DNA of 64,000 nt from Streptomyces sp. NBC_01717 (GTDB lineage Bacteria; Actinomycetota; Actinomycetes; Streptomycetales; Streptomycetaceae), in assembly GCF_036248255.1 (NCBI RefSeq), contig NZ_CP109178.1, positions 8,685,001-8,749,000 of the forward strand, in the 5' to 3' direction. The translations under genes were made by a program, and so were the position numbers. Numbering within the stretch: position 1 is the stretch's first letter; each line of letters starts with the position of its first letter. Shown here one piece after another: positions 1 through 64,000 of this stretch. The notes below the pieces were generated by a model. That model searched no databases, was not told the origin of the DNA, and saw only the letters and a list, made by a program, of their open reading frames with translations.

Positions 1-150
1 GTGCGGCAGCAGCTCGCGCAGCAACTGCTGGGCCAGGGCCCGGTGATCGGGGCGGGTGGACTCGACGAGAGTGATGGCGCGCGCGATGTGCGCCCGCTTC
101 CCGTCGAGCACCCCCTTCACATAGCTGTCGATATCGATCGTCGGAGCCAT
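1..150 (-). CDS. meaB: Methylmalonyl-CoA mutase-associated GTPase MeaB (partial, N-terminus only)
   Basis: The reading frame starts at ATG 150 on the minus strand and runs off the left edge; only the first 50 residues are present. The start ([20 protein letters not shown]) and the following helical stretch ending RELLPH are recognisable as the lead-in to the MeaB/ArgK G3E-type P-loop GTPase. MeaB protects and reactivates adenosylcobalamin-dependent methylmalonyl-CoA mutase. It begins 12 bp after the mutB stop, so it is the third gene of a mutA-mutB-meaB operon, which supports the call. The GTPase motifs lie outside the window. Confidence 0.85.
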
Positions 151-162
151 CGGGTCAGCGGC

Positions 163-2364
163 TCACAGCTCATGGCCGAGCGCGGCACCGAGCCGCGTCA
201 CCAGATCGAAGGCGGCATCGGGGATCACCGTGCCCGGCGGGAACACGGCCGCCGCACCGGCCTCGTGCAGCGCTTCGACGTCCTGCGGCGGGATCACCCC
301 GCCGACCACGATCATGATGTCGTCGCGGCCCTCGGCGGCCAGCTCCTCACGGAGCGCCGGTACGAGGGTGAGGTGCCCGGCAGCCAGCGAGGAGACGCCC
401 ACGATGTGCACATCCGCCTCGACCGCCTGCCGCGCCACCTCGGCCGGCGTCTGGAACAGCGGGCCGACATCGACGTCGAAGCCCAGGTCGGCGAAGGCCG
501 TCGAGATCACCTTCTGGCCGCGGTCGTGGCCGTCCTGGCCCATCTTGGCGACCAGGATGCGCGGACGGCGCCCCTCCGCCTCCTCGAACCGGCCGACCAG
601 CGTCCGGGTACGGTCCACGGAAGGTGACTCCCCTGCCTCGTTGCGGTACACACCGGAGATCGTACGGATCTGGCCCGCATGCCTCCCGTACACCTTCTCC
701 AGGGCGTCCGAGATCTCGCCGACCGTGGCCATCGCCCGCGCCGCGTCGACCGCCAGCGCCAGCAGATTGCCTTCGAGACCCGGGCCGGGACCGCTCTCGG
801 CTGCCGCAGTCAATGCCCGCAGGGCGGACTGGCAGGCCGCCTCGTCGCGTTCCGCGCGCAGCCGCCGCAGCTTCTCGATCTGCTGGGCGCGCACCGACGA
901 GTTGTCGACCTTGAGCACATCGATCTGCTCGTCCGTCTCCACCCGGTACTCGTTGACTCCGATCACCGGCTGCCGCCCGGAGTCGATCCGCGCCTGGGTA
1001 CGGGCCGCGGCCTCCTCCACCCGGAGCTTCGGGATGCCCGCGTCGATGGCCTGCGCCATCCCGCCTGCGGCCTCGACCTCCTCGATGTGCTGCCAGGCCC
1101 GCTGCGCCAGGTCGTACGTCAGCTTCTCCACGTACGCGCTGCCGCCCCACGGGTCGATGACCCGGCAGGTACCCGACTCCTGCTGGAGCAGCAGCTGGGT
1201 GTTCCGGGCGATCCGCGCCGAGAAGTCCGTCGGCAGCGCGAGGGCCTCGTCGAGCGCATTGGTGTGCAGCGACTGCGTGTGTCCCTGGGTGGCGGCCATT
1301 GCCTCCACACAGGTCCGGGTGACGTTGTTGAACACGTCCTGCGCGGTCAGCGACCAGCCCGAGGTCTGTGAATGGGTGCGCAGCGAGAGGGACTTGGCGT
1401 TCTTCGGTTCGAACTCCTTGACCAGCTTCGCCCACAGCAGGCGGGCCGCCCGCATCTTCGCGATCTCCATGAAGAAGTTCATGCCGATCGCCCAGAAGAA
1501 CGACAGCCGCGGTGCGAACGCGTCCACATCGAGGCCTGCGTCCCGACCGGCTCGCAGGTACTCCACCCCGTCGGCGAGGGTGTACGCCAGCTCCAGATCG
1601 GCCGTCGCACCCGCCTCCTGGATGTGATAGCCGGAGATGGAGATCGAGTTGTAGCGCGGCATCTTCTGCGAGGTGTACGCGAAGATGTCGGAGATGATCC
1701 GCATCGAGGGCTTCGGCGGATAGATGTAGGTGTTGCGGACCATGAACTCCTTGAGGATGTCGTTCTGGATGGTCCCGGCCAGCTTCTCGGGCGGTACGCC
1801 CTGTTCCTCGGCGGCCACGATGTACAGCGCGAGTACGGGAAGCACCGCGCCGTTCATCGTCATGGACACCGTCATCTTGTCCAGCGGGATGCCGTCGAAC
1901 AGTTGGCGCATGTCGTAGATCGAGTCGATCGCCACACCGGCCATGCCGACGTCGCCGGTCACCCGCGGGTGGTCACTGTCGTAGCCGCGGTGGGTCGGCA
2001 GGTCGAAGGCGACGGAGAGTCCCTTCTGCCCGGCCGCGAGGTTGCGGCGGTAGAAGGCGTTGGACTCCTCGGCCGTGGAGAACCCCGCGTACTGCCGGAT
2101 CGTCCAGGGCTGGTTGACGTACATCGTCGGGTACGGACCGCGCAGATACGGGGCCATGCCCGGATACGTACCGAGGAAGTCGAGCCCTTCCAGGTCACGC
2201 CCGGTGTACAGCGGCTTGACCGCGATGCCCTCCGGGGTCTCCCACAGAAGATCGCCGTCGGAGCCACCGGTGGACTCCTTCACCGCCGTGTGCCACTGGT
2301 CCTCGGACCCCTCGGCGCCGGTGCCCGGCCCGAGTTCGATGTCGGAGAAGTCGGGGATCCGCAT
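163..2364 (-). CDS. mutB: Methylmalonyl-CoA mutase large (catalytic, B12-binding) subunit
   Basis: This 733-residue protein catalyses the adenosylcobalamin-dependent interconversion of succinyl-CoA and (R)-methylmalonyl-CoA, in propionate metabolism and polyketide precursor supply. The N-terminal two thirds is the substrate-binding barrel. The C-terminal cobalamin domain carries the DxHxxG signature (GQDGHDRG), with the axial histidine near residue 613. The length is typical of actinobacterial MutB. ATG 2364 is chosen over an upstream in-frame extension because it overlaps the mutA stop (TAATG), which points to translational coupling, and because MRIPDF fits the family start. The reaction takes place in the cytoplasm as a MutAB heterodimer. 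Confidence 0.97.
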
Positions 2365-4223
2365 TACGCCACACCCATACGGTCGAGAACGGAGGAGAGT
2401 ACGGCCACCACGTCGCAGCCCGCGAAGACGTACTCGTCGACACCGGCATACTCTGCGGGCCGGCCCGCGAGGAACACCCACCGCGCACCGGCCGTGCGCA
2501 ACGCCGAGGCCACGGCCTCCGCCTGCTCGGCGTACAGCGCGTCACCGGAACACAGGCACGCCACCGTGGCCCCACTGGTCGCGAAGGCCTCGGCGGCCGT
2601 CGAGGCGTCCACCGACGCCGGGTCGTGCACGGGCTCGATCCCGCCCGCCTGGAACAGGTTCGAGGCGAACGTGGCCCGCGCGGTGTGCACCGACGCGGGG
2701 CCGAGCGCCGCAAGGAACACGCGGGGCCGCCGGCCCGTCTCCGCCAGATGGGCGTCCGACCGGGCACGCAACGCCTCGAACGCCTCGTCACGACGGACTG
2801 TGGGCAGGCCGCCCGACGCGCCATCGGCGGCGGGGGCCGCCTCGCGCTCCACCAGGCGCTCCGCAAGGTGCGGGAACTCACTGACGCCGGTGACCGGCTC
2901 CTTGCGCCGTGCCAGATCCTTGCTACGCGCCGCCCAGGTCGCCGCCAGCCGCTCACCGATCAGGCCGGAGCCGAGCGCCGCCGCCTGACCGCCCGCCCGC
3001 TCGATCTCCTGGAAGAACGCCCAGGCGGCGTCGGCGAGTTCGGTGGTCAGCCGCTCCACATACCAGGAGCCGCCCGCCGGGTCGATCACCCGGGCCAGAT
3101 GCGACTCCTCCATGAGGATCGTCGACGTGTTACGGGCGATGCGCCGGGCGGACGCGTCCGGCAGCCCCAGCGCGTGATCGAACGGCAGCACGGTGACGGA
3201 GTCGGCCCCGCCGACGCCCGCACCCAGACATGCCAGCGTCGTCCGCAGCATGTTCACCCACGGATCGCGCCGCGTCATCATCACCGGCGACGTCACCGCG
3301 TGCTGGCGCTGCGCGCCGGCGTCCGCGGCTCCGCACACCTCGGCGACCCGCGCCCACAGCCGACGCGCCGCCCGCAGCTTGGCAATGGTCAGGAACTGGT
3401 CGGCGGTGGCCGCGTACCGGAACTCCAGCTGGGCGCAGGCCGCCTCGACGGAGAGCCCCGCCCCGGTCAGCGCCCGCAGATAGGCCACGCCGGTCGCCAG
3501 CGAACTGCCCAGCTCCTGGGCCGCCGAGCCACCGGCCTCGTGGTACGGCAGCGCGTCCACGGTCAACGCCCGCAGCCCGGGATACTCCTTCGCGCACCGC
3601 TCGGCCCAGTGCACGGCGGCCGCCGGCTCCGGGGCACTGCCGCTGCGTGCCGCGCGGCCCAGCGGGTCGGCGCCGAGATTGCCGCGGGCCGACTCCGGGG
3701 CCACGCCCCGCCCCTCGTACAGCCGCAGCAACTCTGCCGCGGCGGCGTCGAGTTCGCTGCCCGCGTCGAGCACGACCGGGGCCAGATCGAGATAGACACC
3801 GTCCAGCGCACGCGCCAGCCCGGATACCGGTACGCCCGTCGCACCCCCGACGGTCAGCCACAACGAGGTGACACCGTTCTCCAGATCCGCGAGCACGGCT
3901 TCGTTGAGCCGGGCCGGATCCGTCAGGCTGTGCCGCTGCCGTACGTCCCAGCCGTTCGCCGCGTTCCCCTCGGCCTTGCTGCCGCGGGTGAAGGGGGCGA
4001 AGCCCGGAAAACCGGCATCGGGCGCGTCATCGCGCGAGGTGTACAGAGGGCGGGTGATGAGCCCGTCCTCCACTGTGGTGGACAGCGCTTCCTCGGCTGC
4101 CGAACCCGCAACATCCTTGCCCGACTTGCGCAGCACACCTTCGACAAGGCTCTGCCACTGCTCATGGGCTGGGTCAGGGAATTCGGCGGCCAACGAAAGC
4201 CCGTCAGCAGGCAGGACCGTCAT
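2364..4223 (-). CDS. mutA: Methylmalonyl-CoA mutase small subunit
   Basis: This 619-residue mutase-fold protein is the non-catalytic partner of MutB. It follows the MutB layout (barrel, then a Rossmann-like C-terminal domain) but has lost the cobalamin motif: where MutB has GQDGHDRG this chain reads GPASVHTA, so it does not bind B12. It is the first gene of the mutA-mutB-meaB operon and its stop overlaps the mutB start. No good ribosome site is visible before ATG 4223, so the transcript may be leaderless or start very close by. Confidence 0.95.
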
Positions 4224-4665
4224 GCCCAGATGCTAGGCGAAGGCTCAGATGAGCAGCAGGGGAACCGCCTGTGACCTTGCCCTCTCCGCACGCACTTGAT
4301 CCTTTACGGACGGTGGCGTAGTCAGGGGCTGCCGGCGGGCGGGGCGGGCGTGTCACGGCGGCCCGGGCACGCGCCGGCCGCCCCCGCCCGTTGCTGCTCG
4401 ACAACCCCTCGCAGCACCCGATCGGACCACCCGCGTCCATGCACGCCACACTCGGCGCACCCATGCCGCCGGCGTCGGCGGCGTCTGCCTGCTCGTCGCC
4501 CCGACCCCGTCGAAACGGCTTCCGCACCGACCACGGCCGCGTATTCGACCAGGGACCCCACGAGGCGGCCGCTCAGCTCTCCGTCCCAGGTGAATTGCCA
4601 CAGTGCATCACTAAATATCCGAAGTTATGCTGCAGGCAATCCATCCGTCAGGAGAGGACACGCCC
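4224..4665. other. Intergenic region between divergent mutA and DUF6325 gene
   Basis: This 442-bp stretch separates divergent genes and must hold both promoters. The only AT-rich part is about 4605-4630, just before the rightward gene, and it plausibly contains that gene's -10 region. No convincing gene was seen. The G/C-rich open frames here do not have family-like sequence. Confidence 0.5.
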
Positions 4666-5094
4666 GTGACTGTGGGACCTGTGGAGTACCTCGTCGTCGC
4701 CTTTCCCGGGAGCCGTTTCACCGGGGCCATTGCGCCGGCGCTGGCCGAAGCGGTCGCCTCGAAGGCGGTTCGGATCCTCGATCTGACGTTTGTGTACCGG
4801 GGTGAGGACGGCACGCTCGAATCAGTGGAGCTGGACGACCTCGACCCCGATGACCTGGTGTCGTTCGAGCCGGTCGAGGGAGTGGTCGGCGGCCTGTTGA
4901 ACAGCGAGGACATCCGGACTCTCGGGGAGAGCGTGCCACCGGGCAGCTCCGCCGCACTGATCGTGTGGGAGGACCTGTGGGCGGTTCCGCTCACAGTGGC
5001 CGTCCGGGCATCGGGCGGTCAAGTGGTGGCGCATGAGCGGATCCCCGCCGAGATCGCGGAGGCGGCCGTGGCCGCCGGCGGTCCCACCGGCTGA
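4666..5094 (+). CDS. DUF6325 family protein
   Basis: This 142-residue acidic soluble protein begins MTVGPVEYLVVAFPG, the usual opening of the actinobacterial DUF6325 family, often annotated as membrane-trafficking or SHOCT-associated. GTG 4666 is chosen because AGGAGAGG at 4650-4657 is ideally spaced; an earlier in-frame ATG at 4627 lacks such a site. The gene lies 65 bp before a SHOCT-domain gene, and the pairing of these two families is common in Streptomyces, so they probably act together. The molecular function is unknown. Confidence 0.8.
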   Translation: MTVGPVEYLVVAFPGSRFTGAIAPALAEAVASKAVRILDLTFVYRGEDGTLESVELDDLDPDDLVSFEPVEGVVGGLLNSEDIRTLGESVPPGSSAALIVWEDLWAVPLTVAVRASGGQVVAHERIPAEIAEAAVAAGGPTG

Positions 5095-5159
5095 CGCTGC
5101 CCGGCCCGCTGCACGCCACGCACCGCACGCACCGCACCGCACTGGAAGGGGCGCACATC

Positions 5160-5489
5160 ATGCCGATTTTCCGAGGACCGGGCATGAACCGCAGAGGACC
5201 GGGGCTGCTGGGCACCGTGGCGCGCACCGCCGTCGTCGCGGGCACGGCATCGGCGGTCAGCGGACGGGTCCAGCAGCGCCAGCAGCAGAGGTGGGGCGCG
5301 CAGGAAGCGGCCGCACAGGAAGGGGCCGCCGCACAGCAGCAACAGACACCCCCTGCCCAGGCGGCGCCTCCCGCGCCCCCGGCGGACGACATCATCGACC
5401 GGCTGGAACGACTGGCCGAGCTGAAGAAGCAAGGAATCCTGACCGACGCCGAGTTCGAGGCGCAGAAGGCGAAGGTTCTGGCCGGCTGA
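5160..5489 (+). CDS. SHOCT domain-containing small protein
   Basis: This 109-residue protein has three parts. The first is a Gly/Arg-rich N-terminus with a short hydrophobic segment (about residues 17-33). The second is a Gln/Ala/Pro-rich linker. The third is a C-terminal SHOCT helix pair (about 78-109) with the hallmark ELKKQGILTDAEFEAQKAK. SHOCT modules are short oligomerisation or membrane-association tags at protein C-termini. It is probably co-expressed with the DUF6325 gene upstream. The role is unknown. Confidence 0.85.
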   Translation: MPIFRGPGMNRRGPGLLGTVARTAVVAGTASAVSGRVQQRQQQRWGAQEAAAQEGAAAQQQQTPPAQAAPPAPPADDIIDRLERLAELKKQGILTDAEFEAQKAKVLAG

Positions 5490-5498
5490 TCCGGCCGG
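5478..5498 (+). terminator. Hairpin over the SHOCT gene stop codon
   Basis: CTGGCCGG and CCGGCCGG are separated by 5 nt and can form an 8-bp stem with one G-U pair. It overlaps the stop codon and lacks a U-tract, as is normal for Streptomyces terminators. Termination is inferred. Confidence 0.4.
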
Positions 5499-5574
5499 GG
5501 CGAATCCATTCATCAGCCGTGTCCGCAGTAAGCCGTGCCCCGAATGAGTCGCGTCCGGAAAAGGGGAATCCATC

Positions 5575-6435
5575 GTGCAAACCGCCAGGGCCGTTGCGGC
5601 TTCCACCGTTATCAATCTGCGTGACCTGGGCGGAATTTCACTGGGTCGCGACCGCTGCTTCCGGTCCGGGGCGGTGCTGCGCTCCGGTCAGCTCAGCGGA
5701 TTCGACGCGGCCTGCGACGTGGCGGTGACCGCCCTGGGCATCCGGACGGTCGTCGACCTCCGCACCGCCGATGAGCGCATGGCGGCCCCCGATCGGCTGC
5801 CGACCGGAGCCCGGCTGTTCGTCGCCGATGTCCTCGGCGACAACCCGGGCGTGGCACCCGCCCGGCTGCGCGCGCTGCTCAGCGATCCGGTGGCTGCGGA
5901 GGAGTTGCTCGGGGGCGGAAAGGCCGAGGAGCTGTTCGCGCAGACCTACCGGAAGCTGGTGCTGTCGCCGGGCGCCTCGGCCGCGTACCGCGCCTTCGTC
6001 GAGACGGCCGCGGACGACCGTGCCCGGCCGGTGCTCGTCCACTGCACGGCGGGCAAGGACCGCACCGGGTGGGCGACCACGCTGCTCCTGCTCATGGTCG
6101 GGGCGTCACGCGATGTCGTACGGGCGGAGTTCCTCGCCGTGAATCCGGTGGCGCGAGCTGCCTTCCAGCCGTATGTGCAGGGCTTCCTCGACGCGGGCGG
6201 CGATCCCGAGATCGCGGCCGCGATCATCGAGGTCCGCCCCCGCTATCTCTCGACCGCCCTCGACGCGATGGATGAGCGGTGGGGCGGCCTGGACGGCTAC
6301 GTGCGTGACGCTCTGCGGATCCCCGAGCCCGTGGTGGAGCGGCTGCGGAGCGGGCTCGTGGTCTCCGCCCAACCGGAACCGGCCATCGCCGCCACCCGAT
6401 CGGCCAAAGCGGTCATCCGGGGATCCATGGGGTGA
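5575..6435 (+). CDS. Tyrosine-protein phosphatase (dual-specificity-like, PTP-LMO type)
   Basis: This 286-residue cytoplasmic phosphatase contains the CX5R loop as HCTAGKDRTG at about residues 157-166, with the catalytic Cys and Arg intact. The N-terminal NLRDLGGIS motif is characteristic of the bacterial Y_phosphatase3 family related to mycobacterial PtpB. A downstream Ala-rich helical region completes the fold. Substrates are unknown; the family acts on phosphotyrosine and sometimes phosphoinositides. The GTG start at 5575 follows AAGGGG. It appears monocistronic. Confidence 0.88.
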   Translation: MQTARAVAASTVINLRDLGGISLGRDRCFRSGAVLRSGQLSGFDAACDVAVTALGIRTVVDLRTADERMAAPDRLPTGARLFVADVLGDNPGVAPARLRALLSDPVAAEELLGGGKAEELFAQTYRKLVLSPGASAAYRAFVETAADDRARPVLVHCTAGKDRTGWATTLLLLMVGASRDVVRAEFLAVNPVARAAFQPYVQGFLDAGGDPEIAAAIIEVRPRYLSTALDAMDERWGGLDGYVRDALRIPEPVVERLRSGLVVSAQPEPAIAATRSAKAVIRGSMG

Positions 6436-6609
6436 CTCCATACCTCTGGCGGGTAGGGTTGCCGCCGCCCTCACGGTCGAGGTGATGCCACAGACGGGGA
6501 CGCTCGGCGGACACGTGCATCGAGCGGTCCGGTTCCGGGGGACCGGCGCCTGGGCCGTTCTCGGTATCGTGGGGGTACTGGATCAAGGGTTCTCCGAGAG
6601 GGGTGCACG

Positions 6610-7014
6610 TTGACCGAGCGCAAACCCGCCGGCGTCAGCTTCGAATCGTGGGTCGACAAGCAGATCCGTGAGGCCGAGCAACGCGGCGACTTCTCCCAGC
6701 TGCCGGGTTTCGGTAAACCGCTGCCCGGTATCGACCGCCCGTACGACGAAACCTGGTGGATCAAGGCGAAGATGCAGCGCGAGGGGGTGTCGATGCTCCC
6801 GCCCGCCCTGGCCCTGCGCAAGGAGGCGGAGGACACCCGCGCGGCGGTGTCCGAAGCCCGCTCGGAGGCCGAGGTGCGGCGGATGCTCACCGCGGTCAAC
6901 GAGAAGATCGAGGCGGCGATCCGTCGGCCGCCGCCGGGGCCCCTGCTGAACAAGCGCCCGTTCGACATCGACGCCGTGGTCGAGGAGTGGCGTGCCGAGC
7001 GCGGTTCGGCGTAG
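6610..7014 (+). CDS. DUF1992 (DnaJ homologue subfamily C member 28-like) protein
   Basis: This 134-residue protein carries the DUF1992 pattern: WVDKQIREAEQRGDF near the start, then LPGFGKPLPG. This is the conserved J-less DNAJC28-like domain found widely in actinobacteria. The biochemical role is unknown. A TTG start at 6610 is the only in-frame start close to the GAGAGGGG ribosome site at about 6596-6603; a nearby GTG is in another frame. It is probably monocistronic. Confidence 0.85.
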   Translation: MTERKPAGVSFESWVDKQIREAEQRGDFSQLPGFGKPLPGIDRPYDETWWIKAKMQREGVSMLPPALALRKEAEDTRAAVSEARSEAEVRRMLTAVNEKIEAAIRRPPPGPLLNKRPFDIDAVVEEWRAERGSA

Positions 7015-7076
7015 GTCACGGCGGGGGCAGGCGAGGCCGGGCATGCGCCCGGCCTCCGATGCGTAATACTCCCTTT

Positions 7077-7568
7077 ATGAAACCGAGTGTTACGGGACCG
7101 GTAGGCGGGGCAGGTCACCGGGATGTGATGATCCGACGGGCGACCGCGCGCGACGCCAAGCGCCTCACCCGGTTGGTCAGGAACTCCCGCGCCTACGAGG
7201 GCCCGTACGCCCCCATGGTCGCCGGCTACCGGGTGGGGCCCGACTACATCGAGACCCATCGGGTCTTCGTGGCCGTCCACAGCGCTACCGACCGGCTGCT
7301 CGGGTTCTACTCGCTGGTCCTCGAACCGGCCGAACTCGATCTGATGTTCGTCGCCGAGGATGCGCAGGGTCGCGGTATCGGACGGCTGATGATCGCGCAT
7401 CTGCGCGGCGAGGCGCAGCTGGCCGGGCTCACCGGCGTTCGCATCGTCTCGCATCCACCCGCCGAGGGCTTCTACCGCAGTGTGGGTGCCCTGCCGACCG
7501 GCACGGCCGCGGCCAACCCGCCCGCGGTGATGTGGGACCGGCCCGAACTGACGCTTCCGGTCGCCTGA
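7077..7568 (+). CDS. GNAT family N-acetyltransferase
   Basis: This protein of about 163 residues has the GNAT core: an N-terminal VMIRRATARDAKRL strand-helix and the acetyl-CoA loop in FVAEDAQGRGIGRLMI (the Q/R-x-x-G-x-G/A motif, here QGRGIG). The substrate is unknown. The start is uncertain. ATG 7077 has the sequence TAATACT 13 bp upstream, which could be a -10 box for a leaderless transcript. ATG 7059 and ATG 7128 are alternatives, the last directly before the first beta-strand. The gene converges on a VOC gene across a strong hairpin. Confidence 0.85.
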   Translation: MKPSVTGPVGGAGHRDVMIRRATARDAKRLTRLVRNSRAYEGPYAPMVAGYRVGPDYIETHRVFVAVHSATDRLLGFYSLVLEPAELDLMFVAEDAQGRGIGRLMIAHLRGEAQLAGLTGVRIVSHPPAEGFYRSVGALPTGTAAANPPAVMWDRPELTLPVA

Positions 7569-7585
7569 CGGACCGCAGAAGAGCC

Positions 7586-7617
7586 CGGCCGGGACCCGGT
7601 GACCCGGATCCCGGCCG
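7586..7617. terminator. Bidirectional terminator hairpin
   Basis: A perfect 9-bp inverted repeat, CGGCCGGGA / TCCCGGCCG, with an inner CCGG/CCGG pair lies 18 bp after the GNAT stop and before the convergent VOC gene stop. It should serve both genes. Confidence 0.7.
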
Positions 7618-7641
7618 AAACGCCTGGTGCGCCGGGAACCG

Positions 7642-8031
7642 TTACGAGGCGAAGCCACCGTACGGGCGCGTGATGATCTCCATGGCATGTCCGGCGGGAT
7701 CGAGGAAGTAGATGCCCCGGCCGCCGTCATTGTGGTTGATCTCGCCCGGATGCTTCCGATGCGGATCGGCCCAGTAGGTGATCCCGAGCTCCTTGATGCG
7801 GGCGTACGACGTATCGAACTCCGCCTCCGAGACCAGGAAGGCGTAATGCTGCCCGACGATCGATTCGGCGGGAATGGTCGCGAAATCCAGCGTGACACCA
7901 TTTGCCGTGGCGACCGCTACGAACGGTCCCCATTCCGCACCGATTTCCAGACCCAGGATGTGCGCAAGGAATTCGGCGGATTCCCGGTTGTTCCGGGCGT
8001 GAATGATGGTGTGATTCAACTCGACTGACAC
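7642..8031 (-). CDS. VOC (glyoxalase/bleomycin-resistance fold) family protein
   Basis: This 129-residue single VOC domain has two beta-alpha-beta3 modules, starting ELNHTIIHARN and ending with the metal-site-like strand GIYFLDPAGHAMEII. His and Glu in these strands match the usual metal-ligand positions. The family includes glyoxalases, dioxygenases and antibiotic-binding proteins. The substrate cannot be told from sequence. The gene stands alone with a divergent DUF6328 gene upstream. Confidence 0.85.
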   Translation of the reverse strand: MSVELNHTIIHARNNRESAEFLAHILGLEIGAEWGPFVAVATANGVTLDFATIPAESIVGQHYAFLVSEAEFDTSYARIKELGITYWADPHRKHPGEINHNDGGRGIYFLDPAGHAMEIITRPYGGFAS

Positions 8032-8249
8032 TGTGGAATGCCTCCAACGGGCATCTCACGGGCACCTCCACGCCTCACCCGGCCGGTGACCGGCGCGCGA
8101 TGCCCTATTCAAGATCGTAGGCGCGACCGCATCGTTCGTCGAGGGCATCGCCGACGGCGCATCCGGGGGGCCACCCCGACGTGAGATCCCTACGGTGGGG
8201 TAGAAGGCGACGCAACGGGCTCGACACCTACCGCGGACGGAGGCTCACG

Positions 8250-8777
8250 GTGACCCCGACACCCGGCGAGGACCACGACGCGGAAAGCGGTCGGGAGCCC
8301 GACATCGGCCGCCACGAGACGGCCGAGGAACGAGCGGACCGGCTGTGGTCGGATCTGCTCCAGGAGCTGCGCGTCGCCCAGACCGGCGTCCAGATCCTGT
8401 TCGGCTTTCTGCTGGCCGTCGTCTTCCAGTCGCGGTTCGCCGCACTGTCGGACACGGACCGCACCATTTATGTGGTCACCGTGATGCTGGGGTCGGCCAC
8501 GGCCGCCGCGCTCATCGGGCCCGTCTCCCTCCACCGCCTGCTCACCGGGCACCGGCTCAAGCCGCAGACCGTTGTGTGGGCGTCGCGACTGACCGTGCTC
8601 GGCCTCGTCCTGCTGTTCTGCACGATGTGCTCCGCGCTTCTGCTCATCCTGCGGGTGGCCCTGCACAACGCTCTCGCACTGTGGCTGGTGGGCGCCATGG
8701 CGCTGTGGTTCCTCATCTGCTGGTTCGTGTTCCCGGCCTGGGTGCTGGCGCGCTCGACATCGGAAGGCGAGAAGTGA
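8250..8777 (+). CDS. DUF6328 family integral membrane protein
   Basis: This 175-residue protein has an acidic cytoplasmic N-terminus (residues 1-45) followed by four hydrophobic segments at roughly 48-68, 78-98, 115-137 and 145-168, a layout typical of DUF6328. GTG 8250 is chosen because GGACGGAGG lies 6 bp upstream; in-frame codons before it encode an Arg-rich stretch foreign to the family. The function is unknown. The gene is convergent with the two-domain VOC gene. Confidence 0.82.
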   Translation: MTPTPGEDHDAESGREPDIGRHETAEERADRLWSDLLQELRVAQTGVQILFGFLLAVVFQSRFAALSDTDRTIYVVTVMLGSATAAALIGPVSLHRLLTGHRLKPQTVVWASRLTVLGLVLLFCTMCSALLLILRVALHNALALWLVGAMALWFLICWFVFPAWVLARSTSEGEK

Positions 8778-8807
8778 CCTCGGATACGTACTCGGCGCGC
8801 GGCGCAC

Positions 8808-8837
8808 AGCCGAACAGCTGACTGCGACCGTTCGGCT
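8808..8837. terminator. Bidirectional terminator hairpin
   Basis: AGCCGAAC / GTTCGGCT form a perfect 8-bp stem with a 14-nt loop between the convergent DUF6328 gene and the VOC gene, touching the latter's stop codon. Confidence 0.6.
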
Positions 8838-9661
8838 CAGGTCCCCTCGGCAGCCGGGCTTCGGATGTCCGTGACGGTGAACAGCCCGCCGTCCGGGTCC
8901 AGCAGGGTCGCCTCCGCGCCGTGTCCCTGTGTCCGTTGCTCGACCACCGAGCCCCCGTGCTGCCGCGCCGCCGAGACAGTCGCCGCCACATCGGCCACCG
9001 GGAAGTGGACCTGCCAGTGCGGGCGGACCAGCGGATCCGGTGCGGCCTCGACCGCACCGGAGCTGATCCGGGCCAGCCGCTTGCCGCCGCAGTCCACCAC
9101 GACCTGGTCCTTCTCGTACGACACCTCGCAGTCGCCGGGACGTCCGGTCGCCCAGTCGAGGACCTGGCCGTAGAAGATTGCGGCCTCGAAAGCGTCCCTG
9201 GTGCGCAGCTCGAGCCACGCGTTCGAGTGGTCGTCCGGCGCCGGCGGTGATGTCGCCGCCTCGGTGCGCTCCCAGATGCCGAACACCGCGCCGTCGCGGT
9301 CCGCCGCCAGGGCGCCGCGCCCCTTGCCGAGCGTCAGTGGCCCCACCGCCACCGTGCCGCTGCGCTCACGAATGCGCGACGCAGCCGCATCGGCGTTCTG
9401 CACGGCGAAGTACGGAGTCCATGCCACAGCGACCCGGAAGGCCGGCACTACCGCCGCGATACCGGCCACCGGCACGTCGTCGCGGCGTGCGACGGAGAAT
9501 TCCTGCCCCAGCTTTCCCGGCCGGAACGTCCACCCCAGCGTGGCGGTGTAGAACTCCTGCGCCGACTTCAGGTCCCGGGTCATGAGGTTGACCCAGCAGG
9601 GCGCCGACGGTCCGGTCAACGGTGCCGAGGGGGGCGCGGTCCTGGGTCTGCTTCCCGTCAT
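8837..9661 (-). CDS. Two-domain VOC family protein
   Basis: This 274-residue protein has two tandem VOC modules (about residues 15-130 and 140-265). Each opens with a PCWVNLMTRD or NAWLELRTRD-type strand and ends with a GAVFGIWE or GGLFTVTDI strand. This matches the actinobacterial hydroxylase/glyoxalase-like VOC proteins related to CFP30B-type antigens. ATG 9661 has AAGG about 10 bp upstream and leaves a compact N-terminus; an upstream 36-residue extension is not family-like. The substrate is unknown. Confidence 0.85.
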   Translation of the reverse strand: MTGSRPRTAPPSAPLTGPSAPCWVNLMTRDLKSAQEFYTATLGWTFRPGKLGQEFSVARRDDVPVAGIAAVVPAFRVAVAWTPYFAVQNADAAASRIRERSGTVAVGPLTLGKGRGALAADRDGAVFGIWERTEAATSPPAPDDHSNAWLELRTRDAFEAAIFYGQVLDWATGRPGDCEVSYEKDQVVVDCGGKRLARISSGAVEAAPDPLVRPHWQVHFPVADVAATVSAARQHGGSVVEQRTQGHGAEATLLDPDGGLFTVTDIRSPAAEGT

Positions 9662-9777
9662 GGTGCTGCTGCCTTCATCGGTTCTGCGGCAAACGCATGC
9701 CGTGGCGGTCGGGCCTCTACCAGCCTCACTTCGGTCGGTCGGTCGCGCAACACGCGCCGATGCGGGCATGCGCCTGC

Positions 9778-10110
9778 TCAGTCGCGCGTCTCGTCCTTTT
9801 CGTGCCGGATGGGCTCGTTCCCGTGGTCACCCAGTTCGTAGGGGGAGAGTCCGCGCCCGTCGGCCGGGAAGCTGTCGTCGCCGTGGACGTCGCGCTCCTC
9901 GACGTGTGTGCGGTGGTCCGGCCGTAGCGGCTGCTCATCGGGCCGAGGCGGCGGCAGTTCCTCGGCCCGGCGCCGCCGTCCCAGCCAGACGGCGCCGATC
10001 AGCATGCCCACGAGGGCCACGCCGACGATCGCCATCACCACGCCGAGCGCACCCCGCCCGTCCGCGAGCGTGACGGCCAGGGAATTGAGGGCTCCATTCG
10101 ATACGTCCAT
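9778..10110 (-). CDS. DUF6479 family single-pass membrane protein
   Basis: This 110-residue protein has one transmembrane helix (about residues 22-43, VVMAIVGVALVGMLIGAVWL), an Arg-rich stop-transfer GRRRRAEELPPP and a hydrophilic acidic tail. This arrangement is that of the Streptomyces DUF6479 family. The tail should be cytoplasmic by the positive-inside rule. The function is unknown. An AT-rich promoter-like island lies upstream in the shared region with the divergent gene at 10284. Confidence 0.75.
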   Translation of the reverse strand: MDVSNGALNSLAVTLADGRGALGVVMAIVGVALVGMLIGAVWLGRRRRAEELPPPRPDEQPLRPDHRTHVEERDVHGDDSFPADGRGLSPYELGDHGNEPIRHEKDETRD

Positions 10111-10156
10111 GCATGCCGGATACCCCGAGCCGGGGCCGTCACTCGGCTACGACCAT

Positions 10157-10198
10157 GAATTCATGTTTTAAGTGGATATAAAGAGAAAAGAGTTTCAC
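10157..10198. promoter_or_regulatory. AT-rich island in divergent promoter region
   Basis: About 42 bp at roughly 27% GC, including TTTTAAGT and TATAAA, sits between the divergent DUF6479 gene and the gene at 10284. The composition is striking in this genome and suggests promoter elements or a nucleoid-protein site. The exact -10/-35 boxes cannot be assigned. Confidence 0.4.
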
Positions 10199-10283
10199 TG
10201 CTCGCCGACCGCTTCGTGTCGCAGACACCCAGCCGTGGGGTGAGCCTGGAGAAGGGCCAGCACTGCGAGCGGAAGGAACCCCC

Positions 10284-10670
10284 GTGAACAGCACACAGGC
10301 GCAGGCGGAGGAGAACCGGTACGGCAAGGAGGTGGCGGTCGCCATCAGCGGCTGCTCGAAGGACGACGCACGGATGGTCTTCGACGTGCTGCGGGCCGCT
10401 TTCACCACCGACCGGGCCTCGGTGGACGTACCGCAGGACCTGGGCGGGAAGCGACCCACCGTATGGAACGTGACCGTCGATGTGTCCGAGGCGAGGGTGG
10501 TCTCGGGCCCCGTCACGATCGACCGGCCCGTGACGCTCGATGTGCAGGGCGGCTACTGGGCGGTCGACGAGCTCAGGAGGCACCTGGCGGACGCCTTCAC
10601 GGTGCGGGTCGTCGGAACGGTCTCCGGTGACCAGGAGGAGGAGGTGCGTCTGCGGGTGGAGAGCCGGTGA
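10284..10670 (+). CDS. Conserved hypothetical protein, 128 aa
   Basis: This soluble alpha/beta protein starts at GTG 10284 after GGAAGGA. It contains EVAVAISGCSKDDARMVFDVL, then beta-rich segments (KRPTVWNVTVDVSE; GPVTIDRPVTLDVQGGYWAVDELRRHL) and a C-terminal GEVRLRVESR-like strand. No catalytic motif was recognised. Similar small proteins occur across Streptomyces without assigned function. It lies 99 bp before the molybdenum-enzyme operon but is separated from it by a palindromic operator, so it is probably not part of that operon. Confidence 0.65.
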   Translation: MNSTQAQAEENRYGKEVAVAISGCSKDDARMVFDVLRAAFTTDRASVDVPQDLGGKRPTVWNVTVDVSEARVVSGPVTIDRPVTLDVQGGYWAVDELRRHLADAFTVRVVGTVSGDQEEEVRLRVESR

Positions 10671-10729
10671 GGCGCGCACCTGCGCCCGGAGTCGGCGCAA
10701 TGCGCAGGGAGGCTCCAGCGCATCTGGTA

Positions 10730-10755
10730 CAAAGCTGCCAAAAGGTACAGCTTTG
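10730..10755. promoter_or_regulatory. Palindromic operator upstream of the PaoABC-like operon
   Basis: CAAAGCTG and CAGCTTTG form a perfect 8-bp inverted repeat with a 10-bp spacer, embedded in two direct GGTACA copies. The right arm ends 15 bp before the GTG start of the first operon gene. The position suits a repressor covering the promoter or start region. No regulator gene is adjacent. Regulation is inferred. Confidence 0.55.
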
Positions 10756-10769
10756 AGAGGTGCGAACGG

Positions 10770-11336
10770 GTGGAACACGCGAGCCGGCGGGAGGACGGTG
10801 CCGGTAATCCGGAGACAGCCCTTCACCGTTCGACGCTGACGCTGCACATCAACGGAACCGAACGGACCCTGTCGCTCGACCACCGCACCACCGTCCTGGA
10901 CGCGCTGCGTGAGCACCTCGGCCTCACCGGAGCGAAGAAGGGCTGCGACCACGGCCAGTGCGGGGCCTGCACCGTCATCATCGAAGGCCGGCGCGCCAAC
11001 AGCTGTCTGCTGCTCGCCGTCGCACACGACGGGGCCGCGATCACCACCGTCGAGGGGCTCGCCGACGGGGACGAGCTGCATCCCGTGCAGGAAGCCTTCC
11101 TCGCCCGGGACGCCCTGCAGTGCGGATACTGCACCCCCGGCCAGATCTGCTCGGCAGTGGGCATGCTCGACGAAGCGGCCGACGGCTTCCCGTCCGACGC
11201 CACCGAAACAGGCCGGCCCGGCGCCACCCCGGCCCGGCTCACTGCCCCCGAGATCCGCGAGCGCATGAGCGGCAACCTGTGCCGCTGCGGTGCGTACCCC
11301 CGTATCGTCGAAGCGATCCTGGACGTGGCGCCGTGA
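10770..11336 (+). CDS. Aldehyde oxidoreductase [2Fe-2S] subunit (PaoA/YagT-like)
   Basis: This 188-residue iron-sulfur subunit belongs to a molybdenum hydroxylase. The plant-type ferredoxin cluster motif GCDHGQCGACTV lies at about residues 60-71, with a fourth Cys in NSCLLLA. The C-terminal four-helix domain carries the second cluster in QCGYCTPGQICS and GNLCRCGAYPRI. It passes electrons between the molybdopterin and FAD subunits encoded next. Unlike E. coli YagT it has no Tat signal, so the enzyme is probably cytoplasmic. Its stop overlaps the next start (GTGA). Confidence 0.9.
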   Translation: MEHASRREDGAGNPETALHRSTLTLHINGTERTLSLDHRTTVLDALREHLGLTGAKKGCDHGQCGACTVIIEGRRANSCLLLAVAHDGAAITTVEGLADGDELHPVQEAFLARDALQCGYCTPGQICSAVGMLDEAADGFPSDATETGRPGATPARLTAPEIRERMSGNLCRCGAYPRIVEAILDVAP

Positions 11337-12319
11337 AGCCGTTCGAATATCTGCGCGCCCGCACCACCGCCGAGGCGGTCCGCGCGAGCACCGCCCGCCC
11401 CGGGGCCGTGTTTCTCAGCGGAGGCACCAATCTGGTCGACCTGATGAAGCTGGGTGTGGCCACCCCCGACCTGCTCATCGACGTAAGCGGACTGCCCCTG
11501 GACCAGGTGGCGGACACGCCCGACGGCGGCCTGCGCATCGGCGCGACCGTACGCAACAGCGACCTCGCCGCCCATCACGCCGTGCGCTCCCGCTACGCCG
11601 CCCTGTCGCAGGCGCTGCTCTCCGGGGCCTCCGGGCAGCTCCGGAACACCGCCACGACCGGCGGGAACCTGCTGCAGCGCACCCGTTGCCCGTACTTCCA
11701 GGACACCTCGAAGCCCTGCAACAAACGGGCACCGGGCACCGGATGTCCCGCCCGCGAAGGCGCCCACCGGGATCTCGCCGTCCTCGGCCACTCCGCGGAC
11801 TGCGTCGCCACCCAACCCTCGGACATGGCCGTCGCCCTGGCCGCCCTGGATGCCGTGGTCCAGCTGCACGGACCGGACGGCGAACGCTCCGTGCCCGTCA
11901 CCGAGTTCCACCGGCTACCGGGGGACACACCCGAGCGCGACACGGTGATCCGGCCGGGTGAGCTGATCACCGAGGTGCTGCTGCCGCCAGGTCCGGACGG
12001 CGCCGTCTCCCTCTACCGCAAGGCCCGAGACCGCGCCTCGTACGCCTTCGCCCTGGCCTCCGTCGCCGCGGTCGTCACCGTCCGCGACGGCCGGATCCAG
12101 CACGCCGCGCTGGCCTTCGGCGGGCTAGCTCACCGCCCGTGGCGCGCCCGGGCCGCGGAAGAGGTCCTGCGGGGCGCCACCGCCACCGACGACACCTTCA
12201 CCCGGGCCGTGGACGCCGAACTCGCGGCCGCCCGGCCGTTGCGCGACAACGCGTTCAAGGTGGAGCTCGCCCGCCGCCTGGCCGTCGACGCCCTGGCCGC
12301 ACTCACCGCCGCCGCCTGA
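11333..12319 (+). CDS. Aldehyde oxidoreductase FAD subunit with [4Fe-4S] insert (PaoB/YagS-like)
   Basis: This 328-residue member of the CO-dehydrogenase flavoprotein family has an FAD-binding N-terminus (FLSGGTNLVDLM; TTGGNLLQRTRCPYF) and a C-terminal CO_deh_flav_C-type domain. The insertion with spaced cysteines in RTRCPYF, KPCNKR and GTGCPAR matches the [4Fe-4S] loop of PaoB, not typical xanthine dehydrogenase. This favours an aldehyde oxidase of broad specificity. GTG 11333 overlaps the previous stop, implying translational coupling. Confidence 0.9.
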   Translation: MKPFEYLRARTTAEAVRASTARPGAVFLSGGTNLVDLMKLGVATPDLLIDVSGLPLDQVADTPDGGLRIGATVRNSDLAAHHAVRSRYAALSQALLSGASGQLRNTATTGGNLLQRTRCPYFQDTSKPCNKRAPGTGCPAREGAHRDLAVLGHSADCVATQPSDMAVALAALDAVVQLHGPDGERSVPVTEFHRLPGDTPERDTVIRPGELITEVLLPPGPDGAVSLYRKARDRASYAFALASVAAVVTVRDGRIQHAALAFGGLAHRPWRARAAEEVLRGATATDDTFTRAVDAELAAARPLRDNAFKVELARRLAVDALAALTAAA

Positions 12320-12338
12320 GAACGTGAGGACGCCCGCC

Positions 12339-14438
12339 ATGAGCCAGGTCCCCCAGCCGCTGGGCAGCCCCGTGGTCCGCCGCGAGGGCCGGGACAAGGT
12401 CACCGGCGCCGCCCGCTACGCCGCCGAGCACAGCCCGCCCGACTGTCTGTACGCCTGGCCCGTACCCGCCACCGTTGTACGCGGCCGGATCACGGCGATC
12501 CATACCGGCGAGGCGCTCGCCCTGCCCGGCGTGCACACCGTCCTCACCCATGAGAACGCCCCGAAACTGAGACAGCCCGACGACCCGGTCCTGGCAGTCC
12601 TCCAGGACGACCGGGTCCCGCACCGGGGCCGGCAGGTGGCGCTCGTGGTGGCCGACACGTTCGAGGCGGCGCGGGCAGGAGCCGAGGCCGTCCGGATCGA
12701 GTACGAGAGCAACGGACACGATGTCCGGCTCACCGAGGACCACCCGGGCCTGTACACACCGCAGACGGTGAACGGCGGATACCCGGCCGTCCGCGAACGC
12801 GGCGACTTCGACCGCGCCTTCGCCGTGTCCCCGGTACAGGTCGACGTCACGTACACAGTCGGGCCCCTGCACAACCACCCCATGGAACCGCACGCCTCCA
12901 CCGCCCACTGGGCGGACGACGGGCAGCTGACCGTGTACGACTCGAGCCAGGGCACCGGAACGGTCCGCGACACCCTGGCCACCGTGTTCGGGCTCCGGCC
13001 CGATCAGGTCACGGTCGTCTCCGAACACGTCGGCGGCGGCTTCGGCTCCAAGGGCACCACGCGCCCACAGGCCGTGCTCGCCGCCATGGCTGCGCGCCAC
13101 ACCGGGCGCCCCGTCAAACTCGCCCTGCCACGACGCGAGTTGCCCGCCGTCGTGGGCCACCGCGCCCCCACCGTGCAACGCGTCAGACTCGGCGCGGAGT
13201 TCGACGGCACCGTCACCTCGCTCGCCCACGAGATCATCACGCACACCTCCACGGTCAAGGAGTTCGTGGAACAGGCGGCCGTGCCGGCCCGCACGATGTA
13301 CTCGTCCGGACACAGCCGTACGGTCCACCGGGCGGTCGCCCTGGACGTACCCAGCCCTTCATGGATGCGCGCCCCCGGCGAGGCCCCCGGGATGTACGCG
13401 CTGGAGTCGGCCATGGACGAGCTCGCCGTGGCCCTCGGCATCGACCCCGTCGACCTGCGTCTGCGCAACGACCCCGCGTACGAACCCGACTCCGGCCGCC
13501 CCTTCAGCAGCCGCGGTCTCGCCGCCTGCCTGGAGGAGGGCGCCGCGCGGTTCGGCTGGTACGACCGCGACCCGCGCCCCGCGGTCCGCACCGAAGGCCC
13601 ACTGCTGCTCGGTGCGGGCGTCGCCTCCGCCACGTACCCCGTGTACGTCGGCGGTTCCACCGCCTCGGCGCACGCAGCCGCCGACGGCACCTACCGCATC
13701 AGGATCAACGCCACCGACATCGGCACCGGCGCCCGCACCGTCCTCGCGCAGATCGCCGCGTCCGTGCTGGACACCCCCGTGGCCGACGTCCGGATCGACA
13801 TCGGCAGCAGCGCACTGCCCGAAGCGCCGCTGGCCGGAGGTTCCGCGGGTACGGCCTCCTGGGGATGGTCCGTGCACAAGGCGTCCACGGCCCTGGTACG
13901 ACACCTGAGGGAGCGCACCGGGCCCCTTCCCGACGAGGGCGTCACGGTCACCGCGGACACCAGGGAGGACACGGCGGTGGAATCCCCGTACGCACGGCAT
14001 GCGTTCGGTGCGCACTTCGCCGAAGTCGCCGTCGACACCCGCACCGGTGAGGTCCGGATGCGCCGCATGCTCGGCGTCTTCGCCGCCGGGCGCATCCTCA
14101 ACTCCCGTACCGCACGCTCCCAGTTCATCGGCGGCATGATCATGGGGCTCGGCATGGCACTGACCGAGGGCAGCACGATCGACCCCGTCTTCGGCGACTT
14201 CACACAGAACGATCTCGCCTCCTACCATGTGCCCGTCTGTGCCGACGTCCCACAGATCGAGGCGCACTGGATCGACGAGGACGACCCGCATCTGAACCCG
14301 ATGGGCAGCAAGGGCATCGGTGAGATCGGCATCGTGGGCGCCGCGGCCGCTCTCGGCAACGCCGTGCGGCACGCGACCGGCGCCCGGTTGCGCAGCCTCC
14401 CGCTCACGCCGGACAAGCTGCTGCCGTATCTGCCGTGA
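12339..14438 (+). CDS. Aldehyde oxidoreductase molybdopterin subunit (PaoC/YagR-like)
   Basis: This 699-residue molybdenum-cofactor subunit of the xanthine oxidase family starts VRREGRDKVTGAARYAAE. It has the cofactor loop GGGFGSKG (about residues 229-236), the RAPGEAPG motif, and near the C-terminus KGIGEIGIVGAAAAL, where the Glu corresponds to the catalytic base. The substrate cannot be fixed; the PaoB-type partner suggests aldehydes. ATG 12339 follows GTGAGGA. No XdhC/PaoD-type cofactor chaperone is adjacent, so it must be supplied elsewhere. Confidence 0.9.
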   Translation: MSQVPQPLGSPVVRREGRDKVTGAARYAAEHSPPDCLYAWPVPATVVRGRITAIHTGEALALPGVHTVLTHENAPKLRQPDDPVLAVLQDDRVPHRGRQVALVVADTFEAARAGAEAVRIEYESNGHDVRLTEDHPGLYTPQTVNGGYPAVRERGDFDRAFAVSPVQVDVTYTVGPLHNHPMEPHASTAHWADDGQLTVYDSSQGTGTVRDTLATVFGLRPDQVTVVSEHVGGGFGSKGTTRPQAVLAAMAARHTGRPVKLALPRRELPAVVGHRAPTVQRVRLGAEFDGTVTSLAHEIITHTSTVKEFVEQAAVPARTMYSSGHSRTVHRAVALDVPSPSWMRAPGEAPGMYALESAMDELAVALGIDPVDLRLRNDPAYEPDSGRPFSSRGLAACLEEGAARFGWYDRDPRPAVRTEGPLLLGAGVASATYPVYVGGSTASAHAAADGTYRIRINATDIGTGARTVLAQIAASVLDTPVADVRIDIGSSALPEAPLAGGSAGTASWGWSVHKASTALVRHLRERTGPLPDEGVTVTADTREDTAVESPYARHAFGAHFAEVAVDTRTGEVRMRRMLGVFAAGRILNSRTARSQFIGGMIMGLGMALTEGSTIDPVFGDFTQNDLASYHVPVCADVPQIEAHWIDEDDPHLNPMGSKGIGEIGIVGAAAALGNAVRHATGARLRSLPLTPDKLLPYLP

Positions 14439-14517
14439 GGGTGGATGCAGCGCGGTCACGCTCCGTGGCGAAATCACGCGCCCGCTCACCTTCGTGTTGC
14501 GCAACCGGTCCCACCGG

Positions 14518-14557
14518 GTCACCCTAAGGAGTGACCTAATAGTGACATCTGCTCACT
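14518..14557. promoter_or_regulatory. Cluster of GTGAC/GTCAC repeats before the anti-sigma-type gene
   Basis: GTCAC (14518), two direct AGTGAC copies 11 bp apart (14530 and 14541) and TCACT (14553) alternate as inverted and direct half-sites within 40 bp. A 10-bp palindrome GTTGCGCAAC lies at 14496-14505. AGTGAC/GTCACT half-sites are the kind bound by the developmental repressor BldD, so such a site is possible. The assignment is tentative. Confidence 0.35.
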
Positions 14558-14625
14558 CTTCGTATTCGGGGGTCGTTGGTTCAACGGGGCGAAGCAGATG
14601 GGCCTGGACGTGAGGAGCCTCGACG

Positions 14626-15129
14626 ATGACCGTTCCACTCGACCGGCATTATCTGGTCGAACTCCAGGTATCGGAAGAGCGTGTTTCGCAGTTGCGAAGA
14701 ATAGTCGCCGCTCATCTGCGCCACTGGAGTCTCGAACTTCACATCCGGCCGGTGTGCCGGGGTGTGGAGGAGCTGCTGACCAATGTCCACCGGCACGTCG
14801 GTGGCGACAACAAGTGCGTCGTCGAACTCCGCTGGTCCGGACGGCACCTCACGGTCTCCGTCGCCGACAACAGCTCCGAGATGCCGAGACTGCTCAGCAG
14901 CGGCGGCGGTGGTCTCAGCCGTGTCATGGCCCTCAGCCACAGCTGGGGCACCTGTCGGACCCTCGACGGCAAAGTCGTCTGGTTCACCCGCTACGCCGAG
15001 GCGCCGTGGAACACCCGACTGCTGCCGCGCGCACCCCTGCCAGGAGTACGCGAGTTCCTGCTGCCGCCGGCCTCCGAGCCGTCCGAGCCGTCCGAGCCCG
15101 CCAAGCCCGCCGAGCCCGCCCTCGTCTGA
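14626..15129 (+). CDS. Anti-sigma-factor-like ATP-binding protein (RsbW/HATPase_c_2 type)
   Basis: This 167-residue protein has the small GHKL ATPase fold. The N box is at VCRGVEELLTNVHRHV (about 44-59), the G1 region at LTVSVADNSSEMPRL, and a Gly-rich lid at SSGGGGLSRVMAL. Streptomyces has dozens of such RsbW-like kinases or anti-sigma factors that control SigB-family sigmas or bind anti-anti-sigma proteins. No partner STAS or sigma gene is adjacent. The tail (about 148-167) is a low-complexity Ser/Glu/Pro/Ala repeat and probably disordered. Confidence 0.8.
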   Translation: MTVPLDRHYLVELQVSEERVSQLRRIVAAHLRHWSLELHIRPVCRGVEELLTNVHRHVGGDNKCVVELRWSGRHLTVSVADNSSEMPRLLSSGGGGLSRVMALSHSWGTCRTLDGKVVWFTRYAEAPWNTRLLPRAPLPGVREFLLPPASEPSEPSEPAKPAEPALV

Positions 15130-15340
15130 GGCGGGCCCCGACGACAGGGGAGGCGGGGATCCCTGCCCGGACCGGTACCCGAGTCCCTACGCGAAGAAGT
15201 CTGCTCTGCCCCCCGGCGCGGATGACGTGCACAGCGCACGCATGGTCCGCGCCGGTCGGGTTACCCGCACCGGAACCCGCGTTGCGCGACGGGGCGTCGC
15301 GCGGCACGGTCGAAGAATCCGAGGCAAGGAGACCACAGTC

Positions 15341-16768
15341 ATGCCCATCGCGACGGTCAACCCGGCGAACGGCGAGACCCTCAAGACGTTCGAGGCACTG
15401 GGGGCGGCGGAGATCGAGCATCGGCTCGCGACCGCGGACACCACCTTCCGGGAGTACCGCACCACCGCTTTCGGTGAACGGGCCCAACTGCTCAACCGGG
15501 CCGCGGACCTCCTCGACGAGGACCAGCAGGACATCGCCCGCACCATGACCACCGAAATGGGCAAGCCCGTCAAAGCGGCCCGCGCGGAGGCCGCGAAATG
15601 CGCCAAGGCCATGCGGTGGTACGCGGCCAACGCCGAGGGACTTCTTGCGGACGAGCACCCGCCGGCCGACGACGTACGCGACGCCGGAGCCTCCCGGGCC
15701 TATGTCCACTACCGTCCGCTGGGCCCGGTCCTCGCCGTGATGCCGTGGAACTTCCCGCTGTGGCAGGTCGTACGGTTCGCCGCGCCCGCACTCATGGCGG
15801 GCAACGTCGGCCTGCTCAAGCACGCGTCGAACGTCCCGCAGACCGCGATGTACCTGGAGGGCCTGTTCCGCCGGGCAGGATTCCCGCCCGGCTGCTTCCA
15901 GACGCTGCTGGTGGGAGCGGGAGCGGTCGAGTCGATCCTGCGTGACCGCCGCGTCGTCGCCGCCACCCTCACCGGCAGTGAGCCGGCCGGCCGCTCCGTC
16001 GCGTCGATCGCGGGCGACGAGGTCAAGCACACCGTGCTGGAACTGGGCGGCAGTGACCCGTTTCTCGTTCTGCCGTCGGCCGACATCCCGCAGGCCGCCC
16101 GCACGGCGGTGACCGCCCGGGTCCAGAACAACGGGCAGTCCTGCATCGCCGCCAAGCGATTCATCGTGCACACCGACGTGTACGACGAGTTCGCCGAGCG
16201 GTTCACCGCGGGCATGAACGATCTGACGGTCGGTGACCCGCAGCAGGAGACCACCGACGTCGGCCCGCTCTCCAGCGAACAGGGCCGCGCCGACCTGGAG
16301 GAGCTGGTGGACGACGCCGTACACCAGGGCGCGACCGCACTGTGCGGTGGCAGCCGGCCCACCGGCCTGGGCGCGGAGCTGGAGCGCGGCTGGTTCTACA
16401 CCCCCACCGTCCTCAGCGGGATCACCTCCGCCATGCGGATCCACCGCGAGGAGACCTTCGGCCCGGTCGCCACGCTGTACCGCGTCGAGGACCTGGACGA
16501 AGCCGTGAACCTCGCGAACGACAGCCCGTTCGGCCTCAGCTCCAACGTGTGGACGCGCGACGCCGACGAGAGCCGCCAGTGCGTGCGTGATCTGCAGGCC
16601 GGCGGCGTCTTCTTCAACGGCATGACCGCCTCCCACCCCGCGCTGCCGTTCGGCGGGGTGAAGCGCTCCGGTTACGGGCGGGAGCTGGCCGGTCACGGCA
16701 TCCGTGAATTCTGCAATGCCACGACGGTCTGGTACGGCCCCGAGCCGGACGGAAGCGGCTCCGCCTAG
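15341..16768 (+). CDS. NADP-dependent succinate-semialdehyde dehydrogenase (ALDH family)
   Basis: This 475-residue aldehyde dehydrogenase has MPWNFPLWQ in the cofactor fold, the general-base Glu in LELGGSDPF and the catalytic Cys in NNGQSCIAAKR. The fusion-free length and QSCIAAKRF context fit the GabD/SSADH branch, which oxidises succinic semialdehyde to succinate. ATG 15341 follows AAGGAG. A long hairpin covers the stop codon. It is probably monocistronic; a link to the aldehyde oxidoreductase operon upstream is possible but unproven. Confidence 0.88.
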   Translation: MPIATVNPANGETLKTFEALGAAEIEHRLATADTTFREYRTTAFGERAQLLNRAADLLDEDQQDIARTMTTEMGKPVKAARAEAAKCAKAMRWYAANAEGLLADEHPPADDVRDAGASRAYVHYRPLGPVLAVMPWNFPLWQVVRFAAPALMAGNVGLLKHASNVPQTAMYLEGLFRRAGFPPGCFQTLLVGAGAVESILRDRRVVAATLTGSEPAGRSVASIAGDEVKHTVLELGGSDPFLVLPSADIPQAARTAVTARVQNNGQSCIAAKRFIVHTDVYDEFAERFTAGMNDLTVGDPQQETTDVGPLSSEQGRADLEELVDDAVHQGATALCGGSRPTGLGAELERGWFYTPTVLSGITSAMRIHREETFGPVATLYRVEDLDEAVNLANDSPFGLSSNVWTRDADESRQCVRDLQAGGVFFNGMTASHPALPFGGVKRSGYGRELAGHGIREFCNATTVWYGPEPDGSGSA

Positions 16769-16781
16769 CCGCTCCGTCCGG
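16745..16781. terminator. Strong bidirectional terminator hairpin
   Basis: A 15-bp stem with a single bulged A pairs positions 16745-16760 with 16767-16781 around a 6-nt loop. It includes the stop codon of the aldehyde dehydrogenase gene and precedes the stop of the convergent gene at 16795. Confidence 0.8.
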
Positions 16782-16794
16782 CGGTGGCGAGGGC

Positions 16795-17118
16795 TCAGCG
16801 GCCGACTGCTCTGGCCAGCTGGGCCTTTGTCATGCTCGAGCGACCCTTGACGTTCTTCCTTCTGGCCTCTTCGTAGAGCTGGTCGCGGGTGGGGTCTTCG
16901 GCCCCGTCGTGTGAGCGCAGCTCGGCGCGCCGCAGGGACGAGAGGTCGTGGACCAACGTACGGCTAGCGGTCGTCGGCTCACCGGAGCGGGCGCGCTCCT
17001 TGTTCGCCGTGCGCGCCGCGATCTCCTCCGCCCGCTCCTCGCTCACTCCGAGCTCCTGCGCGCTCTCCTTGATGTGCTCGTACTGCCGCTCGCGCCTGGG
17101 ACTGGATCCGCGTGGCAT
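16795..17118 (-). CDS. Plasmid-stabilisation-like / Rho-N-type small basic protein
   Basis: This 107-residue charged protein is commonly annotated in Streptomyces as plasmid stabilization protein. The N-terminal half is helical (REHIKESAQELGVSEE-like, AEEIAARTANKERARSG). The C-terminal TRDQLYEEARRKNVKGRSSM followed by TKAQLARAVGR resembles the Rho N-terminal/SAP-like helix-extended-helix that binds nucleic acid. No toxin partner is adjacent, so a chromosomal DNA- or RNA-binding role is more likely than plasmid addiction. Confidence 0.75.
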   Translation of the reverse strand: MPRGSSPRRERQYEHIKESAQELGVSEERAEEIAARTANKERARSGEPTTASRTLVHDLSSLRRAELRSHDGAEDPTRDQLYEEARRKNVKGRSSMTKAQLARAVGR

Positions 17119-17412
17119 GGTGCGGTCACTTCCTCTCCGTGGCCTCCGTGCCCGAGAGGGACGGTCCGGGGTGCACCTCCCAGTGTCCCAGCGGCTCCCG
17201 GGGCTTGCATCGGAATACGGTGCCCTACGGCCGAGGCCGCATCTGCGCCGAGCAATTGCGTGGGCTTACCCGACTGCTCGTCGAGGTGTCGCCGAGGGAC
17301 ACCCGTTCGGGTGTGCGACGGGACGCGGGTCACGTGATTCGGCGGGTGAATTCATACCTTTTGATCCTAATATGGGCGAGCTGGTCGGTTCCGGAGTCCG
17401 GAGGTATGCGCG

Positions 17413-17907
17413 ATGTCCACGCTCACCGTGTGGAAGTTCCAGTCCGCCGAGGGCGCGGAGGACGTGGAGAACACACTGAAGGCCCTCCAGAAGGAGGGGC
17501 TGATCAAGATCCTCGACGCCGCGGTGGTCAGCTGGCCGACCGACAAGTCGAAGCCGAGAACGAAGCAGTTACTCAACCTGGTCGGCGCCGGCGCCCTGAG
17601 CGGCACGTTCTGGGGGATGCTCTTCGGGCTGATCTTCCTCATGCCGTTGCTGGGCGCGGCCATCGGCGCGGCGGCCGGGGCGCTGGGCGGCAAGCTGGCC
17701 GACGTCGGCATCGACGACGACTTCATCGCGGAGGTCAAGAAACAGGTGACGCCCGGAACTTCGGCCCTGTTCCTGCTCACCACGAACGAGGTGCCCGACC
17801 GGATCAGCGACGCGCTCCCCGGCGACGGCGCCGAGCTTCTCCACAGCAACCTGGACACCCTCAGCGAGGCCCGGCTCCGCGAGATCTTCGGCGAGGACGC
17901 CGAGTGA
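17413..17907 (+). CDS. DUF1269 family membrane-associated protein
   Basis: This 164-residue protein starts MSTLTVWKFQSAEGAEDV. Residues about 54-95 form a Gly/Ala-rich hydrophobic hairpin (WGMLFGLIFLMPLLGAAIGA, then AAGALGG), typical of DUF1269, flanked by alpha/beta soluble parts (TSALFLLTTNEVPDRI). The function is unknown; relatives are often near stress genes. It contains a TTA leucine codon at 17569-17571, rare in Streptomyces and decoded by bldA tRNA, so its translation may be limited to late growth. Confidence 0.85.
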   Translation: MSTLTVWKFQSAEGAEDVENTLKALQKEGLIKILDAAVVSWPTDKSKPRTKQLLNLVGAGALSGTFWGMLFGLIFLMPLLGAAIGAAAGALGGKLADVGIDDDFIAEVKKQVTPGTSALFLLTTNEVPDRISDALPGDGAELLHSNLDTLSEARLREIFGEDAE

Positions 17908-17974
17908 TCCGGTGCCTTCCGCCCGTCCAGCCGTATCCCCCTGACTCTCTTTTCCGAGCAGACCCGGAGTGTCC

Positions 17975-18538
17975 GTGAACCAGCCCAGCCCTCTGCGACG
18001 CGCCCTCGGCGGCCGCACGGTCCGCAGTCTGACCCCCGCCGTGCTGGCCGCGGTGCTCATGGTGGGCGCCGCCGCCTGCGACTCCGGTGGAACGTCGCCG
18101 GGAACGGCCAGGAGTACCCGTACGGTGTCCCCGGAGCCGCACGAGTCGCCCTCCGCGAGCGCCTCGCCGCGTACCCAGACCGACTTCGAGGCCTCGGTCT
18201 CCGCCGAGCTCGAGCGCAGCCGACAGAAGGCCACCAAGCAGCTCGCAGGGGTCAAGGGGCAGGGCAACGCGATCAAGGACGTCTCGGTGAGCGGGCTGCC
18301 GATCGCGACGGGCGAGCAGTTCCGCAGCGCGCTGGTACGCGTCACCAACCCCACCGGCAAGGCCGCTTTCTACGCCGTGCGGGTGGAGTTCGTCGACGCT
18401 TCGGGGAAGGTGCTCGACTCGGTGGTGCTCGGCTTCCCGGACGCCCCGCCCGGCCGGACGGTCAGCGAACACGCGAACAGCCGTAAGGCGGCCGGGGTCA
18501 AGACGTTCCCCCGGATCACCCAGGCCGAGCGCAGCTGA
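17975..18538 (+). CDS. Putative lipoprotein of unknown function
   Basis: This protein of about 187 residues has a signal peptide: a basic N-region (RRALGGRTVR), a hydrophobic core (PAVLAAVLMVGA) and a lipobox-like AAAC with Cys near residue 36. A Ser/Thr/Pro-rich linker follows. The C-terminal beta-rich region (RSALVRVTNPTGKAAFYAVR) resembles extracellular FxLYD/DUF4352-like modules. GTG 17975 is favoured because CGGAG lies 5 bp upstream; GTG 17969 overlaps that site. It is 13 bp before glsA and probably co-transcribed. Confidence 0.75.
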   Translation: MNQPSPLRRALGGRTVRSLTPAVLAAVLMVGAAACDSGGTSPGTARSTRTVSPEPHESPSASASPRTQTDFEASVSAELERSRQKATKQLAGVKGQGNAIKDVSVSGLPIATGEQFRSALVRVTNPTGKAAFYAVRVEFVDASGKVLDSVVLGFPDAPPGRTVSEHANSRKAAGVKTFPRITQAERS

Positions 18539-18551
18539 CGCCGGGAGCGAG

Positions 18552-19898
18552 GTGAGCTCCGCGGCCGGTGCGGTGACGGATGCGCTGCGTGAACTGCGCA
18601 CCCGGTTCGCCGGTGTGCGCGACGGCGAACCGGCCGACTACATCCCGCAGTTGGCCATGGCCGACCCGGAGGCGTTCGGGCTGGCCCTGATCAGCATGGA
18701 CGGCCATCGCTACAGCACGGGCGAGGTCGACGTCCCGTTCACCATGCAGTCCGTCTCGAAACCTTTCGTCTATGCCCTCGCGCTGTGCGAGCTCGGACTC
18801 GACGGGGTGTCCCGGTGGGTGAACGCCGAGCCCAGTGGAGAGGCATACAACGCCATCAGCCTGGAACCGGGCACCGGCCGGCCGGACAACGCCATGGTCA
18901 ACGCCGGTGCGATCGTCACCACCGCGCTGATCCCCGACACCGCCGACACCCCGAGGTTCGACCGTATCCTCGACTGTCTGAGCCGGTTCGCCGGCCGGCA
19001 GCTGGACGTCGACGAGGCGGTGTACGCCTCCGAGGTCGCCACCGGCGACCGCAACCGCGCCCTCGCATATCTGATCCGCAGCGCGGGCCCGCTGCCGGTC
19101 GACCCGGTGGGAGCCGTGGAGACGTACTTCCGGCAGTGTGCGGTACGCGTCACCACGCTGGATCTCGCCGCCATGGCCGCGACCCTTGCCAACGGCGGTG
19201 TGAACCCTCTCAACGGTGACGTGGTCGTCGAGGAACCGGTCGCCGCGCAGGTGCTCGCCGTGATGGCGACCTGCGGCATGTACGACACGTCGGGCGACTG
19301 GCTGCTACGGGTGGGGCTGCCCGCCAAGAGCGGGGTGTCCGGCGGCCTGATCGCCGCGGGACCGGCCCGATTCGGCCTCGCGGCCTACAGCCCACGGCTG
19401 GATCCGACCGGCACATCGGTCCGCGGGCGCATCGCCCTCGGGGCGCTGTCGGAACGACTCGGCCTGCATCTGATGCACAACCCGGCGCTCGCCGCCTCGA
19501 CCGTCACTCTGGTCACCACCGCCGACGATCTGCCGTCCGCCCCGACGGAGGAGCAGGAACGCGCCCTGCGGGAAAAGGTGGCGGTCGTCGCCGCGCAGGG
19601 CGCCCTCGACTTCACCGCGGCGGAACGCGTGCTGTACGCGCTCGACGAGTCCGGGCCGGAGGAGACCGCGTCCGTGGTGCTGGATCTGCGGCAGGTGACC
19701 GGCATCGACACGGTGGCGAGGTCGATGCTGCGCTCCGGACTGGCCCGGCTCACGGAGGGCGGCCGCCGCACGGCCGTGGTCGACCCGGCCGGTCACCTCG
19801 GAGTGACGGGCGGCGACCCGACGGCCCCGCGGCGCTTCACCTCCCGCGAGGAGGCCGTCGAGCGCGCCGCGAGGGAGGCGGGCCGTCCGACGGCCTGA
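18552..19898 (+). CDS. glsA: Glutaminase A with C-terminal STAS domain
   Basis: This 448-residue protein has two domains. Residues 1 to about 305 are a serine-dependent glutaminase with the nucleophile motif MQSVSKPF (Ser-x-x-Lys) and conserved NAGAIVTT and KSGVSGG blocks, converting L-glutamine to glutamate and ammonia. Residues about 340-430 form a STAS domain (SVVLDLRQVTGIDTVARSML), the anti-anti-sigma fold, which may regulate the enzyme by binding a partner or nucleotide. This fusion is known in actinobacteria. The GTG start follows GAGCGAGG. The lipoprotein gene ends 13 bp upstream. Confidence 0.93.
   Translation: MSSAAGAVTDALRELRTRFAGVRDGEPADYIPQLAMADPEAFGLALISMDGHRYSTGEVDVPFTMQSVSKPFVYALALCELGLDGVSRWVNAEPSGEAYNAISLEPGTGRPDNAMVNAGAIVTTALIPDTADTPRFDRILDCLSRFAGRQLDVDEAVYASEVATGDRNRALAYLIRSAGPLPVDPVGAVETYFRQCAVRVTTLDLAAMAATLANGGVNPLNGDVVVEEPVAAQVLAVMATCGMYDTSGDWLLRVGLPAKSGVSGGLIAAGPARFGLAAYSPRLDPTGTSVRGRIALGALSERLGLHLMHNPALAASTVTLVTTADDLPSAPTEEQERALREKVAVVAAQGALDFTAAERVLYALDESGPEETASVVLDLRQVTGIDTVARSMLRSGLARLTEGGRRTAVVDPAGHLGVTGGDPTAPRRFTSREEAVERAAREAGRPTA
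19881..19895. terminator. Short palindromic hairpin at the glsA 3' end
   Basis: GGCCGTC-C-GACGGCC is a perfect 7-bp palindrome around the last codons of glsA. It precedes the convergent nuclease gene by about 20 bp, so it may serve both. Confidence 0.4.
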
Positions 19899-19916
19899 CG
19901 GCACCGGACAGCGCTG

Positions 19917-20747
19917 CTACCAGATGGCCTCGACCCACTCGGGGTGGTCGATGAACGGGTTCCTGTTGTGCTGGTACTGGTCGAATATGACGTCGTTGCG
20001 CCGCTCCTCGAAGGAGTCCGGCGGGTCCTCCTGGCTCCACTGCTTCAGTACGGAGAGCCTGCCGATGTTCGGCGCGGAGCCGTTGTCCACCCGGTCGTTC
20101 GGTTCGAGGTCGGCGAAGGCGTCGTCGCCCTCGTACCGCACCGCCATGTAGAGGATCATGCGGGCGACGTCACCCTTGACCGCGTCGCGCGGTTCGAAGG
20201 AGTCGCTGTCGGTGTAGTTGCCCGCCGCCCCGCCCACCGCGGTACCGCCGTTGTCGAAGTCCTTGTTGCCCCGGATGGAGTTGACCGTGACGTCCTCCGG
20301 GCGCAGGTGGTGGATGTCGGTGCCGGGTCCGGTGCTGGTGCCGAAGTCGCCGTGGGACTTGGCCCAGACGTGCTCGCGGTTCCACTGGCCGACCGCGCCG
20401 CCGTTGTCGCTCTTGGGCTCGGAGCGCCCGGTGTAGAGGAGGATCACGTTCGAGGAGTTGGCGGGGTCCTGGTCGGTGCTCTTGAGCGCGTCCCAGACCT
20501 GGCTGTAGGAGATCTTGGTCTGCACGCTGATGATCGAGTGGAGGGCGCTCTTGAGCTGCGTTCCGGTCTTGCCGAGCGCGTCCTGGTAGTACGTGTCGTC
20601 GAGCGTGGCGAGCGGCGTCGTGGCCACCGGTGTGATTCGGGGTGCGGCCGGCACGGCGGGTGCGGCGGCCGCGGTGCCGGCGAGTACCGCGAAGGCGGCG
20701 AAAGTGGCCAGCACTGGGCGCCGGTAGGGAAGGTGACGACGGGACAT
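19917..20747 (-). CDS. Secreted endonuclease I family nuclease
   Basis: This 276-residue protein has an N-terminal signal peptide (RRHLPYRRP, then a hydrophobic Ala-rich core to about residue 35). The mature domain has the endonuclease I beta-beta-alpha-metal motif: WNREHVWAKSHGDFG with the general-base His, then DIHHLRPEDVTVNSIRGNKDF. It should cleave DNA/RNA nonspecifically outside the cell, for nutrient scavenging. ATG 20747 is preceded by GAGGAC and starts the signal peptide; a 102-codon upstream extension is not credible. Confidence 0.9.
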   Translation of the reverse strand: MSRRHLPYRRPVLATFAAFAVLAGTAAAAPAVPAAPRITPVATTPLATLDDTYYQDALGKTGTQLKSALHSIISVQTKISYSQVWDALKSTDQDPANSSNVILLYTGRSEPKSDNGGAVGQWNREHVWAKSHGDFGTSTGPGTDIHHLRPEDVTVNSIRGNKDFDNGGTAVGGAAGNYTDSDSFEPRDAVKGDVARMILYMAVRYEGDDAFADLEPNDRVDNGSAPNIGRLSVLKQWSQEDPPDSFEERRNDVIFDQYQHNRNPFIDHPEWVEAIW

Positions 20748-20966
20748 GTGGGGTGTCCTCTCCGGAAAAACATGCACCGCGGCGCCGTCACGGGGTGGGG
20801 GACGGTGCCGCGGTGTTCGTGTGTGGTGCGTGGTCAGCGGGAGCCTTCCACACGCACGGTGACCCAGGTGTGAACGCTGTGTACCTATCATGTGCAGGTC
20901 AAGTGGGCTCTCGGATGCGGTCCTGGAGCCGCAGGGCGAGAATTGCCGCAAGGACGAGGAGGCGGC

Positions 20967-21173
20967 ATGAGCGAAGAGCCCGAATCCGTACCCGTATCCA
21001 TGGCTCGGGGCGTGACCCCGGACAGCCTCTTGCACACCGGCGGGAGCGAGCATCCGTCGGCCGAGGATCTGGTGCTCGCCTCCGGGCGGGACCTGACTCC
21101 GCAGAATCTTGAGTGGGCGCAGCGCCGACTGGCACGAGAGGGCCGGGCGGCGATGGAGAAGCAGCTGCCGTAG
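20967..21173 (+). CDS. Small conserved hypothetical protein, 68 aa
   Basis: ATG 20967 follows a strong GAGGAGG site. The 68-residue acidic protein reads as an N-terminal disordered acidic stretch and then GRDLTPQNLEWAQRRL, a pattern found in small actinobacterial proteins of unknown role. A strong terminator hairpin follows within 10 bp, which supports a real short transcript. No function can be proposed. Confidence 0.7.
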   Translation: MSEEPESVPVSMARGVTPDSLLHTGGSEHPSAEDLVLASGRDLTPQNLEWAQRRLAREGRAAMEKQLP

Positions 21174-21182
21174 GCGGCCGGT

Positions 21183-21214
21183 GCGGCGGGGAGTGTGTGG
21201 GCGCTCCCCGCCGC
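21183..21214. terminator. Perfect 11-bp terminator hairpin
   Basis: GCGGCGGGGAG / CTCCCCGCCGC with a 10-nt loop lies just after the stop of the 68-aa gene and before the rlmG-like start. Confidence 0.75.
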
Positions 21215-21234
21215 TCGGCTAGCCTGAATGCACA

Positions 21235-22392
21235 ATGAACCGTTTGACGACGTCACAGGGCGGGTTCGACCTCGCCCGCTTCCCCGAGCACCCGCGCGAT
21301 CCGTTCCGCGCCTGGGACGCTGCCGACGAATATCTGCTGCGGCAGCTGGAGGGGATCGACGGAGCAGAGCCGGTCGACCTGTCCGGCGCCGTGGTCGTGG
21401 TGGGCGACCGCTGGGGTGCGCTGACCACCGTGCTGGCCGGGCACCGACCCGTACAGATCACCGACTCGTATCTCGCGCAGCGCGCCACCCTGGCGAACCT
21501 CGCCCGCAACGGTGACGACCCGGACACCGTGCGTCTGCTGTCGGCCAGGGACACGCCGCCGGAGCGGATCGACGTCCTCCTCGTACGCGTCCCCAAGAGT
21601 CTGGCGCTCCTGGAGGACCAGCTGCACCGGCTCGCACCCGCCGTGCATGCCGGCACCGTCGTCATCGGCACCGGCATGGTGAAGGAGATCCACACCTCCA
21701 CCCTCAAACTGTTCGAGCGGATCATCGGTCCCACCCGCACCTCCCTCGCGGTCAAGAAGGCCCGACTGATCCTCTGCAGCCCCGACCCGGCTCTGGCCCG
21801 CACCCCCAGCCCATGGCCGCACCGCTACGACCTGCCCGACGGCGTCGGCGCCGTCTCCGGCCGGACCGTCGTCAACCACGCCGGGATCTTCTGCGCCGAG
21901 CGCCTCGACATCGGCACCCGCTTCTTCCTGAACCATCTGCCCGAGCGCAGCGGCCGGGACCGCATCGTCGACCTGGGCTGCGGAAACGGGGTCGTCGGCA
22001 CCTCCGCCGCGCTCGCCAACCCGGAAGCGACGGTGACCTTCATCGACGAGTCGTACCAGGCGGTCGCCTCGGCCGAGGCGACGTTCCGGGCCAACCTCGG
22101 GATGGACGCCGAGGCCGCCTTCCTGGTCGGCGACGGGATGGCGGACGTACCGCCGGGCAGTGTCGACCTCGTGCTCAACAACCCGCCGTTCCACTCGCAC
22201 CTGGCCACCACCGACGCCACGGCCCGGACCATGTTCCACGGGGCGCGCACCGCGCTGCGGCAGGGTGGCGAGCTGTGGGTCGTCGGCAACCGGCATCTCG
22301 GGTACCACACCCAGTTGCGCCGCACCTTCGGCAACTGCACCACCGTCGCCGGTGACCCCAAGTTCGTCGTGCTGCGCGCCGTCAAGCGCTGA
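21235..22392 (+). CDS. RlmG-like class I SAM-dependent rRNA methyltransferase
   Basis: This 385-residue protein has an N-terminal degenerate methyltransferase-like domain and a C-terminal catalytic domain. The SAM loop is IVDLGCGNGVVGTSA (about residues 243-257) and the NPPF motif in LNNPPFHSH marks N-methylation of a base. This two-domain layout is that of RlmG/RsmC, which form m2G in 23S or 16S rRNA. RlmG is favoured because of the overall length and C-terminal GGELWVVGNRHLGYH. The exact target is inferred. Confidence 0.82.
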   Translation: MNRLTTSQGGFDLARFPEHPRDPFRAWDAADEYLLRQLEGIDGAEPVDLSGAVVVVGDRWGALTTVLAGHRPVQITDSYLAQRATLANLARNGDDPDTVRLLSARDTPPERIDVLLVRVPKSLALLEDQLHRLAPAVHAGTVVIGTGMVKEIHTSTLKLFERIIGPTRTSLAVKKARLILCSPDPALARTPSPWPHRYDLPDGVGAVSGRTVVNHAGIFCAERLDIGTRFFLNHLPERSGRDRIVDLGCGNGVVGTSAALANPEATVTFIDESYQAVASAEATFRANLGMDAEAAFLVGDGMADVPPGSVDLVLNNPPFHSHLATTDATARTMFHGARTALRQGGELWVVGNRHLGYHTQLRRTFGNCTTVAGDPKFVVLRAVKR

Positions 22393-22427
22393 CCGGCGGA
22401 CAGGCCCTCGTGGCCCTTCCGGATTCT

Positions 22428-22441
22428 TGCAACACGTTCTA
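22428..22441. promoter_or_regulatory. KstR-type operator (TnnAACnnGTTnnA)
   Basis: TGCAACACGTTCTA matches every fixed base of the mycobacterial KstR consensus TnnAACnnGTTnnA. It lies 53 bp upstream of the acyl-CoA dehydrogenase start, a natural operator position. KstR is a TetR-family repressor of sterol catabolism. A KstR-like regulator acting here is inferred. Confidence 0.55.
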
Positions 22442-22494
22442 GTGTGTGCGCCGCCGCACACGGGCGACGCGACCGCGAGACTCCTGGAGGGGCC

Positions 22495-23685
22495 GTGCAC
22501 CTCGAATACACGCCTGAGCAACAGCAGTTGCGCGCCGAGCTGCGCACGTACTTCGCCGGACTCGTTCCCGACAACGCCTACAGCAGGTACGACGACCCCG
22601 CCGCCCAGAAACGCTTCTACCGCGAGACGATCCGCCGCCTCGGCGCCGACGGCTGGCTCGGCGTCGGCTGGCCGACGGAGTACGGCGGACGCGGCCTGTC
22701 CCCGATGGAACAGTTCATCTTCTTCGACGAGGCCGCCCAGGCTGGCGTACCGCTGCCCCTGATGGCCCTCAACACCGTCGGCCCGACGATCATGCAGTTC
22801 GGCACGGACGAGCAGAAGGCGTACTTCCTGCCGAAGATCCTGGCCGGCGAGATCGACTTCGCGATCGGCTACAGCGAACCCGACGCCGGCACCGACCTGG
22901 CGGCCCTCAAGACCCGGGCCGTACGCGACGGCGACGAGGCCACCGGCCATTACATGGTCAACGGTCAGAAGATCTGGACGACCAACGGCGACACCGCCGA
23001 CTGGGTCTGGCTCGCCGTCCGCACCGACCCCGACGCCCCGCCCCACAAGGGCATCACGATGCTGCTCGTCCCGACCGACGACCCCGGCTACTCCTGCACC
23101 CTGATCAACACCCTCGCCTCGCACGACACCACCGCCAGTTTCTACGAGAACATCCGCGTCCCCGTCTCCCGCCGCGTCGGCGACGAGAACAAGGGGTGGC
23201 GGCTCATCACCAACCAGCTCAACCACGAACGCGTCACCCTCGCCGCCCACGGCACCATGGCCATCCGTGCCCTCCACAACGTGCAGCGCTGGGCCACCGA
23301 CACCAAGCTGGCCGACGGGCGCCGGGTGATCGACCTCGGTTGGGTCCGCACCCGACTCGCCCGCACCCACACCCGGCTCGACGCCATGAAACTCCTCAAC
23401 TGGCAGATGGTCTCCGCCGTCCAGGAGGGCACCCTCACCCCGCAGGACGCCTCCGCTGTCAAGGTCTACGGCTCCGAGGCACGCCGTGACGCCTACGCCT
23501 GGCTGATGGAGGTCGTCGGCTCGGCCGGGCCGCTCAAGGAGGGTTCGGCGGGCGCCGTCCTGCACGGCGAACTCGAACGCGGCTACCGGTCCGCGGTCAT
23601 CTTCACCTTCGGTGGCGGCAACAACGAGATCCAGCGGGAAATCATCTCGTGGATCGGCCTGGGGATGCCGCGCGTGCGCCGCTGA
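22495..23685 (+). CDS. Acyl-CoA dehydrogenase (FadE family)
   Basis: This 396-residue flavoprotein begins MHLEYTPEQQQLRAEL and shows the family blocks IGYSEPDAGTDLAALKTRA (FAD/substrate), KIWTTNGDTADW and a C-terminal helical bundle. It oxidises an acyl-CoA to the enoyl-CoA, passing electrons to ETF. The branch resembles those acting on sterol side chains or other bulky acyl-CoAs, which agrees with the KstR-type operator upstream. The catalytic Glu position could not be fixed by eye. GTG 22495 follows CTGGAGGGG. Confidence 0.88.
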   Translation: MHLEYTPEQQQLRAELRTYFAGLVPDNAYSRYDDPAAQKRFYRETIRRLGADGWLGVGWPTEYGGRGLSPMEQFIFFDEAAQAGVPLPLMALNTVGPTIMQFGTDEQKAYFLPKILAGEIDFAIGYSEPDAGTDLAALKTRAVRDGDEATGHYMVNGQKIWTTNGDTADWVWLAVRTDPDAPPHKGITMLLVPTDDPGYSCTLINTLASHDTTASFYENIRVPVSRRVGDENKGWRLITNQLNHERVTLAAHGTMAIRALHNVQRWATDTKLADGRRVIDLGWVRTRLARTHTRLDAMKLLNWQMVSAVQEGTLTPQDASAVKVYGSEARRDAYAWLMEVVGSAGPLKEGSAGAVLHGELERGYRSAVIFTFGGGNNEIQREIISWIGLGMPRVRR

Positions 23686-23705
23686 CGGGTTGTGACTAGG
23701 CTCTT

Positions 23706-23735
23706 TAGTTGGCACAAAAGCAGGCTAGTTGGCAC
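23706..23735. repeat. Two direct TAGTTGGCAC repeats, 20-bp period
   Basis: TAGTTGGCAC occurs at 23706-23715 and again at 23726-23735, so the copies lie two helical turns apart in an unusually AT-rich 60-bp stretch after the acyl-CoA dehydrogenase gene. They could be an operator for a dimeric regulator or the scar of an insertion. From 23736 to 23968 no credible gene was seen. Confidence 0.45.
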
Positions 23736-23968
23736 CGAATATTGCGGCCGTTCTAAAAGGGATGTCCCGCAACTGATCTTGGCATGAAGGTTGGTTGTCA
23801 GGACTGGATCCTGGGGACCACTGGGGCGCTCCGTCGCCACGGTCGCGTCGTTCTCGCGGACTGTCCGGTTTGGTCACTTGGTGTCCAAGGGTGCCCCAGG
23901 GCGCGACGGGTGGCGGGCGGATCTGTCTGGGGAAATGAGCGGCAGAGTCCGCCTGCTGTGGTGCGCCG

Positions 23969-24403
23969 ATGTCAGCGATCAAGAGGTTCCAAGTCACCTT
24001 TGACTGCGCAGAACCTGAGCGCCTCGCTCGTTTCTGGTGCGAGGTGTTGGGGTATGTCATGCCGCCGCCACCGGAGGGGTTCGCCATCTGGGACGATTTC
24101 AACCGCACCCTGCCTCCTGTGGAGCAGGGTTCATGGTTCGCCTGCAGTGATCCCTCAGGCGTGGGCCCGCGCCTGTACTTCCAGCGCGTCCCCGAAGGCA
24201 AGATCGTCAAGAATCGGGTGCATCTCGACGTCCGGGTCGGCACCGGGCTCGTGGGGGACGAGCGCCTCGCCACGCTCGAAGCTGAGTGCGCACGACTGGT
24301 CGCGCTCGGCGCCACCCACGTGCAAACGCTGTATGCCGATGAGGAAAACGAGTCGTGCATCCCAATGCTGGACATCGAGGGCAACGAATTCTGTATCGAC
24401 TGA
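23969..24403 (+). CDS. VOC family protein (glyoxalase-like domain)
   Basis: This 144-residue protein starts SAIKRFQVTFDCAEPERLARFW, a Glyoxalase_6-type VOC opening, with LYFQRVPEGKIVKNRVHLDV in the middle and PMLDIEGNEFCID as the terminal strand. Relatives include PhnB-like and bleomycin-resistance proteins. The substrate is unknown. The region just upstream and the transposase remnant downstream suggest the gene sits at the edge of an accessory segment. A strong hairpin follows. Confidence 0.82.
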   Translation: MSAIKRFQVTFDCAEPERLARFWCEVLGYVMPPPPEGFAIWDDFNRTLPPVEQGSWFACSDPSGVGPRLYFQRVPEGKIVKNRVHLDVRVGTGLVGDERLATLEAECARLVALGATHVQTLYADEENESCIPMLDIEGNEFCID

Positions 24404-24417
24404 GCATTCGCCGAGCC

Positions 24418-24441
24418 GGGGAGGCGGGGAGCCGCCTCCCC
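24418..24441 (+). terminator. Perfect 10-bp terminator hairpin after VOC gene
   Basis: GGGGAGGCGG / CCGCCTCCCC with a 4-nt loop lies 14 bp after the VOC stop and before the transposase remnant's stop codon on the other strand. Confidence 0.7.
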
Positions 24442-24472
24442 TGGGCCTCTCCGGTCTCGTATGGGGCGGGAG

Positions 24473-24865
24473 TTACCCCGTGAGGGCGAGGTTGTGCAGC
24501 CGGGCGATGCCGAGCATGGCGGTGTGAACGCCGTCGCCTTTCAGAAGGCAGTCACGAAGGATCTTCCATGCCTTCATCCGCGCGAAGGCGTGCTCGACGC
24601 GGGCCCGGACCTTGCGGTGGGAGTTGTTGTGCTCCTCTTTCCAAGCTGGTAGTTCGGTCTGGCCGCGTTCACAGCGGTGCGGGATGAGCAGGCCGGTGCC
24701 CTGATAGCGCCGTCCGCGATGACCGTGGCCCGGCCGACGGCGGCCTTCGCACCGGAAAGTTCCCACGCCTTGCAATCGTTGCGGTTGCCCGTGACCGGTC
24801 GGCCGATGGCGACGACGAGTCGGGTATCGGCGTCGACCGGTGGCGGTTGTCGAGTCGATGCTCAC
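24473..24865 (-). pseudogene. IS5-type DDE transposase remnant, truncated and frameshifted
   Basis: The C-terminal part (EEHNNSHRKVRARVEHAFAR, then MLGIARLHNLALTG) is typical of IS5-group DDE transposases. Upstream the protein sense continues in a different frame (RPVTGNRNDCKAWELSGAKA, VIADG). The break is at about 24710, where the expected GGCGGCTATCAG reads GGCGCTATCAG, a one-base deletion. The DDE N-terminal half is absent: nothing transposase-like precedes about 24860, where the DUF6083 frame ends. It is therefore inactive and marks a past insertion. Confidence 0.85.
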
Positions 24866-25836
24866 CGACCGTGATGGGGGCTTCTGTTGGGGAGGCGGGT
24901 GACGACATGTTGGTGGTGCAGCAGCGGATCGAAGGGTTCCCAGTCTGCGAGAGCCAGGTCAGGTGCCCCCGAGGTCGCAGCGTGGAGAGGGCAGCGCTGG
25001 GTGCGCCAGCGCAGCTGCTCGGAGTAGGACAGGCGCCCAAGGTCGTAGACGGCGATGTCGAGTGCGGGCAGAACTAGTTGGCGGCGGCGAGTGGGGGCCG
25101 CGGGGATGAGTGTCCACTCCCCGGGGGCGCTTCCGGGGGCAAGGACGGGGCGGGGGCATCGGGTTCGGCGGATGGTCTGGGCAACGCATTGGATGTCTTC
25201 GATGGGCTTGGCTGCGAGATAGCGGCAATAGAGGAGCTGGACGACGGGGCGGGCCGGCCGACAGGAGGCTGTTGTGGCTGACTCGGCGACCGGCTTCTCA
25301 CCGGGGATGAAAGCGCCAGTGTCAAGGAGGCGTCGGGTGCGCAGGGCGAGGCGCCTGCGCAGGTCGTCGAGGTCGGGCGTGAGCTCCTGTGGCGTGGTGC
25401 GCTCGGGACACAGAGTGCGGTGGGTGATGCGGCACCAGCGGCTGCCGTCACCGGCCGGATGAGCGATTCCGGAGGCGACGTGCCAGCGGCAGGTGGTGGG
25501 GACGATCAGGGTCGGCAGTTCGGCTGGATGGAGTCCCACGGGTTGTTGGTTGCTGGTGATGTGCCAGTCGATTCGGTTGCCGCAGTCACGACATCGGCCG
25601 GCCTGAGCGATGCGCAGCAGGCGGCTGGGGCTGTCCGCGGCGACTCGGAGGGTGCGTCGGTAGCCGGGCGTGGTGGGGCTGCCGTCCCAGTGACGGCCGG
25701 TGGTGGCAGGGGTGAAGCACATGGGGGCGAAGGTGTCAGCCGCCACGCCGCATTTGTGCGAGCCGCACTGTGTTGGTCCCCTCGTCGGCCCAGCGTGGGG
25801 GAACGGGGAAGCGAAATCTCGCCTGTCCGTTCCCAT
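24862..25836 (-). CDS. DUF6083 domain-containing protein
   Basis: This protein of up to 324 residues contains the block RHWDGSPTTPGYRRTL followed by CRDCGNRIDWH (a CxxC zinc-knuckle-like pair), HPAELPT and CRWHVASGIAHPAGDGSRWC, characteristic of the Streptomyces DUF6083 family. The function is unknown; the Cys/His pattern suggests metal binding. The start is uncertain: ATG 25836, or ATG 25722 next to the domain. Its 3' end overlaps the transposase remnant by 4 bp, so insertion may have altered the original C-terminus. Confidence 0.75.
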   Translation of the reverse strand: MGTDRRDFASPFPHAGPTRGPTQCGSHKCGVAADTFAPMCFTPATTGRHWDGSPTTPGYRRTLRVAADSPSRLLRIAQAGRCRDCGNRIDWHITSNQQPVGLHPAELPTLIVPTTCRWHVASGIAHPAGDGSRWCRITHRTLCPERTTPQELTPDLDDLRRRLALRTRRLLDTGAFIPGEKPVAESATTASCRPARPVVQLLYCRYLAAKPIEDIQCVAQTIRRTRCPRPVLAPGSAPGEWTLIPAAPTRRRQLVLPALDIAVYDLGRLSYSEQLRWRTQRCPLHAATSGAPDLALADWEPFDPLLHHQHVVTRLPNRSPHHGR

Positions 25837-25878
25837 GCCGTGACTGGTTCGGGTGATCCGTTGAGGTCGGAATGCCGA

Positions 25879-26142
25879 CTATGAGGCGTTGTCGCCCGGG
25901 GGTTCGTGACCCTCGCAGAGTGCGGCAAAGAGGCCGCCGAGGGGGACATCGAAGGCATGGCCGAGCGCATGCCAGGTGGCGAGGGATCCCACGGTGCGAC
26001 CCTGCTCGATTTCGATGAGGGTCCGCCTGGACAGGGCGGTTCTCATGGCGAGCTCGTCGTAAGACCAGCCGCGCACGCCCCTCAGGCGCGCGAGCTGCAG
26101 GCGCAGCGCGTCGAGGTTCGGCTCGGGCGGCAAGATCGTCAC
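25879..26142 (-). CDS. XRE-family helix-turn-helix regulator
   Basis: This 87-residue protein is little more than one Cro/C1-type domain: LRLQLARLRGVRGWSYDELAM, then SRRTLIEIEQGRTVGSLATW. GTG 26142 is chosen because VTILPPEPNLDALR is the usual family opening; longer upstream frames run through the operator. It reads into the DUF6083 gene 42 bp downstream, so the two are likely co-transcribed. The divergent gene at 26328 and the large inverted repeat between them suggest autoregulation. Confidence 0.8.
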   Translation of the reverse strand: MTILPPEPNLDALRLQLARLRGVRGWSYDELAMRTALSRRTLIEIEQGRTVGSLATWHALGHAFDVPLGGLFAALCEGHEPPGDNAS

Positions 26143-26176
26143 CTGTCCATCCGAAGGCGCATGCCCCTGCCCTGTC

Positions 26177-26238
26177 AGTGCAGATCTCTGCCCTATTTGC
26201 GTAGTCGCCGCTTTTCTCGGAGGGCAGAGATCTGCACT
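26177..26238. promoter_or_regulatory. Large inverted repeat: two near-palindromic operator copies
   Basis: The 18-bp arm AGTGCAGATCTCTGCCCT at 26177-26194 is repeated perfectly inverted at 26221-26238, with a 26-bp spacer. Each arm holds a smaller palindrome GCAGA-NN-TCTGC (26180-26191 and 26224-26235), centred 44 bp or about four helical turns apart. It lies 35 bp upstream of the XRE gene start and 90 bp upstream of the divergent gene, an ideal place for a bidirectional operator. Confidence 0.75.
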
Positions 26239-26327
26239 ACGGTGTGCCGCCATCACGACACTCCACCCGCCGCCAGCCCTTTCTTGGGTGTCGGAGGCGG
26301 CGGGCGACAGAGAGGGGCCATCGGCCG

Positions 26328-27329
26328 ATGAGGCTGTGCACCACGCGCCCGCCGGCGACACGCACCTGGACGGTCGAACTGCGGCCTCAGCCCCAGGGAC
26401 CGCTCCTAACCTGCACCCAGTGCAATCTCAGGCCCGAGACAGTTCAGGGGAACACCGCACGCTCGGCCGCTCTCGAGCACCTCGCCCGCCATGCTCGCCA
26501 CTCGCTGCTTCCCCAGCACCTGCGGACCTGCCAGTGCCACGAACGCGGCTGTCAATGGCACCCCCGCCACCGTGGCTGCGCTGGCCCGCTTCTCCTGGTC
26601 CTCTCCCGCGAACGAGGCGGTCGCCTGTGGCGTCTCACCGATACATGCATGGCCTGCGCCCGGGCCATCCCAGACGCTTCGGTCGTCCCCGAGACCGCCC
26701 TCAGCAACTCAGCATCTGGCCCCTCTCTCCGTCCGCGCCGCCGCTCTACGGTCATGCGCCACGATGGGGCAGAGCGGATGCTGGTGTGCGACATGTTGAG
26801 CTACCTTGCCGCCTCGCTCCCGCAAGGCCTCAGCGCGGAGGCCCGAGTTCTGGCCCTTCAGTGCACACTGCGCTCAGCGAGCTCCGGCCTTGTTCATCTG
26901 CCACCAGGTCTGACCCGCGGTCTGGCAGTTCACGAACCGCGCCTCCGCTGGGAGGAGCTCGAGGGCGCAGGCTGGCTCTACCTGGCTTCCGGTTCCGCCG
27001 CTTGGCTCGTCGACCCCCTCCTTGGCACCCCTGGCCGGCGTCGACGGGCCAGGGCGGCCGATTGGGCGCTGCGCGCGTTTCGAACACATGGCGATCGCCA
27101 GCTCAGCGCGTACGTACGCCTCGTCGCCATGGCCCTCATCGCCCACACACCCCCAGAGGAAACAGACGGGGTCTCTGACATGATCCAACTGGCCCGCCGG
27201 TGCGGGCTGCAACCGGCGACGCTGATCACCGCAATCCAGATACTGGTTGAGCACTGCGCGCTCGCGGCATGGACGCTTGACCACCGAACGGGCGACCTCG
27301 CCTGGATCACAGCTCCGGCAAGCGAATAG
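26328..27329 (+). CDS. Hypothetical Cys/His-rich protein divergent from XRE regulator
   Basis: This 333-residue protein starts at ATG 26328 after AGAGGGG. The N-terminal third has several Cys/His pairs (LTCTQCNLRPETV; CQCHERGCQWHPRHRGCAG; DTCMACARAIP) that look like zinc sites. The rest is helical and Leu/Ala-rich, with MLVCDMLSYLAASLPQGLS and a C-terminal winged-helix-like stretch (MIQLARRCGLQPATLITAIQ). Together with the XRE and DUF6083 genes it forms a recurrent-looking Streptomyces trio. The function is unknown. Confidence 0.65.
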   Translation: MRLCTTRPPATRTWTVELRPQPQGPLLTCTQCNLRPETVQGNTARSAALEHLARHARHSLLPQHLRTCQCHERGCQWHPRHRGCAGPLLLVLSRERGGRLWRLTDTCMACARAIPDASVVPETALSNSASGPSLRPRRRSTVMRHDGAERMLVCDMLSYLAASLPQGLSAEARVLALQCTLRSASSGLVHLPPGLTRGLAVHEPRLRWEELEGAGWLYLASGSAAWLVDPLLGTPGRRRRARAADWALRAFRTHGDRQLSAYVRLVAMALIAHTPPEETDGVSDMIQLARRCGLQPATLITAIQILVEHCALAAWTLDHRTGDLAWITAPASE

Positions 27330-27668
27330 ATCAGACGGCTTGAGAACGAGTCCGCTCACAAGCACTTCGGGCTTCCCCTTCCTGAACTGGAAGCTGCCCG
27401 AGCCGCGAACCGTAACCTGACCCGTCCCTGAACCAGCGCGGATGTCCTGCTGCAGCAAGGGCCATCACGCCGCCCGGAACCGTGGACGGTGGGGCCAAAT
27501 CATGCCCGTCGGGTCCGCCAACGCGATGGACAGGAGCTGGGGTTCATGGGGGTGTCCCTGTTTCGTCAAGCCGAGCGAGGATGGGATGGGCCGACCGGCC
27601 CTTGGCCTCGGCTCCAGGAGTGGAAGACTGGGAACGTAGGCCAGCTCGGCGTGAGTGAGGAGCCCCCC
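27330..27668. other. Intergenic region before the first CBS-BON gene
   Basis: This 339-bp stretch contains no convincing gene. Its notable content is the DosR-type box at 27588-27601. It marks the left edge of the dormancy island. Confidence 0.5.
27588..27601. promoter_or_regulatory. DosR/OsdR-type box A
   Basis: GGGCCGACCGGCCC, the symmetric form of the recurring box, ends 67 bp before the start of the CBS-BON gene at 27669. An identical sequence occurs at 63589 on the other strand. Confidence 0.65.
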
Positions 27669-28541
27669 GTGGCTAAACGCGAGAAGACCTCGGCAGGGGC
27701 CGAAGCTCGCCGCGCGGTGCCGGCGAAGGCATGGAGGCCCACCGACGAACCCCTGCGGCAGGACATGCTGCTGCGCTACCTCGGCGCGGTGGCCACGGTG
27801 TCCGCCAAGCAGGCGGCGGCACGGCGCCCGACCGTTCCCGAAACGGATTCGGCCGGTCGGGTGAAGAAGTCCGCCGAGCCGTCCGCTGCCGAACCCGCGC
27901 CTCTGCTGGTCCGTGACGTTATGGACATACCGGCCGCATCGGTGCGCGGTGACATGCCGTTCCTGGACATCGCGCGGAGCTTGACCCGTGAACACGTGGG
28001 GTCCCTGCCGGTGGTCGATGCCGACGACCGGGTGATGGGTGTGGTGTCGGAGTCCGACCTGCTGGCGAAGGCCGCGGTAGAGGCCTCCGGATACGAACCC
28101 GGTCCGATCGGCAGGCTGAGGGAACGGCGGCTGCACGACAAGGCCCGTACCGAGACCGCCGAGACGCTGATGACCACTCCGGCCGTCACCGTGTTCCCTG
28201 GTTCGACCGTCGCCGAAGCCACGTGGCTCGTGTCCCTGTCGCGTCTAAAGCGCCTGCCGGTGACGGACCATGAGGGCCGCCTGGTCGGTGTCGTGCACAG
28301 GAACGCACTGCTCAACGCGCTGATACGCGATGATGCCGGGATTCGCGAGGAGATCGAGTCGAGGATCCTCGCCGAAGGCTTCCCGGATGCCCGAAACGCC
28401 GTCGAGGTCACCGTACGCAACGGCGTGGTGGACATCAGTGGCCAGATGGCGGAAGACGACGTTCCGCGGCTCGTCGCAGAGATCAAAGACATCGACGACG
28501 TGACCGAAGTGATCGATCATCTGCACCTTGTCTCAGGGTGA
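27669..28541 (+). CDS. CBS-BON protein 1 (long N-terminal extension)
   Basis: This 290-residue protein has an N-terminal segment of about 75 basic/Ala-rich residues not seen in its six paralogs here. Two CBS domains follow (about 80-135 with LPVVDADDRVMGVVSESDLL; 165-215 with LPVTDHEGRLVGVVHRNALL), and then a BON domain (about 230-288). CBS pairs bind adenylates; BON domains often bind membranes or lipids. GTG 27669 is chosen for GAGGAG 7 bp upstream; GTG 27651 is possible. A DosR-type box lies upstream. Confidence 0.88.
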   Translation: MAKREKTSAGAEARRAVPAKAWRPTDEPLRQDMLLRYLGAVATVSAKQAAARRPTVPETDSAGRVKKSAEPSAAEPAPLLVRDVMDIPAASVRGDMPFLDIARSLTREHVGSLPVVDADDRVMGVVSESDLLAKAAVEASGYEPGPIGRLRERRLHDKARTETAETLMTTPAVTVFPGSTVAEATWLVSLSRLKRLPVTDHEGRLVGVVHRNALLNALIRDDAGIREEIESRILAEGFPDARNAVEVTVRNGVVDISGQMAEDDVPRLVAEIKDIDDVTEVIDHLHLVSG

Positions 28542-28602
28542 CGCCGGAGTCCCGACTTGCGTCAGCATGCACGCGGTCCACGATCTCGCTCGACCGAGTA
28601 GC

Positions 28603-28821
28603 CTAGCTGTCGCCCAGCGTGATGGTGGTCTCGGGAGGGGCGTCGAGTAAGGAGGCCGGGGCCTCGCTCCAATCATCGGGCTCGCACACAGTGTCCAGCA
28701 ACGCGCGGGCGCATGCGGCGGGCTGCCAGCCGCGGCTGGTTCCGATCGACGAGAAGCCTGCAGATTCCGTGCACTGCCCCAGGCGCTGCTCGACTGTACG
28801 GCTGAGTCGGTTGGAGTCCAC
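28603..28821 (-). CDS. Small hypothetical protein, 72 aa, with TTA codon
   Basis: GTG 28821 has an excellent ribosome site (GAGG, 6 bp upstream) and opens a 72-residue frame with strongly GC-biased third positions. Its sequence includes GFSSIGTSRGWQPAACARAL and LLDTVCEPDDW, with an acidic C-terminus. It diverges from the sensor kinase gene with 75 bp between the starts. It contains a TTA leucine codon near the C-terminus (bldA-dependent in Streptomyces). The function is unknown; small partners of two-component systems exist but none is recognised here. Confidence 0.5.
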   Translation of the reverse strand: MDSNRLSRTVEQRLGQCTESAGFSSIGTSRGWQPAACARALLDTVCEPDDWSEAPASLLDAPPETTITLGDS

Positions 28822-28896
28822 CAGGTGCCTCGTGGTGGTCGGTCCTACCGTGGAGGTGTGGCCCGCCCGGGATGGGTGGGTCAAGGTGGAGGCACC

Positions 28897-30612
28897 GTGG
28901 GCGACAACGGAACTGACCGCTGTGGTGGGGCGCGACGTCGGCTGAGCACGTTGCCGGCCGACCTCCAGGGGCGCCTTGATGCCGTGACCCATAGCTCTGC
29001 CGGGGCGGCCCTGCTACTGGATGCCGTGATGTCGGTGGGAAGGGGACTCGATCTGCCCCAGGTGTTGCGCCGGATTGTCGAAGCCGCAGTTGTTGTGGTC
29101 GATGCCGAGTACGGAGCCCTGGGAGTGGTTGGCGAGGGAACCCGGCTGACGCAGTTCCTGCCCGTGGGCGTCACCGTGGAGCAGCGGGAGGCCATCGGCC
29201 CGCTGCCAGCGGGGCACGGCCTCCTGGGCGAGCTCATCCGTCATCCTGAGCCCCTGCGGCTCGCGGAGCTTGCCGAGCATCCAGCGTCGTACGGGTTCCC
29301 GCCGAACCACCCCCCGATGCATTCGTTTCTGGGGGTGCCCATCCGGGTTCGCGACGAAGTGTTCGGCAATCTGTATCTCACTGAAAAACGGGGCGGTCGT
29401 GCATTCGATGCAGAGGACGAGACCGTGCTGTCGACGCTGGCCGTGGCGGCGGGAGTGGCGATCGAGAACGCTCGCCTGTACGCGGAGACGTGCGATCGCC
29501 AACGGTGGCAGGAAGCCAATAGTGAGATCGTCGCGGGTCTGCTGAGCGGGGTGAACGAGGCGCACGTCCTGCAGATGATCGTCGATCGTGCCTCGCGTAT
29601 TCTCTCCGCGGACCTCGGCGTCCTGGCACTCCCCACGGAGGGTAGGAGCCTCCGGGTGGCACTGGCGTCAGGTGTGGACGCCGAGATTCATCAAGGTCTG
29701 GTCCTGCCACGTGAGGGATCGTTCGTCGGCGCGGCTCTCGATGCGGGCGAGCCGATCACCAGCCGCGATGTCGGGCACGATCCGCGGATCACCGAGGGCC
29801 CGCCGAGGTGGGCGGGGCTCGGCCCGGCTGTCGCGGTCCCGATGATTACGGGAGAGCGGACCCGTGGGGTGCTGTTGTTGGCCCGCGTACGGGAGCGTCC
29901 TGCCTTCACCACGTCGGAAACCTTGCCCCTGCTGACCTTCGCAGGTCAGGCTGCGCTGGCGATGGAACTCACCGAACGGCGCAAGTCCGCCGAGCAGATC
30001 GCTCTGCTGGAGGACCGGGACCGCATCGCCCGGGATCTGCACGACCTGGCCATTCAGCGGCTGTTCGCCACCGGTATGACCCTGCAGAGCGTGGTGCGGT
30101 TCGTGGATCATCCACAGGCGAGCGAGCGGTTGCTGCGCGCGGTGGACGATCTGGACGAAACCATCAAGATCATCCGATCCACGATCTTTGGCCTACGTGC
30201 ACGCGGACCGGGCCGTGCCGACCAGGGGCTGCGAGGGCGGACGGTGGCTACGGTGGAACAGGCCGCACGTACCTTGGGCTTTCAACCCTCCCTGCGGATG
30301 GGAGGGCTCATTGACACAGATGTGCCGGCAGAGATCGCCGAGCAGGTGATCGCCGTCCTGGGGGAGGCGCTGAGCAATGTTGCTCGCCATGCACAGGCCA
30401 CGTCGGTGGATATCTCGCTCGTGGTGGGTGAGGGGGCGCTGAACCTCGTCGTGTCCGACAACGGTGTGGGCATGCCCGAGAACGGTGGTTCCCGAAGCGG
30501 GCTCGCCAACCTTGCACGGCGCGCCGAGAAGCTCGATGGCGAGATGAGAGTGGGGGCATCGGGGAAGGGCGGCACCCAGCTGAACTGGCGGGTGCCACTG
30601 CGGCTGTCCTGA
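28897..30612 (+). CDS. Oxygen/redox-sensor histidine kinase, GAF-GAF type (DevS/DosS/OsdK-like)
   Basis: This 571-residue cytoplasmic kinase has GAF-A (about 45-190), GAF-B (about 215-360), a HisKA_3 dimerisation domain with DRIARDLHDLAIQRLF (phospho-His 382), and a HATPase domain with N box LGEALSNVARHAQ and DNGVGMPE. GAF-A keeps the DosS-like segment NHPPMHSFLGVPIRVRD. DosS binds heme through a His in this region, so His138 or His142 is a candidate ligand. GTG 28897 follows GGTGGAGG. It converges with the response regulator gene 18 bp away, its presumed partner. Confidence 0.9.
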   Translation: MGDNGTDRCGGARRRLSTLPADLQGRLDAVTHSSAGAALLLDAVMSVGRGLDLPQVLRRIVEAAVVVVDAEYGALGVVGEGTRLTQFLPVGVTVEQREAIGPLPAGHGLLGELIRHPEPLRLAELAEHPASYGFPPNHPPMHSFLGVPIRVRDEVFGNLYLTEKRGGRAFDAEDETVLSTLAVAAGVAIENARLYAETCDRQRWQEANSEIVAGLLSGVNEAHVLQMIVDRASRILSADLGVLALPTEGRSLRVALASGVDAEIHQGLVLPREGSFVGAALDAGEPITSRDVGHDPRITEGPPRWAGLGPAVAVPMITGERTRGVLLLARVRERPAFTTSETLPLLTFAGQAALAMELTERRKSAEQIALLEDRDRIARDLHDLAIQRLFATGMTLQSVVRFVDHPQASERLLRAVDDLDETIKIIRSTIFGLRARGPGRADQGLRGRTVATVEQAARTLGFQPSLRMGGLIDTDVPAEIAEQVIAVLGEALSNVARHAQATSVDISLVVGEGALNLVVSDNGVGMPENGGSRSGLANLARRAEKLDGEMRVGASGKGGTQLNWRVPLRLS

Positions 30613-30630
30613 TGTTTCGGGGCCGCACGG

Positions 30631-31344
30631 TTACGTCTGATGCTGTCCGGCTCCAGGCGGCGGGGAAGGTTCCGTGGCGTGCGCAGCGATCACGGCCGCC
30701 TGGATGCGGCGCTCGACGCCGAGCTTGGCCAGCAGACGGGAGATATGATTCTTGACGGTTTTCTCCGACAGGTAGAGGCGCTTGCCGATCTGGCTGTTCG
30801 TCAGCCCTTCACCGATCAGTTCGAGGACGTCCTTCTCCCGCGGGGATAGCCCGGACAGCGCGTCGTCCCCCTCGGGTTCAGCGGCGGATTCCTCCTCGCG
30901 CAGGCTGCTCATCAGCCGTGCCGTGGTCGTCGGGTCGAGGGTCGAACGCCCGGATGCCAGTGTGCGGACGGCGGCAACAAGGTCAGAACCCTTGATTACC
31001 TTGAGCACGTAGCCTGCCGCGCCAGCCATGATCGCGTCGAGCAGCGCTTCGTCGTCGTCGAACGAGGTAAGCATCAGACAGGCCAGCTCCGGCATCCGAG
31101 AGCGCAGTTCCCGGCACACGGCGATACCGTCGCCGTCCGGCAGCCGCACATCGAGAATCGCGACGTCCGGGCGGAGCGCCGGGCCGCGAGCCAGAGCCTG
31201 ATCGGCTGTGCCGGCGTCGCCGACGACCTTGATGTCGGGTTCCGCGTCAAGCAAATCCTGCACCCCGCGCCTGACCACCTCGTGATCGTCGAGCAGGAAC
31301 ACGCGGATCGGTCTCTGGGCCGAGAACCCCGTCTCGTCGCTCAT
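30631..31344 (-). CDS. NarL/FixJ-family response regulator (DevR/DosR/OsdR-like)
   Basis: This 237-residue regulator has a receiver domain with the acidic pair DD (19-20), phospho-acceptor Asp65 in [13 protein letters not shown], Thr93/Ser94 and Lys115. A LuxR-type HTH lies at about 170-215 ([38 protein letters not shown]). It matches mycobacterial DevR/DosR and S. coelicolor OsdR. ATG 31344 has GAGGAGG 6 bp upstream. A box of the repeated island motif lies 78 bp upstream, suggesting autoregulation. It probably controls the island. Confidence 0.9.
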
Positions 31345-31846
31345 GGTGCCCTCCTCGCCGTCGAGGGGTTGCGCAGTCCCGCCCCTCCGCCATAGTGCAT
31401 CCGCATAGGAGCTACGCACCAGGGCCGAACAGGCCCATGCTGCCGACCGTTCAGATCGCAGGAACCTCGGCCACGGCACCGTACGGCTACAGCAACCGGG
31501 GCCGCGTTCCGTCCAGCGGCCGTTCGCCGCCGTCGACTATCTGCGCACGTCGACGGCCAGTGCAGCGGCCTTCCCGCATCGAGGCGGCTGGACTTTAAGA
31601 AGACAGCCCCAATGACGCACTCGGGTGGCGATGGCCCACACCGTCGCGGTTCCGGAGGCTGCTCGCCAAATCGGACCCCGCCGGGCTCGGCCGACACTTG
31701 GAGTAGCTCCGTCGTGCCCCGAGCCAGCTCCGTCACGGTGGTGTCCACCGCTTCGGCCAGCCGCAGCAGAATCGGATCCCGGCGGAGTCCTCACCCCATC
31801 GGCTTTCCACCCGGCCGCGTCACGCGTGCGGGTATCGGCGTCATGC
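31345..31846. other. Intergenic region upstream of the response regulator
   Basis: This 502-bp stretch holds the regulator promoter and DosR-type box B. The rest shows no convincing gene. One minus-strand open frame ending on the regulator start codon was considered and not accepted. It may be decayed coding sequence. Confidence 0.5.
31422..31436. promoter_or_regulatory. DosR/OsdR-type box B
   Basis: GGGCCGAACAGGCCC (read inverted, GGGCCTGTTCGGCCC) lies 78 bp upstream of the response-regulator start. It is a near match to the box at 49840. Confidence 0.6.
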
Positions 31847-32722
31847 TCAAGGGGTGTGGGGCACAACGGCGACCGGGCAGGGCGCGTAGTGCAGAACCGC
31901 GTGATTTACCGGCCCGAGGTGGAGGCCGTGCCGTCCGCCGTCCCGCCGCGCGCCAACGACGAGGAGTTCCGCGCCTGTGGCGGCTTCGATCAGTGTCTGG
32001 TGGGCCGGTCCCTGGACCACCGAGTGCTCGATGACGGCATCGGAGCCGGAGCGGTCCAGCACCGCCAGGACGTTTTCGAGGTGTTCCTCGGCTTCCCGGC
32101 GGTGTGCGGATGCCGGAGTACCCGAGAGGAGCGGATGGTCCATGGCCTCGTGGGCGGGGCAGCGCCAGGCCCGTACGGCGATCAGTTCACCGTGACGCGA
32201 TGCCGCTTGTTCGAGTGCGAAGCGGGCCGCTGCTGACGGGCCTGCGGCGTCTCCGATCCCGACGACGATGCGACCGGGCTTCGGTTGCGTGTTCGGCGGG
32301 GGCGTCGGGATCACGACGACCGGACAGTGGGAGCGGCCGGCCAGGGCGAGGCTGACGGATCCGAGGAGCATCCCGGCGATTCGGCCCCGGCCGCGGGAAC
32401 CGAGCACGACAAGGGTTGCCTCGTGGCTCTCCTGGACGAGTGCGGTCACCGGGTCTTCGGGCTGCACGTCGGCGACCATGCTCACCTCCGAATGGAGGCG
32501 TTGTGCCCGCTCCTGCGCGGAGGCGACGACATGCTCGGCGAGGATCTGCTCGGCCGGACGCTCGGTGTCGAATGTGGGGCGCAGCCCTTCGTAGTGTTCC
32601 CACAGCGATGCGTGGATGACGCGCAGGGGGAGTCCTAGCCGGGCCGCCTCCGTCGCTGCCCAGTCCAGTGCGCGCAGACTGCCCTCTGATCCGTCCACTC
32701 CGACGACTACAGGGAGCTGCAT
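31847..32722 (-). CDS. Universal stress protein 1, tandem UspA domains
   Basis: This 291-residue protein has two UspA domains (about 1-145 and 155-290). The first opens PVVVGVDGSEGSLRAL and has the ATP-loop motif VLGSRGRGRIAGMLLGSVS; the second ends LLVVGARRDGGRHGLHLGPV. Both keep the G-2x-G-9x-G(S/T)-type nucleotide site. The gene starts 60 bp after the nitroreductase stop and is probably co-transcribed with it from box C. ATG 32722 is favoured; a GTG 9 bp earlier is possible. Mycobacterial homologues are DosR-regulon members. Confidence 0.9.
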   Translation of the reverse strand: MQLPVVVGVDGSEGSLRALDWAATEAARLGLPLRVIHASLWEHYEGLRPTFDTERPAEQILAEHVVASAQERAQRLHSEVSMVADVQPEDPVTALVQESHEATLVVLGSRGRGRIAGMLLGSVSLALAGRSHCPVVVIPTPPPNTQPKPGRIVVGIGDAAGPSAAARFALEQAASRHGELIAVRAWRCPAHEAMDHPLLSGTPASAHRREAEEHLENVLAVLDRSGSDAVIEHSVVQGPAHQTLIEAATGAELLVVGARRDGGRHGLHLGPVNHAVLHYAPCPVAVVPHTP

Positions 32723-32782
32723 CACTCCCACCGCCTTCCCTGCTCGGACGGTCGCCTGCCGCGGTGGCATACGACCGGGTTT

Positions 32783-33784
32783 CTAAGGTTCGATGGTCAG
32801 CACTTGGTTTACGGGGCGGCGTGGTGTGTGGGGCCCCGCCGGGCCGTATCCCAAGCGGATGATCATCTGTGCGTTTCCCGTGCCGAAGACCGGGTCGCGC
32901 AGGATCCATCGAAGGTCCGGCCACTCGAGGGGCTGCGTCGCGAATGAGCTGGATACGTGGTGGAGTGTGGCGGTGAGCAGGACGCGTTCCAGAGCCTGGC
33001 CGGCGCGCAGCCAGTCTTCGGCCCGGTCGCCCGCGGTGCTCAGAAGGGCCAGCTGCGGCCGGTTCTCGAACAGGACGCGTACTCGGCCTGCGAAAACGGC
33101 GGTGCCCGCGAAATCGCGGACGGTCGCCCTTTCGGAAGCGTCGCGGGGCCCGAACGCGTAGTCCGGAATTCCGTCGGCTGGGACCTCAGTTTTTGTGTCC
33201 CGGGTCCAGCTGCGCTGTTCCGCCTCTCGCGCCGGATCCCTGCGGTCGTATCCCTCGGCATCCCGGATCAGTTCGAGCACCGTCTCCAGATGCGTCGGAG
33301 TCAGGAAGGCGAAGTCCGCGCCCTCGATACGGGCCGCTTCGGCGAAGCGCACACGAATGTCCTCGGGGATGGCTCGCTCGTCGAACGGATAGCGGCTGGT
33401 ATGCCGGTCCCGAATCGCAGGGTGGAGGGCCGCGAGTGCTTCGTCCGCCGGCTTCCGGGCGGAGTCGGGGCGGATACCCAGGCGTACGACGGCCAGGAGG
33501 GACGGGTCCGACGGTTCGGGCAGCAGCGTGGTGACCAAGTCCAGACCGAGGTAGGCGGCGGATACCCGCAGGTTCAACAGGGCCGCGCCGCAGCCGACAT
33601 GGAGTCCGCGGGTGGAGGGGTCGGCCTCTGGCATCGCACGGTCGAGGTCCGCCCGGAGCGTGAGGGTGCGGCTGGAGCGTTCGTAGCAGAACTGCCAGGG
33701 CTGGGCGTTGTGCATGGATGGCGCGGAGGTGGCATCGGCGACTAGGTCGGTCAACGTGGTCTCGTCGAGCCTTTTGGTGAGCAT
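32783..33784 (-). CDS. Acg-like nitroreductase-fold protein
   Basis: This 333-residue protein has the Acg family layout: two fused nitroreductase-like halves. It starts with a variant flavin-site block SAPSMHNAQPWQF and has a C-terminal ALERVLLTATLHHVSSSF and IIRLGYGPAG. Mycobacterial Acg (Rv2032) sequesters FMN and is strongly induced by DosR; catalytic turnover in the family is doubtful. ATG 33784 has GGGAG 7 bp upstream. It is first in an operon with the universal stress protein gene. A tandem DosR-type box lies 74 bp upstream. Confidence 0.88.
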   Translation of the reverse strand: MLTKRLDETTLTDLVADATSAPSMHNAQPWQFCYERSSRTLTLRADLDRAMPEADPSTRGLHVGCGAALLNLRVSAAYLGLDLVTTLLPEPSDPSLLAVVRLGIRPDSARKPADEALAALHPAIRDRHTSRYPFDERAIPEDIRVRFAEAARIEGADFAFLTPTHLETVLELIRDAEGYDRRDPAREAEQRSWTRDTKTEVPADGIPDYAFGPRDASERATVRDFAGTAVFAGRVRVLFENRPQLALLSTAGDRAEDWLRAGQALERVLLTATLHHVSSSFATQPLEWPDLRWILRDPVFGTGNAQMIIRLGYGPAGPHTPRRPVNQVLTIEP

Positions 33785-33857
33785 CGCGGGTCTCCCGGAG
33801 AATCGGGAACGGTCGATGGCCCCTTCAGCATGGAGCGGTTCGTAGTCCCGTACAAAT

Positions 33858-33892
33858 GGGCCGTTCGTCCCTCGACAGGGCCGGATGGACTC
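33858..33892. promoter_or_regulatory. DosR/OsdR-type box C, tandem pair
   Basis: GGGCCGTTCGTCCC (33858-33871) and the weaker GGGCCGGATGGACTC (33878-33892) are 20 bp apart and 74 bp upstream of the nitroreductase start. Both read best on the minus strand, the direction of that gene. Confidence 0.65.
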
Positions 33893-34014
33893 CCCGCCGG
33901 GGTCAGGCAGTGCTGGATTCACGGGAGGACGTATGAGGATGCGTTGCTGGACATACGGCGGAACAGCGACCGTCCAGACCCTTACTCATGCCTGTCGCGG
34001 GACGCCGCCTTAGC

Positions 34015-34224
34015 TTAATAGAGGGTGTTGCGGAGCCGGGTAATGGCTTGCGCCAGGTCGTCAAAGGCGCGCTGCTCCTGCTGCGGGGTGGTACGGGATG
34101 ACTCGAAGATGCTGTCGCGACCTCCGCGGATCCGGGCGTAAGTATCGAAGCGAGCGAGGACGCCGTGCACCAACTCCTTGGGCGGAAAATGGGACGCGGA
34201 GGAAGGATCGTTCTGCGGGGACAT
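34015..34224 (-). CDS. Small hypothetical protein, possibly DUF5133-related
   Basis: ATG 34224 follows AGGAAGAG and encodes a 69-residue protein: FPPKELVHGVLARFDTYARI, then QQEQRAFDDLAQAITRLRNTL. The helical pattern resembles the C-terminal part of the Streptomyces DUF5133 family, but this assignment is weak. The function is unknown. It stands alone between the nitroreductase promoter and the next CBS-BON gene. Confidence 0.55.
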   Translation of the reverse strand: MSPQNDPSSASHFPPKELVHGVLARFDTYARIRGGRDSIFESSRTTPQQEQRAFDDLAQAITRLRNTLY

Positions 34225-34428
34225 CAGCGCTCTTCCTTGATCGGACGGCCGTGGGTTGGGAGAACAACGTGGTACTGCCCCGGCATTCTCCCAGCCACAG
34301 CTCACGGTCTCGCCACGCCATGGCTGCCCTTCGCGATCACCAACATTGAAAACATCCGCTTACCGGGCCGATGTGACGGCGCCGGGACCCTTCGGCCCGG
34401 AACCCGCGGGTGCGAGGTGATCTCCGGC

Positions 34429-35082
34429 TCAGGGGGATGTCAGGCCTTCGAGCCGACAGTCCACGCTGACCACGCCTTCCACGGACTGAGCGAGCCGGGC
34501 GGCGACGGGAATGAGGGTGGCGTCGCTGACGCGACCGGTGAGCGTGGCCACACCCCAGGTGACGCTGACCTTCACGTCTTGGTGCGCGACGGGGAACAGC
34601 CGGTTGACGACCTCACGACGAATTTCGGAGGCGAGCTCGTCGTCTGAGCGCAGGAAAACCTTGAGGAGATCGGCGCGGCTGACGATGCCCTTGAGACTGC
34701 CATCGGCGTCAACGACCGGTAGGCGCTTGACCTGCTGGTCGGCCATGAGCCGGGCGGCCTGCGGGAGAGGCGCGTCGGGCTTGACTGTGACGGCGGGGCT
34801 CGTCATCAGATCCTTAGCCTGGACCGAGCCAGCCTTGGCGATGTCTCCCAGGCGGCGCATATCCTCGATCATGCCGGGCGACTGCTCGTGGAACTCCTCC
34901 TTCGGGAGCAGGTCGGCCTCGGAGACGACGCCGACGACTCGGCCCTCGCCTTCGATGACGGGTACAGCGGTGACTTTCCACCGCTCCATGGCGGCGGCGA
35001 TCTCTTTGAATTGCGCGTCGGGAGTGACGGTGACGACGGTCTTGGTCATGACGTCGTCGACGGTGTACCGGCCAGAGGTCAT
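34429..35082 (-). CDS. CBS-BON protein 2
   Basis: This 217-residue protein has CBS1 (about 8-65, VPVIEGEGRVVGVVSEADLL), CBS2 (about 92-145, LPVVDADGSLKGIVSRADLL) and BON (about 150-213, VTWGVATLTGRVSDATLIPV). It is most similar by eye to CBS-BON 7 at 59559; both have the LLPKEEF linker. ATG 35082 is chosen for GAGGAA upstream. A degenerate pair of box-like sequences (about 35130 and 35149) lies upstream. It may act as an adenylate-sensing adaptor at membranes or on partner enzymes. Confidence 0.88.
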   Translation of the reverse strand: MTSGRYTVDDVMTKTVVTVTPDAQFKEIAAAMERWKVTAVPVIEGEGRVVGVVSEADLLPKEEFHEQSPGMIEDMRRLGDIAKAGSVQAKDLMTSPAVTVKPDAPLPQAARLMADQQVKRLPVVDADGSLKGIVSRADLLKVFLRSDDELASEIRREVVNRLFPVAHQDVKVSVTWGVATLTGRVSDATLIPVAARLAQSVEGVVSVDCRLEGLTSP

Positions 35083-35399
35083 GTCACATTCCTCGGTGAG
35101 TGTGGGCGAGTGGCCGACTGTTGCCGTGAGGGCGAACAGCACGGGTGCGGGCCGATGCGACAGGCGGCCCGCTGGGGTGCGACCGAGGCCGCGGTGATCG
35201 CGCGAGTGGTCGACTCGGGAGAATTTCCCGCAGCCCGCTACGGCCGTGGCGTCGAGTCACATCGGATGACATGTCGACGAGCGAAGACGCCTTAGCCTCC
35301 ATAGTTCGCCTCCAACCCCTCACTCGCAGCCTTGCACTGGGGGTAACGGAGTGCGGGAGAGTCTCGCGGCGTCAGATTGCGCAAGTCGTTCGGTACCAG
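35083..35399. other. Intergenic region between CBS-BON 2 and MBL-fold gene
   Basis: This 317-bp stretch shows no gene. Two degenerate DosR-type sequences (GGGCGAACAGCACGG at about 35130 and GGGCCGATGCGACAG at 35149) sit about 20 bp apart, 48 bp and 67 bp upstream of the CBS-BON 2 start. They match the consensus less well than the named boxes. Confidence 0.35.
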
Positions 35400-36827
35400 T
35401 CAGCGGACCAGGACAGCCTCCCCAGGCTTGGGTACGACCGCTGTCCAATCCAGCTCATGGTCGATCCGGTCCCGCAGGGCATCGGACGATGACTCCTCGC
35501 CGTGGACCAGATAGGTCGTGCGTGGTGCAAGGGAGCCGCGGAGCCAGTCCATGATCTGGTCGGCATCAGCGTGGGCCGAAAAGTGCGGTAGGTCGGCCAC
35601 CTCCGCGCGTACAGGGACGTAATCGCCGAACATCTTGAGTGTGTGGGCGCCGTCGACCAGGTCGCGGGCCCTGGTGCCAGCGGCTGCGAAACCGACGATG
35701 ACGACGGCGTTGCGTGGATTGGGCAGGAGCCGGTGGAGGTGGTGCAGGACCCGGCCGCCGGTGGCCATGCCGGCTGAAGAGACAATGACGGCGGGACCGG
35801 GCGTGCTGTTGATGTCGATGGACTCCTGGACGGTTCGCGCGGGCAGAAACGGGTCAGGGCTGATCGCTGTCTCGCCGTGGTCGAGAATCTCGGGCCTGAT
35901 CTCGGGGGAGCGGGCACGCAGTGCTTCGCGGTAGACGTCGAGCGCGGCCAGAGCCATGGGGCTGTCCACATAGACGGGGACGGACCGGGGCAGGACCCCG
36001 TCCTGGCGCAGGGCGGCGAGCTCGTGGAGGACAACCTCGGTGCGGTCGATCGCGAAGGCCGGGATGACGACGGTTCCGCCGCGCGCGAGGGTACGCGTGA
36101 GTACGGCTGCGAATGCGGCGTGGGCTTTTTCGGGTTCATGGTGACGATCGCCGTACGTCGACTCCATCAGTAGTACGTCGGCGCCGCTGAACGGCTCCGG
36201 TGGCAGCAGCAGTGGGTGGCCGGGGCGCCCGAGATCTCCGCTGGTGGCCAGGGTGTGGCCGTCCTCAAGGGTCAGGTGGGCCCAGGCCGAGCCGAGGATG
36301 TGTCCACCGTGGTGCAGTGTGAGCCGGGTGCCTTCCATGATCTCGATTTCGCTGCCGACCGGGACGGGGTCGAAGAACTTCACGGTGGTGTCGACGTCGG
36401 TCTCGTCATAGAGCGGTTTGGCGGGCCGGTGCTTGGACCAGCCGTGTGTATTGGCGTGGTGGGCCGCCTCCATCTGGAGGTGCGCGCTGTCACGGAGCAC
36501 GATCTCGGCGAGCCGGGCGGTGCGGGCGCTGGTCAGGATTGGACCCCGGAAGCCGTTCCGGACCAGTCGGGGCAGGTAGCCGCAGTGGTCCAGGTGGGCA
36601 TGGGTGATGACCACGGCATGGATGTCCGAGGCGTCGCACGGCAGCTTTGCCCAGTTGCGGCGGCGCAGGTCGGCAAAACCCTGGAAGAGACCGCATTCGA
36701 GGCGGACCCGGGCATGGTCACTCTCGATGAGGAACTTGCTGCCGGTGACGGTCCGGACACCCCCGAGGAAGCGCAGCAGCGCGGGTCTCGACGAGGGCGT
36801 GGCCGGGCCCGAGTCTGTGTCGAACAT
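35400..36827 (-). CDS. Metallo-beta-lactamase/beta-CASP RNase-like protein
   Basis: This 475-residue protein is of the CPSF73/RNase J-like type. The metal motif [10 protein letters not shown] (HxHxDH) lies at about residues 75-84. Further ligand blocks are GGHILGSAW and [10 protein letters not shown]. The beta-CASP region includes [13 protein letters not shown] and [13 protein letters not shown], and near the C-terminus YLVHGEESS. It is probably a zinc-dependent nuclease acting on RNA; related genes occur in bacterial dormancy and stress clusters. ATG 36827 follows GGAGGGG. A tandem DosR-type box lies 67 bp upstream. Confidence 0.88.
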
Positions 36828-37221
36828 TGCCGGCCCCTCCTTCGGCGGGTGGTAGCCCTCTCGACCATCACACTCCCGGCACCGGGGCGGGATGGGCCCG
36901 ACAGGTCCGGACGGGGACCGACCGGCCCATGCGCGACAGACCTGCGCCGAGTCAACCTGGGGGCAAACCTCACCGGAGAATTGGCAGGAAGAGGGGCGGC
37001 CTCGTGGAGTCACTCGTTCTTCAGGGCGCGGGGCAGACTGCATGGACGCGGCCCATGGCGTGTTCGCCGTCGAAGCCGCTGGCGCCGGGGCGGAAGCAGG
37101 GCATCGTCGCCCTGTGGGCCCGCTCGTCGGCCTCGGCCGGGCCTGGGCTTCAAACGCCGAACCGCACTGGTGCGCCCAAGACCTGGCTGCTGGGTCGTGC
37201 ATTCATGACCGGAGAGCGGTC
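36828..37221. other. Divergent intergenic region with tandem DosR-type box
   Basis: This 394-bp stretch lies between the divergent MBL-fold and GH65 genes. It holds box D near the MBL end. Long open frames through it lack family-like sequence. A seven-codon leader-like frame ATG 37205-TGA 37225 overlaps the GH65 start. Confidence 0.5.
36894..36928. promoter_or_regulatory. DosR/OsdR-type box D, tandem pair
   Basis: GGGCCCGACAGGTCC (36894) and GGGACCGACCGGCCC (36914) start exactly 20 bp apart. They lie 67 and 87 bp upstream of the MBL gene and about 290 bp before the GH65 gene. The second copy is identical to box E read on the other strand. Confidence 0.7.
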
Positions 37222-39690
37222 ATGAGCACGACATGGGCCTGGGACTTCCACGGCTACGACCCCAAGGAGCAGCGGACAATCGAATCCCTGTGCACACTCG
37301 GTAACGGCAGGTTCGCCACGCGGGGGTCCGTGCCCGAGTCGCCGGCCGGTGCGGTTCACTATCCCGGGACCTACGCAGCCGGGTGCTGCAACTGGCTTTC
37401 CTCGAAGGTCGCAGGCCAGCAGGTCGTCAACGAGGACATGGTCAACCTGCCCGACTGGTCACGCCTGCGCTACCGCTGCCTGCCAGACGACGGACCGGCA
37501 GGGGAGTGGCTCACGCCCGATGACCCGAGCCTGCGGCACTACAAGGTCTCACTCGACCTGCGAGGCGGCGTTCTCACCCGCCGCTTGCTTTTCCACGACG
37601 GCCATGGCCGTCGACTCGGCGTCACCCACACCAGACTCGTCCACATGGGCGACCCGTACCTCGCCGCCCAGAGGACCACCTTCCGTGGGTACGGCTGGAG
37701 CGGTGCGATCGAGGTGGAGTCCGTCATCGACGGCAACGTCACCAATGCCGGCGTCGAGCGCTACCGCGGCCTGAGTCGACGCCACCTCACGGGCCACCGT
37801 GCCGGAGTGGAAGCGGACGGCGTCGCCTGGCTGTCCTGCCGGACCAGCTCGTCCCGGATCCGGATCGCAGTCGCCGTCAGAACGTCGTCGCGGCCCCTCG
37901 TCGCAGTGGGGGCGAGCTGCACGGAGACCAAAACGGTCCAGAGTATGAGGCTGCCGGTCTCCCGCGGACGTGCCGCGGTCGTCGTCAAGTCCGCCGTGTT
38001 GTACACATCCCTGGACCGCCCTCTGGGTGACCCCCTCTCTCTTGCCGTTGAGCGTGCATCACACGCGGAGGCGTTCGCGGCACTGCTCGCTTCTCACCGT
38101 GCTGCCTGGGACCGTCTGTGGAGCCAGGGGGAACTGCAGGTGCCGGGCGAATCGGGCCGCGTCCTTAGGCTCCATCTCTTCCACGTCCTTCAGACGCTTT
38201 CCCCGCACACGGCAGAGTTGGACGTCGGAGTGCCCGCCAGGGGCCTGCACGGCGAGGCGTATCGAGGGCATGTCTTCTGGGACGAGTTGTTCGTGCTGCC
38301 GTACCTCACACTGCACTTCCCCGAGGTGGCCCGAGGCCTTCTCATGTACCGGCACCGACGTCTTCCCGCGGCCCGTAAAGCGGCCCAGCGGGCGGGCTGC
38401 AGCGGGGCGATGTTCCCCTGGCAGAGCGGTAGTTCAGGTGCTGAGGAGACGCAGACACTGCACCTGAATCCCCGATCGGGCCGCTGGCTGTCCGACCACT
38501 CGCACTTGCAGCACCACGTCGGATCGGCTATCGCCTGGAACGTCTGGCGGTACGGGCAAAGCACCGGCGACACCGGCTTCATCCAAGGCCCAGGGGCAGA
38601 GCTGTTGTTCGGGATCGCCCGCTACTGGGGCTCCGTCGCCACGTACGACGCCGATCGCGACCGCTACCGCATCCGCGGTGTGCTAGGCCCGGACGAGTAC
38701 CACGACGCCTACCCCGAGGCCGCTGCTCCCGGGATCGATGACAACGCGTACACCAACGTGACCGCCGCCTGGGTGCTCGCACGCGCACTCGAAGTGTTCG
38801 ATGACCTGCCTGCTGCCCGTCGGAGGGAGCTTGCCGAGCAACTCGGCCTCGACGACGAGACGCTGAATCGCTGGGACGACATCTCCCGCCGGGTGTACGT
38901 ACCGTTCCATGGCGATGTCATCAGCCAGTTCGAAGGCTATGGCGAGCTGGCCGAGCTGGACTGGGATGCCTACCGCTCCCGCTACTCCGACATCCGCCGC
39001 CTCGACCGGATCCTGGAGTCCGAGGGGGATACGGTCAACCGTTACCAAGCGTCCAAGCAGGCCGACACACTCATGCTCGGCTATCTCTTCCGCCCCGCCG
39101 AGCTGCAGGAACTTTTCGACCGCCTCGGGTACCGGTTCGACGACGAAGTGTGGCGCACGACCGTCAATTACTACCTGACTCGTACCAGTCACGGATCGAC
39201 CCTCAGCAGCCTGGTGCATGGCTGGGTCCTCGCCCGCCAGAAGGGTCCGGACGCCTGGCGGTACTGGGAGGAAGCCCTGCTCAGCGACGTGGCAGATATT
39301 CAGGGCGGCACCACCGGCGAAGGTATCCACCTGGGTGCCATGGCCGGCACCCTCGATCTCGTCGAACGGGTCGTCGCAGGACTGGAGGCAGGCCCGGACG
39401 GACTCCGCATCGACCCGGTCCCGCTCCGGGAGGTGCCGCGCTGCTCGTTCACGTTCTGTTACCGCGGGCACCGGGATATCCGCGTCCAGTTTCTGCCTGG
39501 CCGGTTGGGGATTCGCGTGCCTCACTCGCGACTCAATCCCCCTCTGCCCGTGTGTCTACCCGGCGAGCGGCTGGTGACCGTGGCCGCGGGGGAACAACGT
39601 TGGTTTCGTCTGCCCGTGCGCTCTCTTCGTCGTGACAACGATGGTCGGTACAGCGCGCGCTCGACGGCCGCGAGCCCGAGAATGGAGTAG
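37222..39690 (+). CDS. Glycoside hydrolase family 65 phosphorylase
   Basis: This 822-residue protein has the GH65 architecture: an N-terminal beta-sandwich, an alpha/alpha barrel and a C-terminal cap. Catalytic Glu492 lies in GVLGPDEYHDAYP; the phosphate/substrate blocks HVFWDELFVLPYLTLHFPEV and GTTGEGIHLGAMAGTLDLVE are intact. GH65 enzymes phosphorolyse alpha-glucosides such as trehalose, maltose or kojibiose; specificity is not clear here. In a dormancy setting, ATP-sparing use of trehalose is plausible. ATG 37222 follows GGAGAG. The AAA ATPase gene starts 28 bp later. Confidence 0.9.
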   Translation: MSTTWAWDFHGYDPKEQRTIESLCTLGNGRFATRGSVPESPAGAVHYPGTYAAGCCNWLSSKVAGQQVVNEDMVNLPDWSRLRYRCLPDDGPAGEWLTPDDPSLRHYKVSLDLRGGVLTRRLLFHDGHGRRLGVTHTRLVHMGDPYLAAQRTTFRGYGWSGAIEVESVIDGNVTNAGVERYRGLSRRHLTGHRAGVEADGVAWLSCRTSSSRIRIAVAVRTSSRPLVAVGASCTETKTVQSMRLPVSRGRAAVVVKSAVLYTSLDRPLGDPLSLAVERASHAEAFAALLASHRAAWDRLWSQGELQVPGESGRVLRLHLFHVLQTLSPHTAELDVGVPARGLHGEAYRGHVFWDELFVLPYLTLHFPEVARGLLMYRHRRLPAARKAAQRAGCSGAMFPWQSGSSGAEETQTLHLNPRSGRWLSDHSHLQHHVGSAIAWNVWRYGQSTGDTGFIQGPGAELLFGIARYWGSVATYDADRDRYRIRGVLGPDEYHDAYPEAAAPGIDDNAYTNVTAAWVLARALEVFDDLPAARRRELAEQLGLDDETLNRWDDISRRVYVPFHGDVISQFEGYGELAELDWDAYRSRYSDIRRLDRILESEGDTVNRYQASKQADTLMLGYLFRPAELQELFDRLGYRFDDEVWRTTVNYYLTRTSHGSTLSSLVHGWVLARQKGPDAWRYWEEALLSDVADIQGGTTGEGIHLGAMAGTLDLVERVVAGLEAGPDGLRIDPVPLREVPRCSFTFCYRGHRDIRVQFLPGRLGIRVPHSRLNPPLPVCLPGERLVTVAAGEQRWFRLPVRSLRRDNDGRYSARSTAASPRME

Positions 39691-39718
39691 CTCTCAGCTG
39701 GTTCCGGAGGTGCATGGT

Positions 39719-41230
39719 GTGAATGCCGTACACGGACAGCAGCAGCCCTCGATCGTGGACCCTGAACGCTCAGCCAGGCCCGATCGCCTCTTCGACAAGG
39801 AAGACGAATGGGCAGCCTTGATGGCCTTCTCGAGCGATCCGCATCCGGGAACGGGCCTCGGCGTCGTCATGGGCCGGCCCCGCCAGGGCAAGACTCTCCT
39901 GCTGGAATCGGTGGCACGCGCCACGGGCGGGTTCTATTTCTGTGGACAGGAAGCCACACAAGCCGAGTCCTTGCGCAGGTTGGGCGAGGAGTACGCGCGA
40001 TACCGGCAGGTCGCACAGCCCAGCCACTGGCGTGATTGGAAGGAAGGCATCGATGCCTTGCTGGCGCTGGGTGACACCCGGCCGCTGCCCGTCATCATCG
40101 ACTCGTTCCCCGACCTTGTCGCGGCGAGCCCGGCTTTGCCCTCTGTCATCCACGGAGCCCTCCGGCACCTCGACAGACCGCCACTGGAAAGCCGTGCGCG
40201 ATTGCTGCTCGGTGGTGAGACCGCACCGGTCATGATCCGGCTGTTCGCGCACTCCTCGCCGCTGCACGCACTCGCCGCTCTGAAGCTCGACATCCAGCCC
40301 CTGGACTTCCGCAAGACGGCGCAACTGTGGGGCATCGATGACCCGAGGCTCGCCTTTCTCGTCTACACGGTCGTCGGCGGGACGCCCGCCTATCGGCACG
40401 ACTACGTCGACGACGATGTTCCTGTCGATCGTGACGACTTCGATGCCTGGGTCTGCCGCACCGTCCTGAATCCGCGCACGCCGCTTTTCCACGAGGCTCG
40501 CCATCTCCTCGACGAGGAGACCGGGCCTTGGAGCCACGGGGTTTGTCACTCCGTACTCGCCGCCCTGGCCAGAGGCTGCACGACCCACGGCGAAATCGCC
40601 ACCTTCCTGGGACAGCAGCTCACAGATGCCTCCCGGACCCTCGCCCTCCTCCGCGACCACGGTCTGCTTCAATCGCAGACGGATGGGCTGCAGCCGGGGG
40701 TCAAGCGTCATCGCATCGCGGACCCGCTCCTCGCGTTCGAGCACGCCTTGGCGCGCCCACGCAGGGCCGCTCTTGAGCAAAGCGACGCCGAGACGGTGTG
40801 GGCAGGCGCGCGAGCCGATTTCAACTCTCTTGTCGCCGGACCGCAGTTTGCTCAAGTCTGCCGGGAGTGGGCGGTCCGCTTCGCCGACTCGGCTGTCTTC
40901 GGTGCCGACCATGTCACGGCGTCGTACGGCTCCCTCAGCGACCCGTCGGCGACGGCCGGGCTGGATGCCGAGGTCGTGGTCCGCCGGCAGGACGGGCCAA
41001 TGACCGGTTCCCTTCTGTCGGTGGGGCTCGCACGATGGCACACCGGCATGGACATCCACCATCTGCAACGTCTGCGGTGCATCTTGGATGGACTCAATTC
41101 CCTTGAGGATGTAAGCCACGTCCGACTGGCCCTCTACGGTGCTTCGGGGTTCAGCCCCGAGCTCCATGCGGCGCATGCTCGTGGCGAGGTCATGCTCGTC
41201 GACCTTGACCGTCTGTACCGGGACGCGTAG
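39719..41230 (+). CDS. Archaeal-type AAA ATPase (DUF234/MNS-like)
   Basis: This 503-residue STAND-like ATPase has Walker A GRPRQGKTLLL (about 41-51), Walker B VIIDSFPDL, an arginine-rich sensor LLLGGETAPVM, a winged-helix region (GEIATFLGQQL; LALLRDHGLLQ) and a C-terminal DUF234-like nuclease-type domain (DAEVVVRR). Such proteins are frequent in archaea and scattered in bacteria; the role is unknown. GTG 39719 is chosen for GGAGG 8 bp upstream. It forms an operon with the GH65 gene, an unusual pairing. Confidence 0.8.
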   Translation: MNAVHGQQQPSIVDPERSARPDRLFDKEDEWAALMAFSSDPHPGTGLGVVMGRPRQGKTLLLESVARATGGFYFCGQEATQAESLRRLGEEYARYRQVAQPSHWRDWKEGIDALLALGDTRPLPVIIDSFPDLVAASPALPSVIHGALRHLDRPPLESRARLLLGGETAPVMIRLFAHSSPLHALAALKLDIQPLDFRKTAQLWGIDDPRLAFLVYTVVGGTPAYRHDYVDDDVPVDRDDFDAWVCRTVLNPRTPLFHEARHLLDEETGPWSHGVCHSVLAALARGCTTHGEIATFLGQQLTDASRTLALLRDHGLLQSQTDGLQPGVKRHRIADPLLAFEHALARPRRAALEQSDAETVWAGARADFNSLVAGPQFAQVCREWAVRFADSAVFGADHVTASYGSLSDPSATAGLDAEVVVRRQDGPMTGSLLSVGLARWHTGMDIHHLQRLRCILDGLNSLEDVSHVRLALYGASGFSPELHAAHARGEVMLVDLDRLYRDA

Positions 41231-41294
41231 CAGACGCCGTTGTGAGATGTGTGTGCCCTTCGGTGGTCACCGGCTCCGGGCTGCTCTTTCCGAT

Positions 41295-41309
41295 GGGCCG
41301 GTCGGTCCC
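41295..41309. promoter_or_regulatory. DosR/OsdR-type box E
   Basis: GGGCCGGTCGGTCCC is the exact reverse complement of the second copy of box D. A degenerate second copy (AGCCCACTCGGCCCC, 41318-41332) follows. It lies 122 bp upstream of the small basic peptide gene and about 250 bp upstream of the PEP synthase gene. Confidence 0.65.
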
Positions 41310-41431
41310 CTCCGTACAGCCCACTCGGCCCCGTGCTTCTGGTCCCCTCGGCACTGCGGCGACGGCGCCTCCGGAGCGATCGTGGAAGTCGAACGCCGTC
41401 TTGGGCTCCGCCTCCCGGAGAGGTGACAACG

Positions 41432-41527
41432 ATGCAGCGCACTCGGATGCAGATGCGGCCGAGGCAGCCGCGCAAGCGCCCGCAGCTGGATCTGCGTACC
41501 CTCTTCGGTCGGTCGATGCCCTACTGA
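41432..41527 (+). CDS. 31-residue Arg-rich peptide
   Basis: ATG 41432 is preceded by GGAGAGGTGAC, one of the best ribosome sites in the window, and encodes 31 residues with nine Arg/Lys by residue 16 (start MQRTRMQMRPRQPRKRPQ, end FGRSMPY). It ends 34 bp before the PEP synthase start and is presumably on the same transcript behind box E. It could be a small nucleic-acid- or enzyme-binding protein, or a leader peptide. No family was recognised. Confidence 0.55.
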   Translation: MQRTRMQMRPRQPRKRPQLDLRTLFGRSMPY

Positions 41528-41561
41528 ACCCCCGGCTACCGCACATACGGCGGAGGACATC

Positions 41562-43988
41562 ATGGCAACCGCTCGACGGGTCGTACCGTTCGCAGAGCTC
41601 GGTCGGCAGGATGTCGGCTGTGTCGGTGGCAAGAACGCCTCCCTGGGAGAGATGACCGCACATCTGGCATCTGCAGGCGTGCGGGTGCCTCCTGGTTTCG
41701 CGACGACGGCGGACGCGTACAGAGATTTGCTCGACGGCCACGGACTGCGTGCGCGGATCGCAGCGCAGATCGGGCGTCTGCACGAAGGGGCCGGGCTGGA
41801 TGAGGTGGGGGTGGCGATCCGGTCGATGATCATGGCTGAGGAGCTGCCGACCGGACTGGGGAGCGAGATCGTCACCGCGTACGAGAGGCTCGCGCGCGAC
41901 CAGGGCCGCGAGGATCCCGAAGTCGCCGTGCGCAGTAGTGCTACCGCCGAGGACCTGCCAGAGGCAAGTTTCGCCGGCCAGCAGGAGACCTACCTGAACG
42001 TCCGCGGGCCTGCCCAGCTGTTGCAGGCCTGCCACCGCTGCTATGCCTCATTGTTCACCGACCGCGCGATCGACTACCGGGAGCGGACGGGCTTCGACCA
42101 CCTTTCGGTCGCTCTCTCCGTCGGCGTTCAGATCATGGTCCGCTCGGACCTCGCGGGCGCCGGAGTGATCTTCACCCTCGACCCCGAAAGCGGCTTCCCC
42201 GAGGTCATCGTGGTCAGCGCGGCGTGGGGCCTGGGCGAGACCGTCGTCAGTGGCCAGGTCGACCCTGACGAGCACACGGTCTTCAAGCCGAGCCTGAAGG
42301 ACCCGGCACTGGATGCCGTGATCGATGTACGGATCGGAGCGAAGCGGAAGAAGGCGGTCTATGGCGAGCACGGCCTGACCCGGACCGTCGACACGACCGG
42401 CGAGGAGCGCTCGCGACCTGTCCTGACAGTTGCGGAAGTCCGGCAACTGGCCGTATGGGCGATGACCGTCGAGGAGCACTACGGATGCCCCATGGACCTG
42501 GAATGGGCCAAGGACGGACTGACCGGCGAGCTGGCGATCGTCCAGGCCCGCCCCGAAACCGTACAGTCCCGGCGCCGTACAACGACGCTGCGTCGCTGTC
42601 GCCTGACCGTCAGCCCGGGGGAGAGCCTCATCGAGGGCATAGCGGTCGGCGAAGCCATCGGGTCCGGTCCGGTCGTCGTCCTCGACTCGCCTGTGGATCT
42701 CGACCGCTTCCCGACCGGCGGGGTGCTCGTCACCGGCATCACCGACCCGGACTGGGAACCGGTCATGAAGCGTGCCTCGGCGATCGTCACCGACCATGGC
42801 GGGCGGACCTCGCATGCCGCCATCGTCAGCCGCGAACTCGGTGTCCCAGCCGTCGTCGGCACCGGCCGGGCCACCGAGTTGCTGTGCACAGGCCATGAGG
42901 CGACCGTCTCCTGTGCCGAGGGTGCTCGCGGTCAGGTCTACGCGGGGCTGTTGGCCTACGAGGAGCGCGAAACCGATCTCGCCGAACTCCCTGCCACCCG
43001 GACCCGCGTGATGCTCAATCTCGCTGATCCGTCCGCCGCCTTCCGCTGGTGGCGCCTGCCCGCCGACGGCGTCGGGCTAGCGCGCCTGGAGTTCATCGTC
43101 GCCCACCAGGTCAAGGCCCACCCCATGGCTCTGCTGCACCCCGACCGAGTGGACCAGCACGACCGCTGCGCCATAGAGCAACTCACCGAGGGTTGCCTCG
43201 ACCGCGGCCGGTACTTCGTCGACCGACTGGCGTACGGTGTGGCCCGCATCGCCGCATCTCGATGGCCCGACCCGGTCGTCGTACGGACCAGCGACTTCAA
43301 GACCAACGAGTATGCGCGGCTGCTCGGAGGGCGGGCCTTCGAACCGGTCGAAGCGAATCCGATGATCGGCTGGCGCGGCGCGAGCCGCTACTACAGTGAC
43401 GCTTATCGCGAAGGATTCGCCCTGGAATGCCGGGCACTGCGACGGGTTCGCGACGACTTCGGCCTGACGAACGTCATCATCATGATTCCCTTCTGCCGCA
43501 CCCTCGAAGAGGCCGACCGGGTTCTGGCCGTCATGGCGGAGCAGGGGCTGCGCAGGGGCGAGAACAGCCTCAAGGTGTACGTCATGGCGGAGATCCCGTC
43601 CAACATCATCCTGGCCGAGGACTTCGCCGAGCGCTTTGACGGCTTCTCCATCGGGAGCAACGACCTGACCCAGCTCACCCTGGGCGTCGACCGCGACTCC
43701 GAAGCCCTCGCCCATGTCTTCGACGAGACCAACCCCGCGGTCACGCGCAGCATCCAAACGCTGGTTCCGCGCGCCCAGTCCGTCGGCTGCACGGTCGGCC
43801 TCTGCGGCCAACGCCCCAGCGACGACCCCGCCTTCACTGAATTCCTGGTGAAGACCGGCATCGACTCGATCTCAGTGGCACCCGACAGCTTCGCCGCGGT
43901 GAAGCAGCACGTGGCTGCTGCCGAACTGAGCCTGCACGGAGAGGACCGAACGGCCCATTCGGGACTTGATCGCCCCAAGCGGGCTTGA
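41562..43988 (+). CDS. ppsA: Phosphoenolpyruvate synthase (PEP-utilising dikinase family)
   Basis: This 808-residue enzyme has an ATP-grasp N-terminus (VGGKNASLGEM; VRSSATAEDLPEASFAGQQE), the phosphohistidine swivelling domain with DHGGRTSHAAIVSREL (His418), and a C-terminal PEP/pyruvate barrel (SIGSNDLTQLTLGVDRDS; GLCGQRPS). Its signatures fit PEP synthase (ATP + pyruvate to PEP, AMP and Pi). In a hypoxia island it would allow gluconeogenic flow or AMP-linked energy balancing. Hsp20 lies downstream; box F overlaps the 3' end of this gene. Confidence 0.93.
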   Translation: MATARRVVPFAELGRQDVGCVGGKNASLGEMTAHLASAGVRVPPGFATTADAYRDLLDGHGLRARIAAQIGRLHEGAGLDEVGVAIRSMIMAEELPTGLGSEIVTAYERLARDQGREDPEVAVRSSATAEDLPEASFAGQQETYLNVRGPAQLLQACHRCYASLFTDRAIDYRERTGFDHLSVALSVGVQIMVRSDLAGAGVIFTLDPESGFPEVIVVSAAWGLGETVVSGQVDPDEHTVFKPSLKDPALDAVIDVRIGAKRKKAVYGEHGLTRTVDTTGEERSRPVLTVAEVRQLAVWAMTVEEHYGCPMDLEWAKDGLTGELAIVQARPETVQSRRRTTTLRRCRLTVSPGESLIEGIAVGEAIGSGPVVVLDSPVDLDRFPTGGVLVTGITDPDWEPVMKRASAIVTDHGGRTSHAAIVSRELGVPAVVGTGRATELLCTGHEATVSCAEGARGQVYAGLLAYEERETDLAELPATRTRVMLNLADPSAAFRWWRLPADGVGLARLEFIVAHQVKAHPMALLHPDRVDQHDRCAIEQLTEGCLDRGRYFVDRLAYGVARIAASRWPDPVVVRTSDFKTNEYARLLGGRAFEPVEANPMIGWRGASRYYSDAYREGFALECRALRRVRDDFGLTNVIIMIPFCRTLEEADRVLAVMAEQGLRRGENSLKVYVMAEIPSNIILAEDFAERFDGFSIGSNDLTQLTLGVDRDSEALAHVFDETNPAVTRSIQTLVPRAQSVGCTVGLCGQRPSDDPAFTEFLVKTGIDSISVAPDSFAAVKQHVAAAELSLHGEDRTAHSGLDRPKRA
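43942..43976. promoter_or_regulatory. DosR/OsdR-type box F, near-tandem pair
   Basis: AGGACCGAACGGCCC (43942-43956) and GGACTTGATCGCCCC (43962-43976) are 20 bp apart inside the last codons of ppsA. The box ends 101 bp (first copy) or 81 bp (second copy) upstream of the hsp20 start. Confidence 0.6.
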
Positions 43989-44057
43989 CGTCCGGCGACT
44001 GAAACTGAGCCCGACACCGCGGAAAGCGCCGCCAAGGCGCTGGAGACGGAGGACACC

Positions 44058-44513
44058 ATGTCCGGAACCCAGATGGAGCGCAGGCGCCACCTCTTCCCTG
44101 ACCTCATGGACTGGTTCGGAACCGACTTTCCCCGCATCCCGATGTGGCGGCCGATGGCCGGAGTCCACCTGATCCCGATCGAGGTGACCAGCCAGCAGGG
44201 AATGTACGTGCTGCGCGCCGAGCTCCCCGGGATGGACCCCACGAAGGACATCCACATCACGGTCGAGGGCGACACCCTCACCGTCAGCGCCGAACACACT
44301 GAGAGCAAGGAGGAGAAGGATCACTCGGAGTTCCGTTACGGCTCCTTCCACCGCACCGTTCGCCTGCCGGCTCAGATTCCGTCCGAGGGGGTCGAGGCAG
44401 AGTACGAGGACGGCATTCTCACGGTGCGCGTAGCGATGGAGCCTGACGTACCAGACACGGCACGCAGCATCCCCGTCAAGAGGGCCACAACCAACGGTGA
44501 CGCCGAGTCGTGA
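44058..44513 (+). CDS. Hsp20/alpha-crystallin small heat-shock protein
   Basis: This 151-residue chaperone has an N-terminal Trp/Phe-rich arm (LFPDLMDWFGTDFPRIP), an alpha-crystallin domain (about 45-130, MYVLRAELPGMDPTKDIHI, FHRTVRLP) and the C-terminal anchoring motif SIPVKR (IxV-type). It holds unfolded proteins without ATP. It resembles HspX/Acr of M. tuberculosis, a hallmark DosR-regulon protein. ATG 44058 follows GGAGACGGAGGAC. Box F lies upstream. Confidence 0.93.
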   Translation: MSGTQMERRRHLFPDLMDWFGTDFPRIPMWRPMAGVHLIPIEVTSQQGMYVLRAELPGMDPTKDIHITVEGDTLTVSAEHTESKEEKDHSEFRYGSFHRTVRLPAQIPSEGVEAEYEDGILTVRVAMEPDVPDTARSIPVKRATTNGDAES

Positions 44514-44610
44514 CGGATCGGCAGGTGCGGCGGTTGTTCGGCTGCCGTGCGAACGAGTTGCGACGCGCCGCTGACCGACAGCACGGCCACTGGCACGTCG
44601 CACCCTCGCT

Positions 44611-44624
44611 GGGCCGACCGGCCG
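44611..44624. promoter_or_regulatory. DosR/OsdR-type box G
   Basis: GGGCCGACCGGCCG differs from box A only in its last base. It lies unusually close to the ATPase start (21 bp) and would overlap its ribosome-site region, so activation from here would need a promoter further upstream. It could instead block or mark an internal site. Confidence 0.45.
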
Positions 44625-44645
44625 CGGCGGGGGCGGGAGTGGAAG

Positions 44646-47330
44646 ATGACTGAGGCCGACACCACCCCACACACCACCGGCCAGGGTCCGCTGCTGAGCC
44701 CCGACCCACTGGAGCCCCTGCCGTTGTTGCGGCGCGAACTCGGCACAGGGGCGAGCGGCCTTTCCGCACGGGAGGCGGCCCGCCGCCTCGCCGTCTACGG
44801 TCCCAACGAGGTCCGCCGCAAGGCGAGGTCATCCTTGGGGCGCGAACTCGTCCGGCAGCTGGTCCACCCGCTCGCCCTGCTGCTCTGGGCGGCCGCGGCG
44901 CTGGCGTTCGTCGCCGGCATCCCGGTGCTCGGCTGGGCCATTGTCGCCGTCGTCATCGTCAACGCGGGGTTTGCGCTCCTTCAGGAGCGGCAGGCCGAAC
45001 GGGCGGTGGAGACGCTGGCGAAATACTTGCCCGAGCAGGCCATGGTGATCCGGGACGGCCACCCGTCGACCGTAGCAGCGAGGGGACTGGTGCCGGGAGA
45101 CCTGGTCGTTCTCGAAGAGGGTGCCAAGGTCCCCGCCGACGCACGTCTGGCCGACGGCGCCATTGAAGTCGACCTGTCGATGTTGACCGGTGAGTCCGCG
45201 CCTGCCGAACGCATCGCCGGTCCCGGACTCGTCGGGGCACCGCTGTTGCAGGAGCCCAACCTCATCTTCAGCGGCACCACGTGCACGGGGGGCCAGGCCC
45301 GGGCGATCGTGTTCGCCACCGGCGACCACACGGAGCTCGGACGTATCGCCGCGCTGAGCCAGCGCACCCGACGTGACCCCAGCCCCCTGGAGAAGCAGGT
45401 CAAGAAGGTCGCCTGGCTCATTGCAGCCGTAGCGGTTGCCATGGGCGTGGTGTTCCTGATGGCCGGTGTCGCCGTGGGGCTGCCGCTGACTGACTCCCTC
45501 ATGTTCGCGATCGGCCTGCTCGTCGCCAACGTGCCCGAGGGCTTGCTGCCGACCATCACCCTCGCACTTGCTGTCGGCGTGCGCGTACTCGCCCGCGAAG
45601 GAGCGGTGATCAAACGCCTGAGCGCCGTGGAGACGCTCGGATCCACAAACGTCATCTGCACGGACAAGACAGGCACTCTCACCCAGAACCGCATGAAGCT
45701 CCAAGCCGTGTGGACGCCGGAGCACGGCAGGGAAAACGGCCCCTGGGCGGGAGCGCTGGCGCGAACCAGCGCACTGTGTACCACCGTCTCCCGCGACGCC
45801 CAGGGCGAACTGCACGGAGATCCCACAGAGATCGCCCTGATCGAGGGTGCCGCGGCCCACGCCGCTCCCGTCGACCTCGACCAGCGGGACTCCGGGCGTC
45901 ACGCCCTCTTCCACTTCGACCCACGGCTGCGCCTGATGTCGGTCGTCCAGGGTGACGATGCGCAGCATCTGCACGTCATCGTCAAGGGCGCACCGGAATC
46001 GGTGTCCCGCTGCCTGTCCGACGGCCGCGGTGCGGCAGCGTTGGCTGCGGCGGACGAACTCGCGCATGACGGCATGCGCGTGTTGGCCGTCGCCGGCCGT
46101 GAGCTGTCCTCAGGTTCCGAGCCGTCGGCCCGGCGCCAGGATGCGGAGACAGAATTGCGGCTCCTGGGCCTTGTCGGCCTGTACGACCCGCCACGGCCCG
46201 AAGTCGCGGACGCCGTTCGCCGCTGTCACGAGGCCGGACTCCGCGTCCACATCGTCACTGGCGACAACGGTGCCACCGCCGCGGCAGTAGCCCGTGAAGT
46301 GGGCATCGGAGAACCGAGCCTGCACGTGGTGGCGCAGTCCGAGTCGATCGGCGACCACGACCTCGACCAGGTCCTGGCACACGGGAACGCAGAGGTCGTC
46401 TTCGCGCGCTCCTCACCCGAGACCAAGCTGAAAGTGGCCGACACCCTGCGCGCCCACGGGCAGATCGTCGCCATGACAGGCGACGGCGTCAACGACGCCC
46501 CCGCCCTCCACAGGGCACACATCGGTGTCGCCATGGGCCGCTCCGGCACAGATGTCGCCCGTGAGGCTGCGACCATGGTGCTGACCGACGACAACTTCGC
46601 CACCATCGTCGATGCCATCGAGTCGGGGCGTCGGGTCTACGACAACGTGCGCAAGTTCATCGTCTACATTTTTGCCCACCTCACCCCCGAAGTCGTCCCC
46701 TTCCTGGTCTTCGCGCTCTCTGCCGGTGCCGTACCACTGCCGCTGACCGTGCTGCAGATCCTGGCCATCGACCTCGGTACCGAGACTCTCCCGGCGCTCG
46801 CACTCGGCCGCGAACGAGCCGAGCCGGGTGTCATGAGCCGCCCACCACGCCCGAGTTCGCAGGGAGTGATTTCCCGCGACATGCTTCTCCGCAGCTGGGG
46901 CCGACTAGGCGCGGTCTCCGCCGCTCTGATCATGACCGCCTTCTTCTATGTGCTGTGGCGGGCGGGCTGGCACCCCGGCAGTGCGACAGGCCCCGGCACG
47001 GCGCTGCACCACGCGTACATCACCGCGACCACCGCCACGTTCGCCGGCATCGTCACCTGCCAGGTCGGCACTGCGATGGCCGCCCGCACCGACCACGCCG
47101 CGCTGCGAGACATCGGCCTGTTCACCAACCCCCTGCTCTTGGCCGGTATCGCCTTCGAGCTGGCCTTCACCGCAGTACTCGTCTATGTGCCGCTCTTCCA
47201 AGGGCTGTTCGGTACGGCCGCCCTGCCCCCCGACGTCGTCGCCTTGATTGCTACCTTCCCCGTGCTTGTCTGGGGTACGGACGAACTGCGGCGTTGGGTC
47301 CGACGCGCACACCGAAAAACACAGCCCTGA
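44646..47330 (+). CDS. P-type cation ATPase 1 (CtpF/P2-like)
   Basis: This 894-residue integral membrane pump has a P2-type actuator motif MLTGESAP, a PEGLLP motif in the fourth membrane helix, phospho-Asp340 in DKTGTLT, the nucleotide region KGAPESV and hinge GDGVND. About ten membrane helices are present, the last four after residue 690. PEGLLP and the length fit Ca2+ or Na+/K+-type pumps and CtpF (Rv1997) of M. tuberculosis, which is DosR-induced. The ion is not certain. ATG 44646 follows GGGAG. Confidence 0.92.
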
Positions 47331-47498
47331 CGCATGTTCCGGAGGCTCACCTGCGCGCGGTGTGCCCGTTGACGGAGAACGTGAGGGGCTGGTCACGCGT
47401 GCCCGTTTCGGCTGAGCGGTCTGAGGATCTCGCCGGAAGTCAAGACCCAGCTTCACCTGAGTGGTGGCTACAGCAACGATGCGCGTCGCGGCCGCGGC

Positions 47499-48374
47499 CT
47501 ATTCGTGCGCGATGACGGCGACAGGTGAGGTGGCGTGATGGAGGACCGCGTGAGTGATCGGTCCGATGTGTGCGCCGATCGAGGACCGGCGGATGCGACG
47601 GCCGACGACTATGAGGCCTGCTTCGGACCCTGTCTCCAAGAGCTGCTCGGAGGCACTGCCGACCGTCGCCTGCGCGTCGATGTGGACCGTCGGGTACTTG
47701 TCCCGCCAGGGCTTCAGCATGTCGTCCAGACCGGTGTTCATGCTTTGAGTGATCTGCGCAGTGACTTCCGGGTTGTACGCGAATCCGGACCCCGCCAGCG
47801 GGGGAAGCATCCAGCTGTGCAGAGCACGGAGTGTGCAGGCCCGCCGTGACGCCTCGTCGAATGCGAAGGCGAGGAGAGCGTCGCACGGCCGGCTGATGTC
47901 GATGCCCACGACCATGTCGCGGTCCGCGTGCCGCCCCTGGGCGTGCGGCATTGCGTCCTCTGCCGCGCGCACCAGGACAATGGGCCGCTCCGCGGCCTGA
48001 ATGACCGCCATGCCGACGGAACCGAGGACGAATCCCGTGAGCGTGCCCAGTCCTCGGGAGCCGAGGACGAGCATGCCCGCGCTCGCTGCCACACCGACCA
48101 GCGAGTCAGCCGGTCGACCATCGAACGACTCGGTGGTGATGTCCAGTTGCGGGTGTTCTCCTCGGAGACCGTCATAAGCCTTGCGCAGGAGGGCCTCCGT
48201 CCACGGGCGACGCACGTCGGAACTGGCGGCAGGGATGCCGGGAGGCGACGACCATTCTTCGGCATGGACAAGGTGCAGCGGCGCATTGCGAAGGAGCGCC
48301 TCGCGCGCGGCCCAACGGGCCGCCGCGATGCTTTCTGTGGATCCGTCGAGGCCGACGACAATACGTTGGTTCAT
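47499..48374 (-). CDS. Universal stress protein 2, tandem UspA domains
   Basis: This 291-residue protein has UspA domains at about 1-140 (RIVVGLDGSTESIAAARWA; LVLGSRGLGTLTGFVLGSVG) and 150-290 (MVVGIDISRPCDALLAFAF; VVGRRIRRSSIGAHIGPI). It is closest by eye to USP 3 at 50713. ATG 48374 has GAGGAAGG upstream. It lies 140 bp after CBS-BON 3 on the same strand and may be the last gene of that unit. No strong DosR-type box is directly upstream of it. Confidence 0.9.
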   Translation of the reverse strand: MNQRIVVGLDGSTESIAAARWAAREALLRNAPLHLVHAEEWSSPPGIPAASSDVRRPWTEALLRKAYDGLRGEHPQLDITTESFDGRPADSLVGVAASAGMLVLGSRGLGTLTGFVLGSVGMAVIQAAERPIVLVRAAEDAMPHAQGRHADRDMVVGIDISRPCDALLAFAFDEASRRACTLRALHSWMLPPLAGSGFAYNPEVTAQITQSMNTGLDDMLKPWRDKYPTVHIDAQATVGSASEQLLETGSEAGLIVVGRRIRRSSIGAHIGPITHAVLHHATSPVAVIAHE

Positions 48375-48514
48375 GATGGCCTTCCTCGGACAGGGACTGG
48401 CTTGCGGCCACGGGATTCGTTCTTGCGGATATCTGGAGGAGGTGTTTCCACGGCGCTGACAACCGCGCGGCTCATCACCGCGCACCGGCAGTCTTGGCGA
48501 GTCACGGCCCTCTC

Positions 48515-49141
48515 CTACCCTTGGGTGCCCGTCCGTGCATCGACCGGCATGTCGTCCTGCTCGTAGCTGAGCCGATTGATCACGTCCACGACGCCATCGA
48601 CGCTCCGGCACAGGCGCAGGATGACGGGGACGAGGCTTCGCCGTCTCACGGTGCCGCTGAGGGTCACGAGACCGTCGGCGACCTCGACGGTCAGAGACGA
48701 GGGGCTGAGCCGGAGTGTGTGCGTCAGAACGTCTTCGAGGATCTCTTCCTGGATTGCGTGATCCCGGCGCAGGAAGAGTTGTAGGAGGTCGCTGCGGCTC
48801 AGGACGCCGATCAGCCGGCCTTCGCCGTCGACAACGGGCAATCTCTTGATCTTGTCCTTCTCCATGACACGGGCCGCGCGGACGACGTTCCACTCGGGCG
48901 CCGCAGTGATCGCCGGGTGATTCATGAGATCGACGGCGGTGTTCGCGCGGCCCCTGGAGCTGCGACTGTGGAGCAGGTCGGCTTCGGAGACGACGCCTAC
49001 GGGACGATCGTCCTCGTCCACGACGGGCACCGCGGTTATGTCGAACTCGTCGAGGAGCCGGGCGATTTCCTTGAACGTGGTGCCGCGCTGGACGCTTACG
49101 ACCGTCGGCGTCATCATGTCGAAGACTCTGCGATGCCTCAT
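48515..49141 (-). CDS. CBS-BON protein 3
   Basis: This 208-residue protein has CBS1 (about 8-60, VPVVDEDDRPVGVVSEADLL), CBS2 (about 80-130, LPVVDGEGRLIGVLSRSDLL) and BON (about 135-200, LVTLSGTVRRRSLVPVI). It starts 12 bp after the stop of CBS-BON 4, so the two form an operon under box H. Tandem paralogs suggest hetero-oligomers or separate partners. Start ATG 49141 follows AGGGACG. Confidence 0.9.
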   Translation of the reverse strand: MRHRRVFDMMTPTVVSVQRGTTFKEIARLLDEFDITAVPVVDEDDRPVGVVSEADLLHSRSSRGRANTAVDLMNHPAITAAPEWNVVRAARVMEKDKIKRLPVVDGEGRLIGVLSRSDLLQLFLRRDHAIQEEILEDVLTHTLRLSPSSLTVEVADGLVTLSGTVRRRSLVPVILRLCRSVDGVVDVINRLSYEQDDMPVDARTGTQG

Positions 49142-49153
49142 CGTCCCTCTCCT

Positions 49154-49756
49154 TCAGGCGGGGACTTCGACGTCGAGCCGGGCCGTGACGTCCACGACTC
49201 CCGGCACCGTGCGCGCGACACGGACCAGCACGTCGTTGAGCAATGGGTCGGGGATGCAGCCGTCCAGGCGGACGGCACCGTCGGACACCTGGACGTGCAC
49301 GGTTGCCGAGCCGGACGGGATGAGTTCAGCCATGATCAATTCACGCAGTTCTTCGGCGATGTCCTCGTCCGGGCGGAGATAGATCTTCAGAAGGTCACCC
49401 TGGCTGACCAGCCCGATCAGGCGGCCGTCGTCGTCGACAACGGGCAGCCGCTTGAGGTGGCCGCGGGCCATCAGCCGAGCGGCACCCGCGATGCTTGCAT
49501 TTCGGGTAACCGTCACGGCGGGTACGGTCATGAGTTGACCGGCGGAGACGGCGCGGGACTCGTCCCCGCCTTGCGCTTTGAGCAGAAGGTCTGCTTCGGA
49601 GACCACGCCAACGACTTGTCCCTCGTCCGTCAGGACGGGCAGAGCGCTCATCCGCCATTGCCGCATGGTCTTCACGATGTCCTTGAACGGCGCTGTGCGG
49701 TTGACCGAGATAACGGCATGCGTCATCACGTCATCGACGGTACGCATTTGTTTCAT
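49154..49756 (-). CDS. CBS-BON protein 4
   Basis: This 200-residue protein has CBS1 (LPVLTDEGQVVGVVSEADLL), CBS2 (LPVVDDDGRLIGLVSQGDLL) and a BON domain (VSDGAVRLDGCIPDPLLNDV). ATG 49756 has GGAGGAATC directly upstream and is preferred to the longer frame from 49837. Box H lies 63 bp upstream. First gene of the CBS-BON 4 / CBS-BON 3 unit. Confidence 0.9.
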   Translation of the reverse strand: MKQMRTVDDVMTHAVISVNRTAPFKDIVKTMRQWRMSALPVLTDEGQVVGVVSEADLLLKAQGGDESRAVSAGQLMTVPAVTVTRNASIAGAARLMARGHLKRLPVVDDDGRLIGLVSQGDLLKIYLRPDEDIAEELRELIMAELIPSGSATVHVQVSDGAVRLDGCIPDPLLNDVLVRVARTVPGVVDVTARLDVEVPA

Positions 49757-49819
49757 GATTCCTCCGAGAACGAACGGCCCTATATGTCCCAGCGTCGGCA
49801 GCGTTGTCTGCCGGCGGCA

Positions 49820-49854
49820 GGACCACCCGGGGTCCACAGGGGACTGTTCGGCCC
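49820..49854. promoter_or_regulatory. DosR/OsdR-type box H, tandem pair
   Basis: GGACCACCCGGGGTCC (49820-49835) and GGGACTGTTCGGCCC (49840-49854) are centred about 20 bp apart, 63 and 83 bp upstream of CBS-BON 4. The second copy is one base from the inverted form of box B. Confidence 0.65.
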
Positions 49855-49997
49855 TGTTGTCCTGACGCGAACGGTGCTTTCATGAAATTGACGGAAAGAG
49901 TCATTGCGAGGATGCGGAGAAGCGGCTGGCGGCCGTGCACCGCACGATCGGGAACCGCGAGAAGCGGTCGGCTCTTTCCGTCCCATGGTGTGAGCGC

Positions 49998-50684
49998 TCA
50001 GCGGTCGTCTGTATCACGCGCTGAATCCGGGGGCAGGTCCTCCACCGCGTATTCGAGGTACTGGTCGATGCTGACGACACCATCGACGGAAAGGCACAGG
50101 TGTTCAATAATCGGAATTGTTGAGTGTTCCTCGATCGTGCCGCTCAGGGTGACGACCCCTTCTTGCACGGTTACTGTGACGCCCCCTGGCGTCATCCGGA
50201 GAGTTCGGCCCAGCACCTCGTCGACGATCTCATCGTGTATGGCGTCGTCGCGGCGGAGCATCGGCCGCAGCAAGTCGGACCGGCTGACGATGCCCATGAG
50301 TGTTCCTGTGTCGTCGATCACCGGAAGGCGTTTGACCCCGCGCGCGTTCAGGAAGCGGGCTGTTTCGACGATGCCCCAGTCAGGCCGGGCCGTCAGCACG
50401 GGCGTGGACATCAGTTCGCCAGCTGTGCGGGCGTCCATGATGCGGCGGTCCACAGCGGCCGTCTCGCGCATTTGGTCACGGCCCTCTGTGTCCGGCAGCC
50501 CGGCTTGTCTGCGGAGCAGATCGGCTTCGGAGATGATGCCGATGGGGTGATGGCGGGTGTCCACAACGGGCAGAGCCGAGACATCGTTGTAGTCGAGGCT
50601 CCAGGCGACCGACTTGAGTGTCGCCTCGGGGCTGGCCGTGGCCACGTCCCGGGTCATGACTTCGGAGACAGTGCGGTGCAACAT
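49998..50684 (-). CDS. CBS-BON protein 5
   Basis: This 228-residue protein has CBS1 (LPVVDTRHHPIGIISEADLL), a 30-residue charged spacer, CBS2 (LPVIDDTGTLMGIVSRSDLL) and BON (EGVVTLSGTIEEHSTIPII). It starts 28 bp after USP 3 and is probably in one operon with it behind box I. ATG 50684 follows GAAAGGGAAAA. An acidic C-terminal tail follows the BON domain. Confidence 0.9.
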   Translation of the reverse strand: MLHRTVSEVMTRDVATASPEATLKSVAWSLDYNDVSALPVVDTRHHPIGIISEADLLRRQAGLPDTEGRDQMRETAAVDRRIMDARTAGELMSTPVLTARPDWGIVETARFLNARGVKRLPVIDDTGTLMGIVSRSDLLRPMLRRDDAIHDEIVDEVLGRTLRMTPGGVTVTVQEGVVTLSGTIEEHSTIPIIEHLCLSVDGVVSIDQYLEYAVEDLPPDSARDTDDR

Positions 50685-50712
50685 GGTCCGTTTTCCCTTT
50701 CATTCGGGGCTG

Positions 50713-51582
50713 TCAGCTGTGGGCTACGACAGCCACGGGGGCTGCGGCATGATGCAGGACGGCATGGGCCACCGGCCCGAGATGCGCACCCAGAGGGGAC
50801 CGGCGAAGGTGCCGGCCGACGACGACGAGGTCCGCGTCCGCCGAGGCCTGGACGAGGTGAGGACCCGCCGGTCCCATGAGCGCGACCTGGTCGACGTTCA
50901 CCGACGGGAACTTGCGGCGCCAGGGCTCCAGTAGTTCGTCGAGCATCTTCGCGACACTCCGACCTGCTTCCCGTTCGTTGTCGGGGTCGACGTTGGGGAA
51001 GGACCTGTAGGCGCGGGGAAGCTTCCAGCTGTGAATCGCCCGCAAGGCGCAACTGCGGCGGGCGGCCTCTTCGAAGGCAAAGGCCAGAACTTTGTCGGGT
51101 GCTTCGTGGATGTCGACCCCCACGATCATCTCGCCGTACCGGTTCGGGTCGGCGTCCTCCGGCACGTCCGCCACCCGTACGAGGGTCACCGGCGTTTCGG
51201 TGGCTACAAGGGTCGCCGTGCCCACCGTGCCGACGAGGAAGCCCAGCAGGCTGCCCAAGGAGCGAGAACCAAGGACGAGCAAGTCGGCACCGACTGCTTC
51301 GACGGCCAGGGCGGCGGCCGGCCTGCCGGAGAGGTACCGGGTGGTTATCTCCAGATGCGGGTGCCGACGTCGTACATCCTCCAGAGCCGCGGCGAGCGCC
51401 TCGTCGGCCCACCGACCGGCCGTGTCACAGTCCAACCGCGGAACGGCTGGACTGATGGGCCAGTCGATCACGTGGACGAGCCTCAGCGGCACCTCCCGCA
51501 AGGACGCCTCTTTGGCACCCCAAACGGCGGCCGCCCGGCTCTCGGGGGATCCGTCGACGCCTACTGTCACGAGGTGCTTCAT
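50713..51582 (-). CDS. Universal stress protein 3, tandem UspA domains
   Basis: This 289-residue protein has domain 1 VTVGVDGSPESRAAAVWGA with VLGSRSLGSLLGFLVGTVG, and domain 2 IVGVDIHEAPDKVLAFAFEE with VVVGRHLRRSPLGAHLGPV. ATG 51582 is chosen because GGGAGG lies 9 bp upstream; a 12-codon extension to 51618 lacks support. It is first in an operon with CBS-BON 5. The tandem box I lies 70 bp upstream. Confidence 0.9.
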   Translation of the reverse strand: MKHLVTVGVDGSPESRAAAVWGAKEASLREVPLRLVHVIDWPISPAVPRLDCDTAGRWADEALAAALEDVRRRHPHLEITTRYLSGRPAAALAVEAVGADLLVLGSRSLGSLLGFLVGTVGTATLVATETPVTLVRVADVPEDADPNRYGEMIVGVDIHEAPDKVLAFAFEEAARRSCALRAIHSWKLPRAYRSFPNVDPDNEREAGRSVAKMLDELLEPWRRKFPSVNVDQVALMGPAGPHLVQASADADLVVVGRHLRRSPLGAHLGPVAHAVLHHAAAPVAVVAHS

Positions 51583-51651
51583 GCCACGAACCTCCCGTCT
51601 CGCAGCTTTGTCGCCCACTCTCAGTGTGGCCCGCGGGCCAGGAGCGGAGGA

Positions 51652-51687
51652 GGGGCCATCTGGCCCGTTGCGGGGCCGATCAGCCCC
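51652..51687. promoter_or_regulatory. DosR/OsdR-type box I, tandem pair
   Basis: GGGGCCATCTGGCCC (51652) and GGGGCCGATCAGCCCC (51672) start 20 bp apart, 69 and 89 bp upstream of USP 3. Both are near-palindromic. Confidence 0.7.
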
Positions 51688-51722
51688 ACCGTGTCTTGGG
51701 CGTGCGTCTCACAGCTCTCCGG

Positions 51723-52418
51723 TCAGCCCATGCGCGGCACACTGTGGGGGGCAGGTGTGGGGGCATCGGCGTGTGCAGTCACATGGCCTACGACCGCGAC
51801 CACCCCGTCGAGTTGTTCTGCAAGGCGCGTCAGGATCGCAATCTGGCTCCGGCTCTCCAATTGGCCTTCCAGAGTGACGACGCCGTCGATCACATGGACG
51901 GCGACCGCGTCGGCTCCGAGCCCCATGGTGCCCACAACTACGTCCTCGATGATGCGTCGTCGTATCTCCGCGTCGGGGCGCAGAAACAGGCGGAGCAGAT
52001 CCCGGCGCGTGACGATACCGACGAGCCGGTCCTCGTCGTCCACGACCGGCAGCCTCTCCACGCCACTACGCATCATCAGCCGAGCGGCGTCCGGTGCGGT
52101 CTCGTCTGCGTGGACGGTCACCGCCGGTGTCGACATGACCTCGGCAGCCATGAATTCCGCTCCCGACGACACTGCGGTCCCGGTGCCGGTCCCTGTGCCG
52201 GCGTCTGGTCCGTCGCTCGGCACGAGGTGTCTCGCGGCCTGTCGGTTCACCAGGTCGCTCTCGGAGACGACGCCGACGACCTGGTCCTCTTCGTCGAGCA
52301 CCGGCAGTCCGCTGATGTTGTACTGGGCGAGCAGCTTCGCGACCTCCTTGAAGGAGGTGGCGGGGACGACCGAGACGACCTCGTCGGTCATCAGGTCTCC
52401 CACTCTGATGTGCTTCAT
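51723..52418 (-). CDS. CBS-BON protein 6 (Gly-Thr linker)
   Basis: This 231-residue protein has CBS1 (LPVLDEEDQVVGVVSESDLV), a linker containing the low-complexity run AGTGTGTGTAV, CBS2 (LPVVDDEDRLVGIVTRRDLL) and BON (IDGVVTLEGQLESRSQIAIL). The repeat-coded linker (about 52165-52200) may vary between strains. ATG 52418 has GGAGGAG upstream. It diverges from USP 4 across box J, which is 165 bp from this start. Confidence 0.9.
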   Translation of the reverse strand: MKHIRVGDLMTDEVVSVVPATSFKEVAKLLAQYNISGLPVLDEEDQVVGVVSESDLVNRQAARHLVPSDGPDAGTGTGTGTAVSSGAEFMAAEVMSTPAVTVHADETAPDAARLMMRSGVERLPVVDDEDRLVGIVTRRDLLRLFLRPDAEIRRRIIEDVVVGTMGLGADAVAVHVIDGVVTLEGQLESRSQIAILTRLAEQLDGVVAVVGHVTAHADAPTPAPHSVPRMG

Positions 52419-52583
52419 GGAGGCTCCTCCTGCCGTCTCGCCGACCCGCACGGACGCAATGCCGGAGGTCGTTCAGAGACCACGATCCGCCGGCCGTACC
52501 GGAGTGAGGAGGGCCGAATGGGTCTCAGCCGGGACCGGTCGGACCCGGCTCGAGTGCTCGGGCAGGGCAGGATTCCCTCGGCA

Positions 52584-52618
52584 GGGACCATTGGGCCCCG
52601 GGCGGTCCTGAGCGGCCC
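52584..52618. promoter_or_regulatory. DosR/OsdR-type box J, tandem pair
   Basis: GGGACCATTGGGCCC (52584) and GGTCCTGAGCGGCCC (52604) start exactly 20 bp apart. The pair ends 70 bp before USP 4 and 165 bp from CBS-BON 6, so the rightward USP-USP-ATPase operon is the likelier target. Confidence 0.7.
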
Positions 52619-52688
52619 TCCACATGCGGGGCCCCGCGGTGCCAGCGTGAGAGCTGCCACTTTTGCTGGCTCTCGGTGAGGAGGAACC

Positions 52689-53591
52689 ATGGAAGGCACG
52701 ACTGGCAGGCTGGAACTGGGTGCCGTCATCGTCGGCGTCGATGGCTCCAAGCCGGCCCGCCAGGCAGCGTTGTGGGCGGCGGCCGAGGCTGTACGCCGTG
52801 ACAGTCCACTGCACATCGTCCACGCGGCTGACACGGACCGCCGGGCTCTCTACCTTTCAGTGGAGAGCATCGAGCGTGTACGCAACGCGGGCCAAGAACT
52901 GCTGCGGGACACTGCCGCCGCCATCAGGGACCAGTATCCCGGTGTGCACATCACCACGGAGCTCAGCCGCAGCTCCGCCGTCCCCAGCCTGCACCGGACC
53001 GCGGGGCTCCGCGGCACTGTCGTGGTGGGGAACCGGGGTCTCGGCGGTTTCGAATCTCTCATGCTCGGATCCGTCGGTCTGAAGGTTGCTGCCGGTGCCA
53101 CGACGCCCGTGATCGTGGTCAGGGGCGTTGAGAAGGGAGGTGAGGCCGGAGTGGTGCTCGCCGCGGTCCGTGACGAGCACGACGGCGAATGCGCCCGCTA
53201 CGCGGCGCGCGAAGCCGAGCTCCGCCAGGCATCGCTGCGGCTGTTGCACGTGTGGAACGTACTCGAGTCCGCCGGACTGGCCGTGACCATGCTCGACAAC
53301 GTCGAAGGAATGGCCGGCGAACAGGTTCACCAACTGACGGCGGTGGCGGACGGGATCCGCGATGAATTCCCGGCCCTGACCGTGCAGACGGATGCTGAGG
53401 GAAGCCTCACCGTGGCCGGAGTTCTGGTCGAGGCATCCCATCACGCGGATCTGCTGGTGATGGGCGGACGGCGGTCACCCGGTTACATCGGACGCACCCT
53501 CGGGCGGACGACGCACACTCTCCTGCACCACGCGCACTGTCCAGTGCAGCTTATTCCGCGGCACGGTCCCGGACACGGGAGTGAGTCGTGA
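52689..53591 (+). CDS. Universal stress protein 4, tandem UspA domains
   Basis: This 300-residue protein has domain 1 (about 12-145, AVIVGVDGSKPARQAALWA; VVGNRGLGGFESLMLGSVG) and a more diverged domain 2 (VVLAAVRDEHDGECARYAA; VMGGRRSPGYIGRTLGRTT). ATG 52689 has GAGGAGG upstream. It is first in a three-gene unit USP 4 - USP 5 - P-type ATPase 2 with overlapping junctions, driven from box J. Confidence 0.88.
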   Translation: MEGTTGRLELGAVIVGVDGSKPARQAALWAAAEAVRRDSPLHIVHAADTDRRALYLSVESIERVRNAGQELLRDTAAAIRDQYPGVHITTELSRSSAVPSLHRTAGLRGTVVVGNRGLGGFESLMLGSVGLKVAAGATTPVIVVRGVEKGGEAGVVLAAVRDEHDGECARYAAREAELRQASLRLLHVWNVLESAGLAVTMLDNVEGMAGEQVHQLTAVADGIRDEFPALTVQTDAEGSLTVAGVLVEASHHADLLVMGGRRSPGYIGRTLGRTTHTLLHHAHCPVQLIPRHGPGHGSES

Positions 53592-54448
53592 TGGCCGCCG
53601 CTGAACGCCGCGAGCTCGTCGTCGGCATCGATCCGGCCAAGGATTGGCACCTGCCGCTGGCCTGGGCGGCGGACGAGGCCCATCGACGCGGGCTGGAGCT
53701 TCGGCTCGTCGTGGTCGTATCTCCACTACACGACACGCAGCACTGCGATGACAGCGCGCGCAGGATGTCCATGATCCAAGCCGGGTCACACGCTCTCCAA
53801 GCAGGTGCCGACTGGGCCCGGGAGCGCCATCCGCAACTGCAGCCGGTCACCGATCTGCTCGATGGCTTCCCGGCTTCGGTGATCGCCCGACTGTCCGAGG
53901 ACGCCCGGATGGTCGTCCTCGGATCCCGACACCTGAACCGTACGGCGGAGCACTTCAGCGCCGGCTCCCTCGTCGTCCCCGTCACGGCAAGGGCACGTTG
54001 TCCTGTGGTGGTCGTGGGCGACGCGGAGCACGTCACCCAACAGCCGACCTACCTGGTCGTGGGAATTGACGGCAGCGAGTCCTCGAAGGCGGCGCTGGGG
54101 CTGGCGTTCGAGGAGGCAGACTTCCGCGGAGCCGCGCTCCGCGCCGTCTCGGTGTGGCAGCCGCCCGTGATCATGCTTCACGACGCGAAGGCCGCCGTGC
54201 AGGCTCAGCGTCGGATGCTCTCCGAGACCACAGCAGGTTGGTCGCTGAAGTACCCGGACGTGCACCTGGCCCACGAAGTGCCGACCGGACATCCGGTGGA
54301 GGAGCTCGCCAAGGCGTCCGAGCACGCCCTGGCTGTCGTCGTGGGCCGCCGCGGCCGGGGCGGTTACACGGGCATGCGGCTCGGTTCAGTCGTCCACGGA
54401 CTGCTGCACCGCGCGCACTGCCCGGTGATCACAGTTCCCCTCGTGTGA
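53591..54448 (+). CDS. Universal stress protein 5, tandem UspA domains
   Basis: This 285-residue protein has domain 1 ELVVGIDPAKDWHLPLAWAA with VVLGSRHLNRTAEHFSAGS (a degenerate nucleotide loop) and domain 2 YLVVGIDGSESSKAALGLAF with VVVGRRGRGGYTGMRLGSVV (intact). Only the second domain is likely to bind ATP. The start overlaps the USP 4 stop (TGATG) and its stop overlaps the ATPase start (GTGA), so all three genes are translationally coupled. Confidence 0.88.
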   Translation: MAAAERRELVVGIDPAKDWHLPLAWAADEAHRRGLELRLVVVVSPLHDTQHCDDSARRMSMIQAGSHALQAGADWARERHPQLQPVTDLLDGFPASVIARLSEDARMVVLGSRHLNRTAEHFSAGSLVVPVTARARCPVVVVGDAEHVTQQPTYLVVGIDGSESSKAALGLAFEEADFRGAALRAVSVWQPPVIMLHDAKAAVQAQRRMLSETTAGWSLKYPDVHLAHEVPTGHPVEELAKASEHALAVVVGRRGRGGYTGMRLGSVVHGLLHRAHCPVITVPLV

Positions 54449-57060
54449 AGCCTCATCGTGACTACCACCTCGGACGTGGACGAGTGCCGGTAGAGGAGCC
54501 CGGCGGGTTGACCGCGGCGGAGGCCGAGCGCCGTCTGGCCGAGCACGGCCGCAACGAGGTGGCGGAGGTGCGTAGCGCACCTCTGTACAGCCGAGTCGTT
54601 GCGCAGCTCGGTGATCCGCTGATCATGGTGTTGCTCGGTGCGGCACTGCTGACGATTGTGATCGGCGATCACGCGGACGCGGTGGTCATCGGTCTGGTGA
54701 TCGTCTTCAACACGACGGTGGGGGTCGCGCAGGAGATCCGCGCTGACCACGCCGTGGCAGCTCTGTCGGCGATGTCGGCACCGAGCGCTCGTGTCCTGCG
54801 GGACGGCTCAGCACGGGAGATTGCCGCAACGGTTGTGGTGCCCGGCGACGTACTGCTGCTCGGCGAGGGCGACATCGTCGCTGCCGACGCCGAGCTCATC
54901 GAGGCATCTGCCCTACTCATCGACGAATCCATGCTTACCGGGGAGTCCGTCCCTGTGGACAAGGATTCCGGCGCGCTGCTGGGCGCAGGGACTGTCGTGG
55001 TGCGCGGACGGGGCGTCGCAACGGTCACAGTCACCGGCGCCGAAAGTGCGCTCGGCCGTATCGCCGCACTCCTCGACGGTGCACGCGAGCCGACACCACT
55101 GCAGCGCCGTCTCGCCTCCCTGGGGCGCATCCTGGCCGTCGTCACCCTGGGACTCTGCCTTGTGGTCTTCGTCTTCGGGCTCGCACGCGGCCTGCCGGCC
55201 GGGACCATGGCCGTGACGGCGATCAGCCTGGCCGTCGCGGCGGTCCCCGAGTCCCTGCCTGCCGTCGTGACCCTCGCACTGGCGCTGGGCGCCCGGCGTA
55301 TGGCGGCCCGGCACGCCCTCGTACGCAGGCTCCCGGCCGTGGAGACGCTCGGCTCCGTGGCAGTGCTGGCTACCGACAAGACCGGAACCCTCACCGAAGG
55401 TCGCATGGTGGTTCAGCACGTTTGGACGCCGCGGCTTGCAGCGGATTTCTTCGGGGTGGGTTACGAACCTTATGGGGACATCCAGGTCGATGGCAGGAAG
55501 CCGACGCCCGCTGAACTTGGCCCCGTACGGGACCTGCTGACGGCGGCATCGCTGTGCAATGACGCCGCCCTGCGGCCACCGAAGGATCATGCCGCCCATG
55601 AGAACCGGTGGACTGCGGTCGGTGACCCCATGGAAGCCGCACTCTTGGCGGCAGCGGCCAAAGCAGGTTGTGCGGATCAAACGGAAATCAGGCGGCTGTA
55701 CCCGAGGACATGGGAAGCACCGTTCGACAGTCTCCGCAAGCGCATGACCACAGTGCACCGAATGCCTTCAGGTGCTCTGCTCGTGTGCTTGAAGGGCGCG
55801 CCTGAAGTGGTGCTCGACGTCTCCGTGCTCGCCGACCGCAAAGACGTCCTGATGGGCGCGCGACAGCAGGCGGCGATCCTTGCTTCCCGCGGCTTCCGAG
55901 TGCTCGCCGTTGCATCCACCGAGCGGCGGAACGAACCGAGCAACGCTGCCACAGCTGAGACAGGCCTGCGGCTGCTGGGCCTCGCTGCCATCAGCGATCC
56001 CCCGAAACCAGCGGCGGCCGCTACGCTCGCCGCCTGCCGTGCAGCGGGGATCACACCAGTCCTTATTACGGGAGATCACCCCGCCACAGCACGCGCGGTG
56101 GCCGCTCGTGTGGGACTCATTGACGGAGTCTGCGGTGACGACTCGGTACTTACTGGCCCTGATCTGGCATCAGGGCGCACAGACGACCTCACCACAGCAC
56201 GGGTATTCGCCCGGACGAACCCGCAGCAGAAACTGGACATCGTCGATGCCTGGTGTTCCCGAGGGGCGGTCACGGCCATGACCGGCGACGGTGTCAACGA
56301 CGGCCCGGCCCTGCGCCGGGCCGACATCGGTGTGGCCATGGGCAAGCGGGGAACGGAGGTCGCACGACAGGCGGCTGACCTCGTCCTCACCGACGATGAC
56401 CTGTCGACCGTAGTCGCGGCCGTCGAGGAGGGCCGGCGCGTGTACGACAACATCCGGCGCTTCTTGATTTATGGCCTGGCTGGCGGTACCGCGGAGATCC
56501 TCGTCATGCTGGTCGGTCCCCTTGTCGGACTCCCGCTGCCCCTCCGGGCCGGCCAGATCCTGTGGATCAATTTGCTGACCCATGGTCTGACTGGTGTGGT
56601 CATGGGCGCAGAGCCGGCGTCCCCGGATGCCATGCACAGGCCACCGCGGCCACCCGGTCAGCACATCCTCGGCGCCGGTGCTTGGCAGCGTCTCCTCGTG
56701 CTGGCCACGGTCGTTACCGCGGTCTGTCTGGCGGCAGGGGTTGTTGCACGTGCCTGGGACCTTCCATGGCAGAGCGTCCTGTTCCTGTCGCTGCTCGGCG
56801 CGCAACTCGGCGTCGTCATGGGGCTGCGGACGCGTCTACTGACCCGGCAGAACCCCTTCCTCCCCCTGGCCGTGCTCGCATCTGCCCTGCTGGCGCTGGC
56901 GGCCCTGTACGCTCCGCCGCTGCGGTCGGTTCTGGAGACCGAGCCGCTCGGTTGGTCCGGGGCCGCTCTTGCGACGGCCGCCTTTATGAGTGGCTACCTG
57001 GCTGCTCGGTTCACACGACATGCATTCCGGGAAAGGAAGGCCGCGGAGGCGAAGTCATGA
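54445..57060 (+). CDS. P-type cation ATPase 2 (SERCA/PMR1-like)
   Basis: This 871-residue membrane pump has the actuator motif [20 protein letters not shown] in the fourth helix ([16 protein letters not shown]), phospho-Asp311 in [20 protein letters not shown] and [20 protein letters not shown], with a six-helix C-terminal bundle. The sequence suits Ca2+ or Mn2+ transport but the ion is not proven. GTG 54445 overlaps the USP 5 stop; GTG 54484 is an alternative. The direct coupling of a pump to two stress proteins suggests a functional complex or shared control. Confidence 0.92.
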
Positions 57061-57216
57061 GACTGGTGCGAGTCTTCGCCCACCGTGAACCGCCGCACGA
57101 TCTTCAACCGGCTGGTCACCGCAGACCGGAGCACGGTGGCGGTAGGTGCCGACTCGGTACGAGGGGTTACGTCATAGAGCGATGGCAGCGTAAAAGCAGG
57201 TGTTCTGGCGTTCCGT

Positions 57217-59169
57217 TCAGGGAGGGCCGACACGGTAGGGCCGCATCATCTCGTTGTCCTCGTGTTCCAGCATGTGGCAGTGCCACACATACTGTCCCGC
57301 CCGGTCGAAGGTGGCTTTGACCCGGGTGATGGCGTGCGGATAGGCGATCACCGTGTCCTTGAAACCGCTCTCCCCGGGCTCTGGAGGTCTTGCACTGTGC
57401 CCGGCGGTCTGCCGGTCGACGACCTGGAACTGAACCTCGTGGATGTGGATCGGGTGGGCGTCTTTGGTGGAGTTGTGTATTTCCCAGATCTCGGTCGCCC
57501 CGAGTGCCGGGTTCTCCGTGATGGGATCACTCCATCCCATGGGGATCCGGTTTCCGTGCCGGTCCACGGTGCCGAGCATCACCATGCGGGGGCCCACCCC
57601 CCGCAGGACTGCGGAGTTCTGCTCCTGCAAGGAGACCTGCCGTGTGTGGCTCGCTGGACCCAGTGGTTCGAACGGCGGAAGGGTGAGCTGGGCGGGGGGT
57701 ATGGTCCTGTCCGGTGTAGCGAGCGGTCGTGCCACGGTGAATTTCATGACCTGTCCGGTGGTCCCGGGAGCCGCCGGCTGGAAGTCTGTGCCCGCTTTCC
57801 CGCCCTTGAACGGCTCGTCGGGGCCCTCGTTGACGAGGTACAGATTGGTGCCGACCGGGATCGAGGTGAAGTCGACGATGACGTCGGCGCGTTCGGCGGG
57901 GGCGGTGAGCAGTTGGTCGCGCTGCACAGGTGCGGGCAGGAAACCTCCCTCCGAACCGATCTGCCAGAAGGGGAGCACCGGAGCTGAGGGACGAGGGGCC
58001 ATCGGGTCGGTGACGATCTTCAGGATCAGGAAGCGTGCGTTGCAGCCGTTGAGAATCCGCAGGCGGTAGCGGCGCGGCTCGACGGAGAGAGTGGGCCAGG
58101 TACGGCCGTTGGTCACCATCGTGTTGCCGAAGAACTCCGGGTTCCAGATGGGAGAGATGTCACTGCCGGGGATGTAGGGACCGGTGAAGTGGTCGAAGGA
58201 TGCACGACTCGCCGGGTAGAACAGGCTGCCGTCGGTGGAGAACGACCGGTCCTGGATGACGACCGGGATCTCGTAGTAGTGCCTCCCCGGGGGGTCACCG
58301 AGCTTCGGTGCCGGCCCCGGAAGCACACCGCTCGGAAGGTCGGCAGGCCCGCCACGCAGGAGGTAGAAGCCCGCCAGCCCCGCGTAGACGTTCAGCCGAG
58401 TGACCCCCAGGGCATGGTCATGGAACCAGGAGGTGGCGGCACGCTCCTGGTTGGCGTACTGGAATACGGCGGTTCCTGGCTCCCAGGCTGCATGGAACTG
58501 GTCCTCGAATATCATCTTGAACTGTTCATAGAAGGAGCCCACCCGTGCATATCCGTCGGGGATGTCGGATGCACGGGGTAGATACCACGCCTCGGGGTAG
58601 CCGTCGCTCTCCTGCGTGTTGTGCCCCCCGTGCAGGTGGGTCACGATCGGCACGGGCCCGGTATAGGGGCCGGGTGTCGAGGTGAAGGTCGGTCGGGCAT
58701 CACGCCATGAAATACCGCCTTCAGGGTTGGCCCAGTGCAGTGTGGGGTCTACCGGCAGTAGGTGCGGCAGATGGTTGCCGTGGCGGTCGAGCAGCTGGTT
58801 CACCCACGTGACCTGTATGGCCCGGCCGAAGGTCGCCTCGACGGTGCATGACGGGTAGGCGAAGCTTCCCGGATGTCGGGTCGACCCGTATCCCCACACC
58901 GTCGTGGCAGGCATACCGGCCGGCAGAATCTGCTGCCGAAACTGCCGAACACCGATCGTGTAGTGATCGACGTGTCCTGCCTCGTCCCTCTCGGCCCAGG
59001 GCATGACTGACGGGACGGCGAGCTCGGTGACGTACTTGTCGATTGCCGTCGGGTCCAGGACGCGACTGGCGAACCCCGGCCAGGCCGACGTGGAGGCAGG
59101 CCCGGCCGGGAGGAAGAGGCAGGCTCCGCCGCCTAGGCCGGCCTTGATGAATTGACGCCTTGTGGCCAT
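57217..59169 (-). CDS. Tat-exported multicopper oxidase (CotA/bilirubin-oxidase-like)
   Basis: This 650-residue oxidase has a twin-arginine signal (TRRQFIKAGLGGG) followed by a hydrophobic stretch. Three cupredoxin domains carry all copper ligands: THLHGGH and WFHDHALG (type 2/3), HPIHIHEVQF (HxxHxH) and WHCHMLEHEDNEMM (HCHxxxHxxxxM, type 1 copper). The layout resembles CotA, bilirubin oxidase and phenoxazinone synthase. It oxidises phenols or metals with O2 outside the cell and could scavenge O2. ATG 59169 has AGGAGGA upstream. Confidence 0.92.
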   Translation of the reverse strand: MATRRQFIKAGLGGGACLFLPAGPASTSAWPGFASRVLDPTAIDKYVTELAVPSVMPWAERDEAGHVDHYTIGVRQFRQQILPAGMPATTVWGYGSTRHPGSFAYPSCTVEATFGRAIQVTWVNQLLDRHGNHLPHLLPVDPTLHWANPEGGISWRDARPTFTSTPGPYTGPVPIVTHLHGGHNTQESDGYPEAWYLPRASDIPDGYARVGSFYEQFKMIFEDQFHAAWEPGTAVFQYANQERAATSWFHDHALGVTRLNVYAGLAGFYLLRGGPADLPSGVLPGPAPKLGDPPGRHYYEIPVVIQDRSFSTDGSLFYPASRASFDHFTGPYIPGSDISPIWNPEFFGNTMVTNGRTWPTLSVEPRRYRLRILNGCNARFLILKIVTDPMAPRPSAPVLPFWQIGSEGGFLPAPVQRDQLLTAPAERADVIVDFTSIPVGTNLYLVNEGPDEPFKGGKAGTDFQPAAPGTTGQVMKFTVARPLATPDRTIPPAQLTLPPFEPLGPASHTRQVSLQEQNSAVLRGVGPRMVMLGTVDRHGNRIPMGWSDPITENPALGATEIWEIHNSTKDAHPIHIHEVQFQVVDRQTAGHSARPPEPGESGFKDTVIAYPHAITRVKATFDRAGQYVWHCHMLEHEDNEMMRPYRVGPP

Positions 59170-59558
59170 TTGCGTCCTCCTGGACACGGCCCCCCATCGG
59201 CTGTAGTCCCAGAAACCGTTCCAGTGTTTCGGACACAACGAAGAAGGGCCACTCGGAACGTGGCGGGCCGAGGCCTTCGTGCAAGTGCAGCGTTTCAGGT
59301 CGCCCGGAGCTCCACTCCGTGGCGTTCACGGTGCATCGCCTACGACTGTGGCGACAGTCGGCTTGATAAAGGAGACTGGTACGGCCCGGCCCGGTTTCAG
59401 CGGCAGCGCAGTCACGACACTGCCCCCCCCCGTAACGTGGAGGTTGAGTGTCCACTCCGCCGGAGGAACTTCACTCAGTCGATGCCCCTGGTGAGTCGCG
59501 ACCACCCGCACGGCGGAGCCGGACCGGCTGTTGCAGGACGCAGTGCCTGGAGGGAGCT
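59170..59558. other. Intergenic region between CBS-BON 7 and the multicopper oxidase
   Basis: This 389-bp stretch contains the oxidase promoter, a nine-C run at 59423-59431 and only a poor match to the DosR-type box at about 59246. No gene was accepted. Confidence 0.5.
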
Positions 59559-60182
59559 TCAGACAAGCTCCATGCGCACGTCCACGACGCCTTCGACCGC
59601 GCGAATGGCCCGAGCGAGAAGCGGCACCAGGGAACGGTTTTGGAGAGGCCCTCGCAGGGTGACGACACCATCCAGCACCGAGAACTCCAGCTCGACCGGG
59701 GGAACGAGCTCCGCGAGGACAGCGGAGCGGATCTCATCGCCGATCTCCTCGTCCGGGCGCAGGAACACTTTCAGCAGGTCGCTGCGGCTCACGACACCCT
59801 CCAGCATGCCGAGGCTGTTCACGACGGGCAGACGCTTTACCCGCTTGCGCGCCATGATGCGGGCGGCCTCGGCGAGCGTGGCATCGGGGTGGACGGTGAC
59901 GGCCGGACTCGACATCAGCTCCTCGGCCAGCACGGCGTCGGCTTTGGATGCCTCCTCGAGCTGGTCGGGCAGCTTGGGCTCGTCCTGCCGGAATTCCTCC
60001 TTCGGCAGCAGGTCCGCCTCGGAGACAACCCCGACGACACGGCCCTCGCCTTCGAGTACCGGCACTGCGCTGACCTTCCACTGGTGCATCAGCTCGACGA
60101 TCTCCTTGTACGAGGCCTCGCGGCCGATGGCCACGGCCGTGTGGGTCATGACGTCGCTGACGGTGTACCGGGATGCAGTCAT
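59559..60182 (-). CDS. CBS-BON protein 7
   Basis: This 207-residue protein has CBS1 (VPVLEGEGRVVGVVSEADLL), CBS2 (LPVVNSLGMLEGVVSRSDLL) and BON (LDGVVTLRGPLQNRSLVPLL). The LLPKEEF linker makes it the closest relative of CBS-BON 2. It lies 158 bp after the nicotinate phosphoribosyltransferase gene on the same strand and could share its transcript. No good DosR-type box was seen in front. Confidence 0.9.
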   Translation of the reverse strand: MTASRYTVSDVMTHTAVAIGREASYKEIVELMHQWKVSAVPVLEGEGRVVGVVSEADLLPKEEFRQDEPKLPDQLEEASKADAVLAEELMSSPAVTVHPDATLAEAARIMARKRVKRLPVVNSLGMLEGVVSRSDLLKVFLRPDEEIGDEIRSAVLAELVPPVELEFSVLDGVVTLRGPLQNRSLVPLLARAIRAVEGVVDVRMELV

Positions 60183-60340
60183 GGGGTGCTCCTCGGGCCG
60201 GGGCTATTGCGGTGGCGCGGCGGCGTTCATCACGGACAACTGCCGCTGCCGTGAGGGGTGTAAAGGTTAGAGCGGCGGATCCGAGAGGCGCTGCAATCGG
60301 TTGACGAGAACAATGGCTTTTGCGTGGTGGCGAGATCGGA

Positions 60341-61687
60341 TCAAATGACTTCGCCAGAGTCCCATATCAGATTCTTCTTGATATATTCGCGGACATGTGC
60401 CGCGAGTGAGTTGAGGAGCCCTGAGAGTTCCGCTTTCGGCGCGACGGGTGCCCATATGGTGCGGGCCCCGGGGGGCAGTGCCGCGAGGTCGGCCGCGAAC
60501 CTTTGCCGCGCTGTGAGCAGCTCCGTGCGTTCCGAAACGCGTCGGCCCTCCCGCATGACCGACTCCAGCAGCGGGACGCCATCCGGAGGCGGCGGTTCGT
60601 CGATGAGAGCTATGAGATCCGCATATCCCGGCCTTCGGAACACCTGCTTGCGCCCTGGCGCTGTCACCTTGGCCGAAGAAAGCTTCATTACCGGCCGCCC
60701 GTCGTACTCGACCAGCTTGTACGCGGAATCCAGGTAGGGGGCATCCGCGGAGACGCCGATCCGGGTCCCGACGGCGTACGTATCAATGGGCGCTCCGGAG
60801 CGGACCAGACTGTCCACGGCGAACTCGTCGAGACCACCGCTCGCCACGATGCGTGTCTCCTGTAGACCGGCGGCATCAAGGATCGTCCGCGCCCGCACGG
60901 CCAGTGCTCCGAGGTCACCGCTGTCCAGCCGGATGGCGCACCCCGGACCGAGCCCCAGATCGCGCAGCACACGCGCCGCGGTCGCCACGCCCGTCACGGT
61001 GTCGTAGGTGTCCACGAGGAGTGTTACAGGGCCTGGATGGGACCGGGCGAAGGCCCGGAACGCGTCCTCCTCGAGACCGAATGCCTCGATGTACGAGTGG
61101 GCCATCGTGCCTACTGCGGACAAGCCCTCGGAGTGAGCTGCCGCCACATTGCTGGTTCCGGCGAAGCCAACCATGGCACCCAGCCGAGCTGCCCGGTGCC
61201 CGGCTTCAATGCCATGAGTGCGCCGCAGGGAGAAGTCCACGACCTGGTGTCCGTCGGCGGCCAGGACGCAGCGCGCGCATTTGGAGGCGATGGCGGTCTG
61301 GTGGTTGAGCTGGTTGAGTACGTAGGTTTCAACCAGCTGGGCCTGCGGAAGCGGCGCAGTGATTTCCAGCAGGGGTTCGCCGGCCAGCACGATACGCCCT
61401 TCGGGCACTGCCCGTACCTCACCACTGAATTCCAGGCCGAGTAGTGGTGCCAGATCCTCGGGCGGTCGTCCCATCACAGAGGCGAAGACATCCACGTCAT
61501 CCGCGTCCACACGATAGGCGGAAAGGAAGTCGAGGACTGATTCCAGACCGGCACAGACAAGAAAGCCCCGGTCCGGAGGCAGGTTGCGCACGAACAGACT
61601 GAACGTCGCCGAACCGGTCATGCTCTCGCTCAGGTACGACTGGGCCATTGTGACCTCGTAGAGGTCGGTGCTCGTGGCATTCGACAT
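60341..61687 (-). CDS. pncB2: Nicotinate phosphoribosyltransferase (PncB2-like)
   Basis: This 448-residue enzyme converts nicotinate and PRPP to nicotinate mononucleotide in NAD salvage. Recognisable blocks are STDLYEVTMAQSYL at the start, SLRRTHGIEAGHRAARLGAM (active-site His region), LLVDTYDT, IRLDSGDLGAL and GTRIGVSADAPYLDSAYKLV. M. tuberculosis PncB2 (Rv0573c) belongs to the DosR regulon, which matches this setting. ATG 61687 follows GGGAAGG. A degenerate box-like sequence lies about 130 bp upstream. Confidence 0.92.
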   Translation of the reverse strand: MSNATSTDLYEVTMAQSYLSESMTGSATFSLFVRNLPPDRGFLVCAGLESVLDFLSAYRVDADDVDVFASVMGRPPEDLAPLLGLEFSGEVRAVPEGRIVLAGEPLLEITAPLPQAQLVETYVLNQLNHQTAIASKCARCVLAADGHQVVDFSLRRTHGIEAGHRAARLGAMVGFAGTSNVAAAHSEGLSAVGTMAHSYIEAFGLEEDAFRAFARSHPGPVTLLVDTYDTVTGVATAARVLRDLGLGPGCAIRLDSGDLGALAVRARTILDAAGLQETRIVASGGLDEFAVDSLVRSGAPIDTYAVGTRIGVSADAPYLDSAYKLVEYDGRPVMKLSSAKVTAPGRKQVFRRPGYADLIALIDEPPPPDGVPLLESVMREGRRVSERTELLTARQRFAADLAALPPGARTIWAPVAPKAELSGLLNSLAAHVREYIKKNLIWDSGEVI

Positions 61688-61888
61688 CGACGGCACCTTC
61701 CCGCCCTGAACGGTTCGCGCGCCTGGCTTCCCTCCCCCCTCCACTATCGGCCTCTGACGCCACGTGGGCCAGCCAAGCGCCAGGCGGCGCCCAGCGAACC
61801 TCCTGCTGCCGCTGTAGCAGAGGGGCCCGTCATGGGTGCGGCCCGGGCGGATCACGTCCGTCCGCAGGGGCGGCTCCACCTTCCCGCC

Positions 61889-62710
61889 TCACGTCCCTAG
61901 TTCTGAGGCGTGGTCGGGGACGTAGGTCTGAAGGTCCCTCGGCGGCCGTTGGTATCCGGTGGCCGGCGGCCGCCGAGGGATTTCGATCACTGGTGGAGTG
62001 ACTGTCTCGTATGGCACGGATGACAGAAGATGGGCGATCATGTTCAGTCTGGCCCGGCGCTTGTCGTCGCTCTCGACTACATACCAGGGAGCCTCCGAGA
62101 TGTCCGTATGGACGAACATCTCGTCCTTTGCACGGGAGTAGGCCTCCCAGCGGGTGATCGATTCCAGGTCCATCTGCGAGAGCTTCCATCGGCGGGTGGG
62201 ATCCTGGAGCCGGCGTCGGAACCGTTCCTCCTGCACGGCGTCACTCACCGAGAACCAGTACTTGCGCAACAGAATGCCGTCCTCCACGAGCATTCGCTCG
62301 AAGATCGGGCATTGGCGAAGGAACCTCTGGTGTTCCTCCATGGTGCAGAAACCCATGACGCGCTCGACGCCCGCGCGGTTGTACCAGCTCCGGTCGAGGA
62401 GGACCACCTCCCCTGCAGCTGGAAGATGCTCTGTGTACCGCTGGAAGTACCACTGGCTGCGCTCGCGCTCGGTGGGCTGCGGCAGGGCGACGATGCGTGC
62501 TACCCGGGGATTGAGGTGTTCAGTGACGCGCTTGATCGTGCTGCCCTTGCCGGCCGCGTCACGTCCCTCGAACACCACGACGAGTCGTGCGCCTTCGGCC
62601 CGTACCCACTCCTGGAGCTTCACGAGCTCGGTCTGGAGTCGGTACAGCTCCGGTTCGTACAGCGAGCGTCGCAGCTTTCCGGGCCTGCCTGTGCCTTTCT
62701 CGTCTGCCAT
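61889..62710 (-). CDS. ppk2: Polyphosphate kinase 2 family protein
   Basis: This 273-residue PPK2 kinase has Walker A FEGRDAAGKGSTIKRV, the lid region VALPQPTERERSQWYFQRY, Walker B LLDRSWYNRAGVERVMGFC and the lid helix RLQDPTRRWKLSQMD. PPK2 enzymes make ATP or GTP from polyphosphate and NDP/NMP, a way to regenerate nucleotides when respiration stops. It lies upstream of the nicotinate phosphoribosyltransferase gene on the same strand (201 bp gap). The start MADEKGTG is conventional. Confidence 0.92.
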   Translation of the reverse strand: MADEKGTGRPGKLRRSLYEPELYRLQTELVKLQEWVRAEGARLVVVFEGRDAAGKGSTIKRVTEHLNPRVARIVALPQPTERERSQWYFQRYTEHLPAAGEVVLLDRSWYNRAGVERVMGFCTMEEHQRFLRQCPIFERMLVEDGILLRKYWFSVSDAVQEERFRRRLQDPTRRWKLSQMDLESITRWEAYSRAKDEMFVHTDISEAPWYVVESDDKRRARLNMIAHLLSSVPYETVTPPVIEIPRRPPATGYQRPPRDLQTYVPDHASELGT

Positions 62711-62989
62711 GGGATGACGTTACGGACGGGACCACGCTCGAAGTCAAGCGTCAGCGCCGAACGGACCTCGCCGCGCGGACCCGTTACGGCGTCCGCGTAT
62801 GGCTCGGGCGGCAGACAGGTGACGCGGGTGTCTCCGTGGCCGTGCCACTGGCGGGTGTGGTGCCGCCGCCCGCTGAGGGTGGCGGGCGAGCGGCCCGGGG
62901 TGCGCCGGGGGACCGGGTGCAGAAGCGCTCTGGCATAGGAGATGGCGGCGCGCAAGGGAACGTACACGTCGCACGCAGCCAATTCGCGC

Positions 62990-63493
62990 CTATCGGCTGC
63001 CAGCAGAACCCACATGCAGCGCGACTTCTTCCGCGATCCGTTCGGCGAGCGGCTCCACGATGGCTGCGACGGGTGCTGACAGGCCGGTGCCCAGGCTGCT
63101 GTCGGCTCCCTCGATGGCGTAGACGACCAGTTGTCCGGGCAGGCGGTCCAGTTCGCGGGCGAGTTCGACGGCGTCGCCGAGCCCGAGCCCGTGGGAACTC
63201 GTCGCACTGCCTGTCTGCGACAGCTGCCCACCATCCAGTTCCAGGCGATGTAGCCGACCGGGATGCCCGGGGTGTGCGTGTGCGGCGTCCACCACGATGG
63301 CGAGGTCGGCGTCTTCCCACAGGGTGATCAGTCGGGCGGGGTCACCGTCGCACACCAGAAGGGCGGTCCCACTCGGCAGTGGCCATTCCTCGGCTCGTTC
63401 TGTCAGCCGGGCCACGACGGCCCAGCCCACACCGTCGTCGTGGCGGAACTCGTTCCCGACGCCGATGACGGCGATCCGCGTAGTGAGGTTCAC
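62990..63493 (-). CDS. [NiFe]-hydrogenase maturation protease
   Basis: This 167-residue HycI/HoxW-type endopeptidase starts IAVIGVGNEFRHDDGVGW, where the Glu in GNEFRHDD is a nickel-site residue, and contains IVVDAAHAHPGHPG, with Asp and His as further ligands. It cleaves the C-terminal tail of the hydrogenase large subunit after nickel insertion. GTG 63493 follows GGGAAGGGG. It diverges from the probable hydrogenase operon at 63671, which supports the function. No gene was seen at 62711-62989. Confidence 0.88.
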   Translation of the reverse strand: MNLTTRIAVIGVGNEFRHDDGVGWAVVARLTERAEEWPLPSGTALLVCDGDPARLITLWEDADLAIVVDAAHAHPGHPGRLHRLELDGGQLSQTGSATSSHGLGLGDAVELARELDRLPGQLVVYAIEGADSSLGTGLSAPVAAIVEPLAERIAEEVALHVGSAGSR

Positions 63494-63588
63494 ACGCTTG
63501 CCCCTTCCCGCCGGACAGGCCCGGCAGTTGTACCGGGTCCGCGCGGGGGCCGTACGGGGTGACGGACACCGCCACCTGGACCACGCAG

Positions 63589-63602
63589 GGGCCGGTCGGC
63601 CC
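63589..63602. promoter_or_regulatory. DosR/OsdR-type box K
   Basis: GGGCCGGTCGGCCC is the exact reverse complement of box A. It lies 68 bp upstream of the hydrogenase-operon start and 95 bp upstream of the divergent protease. A degenerate copy (ACCGCCACCTGGACC) lies about 20 bp to its left. Confidence 0.65.
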
Positions 63603-63670
63603 ATGCCGAGCAGCAGGACCGTGCGCATACTGGCCGGGAAGGCATCATCGGCGACGTCGGAAGGTTGGCG

Positions 63671-64000
63671 ATGGCGGACGACGGCGGCACGGCCGCAGTG
63701 ATCGGCAAGGACGGCCTGGACGCGCTGATCACGGTCCTGGCCGGGCGTGGCCGTACGGTCGTGGGACCGACCGTCCGCGACGGGGCGATCGTCCTGTCCG
63801 AGATCTCCGGCGGTGCCGAACTCCCCTACGGCTGGGGAGTCGAGTTGGAGGCAGGCGTCTACCGGCTGCGTGCCCGTGAGGACGGCGCCGTGTTCGCTCA
63901 CAGCGCGGGCCCTCAGTCCTGGAAGACGTTTCTGCATCCGCCCCGGGAGCGGCAGTGGACTGCCGATCGCGGTGCCGACGGCGAGCTCATGGTGACCGAG
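63671..64000 (+). CDS. Hydrogenase iron-sulfur (HyhB/sulfhydrogenase beta-like) subunit, partial
   Basis: Only the first 110 residues are present; the frame runs off the right edge. The start GKDGLDALITVLAGRGRTVV, then GPTVRDGAIVLSEI, AELPYGWGVELEAGVYRLR and GPQSWKTFLHPP is the typical N-terminus of the 4Fe-4S beta subunit of group 3b [NiFe] hydrogenases. These enzymes are cytoplasmic, NAD(P)-linked and reversible. ATG 63671 follows GGAAGG. The remaining subunits should lie beyond the window. M. smegmatis Hyd3, of the same group, is DosR-induced. Confidence 0.85.
   Translation, partial: MADDGGTAAVIGKDGLDALITVLAGRGRTVVGPTVRDGAIVLSEISGGAELPYGWGVELEAGVYRLRAREDGAVFAHSAGPQSWKTFLHPPRERQWTADRGADGELMVTE

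Follow-up and report, generated by a model that had tools for sequence, protein, structure and literature searches.

The right half of the 64,000-nucleotide stretch analysed here (the window) carries a palindromic box in front of many of its genes, which an earlier note had read as a DosR-type operator marking one regulon under the response regulator encoded at 30631. This raises the question of whether the boxes are operators of such a system and, if so, which regulator they serve. The box itself is already known from OsdR, the counterpart in Streptomyces of the regulator that governs dormancy in the tuberculosis bacterium, and the window holds another example of that system: its boxes agree with the OsdR consensus as published, AGGGCCGATCGGCCCT, which is backed by EMSA data in S. 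coelicolor in the available text of PMC5069765. A scoring matrix was built solely from the 25 S. coelicolor OsdR sites in Table 1 of that paper, as available, and run on the window and on a control of 400 kb of evenly spaced stretches from the same genome. At a cut-off of 11, picked after the scores had been seen, there were 13 sites in positions 27,501-64,000 and 13 in the control, an 11-fold difference in density between the 36.5 kb right part and the 400 kb (Poisson p = 5e-10); chance expectation for such sites was 1.1 on average and 6 at most in 200 first-order Markov resamplings. The corresponding counts were 15 versus 44 at cut-off 9, 8 versus 9 at cut-off 12 and 5 versus 2 at cut-off 14. 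All of the 13 except an intragenic site at 49000 appear in Table 1 below.

The box strings listed in the earlier note were all present at its coordinates, and ten of its eleven loci pass a score of 11; the pair at 52584/52604 is weak. Its second copies fared unevenly, those at 51652 and 36894 scoring 7.8 and 4.7 and that at 49820 being hardly box-like. Its observation that positions 1-27,500 lack a good copy was borne out (zero sites reach 10 with the OsdR matrix; the best, at 11989, scores 9.95), as were the box-to-start distances of 63-78 bp that it gave for eight genes, given the starts used here, which come from a simple in-house caller, Pfam supporting the content of genes and not their starts. 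The sites at 62753 (before PPK2) and 49766 and the pair 52510/52531 were absent from that note.

Table 1. Genes and boxes of the cluster, with positions in the window; scores are those of the OsdR matrix.
Feature	Position	Strand	Basis or remarks
Box before CBS-BON 1	27587..27602	+	Score 17.6; -10-like AAGACT 21 nt past box
CBS-BON 1	27669..28541	+	Pfam CBS x2, BON; 27669 is the start as taken
Sensor kinase GAF-GAF-HisKA_3-HATPase, DevS/DosT-like	28825..30612	+	Pfam; true start not fixed
Response regulator, DevR/OsdR family	30631..31344	-	60.5% identity to DevR over 215 residues
Box before response regulator (autoregulation)	31421..31436	-	Score 12.7; -10-like CACTAT 23 nt past box
Universal stress protein (USP) 1	31847..32722	-	Pfam Usp
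Nitroreductase-family protein	32783..33784	-	Pfam Nitroreductase 29 bits, cut-off 23.5
Box before nitroreductase	33857..33872	-	Score 17.0; -10-like CATGCT 24 nt past box
Weaker second nitroreductase box	33877..33892	-	Score 7.5
CBS-BON 2	34429..35082	-	Pfam
MBL / beta-CASP / RMMBL nuclease	35400..36827	-	Pfam
Tandem boxes before MBL nuclease, 20 bp apart	36894..36929	-	36914-36929 strong (11.9), 36894-36909 weak (4.7); -10-like GATGGT
Glycosyl hydrolase family 65 (GH65), divergent from MBL gene	37222..39690	+	Pfam
Box 252 bp upstream of PPDK-type gene	41294..41309	+	Score 11.9
Pyruvate phosphate dikinase (PPDK)-type enzyme	41562..43988	+	Pfam
Box before Hsp20, within PPDK gene end	43942..43957	+	Score 14.5; -10-like GAAACT; second, weak box (-3.0) 19 bp further on
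Hsp20 / alpha-crystallin	44058..44513	+	Pfam
Box 20 bp upstream of P-type ATPase 1 start used	44610..44625	+	Score 11.8
P-type cation ATPase 1	44646..47330	+	Pfam
USP 2	47499..48374	-	Pfam
CBS-BON 3 (48515-49141) and CBS-BON 4 (49154-49747)	48515..49747	-	Pfam
Box-like site 18 bp upstream of CBS-BON 4 start used	49766..49781	-	Score 11.6
Strong box 49840-49855 and very degenerate copy at 49820, before CBS-BON 4	49820..49855	-	12.3 and about -6; -10-like GACGCT 22 nt past 49820 copy
CBS-BON 5 (49998-50684) and USP 3 (50713-51582)	49998..51582	-	Pfam
Tandem boxes before USP 3, 20 bp apart	51652..51687	-	51672 strong (15.3), 51652 weaker (7.8); -10-like CACACT
CBS-BON 6	51723..52418	-	Pfam
Tandem boxes before CBS-BON 6, 21 bp apart	52510..52546	-	52531 scores 9.8, 52510 scores 8.1; -10-like GATCGT
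Weak tandem boxes before USP 4	52583..52618	+	Scores 8.2 and <6
USP 4 (52689-53591), USP 5 (53591-54448), P-type ATPase 2 (about 54508-57060)	52689..57060	+	Pfam
Polyphosphate kinase 2 (PPK2)	61889..62710	-	Pfam PPK2
Doubtful box-like site 42 bp upstream of PPK2	62753..62768	-	Score 13.1
Hydrogenase maturation protease	62990..63493	-	TIGR00072 above its cut-off
Box between maturation protease and hydrogenase operon	63588..63603	+	Score 16.0; -10-like CATACT at 63626-63631
Hydrogenase iron-sulfur subunit	63671..64000	+	Fer4; first gene of probable operon

In 27,501-64,000, 11 of the 13 sites scoring at least 11 are intergenic, though intergenic DNA makes up 5.4 of the 36.5 kb, whereas 9 of the 13 control sites are intragenic, roughly as expected from the 81% coding share; the earlier note had asked whether the motif is as frequent inside core genes as upstream of these ones. 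Across the whole genome, by contrast, the bare motif is not enriched: a loose consensus with one mismatch allowed matched 223 times, its reversed form 197 times, and in a core scan of 61 genomes of the genus the bare palindromic core gave, for this genome, 40 against 56 for the reversed control. In that scan the box-to-control ratio had a median of 0.76 in the 40 genomes with an OsdR-like regulator and 0.59 in the other 21 (p = 0.002 with kinship ignored). One scoring step of the wider analysis took the best 46 first-look candidates of each genome. Given the lack of enrichment across this genome, a lone box elsewhere means little, and isolated boxes remote from the cluster were not counted as regulon members.

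About 62% of 202 related promoters (61% of the 115 with a single box, 64% of the 87 with tandem boxes) have a -10-like nAnnnT element 22-24 nt beyond the proximal box, and the best single offset accounts for 30% and 32% of the two groups respectively, against at most 9% at any single offset in 200 shuffles. These promoters, with the box 35-130 bp from the called start, were dereplicated from 445 and include the window, the second regulator locus described below (locus A) and a few loci from other genera, the spacing being measured in Streptomyces and a small number of closely related genera; nAnnnT was chosen after viewing the sequences, the pattern being found and measured on one promoter set. 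TAnnnT, tested first, was essentially absent. Paired boxes are 20-22 bp apart in 75 of 177 pairs, which were not dereplicated and come partly from overlapping stretches and are thus not 177 independent events; with the 21 boxes of this genome alone, each offset had only one or two pairs. A strict composite of strong box plus -10 at 22-24 nt, at score 8, was found in 6 of 40 box-orientations in the window versus 10 of 150 in the control, a modest separation due partly to proximal boxes often being weak. M. tuberculosis DevR promoters are described, in the accessible parts of PMC3029386, PMC2799521 and PMC8125079, as having closely packed co-operative boxes, of which the one nearest the promoter overlaps -35, and the sequence spacings in the 202 promoters and the box pairs fit this layout. 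What is new here, at the level of sequence, is the -10-like spacing past the proximal box and the 20-22 bp tendency of paired boxes.

Individual promoters depart from this layout. The usual -10 spacing is absent at the PPDK-type gene, P-type ATPase 1, PPK2 and the maturation protease, and at GH65 and USP 4 it occurs only at sites far from the start. The box nearest to GH65 is 292 bp off, leaving its control uncertain, and that at 44610 is too near the P-type ATPase 1 start used, unless the real start lies further on. No site scoring at least 6 was found within 350 bp upstream of CBS-BON 2, CBS-BON 7, the multicopper oxidase or the kinase (counted from 28879), nor before the kinase homologue in four relatives; over the same distance NAPRTase has one site only (8.8), not retained in relative G001. 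USP 1, without its own box and separated by 60 bp from the nitroreductase-like gene, is probably in an operon with it, and CBS-BON 3 and 4 form a probable operon.

Comparison with five relatives showed that box identity exceeds that of the flanks in 28 of 33 comparisons, using 13 boxes fixed beforehand and orthologues of at least 60% identity whose match begins near the start. Boxes were kept in every relative compared at CBS-BON 1 (2/2), the nitroreductase (2/2), the MBL nuclease (strong box, 3/3, one scoring only 7.8), CBS-BON 4 (3/3), USP 3 (strong box, 2/2) and CBS-BON 6 (52531, 3/3), and in the single relative compared at P-type ATPase 1. The regulator's own box is kept in four of five relatives (G005 is without it), the first USP 4 box has a counterpart in three of four and the Hsp20 box is kept in one of two, while at the PPDK-type gene both relatives compared have the same position with altered letters. 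The 49766 site is present in G001 and absent from G002 and G005; at the PPK2 site two relatives score 9.0 and 10.2, and a third has none.

The two-component proteins encoded beside these boxes are of the matching kind. The regulator has the EKTVKN and SRLLAKLG stretches in common with DevR (NarL-type, recognition-helix stretch). The kinase's best PDB matches are the GAF domains of DosT (2vzw, E 2e-48) and DevS (2y8h, E 8e-44), and the equivalents of the haem histidine (29308-29310) and distal tyrosine (29374-29376), 22 residues apart, are conserved, pointing to a GAF domain that is presumably a haem sensor of the DevS/DosT type. Kinase and regulator genes are convergent, in contrast to the RR-HK operon osdR-osdK of S. 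coelicolor. Among 80 related loci, some ending at contig edges, the kinase is convergent within 700 bp in 25, on the same strand there in none, elsewhere in the locus in 29 and without a hit in 26; the wider OsdR/DevR family does not require an RR-HK operon, which is one way of arranging the two genes.

With a DevR-like regulator, a DevS/DosT-like kinase and conserved footprints, the earlier reading of a DosR-type regulon stands, and the boxes are very probably operators of a DevR/OsdR-type two-component system that switches on a low-oxygen/stress gene cluster. By analogy with DevS and DosT, the GAF-haem kinase would sense loss of oxygen or nitric oxide and phosphorylate the regulator at 30631, whose phosphorylated dimer would occupy the promoter-proximal box at about -50 to -35, replacing the -35 element, with co-operative help from a further box upstream of it, two helical turns (about 21 bp) away. 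The bound regulator would recruit RNA polymerase to the nAnnnT element of genes for stress proteins, CBS-BON proteins, the nitroreductase, Hsp20, the nuclease, the ATPases, the regulator itself and the hydrogenase operon.

The cluster resembles the OsdR/OsdK system (SCO0204/SCO0203) as given in the available text of PMC5069765: both share the 16-bp palindrome, boxes before the regulator, USPs, a nitroreductase and a PPDK-type gene, targets clustered round the regulator, and a regulator about 61% identical to DevR. Unlike the S. coelicolor cluster, that of the window has no nitrate reductase or nitrate transporter among the named genes of 27,669-63,493 and six just outside the window, and its hydrogenase operon, Hsp20, CBS-BON genes and P-type ATPases are unnamed in the available Table 1 of PMC5069765, a paper in which the word 'hydrogenase' is absent. 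The hydrogenase operon probably extends beyond the window to G000:C1:8753270, in the order iron-sulfur (Fer4), cNMP-binding, NAD-binding, small NiFe and large NiFe subunit. A relation to soluble sulfhydrogenase-type (Hyd3/Hyh-like) NiFe hydrogenases, which have alpha, beta, gamma and delta subunits, was assessed with NCBIfam: the large and small subunits score best against sulfhydrogenase alpha and delta, all below cut-off, and models other than sulfhydrogenase score higher for the NAD-binding subunit. Within the genus, 16 of 30 loci, counting that of this genome, have a box before the iron-sulfur subunit; the 30 loci are from the best-matching of the 48 genomes that gave a match, and the upstream regions used as control come from this genome only.

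Mycobacterial DevR/DosR regulons, in the sources available, share with the window a proximal box that overlaps -35, closely packed boxes and USPs; accessory genes differ. The mycobacterial box is less GC-rich than that of Streptomyces. M. smegmatis, in the same sources, likewise ties a NiFe hydrogenase to dos-type control: Hyd3 (MSMEG_3927-3931) is numbered next to a dos-type cluster and raised at low oxygen. We take Hyd3 to be Hyh. Hyh is counted in the dos regulon in the parts of PMC3029386, PMC2799521 and PMC8125079 available.

It was proposed in the earlier note that the regulator at 30631 controls the whole regulon. This attribution faces two further regulators in the same genome, a situation unlike that described for OsdR/OsdK; with a 77% twin and a 63% relative present, sole control by the regulator at 30631 is only one possible reading. 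The twin (locus A, G000:C1:8633150-8633851) lies 82 kb from the window regulator and has an identical recognition helix, so that it probably reads the same boxes; its surroundings (8627000-8641000) hold eight sites scoring at least 11, with pairs at 21 bp (8636264/8636285 and 8639038/8639059), and a kinase 58% identical to that of the window. The third regulator (4712k, 63% identity) is more distant, sits next to genes of 2-oxo acid dehydrogenase type (an assignment by eye) and has no box scoring at least 11 in its 20-kb stretch. It may be the SCO3818 orthologue, a likeness drawn from what we take to be the SCO3818 gene neighbourhood. SCO3818, an orphan regulator, is reported to be phosphorylated by OsdK in the available part of PMC9739842.

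Three other readings of the boxes were weighed against this background. That they are chance or composition-driven GC-rich palindromes would suit the lack of genome-wide enrichment, but is made extremely improbable by the 11-fold local excess, the mainly intergenic sites, the preferred -10 spacing and the cross-species conservation. There is about an even chance that two paralogous systems work on one box set, the window and locus A regulators both binding it, a reading that refines the main explanation and does not replace it. The identity of the two regulators and of their recognition helices, the boxes, pairs and kinase of locus A, and the two dos-type clusters of M. smegmatis, with a devR in each in the sources available, all speak for such sharing. 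In relatives G003, G004 and G005, however, which lack a 74-77% twin, orthologues of window genes still have their boxes, and the window regulator may therefore suffice, although each of the three has a 67-69% relative that could take the twin's place.

It is unlikely that the locus A regulator is the main one and the window regulator a specialised or decaying copy. Locus A does resemble the S. coelicolor osdR region, as far as available, in its USPs, cNMP-binding protein and zinc alcohol dehydrogenase (the last named by eye only), and in a tree that does not place the locus A regulator, and whose bootstrap had not settled, the window regulator belongs to a small clade of its own with 6 rows. 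The window regulator is nevertheless intact, has its own box and belongs to a clade conserved at 89-97% in five relatives.

The main explanation, a DevR/OsdR-type system acting on the cluster, extends the OsdR regulon past S. coelicolor with an explicit, testable promoter layout. This layout could help to sort likely operators from GC-rich palindromes, of which Streptomyces genomes have many by chance. The explanation also links a hydrogenase operon of Streptomyces to control of the M. smegmatis kind. More tentatively, the genome may hold a duplicated DosR-type network, in which two very similar oxygen-responsive regulators with their own haem-GAF kinases share operators and a rigid layout (box, 21 bp, box, 22-24 nt, -10) and form two kinase-gated branches of one hypoxia regulon, one driving the hydrogenase. 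If so, the hydrogenase of that branch would dispose of reducing power without oxygen. The two-regulator arrangement in any case offers a natural system for asking how duplicated two-component systems divide or share their targets.

The case for the OsdR/DosR-type boxes of the window is carried by their clustering and position. Across the whole genome the loose consensus of the earlier note, with one mismatch allowed, matches 223 times against 197 for the reversed pattern, and the exact palindromic core 40 times against 56 for its reversed control; since these counts lie near or below those of the controls, the box sequence alone is weak evidence anywhere in the genome. Among 61 genomes of the genus, the core-to-control ratio has a median of 0.76 in the 40 that encode an OsdR-like regulator (E-value of the top hit 1e-90 or lower) and of 0.59 in the other 21 (p = 0.002, uncorrected for kinship).

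Because fitting to the window had to be avoided, the 16-bp matrix was derived only from 25 S. coelicolor sites predicted for OsdR and listed in Table 1 of PMC5069765, and 20 evenly spaced 20-kb stretches of the same genome (L041–L060, 400 kb) served as controls. At a score cut-off of 11, picked once scores were known, 27,501–64,000 contains 13 sites, as many as the entire 400 kb of controls (11-fold, Poisson p = 5e-10), whereas 200 first-order Markov resamplings averaged 1.1 and never exceeded 6. Other cut-offs gave 15 versus 44 sites at 9, 8 versus 9 at 12 and 5 versus 2 at 14. All box strings listed in the earlier note, which named eleven boxed loci, were found where it had placed them, and the matrix scan likewise bore out the absence of a good copy in 1–27,500, with no site of at least 11 there. 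In 27,501–64,000, 11 of the 13 sites are intergenic, although only 5.4 of 36.5 kb is intergenic in our own gene list; in the controls nine of 13 lie inside genes, about what a coding share of 81% predicts. The box within the CBS-BON 3 gene is unlikely to be functional; the sites in L019, a stretch elsewhere on the chromosome, are possible further targets.

Features of the window (bare coordinates) and of the source chromosome (G000:C1)
Feature	Position	Remarks
Window regulator	30631-31344 (-)	DevR/OsdR family
Window kinase	28825-30612 (+)	
CBS-BON proteins	27669-60182	seven in the window, an expansion
Box in CBS-BON 3 gene	49000-49015	score 11.7
L019	G000:C1:1600001-1620000	7 sites >=9 in 20 kb; stretch picked for its two pattern matches
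Locus A	G000:C1:8627000-8641000 (L010, L011)	second OsdR-type locus, 82 kb before window regulator; alcohol dehydrogenase-like gene (by eye)
Locus A regulator	G000:C1:8633150-8633851	
Third DevR-kind regulator	G000:C1:4712012-4712671 (L061)	adjoins 2-oxo acid dehydrogenase-type genes (by eye)
Beyond hydrogenase operon	G000:C1:8754091-8758238 (L013:5091-9238)	genes and boxes
Small gene	8754217	preceded by box scoring 10.8
Further CBS-BON gene	8755933-8756607	
Box	8756631	score 12.9; between ends of CBS-BON and GAF-SpoIIE genes, precedes no start
GAF-SpoIIE protein	8756832-8758238 (-)	

With operon membership judged from intergene gaps, CBS-BON 1, the regulator, the MBL nuclease, Hsp20, P-type ATPase 1 and CBS-BON 6 are single boxed units, as is PPK2 doubtfully; PPDK is boxed, but 252 bp off. 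Larger boxed units are nitroreductase with USP 1, CBS-BON 4-3 (perhaps including USP 2), USP 3 with CBS-BON 5, and, with weak boxes, USP 4-5 with ATPase 2; the maturation protease and the hydrogenase are also boxed. No site of at least 6 lies within 350 bp upstream of the kinase, CBS-BON 2, CBS-BON 7 or the multicopper oxidase.

In five relatives whose window-type regulators are 89–97% identical, the regions upstream of orthologous genes were compared. The box showed higher identity than its two 60-bp flanks in 28 of 33 cases (G001, 10/12; G002, 7/8; G003, 4/4; G004, 2/3; G005, 5/6). The failures were the regulator's box in G001, altered yet scoring 14.5; the regulator in G005 and Hsp20 in G004, both without a box; the PPDK box in G001 (identity 0.94 versus 0.96 for the flanks); and CBS-BON 4 in G002, probably an alignment slip, since the scan detects a box there.

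Promoter layout was analysed in 80 related loci plus extra stretches, taking pairs of boxes that both score at least 8 and are spaced 13–80 bp. Spacing was 20–22 bp in 75 of 177 such pairs, which are partly non-independent; the control stretches held one pair in total. An nAnnnT hexamer begins 22–24 nt past the end of the proximal box in 61% of the 115 promoters with a single box and 64% of the 87 with tandem boxes. The most frequent offset alone accounts for 30% and 32%, respectively, against at most 9% at any single offset in 200 shuffles. Anchoring tandem promoters on the distal box shifts the peak to 43–45, as expected. With the hexamer set at −12 to −7, the proximal box would run from around −50 to −35, with its centre close to −42.5; PMC3029386 gives close packing and a proximal box overlapping −35 as features common among the DevR promoters it analysed. 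The main text of PMC5069765 contains none of the words tandem, spacing and transcription start. Of the window's 15 upstream regions with boxes, nine fit this layout and are plausibly placed relative to the start, when 21–25 nt and weak second boxes are admitted.

Box 63588 lies between the maturation protease and a probable hydrogenase operon (iron-sulfur, cNMP-binding, NAD-binding, and small and large NiFe subunits) that extends 4.3 kb beyond the window. Among NCBIfam models, those for sulfhydrogenase score highest with the large and small subunits, though below cut-off. The first hydrogenase subunit is matched in 48 of 246 genus genomes. In the 30 best-matching of these, own genome included, 16 loci carry a box of at least 8 within 200 bp upstream (15 of 29 with the own genome excluded) and 14 lack one, against 9 of 335 control upstream regions from this genome (p = 6e-14); the −10 spacing also fits in eight of the 30. 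By comparison, two M. smegmatis papers place Hyd3, by gene number, next to a dos-type cluster and report its rise at low oxygen (PMC2799521), and assign Hyh to the dos regulon (PMC8125079). In a literature search that listed 10 of 28 papers, no Streptomyces hydrogenase tied to OsdR was seen; one listed paper has both words, hydrogenase once.

The first GAF domain of the kinase matches DosT and DevS and conserves the His of HPPM and a Tyr 22 residues further, the presumed counterparts of the haem ligand H149 and the distal Y171 in DevS. The order in S. coelicolor is RR-HK, whereas here kinase and regulator genes converge; among the 80 related loci the two are convergent within 700 bp in 25 and on the same strand at that range in none. 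Among solved structures the regulator matches DevR best (3c3w, E = 2e-76), at 60.5% identity over 215 residues, with EKTVKN and SRLLAKLG of the recognition-helix stretch common to both; the identity of OsdR to DevR is given as 61% in PMC5069765.

The earlier note read the boxes as one regulon under the regulator at 30631. The genome encodes three DevR-family regulators above 60% identity. That of locus A is 77% identical to the window regulator, has an identical recognition helix, and is accompanied by eight boxes of at least 11 (some paired at 21 bp), a kinase sharing 58% identity with the window kinase, three USP homologues and a cNMP-binding protein. The third, at 4712000, is 63% identical; hits at 61–64% identity occur in 45 of 61 genomes, and the surrounding 20 kb hold no site of at least 11. 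G003–G005 keep window-type boxes without a 74–77% twin regulator, each having a 67–69% relative. Given the second regulator and these relatives, a single regulon under 30631 is therefore only possible. M. smegmatis is likewise described, in PMC2799521, with two devR-bearing clusters.

Judged from sequence, assignment of the system to the OsdR/DevR kind, of which S. coelicolor provides an earlier example, is well supported; what it adds to that kind is a sharper predicted promoter layout, a putative hydrogenase branch and a duplicated regulator.
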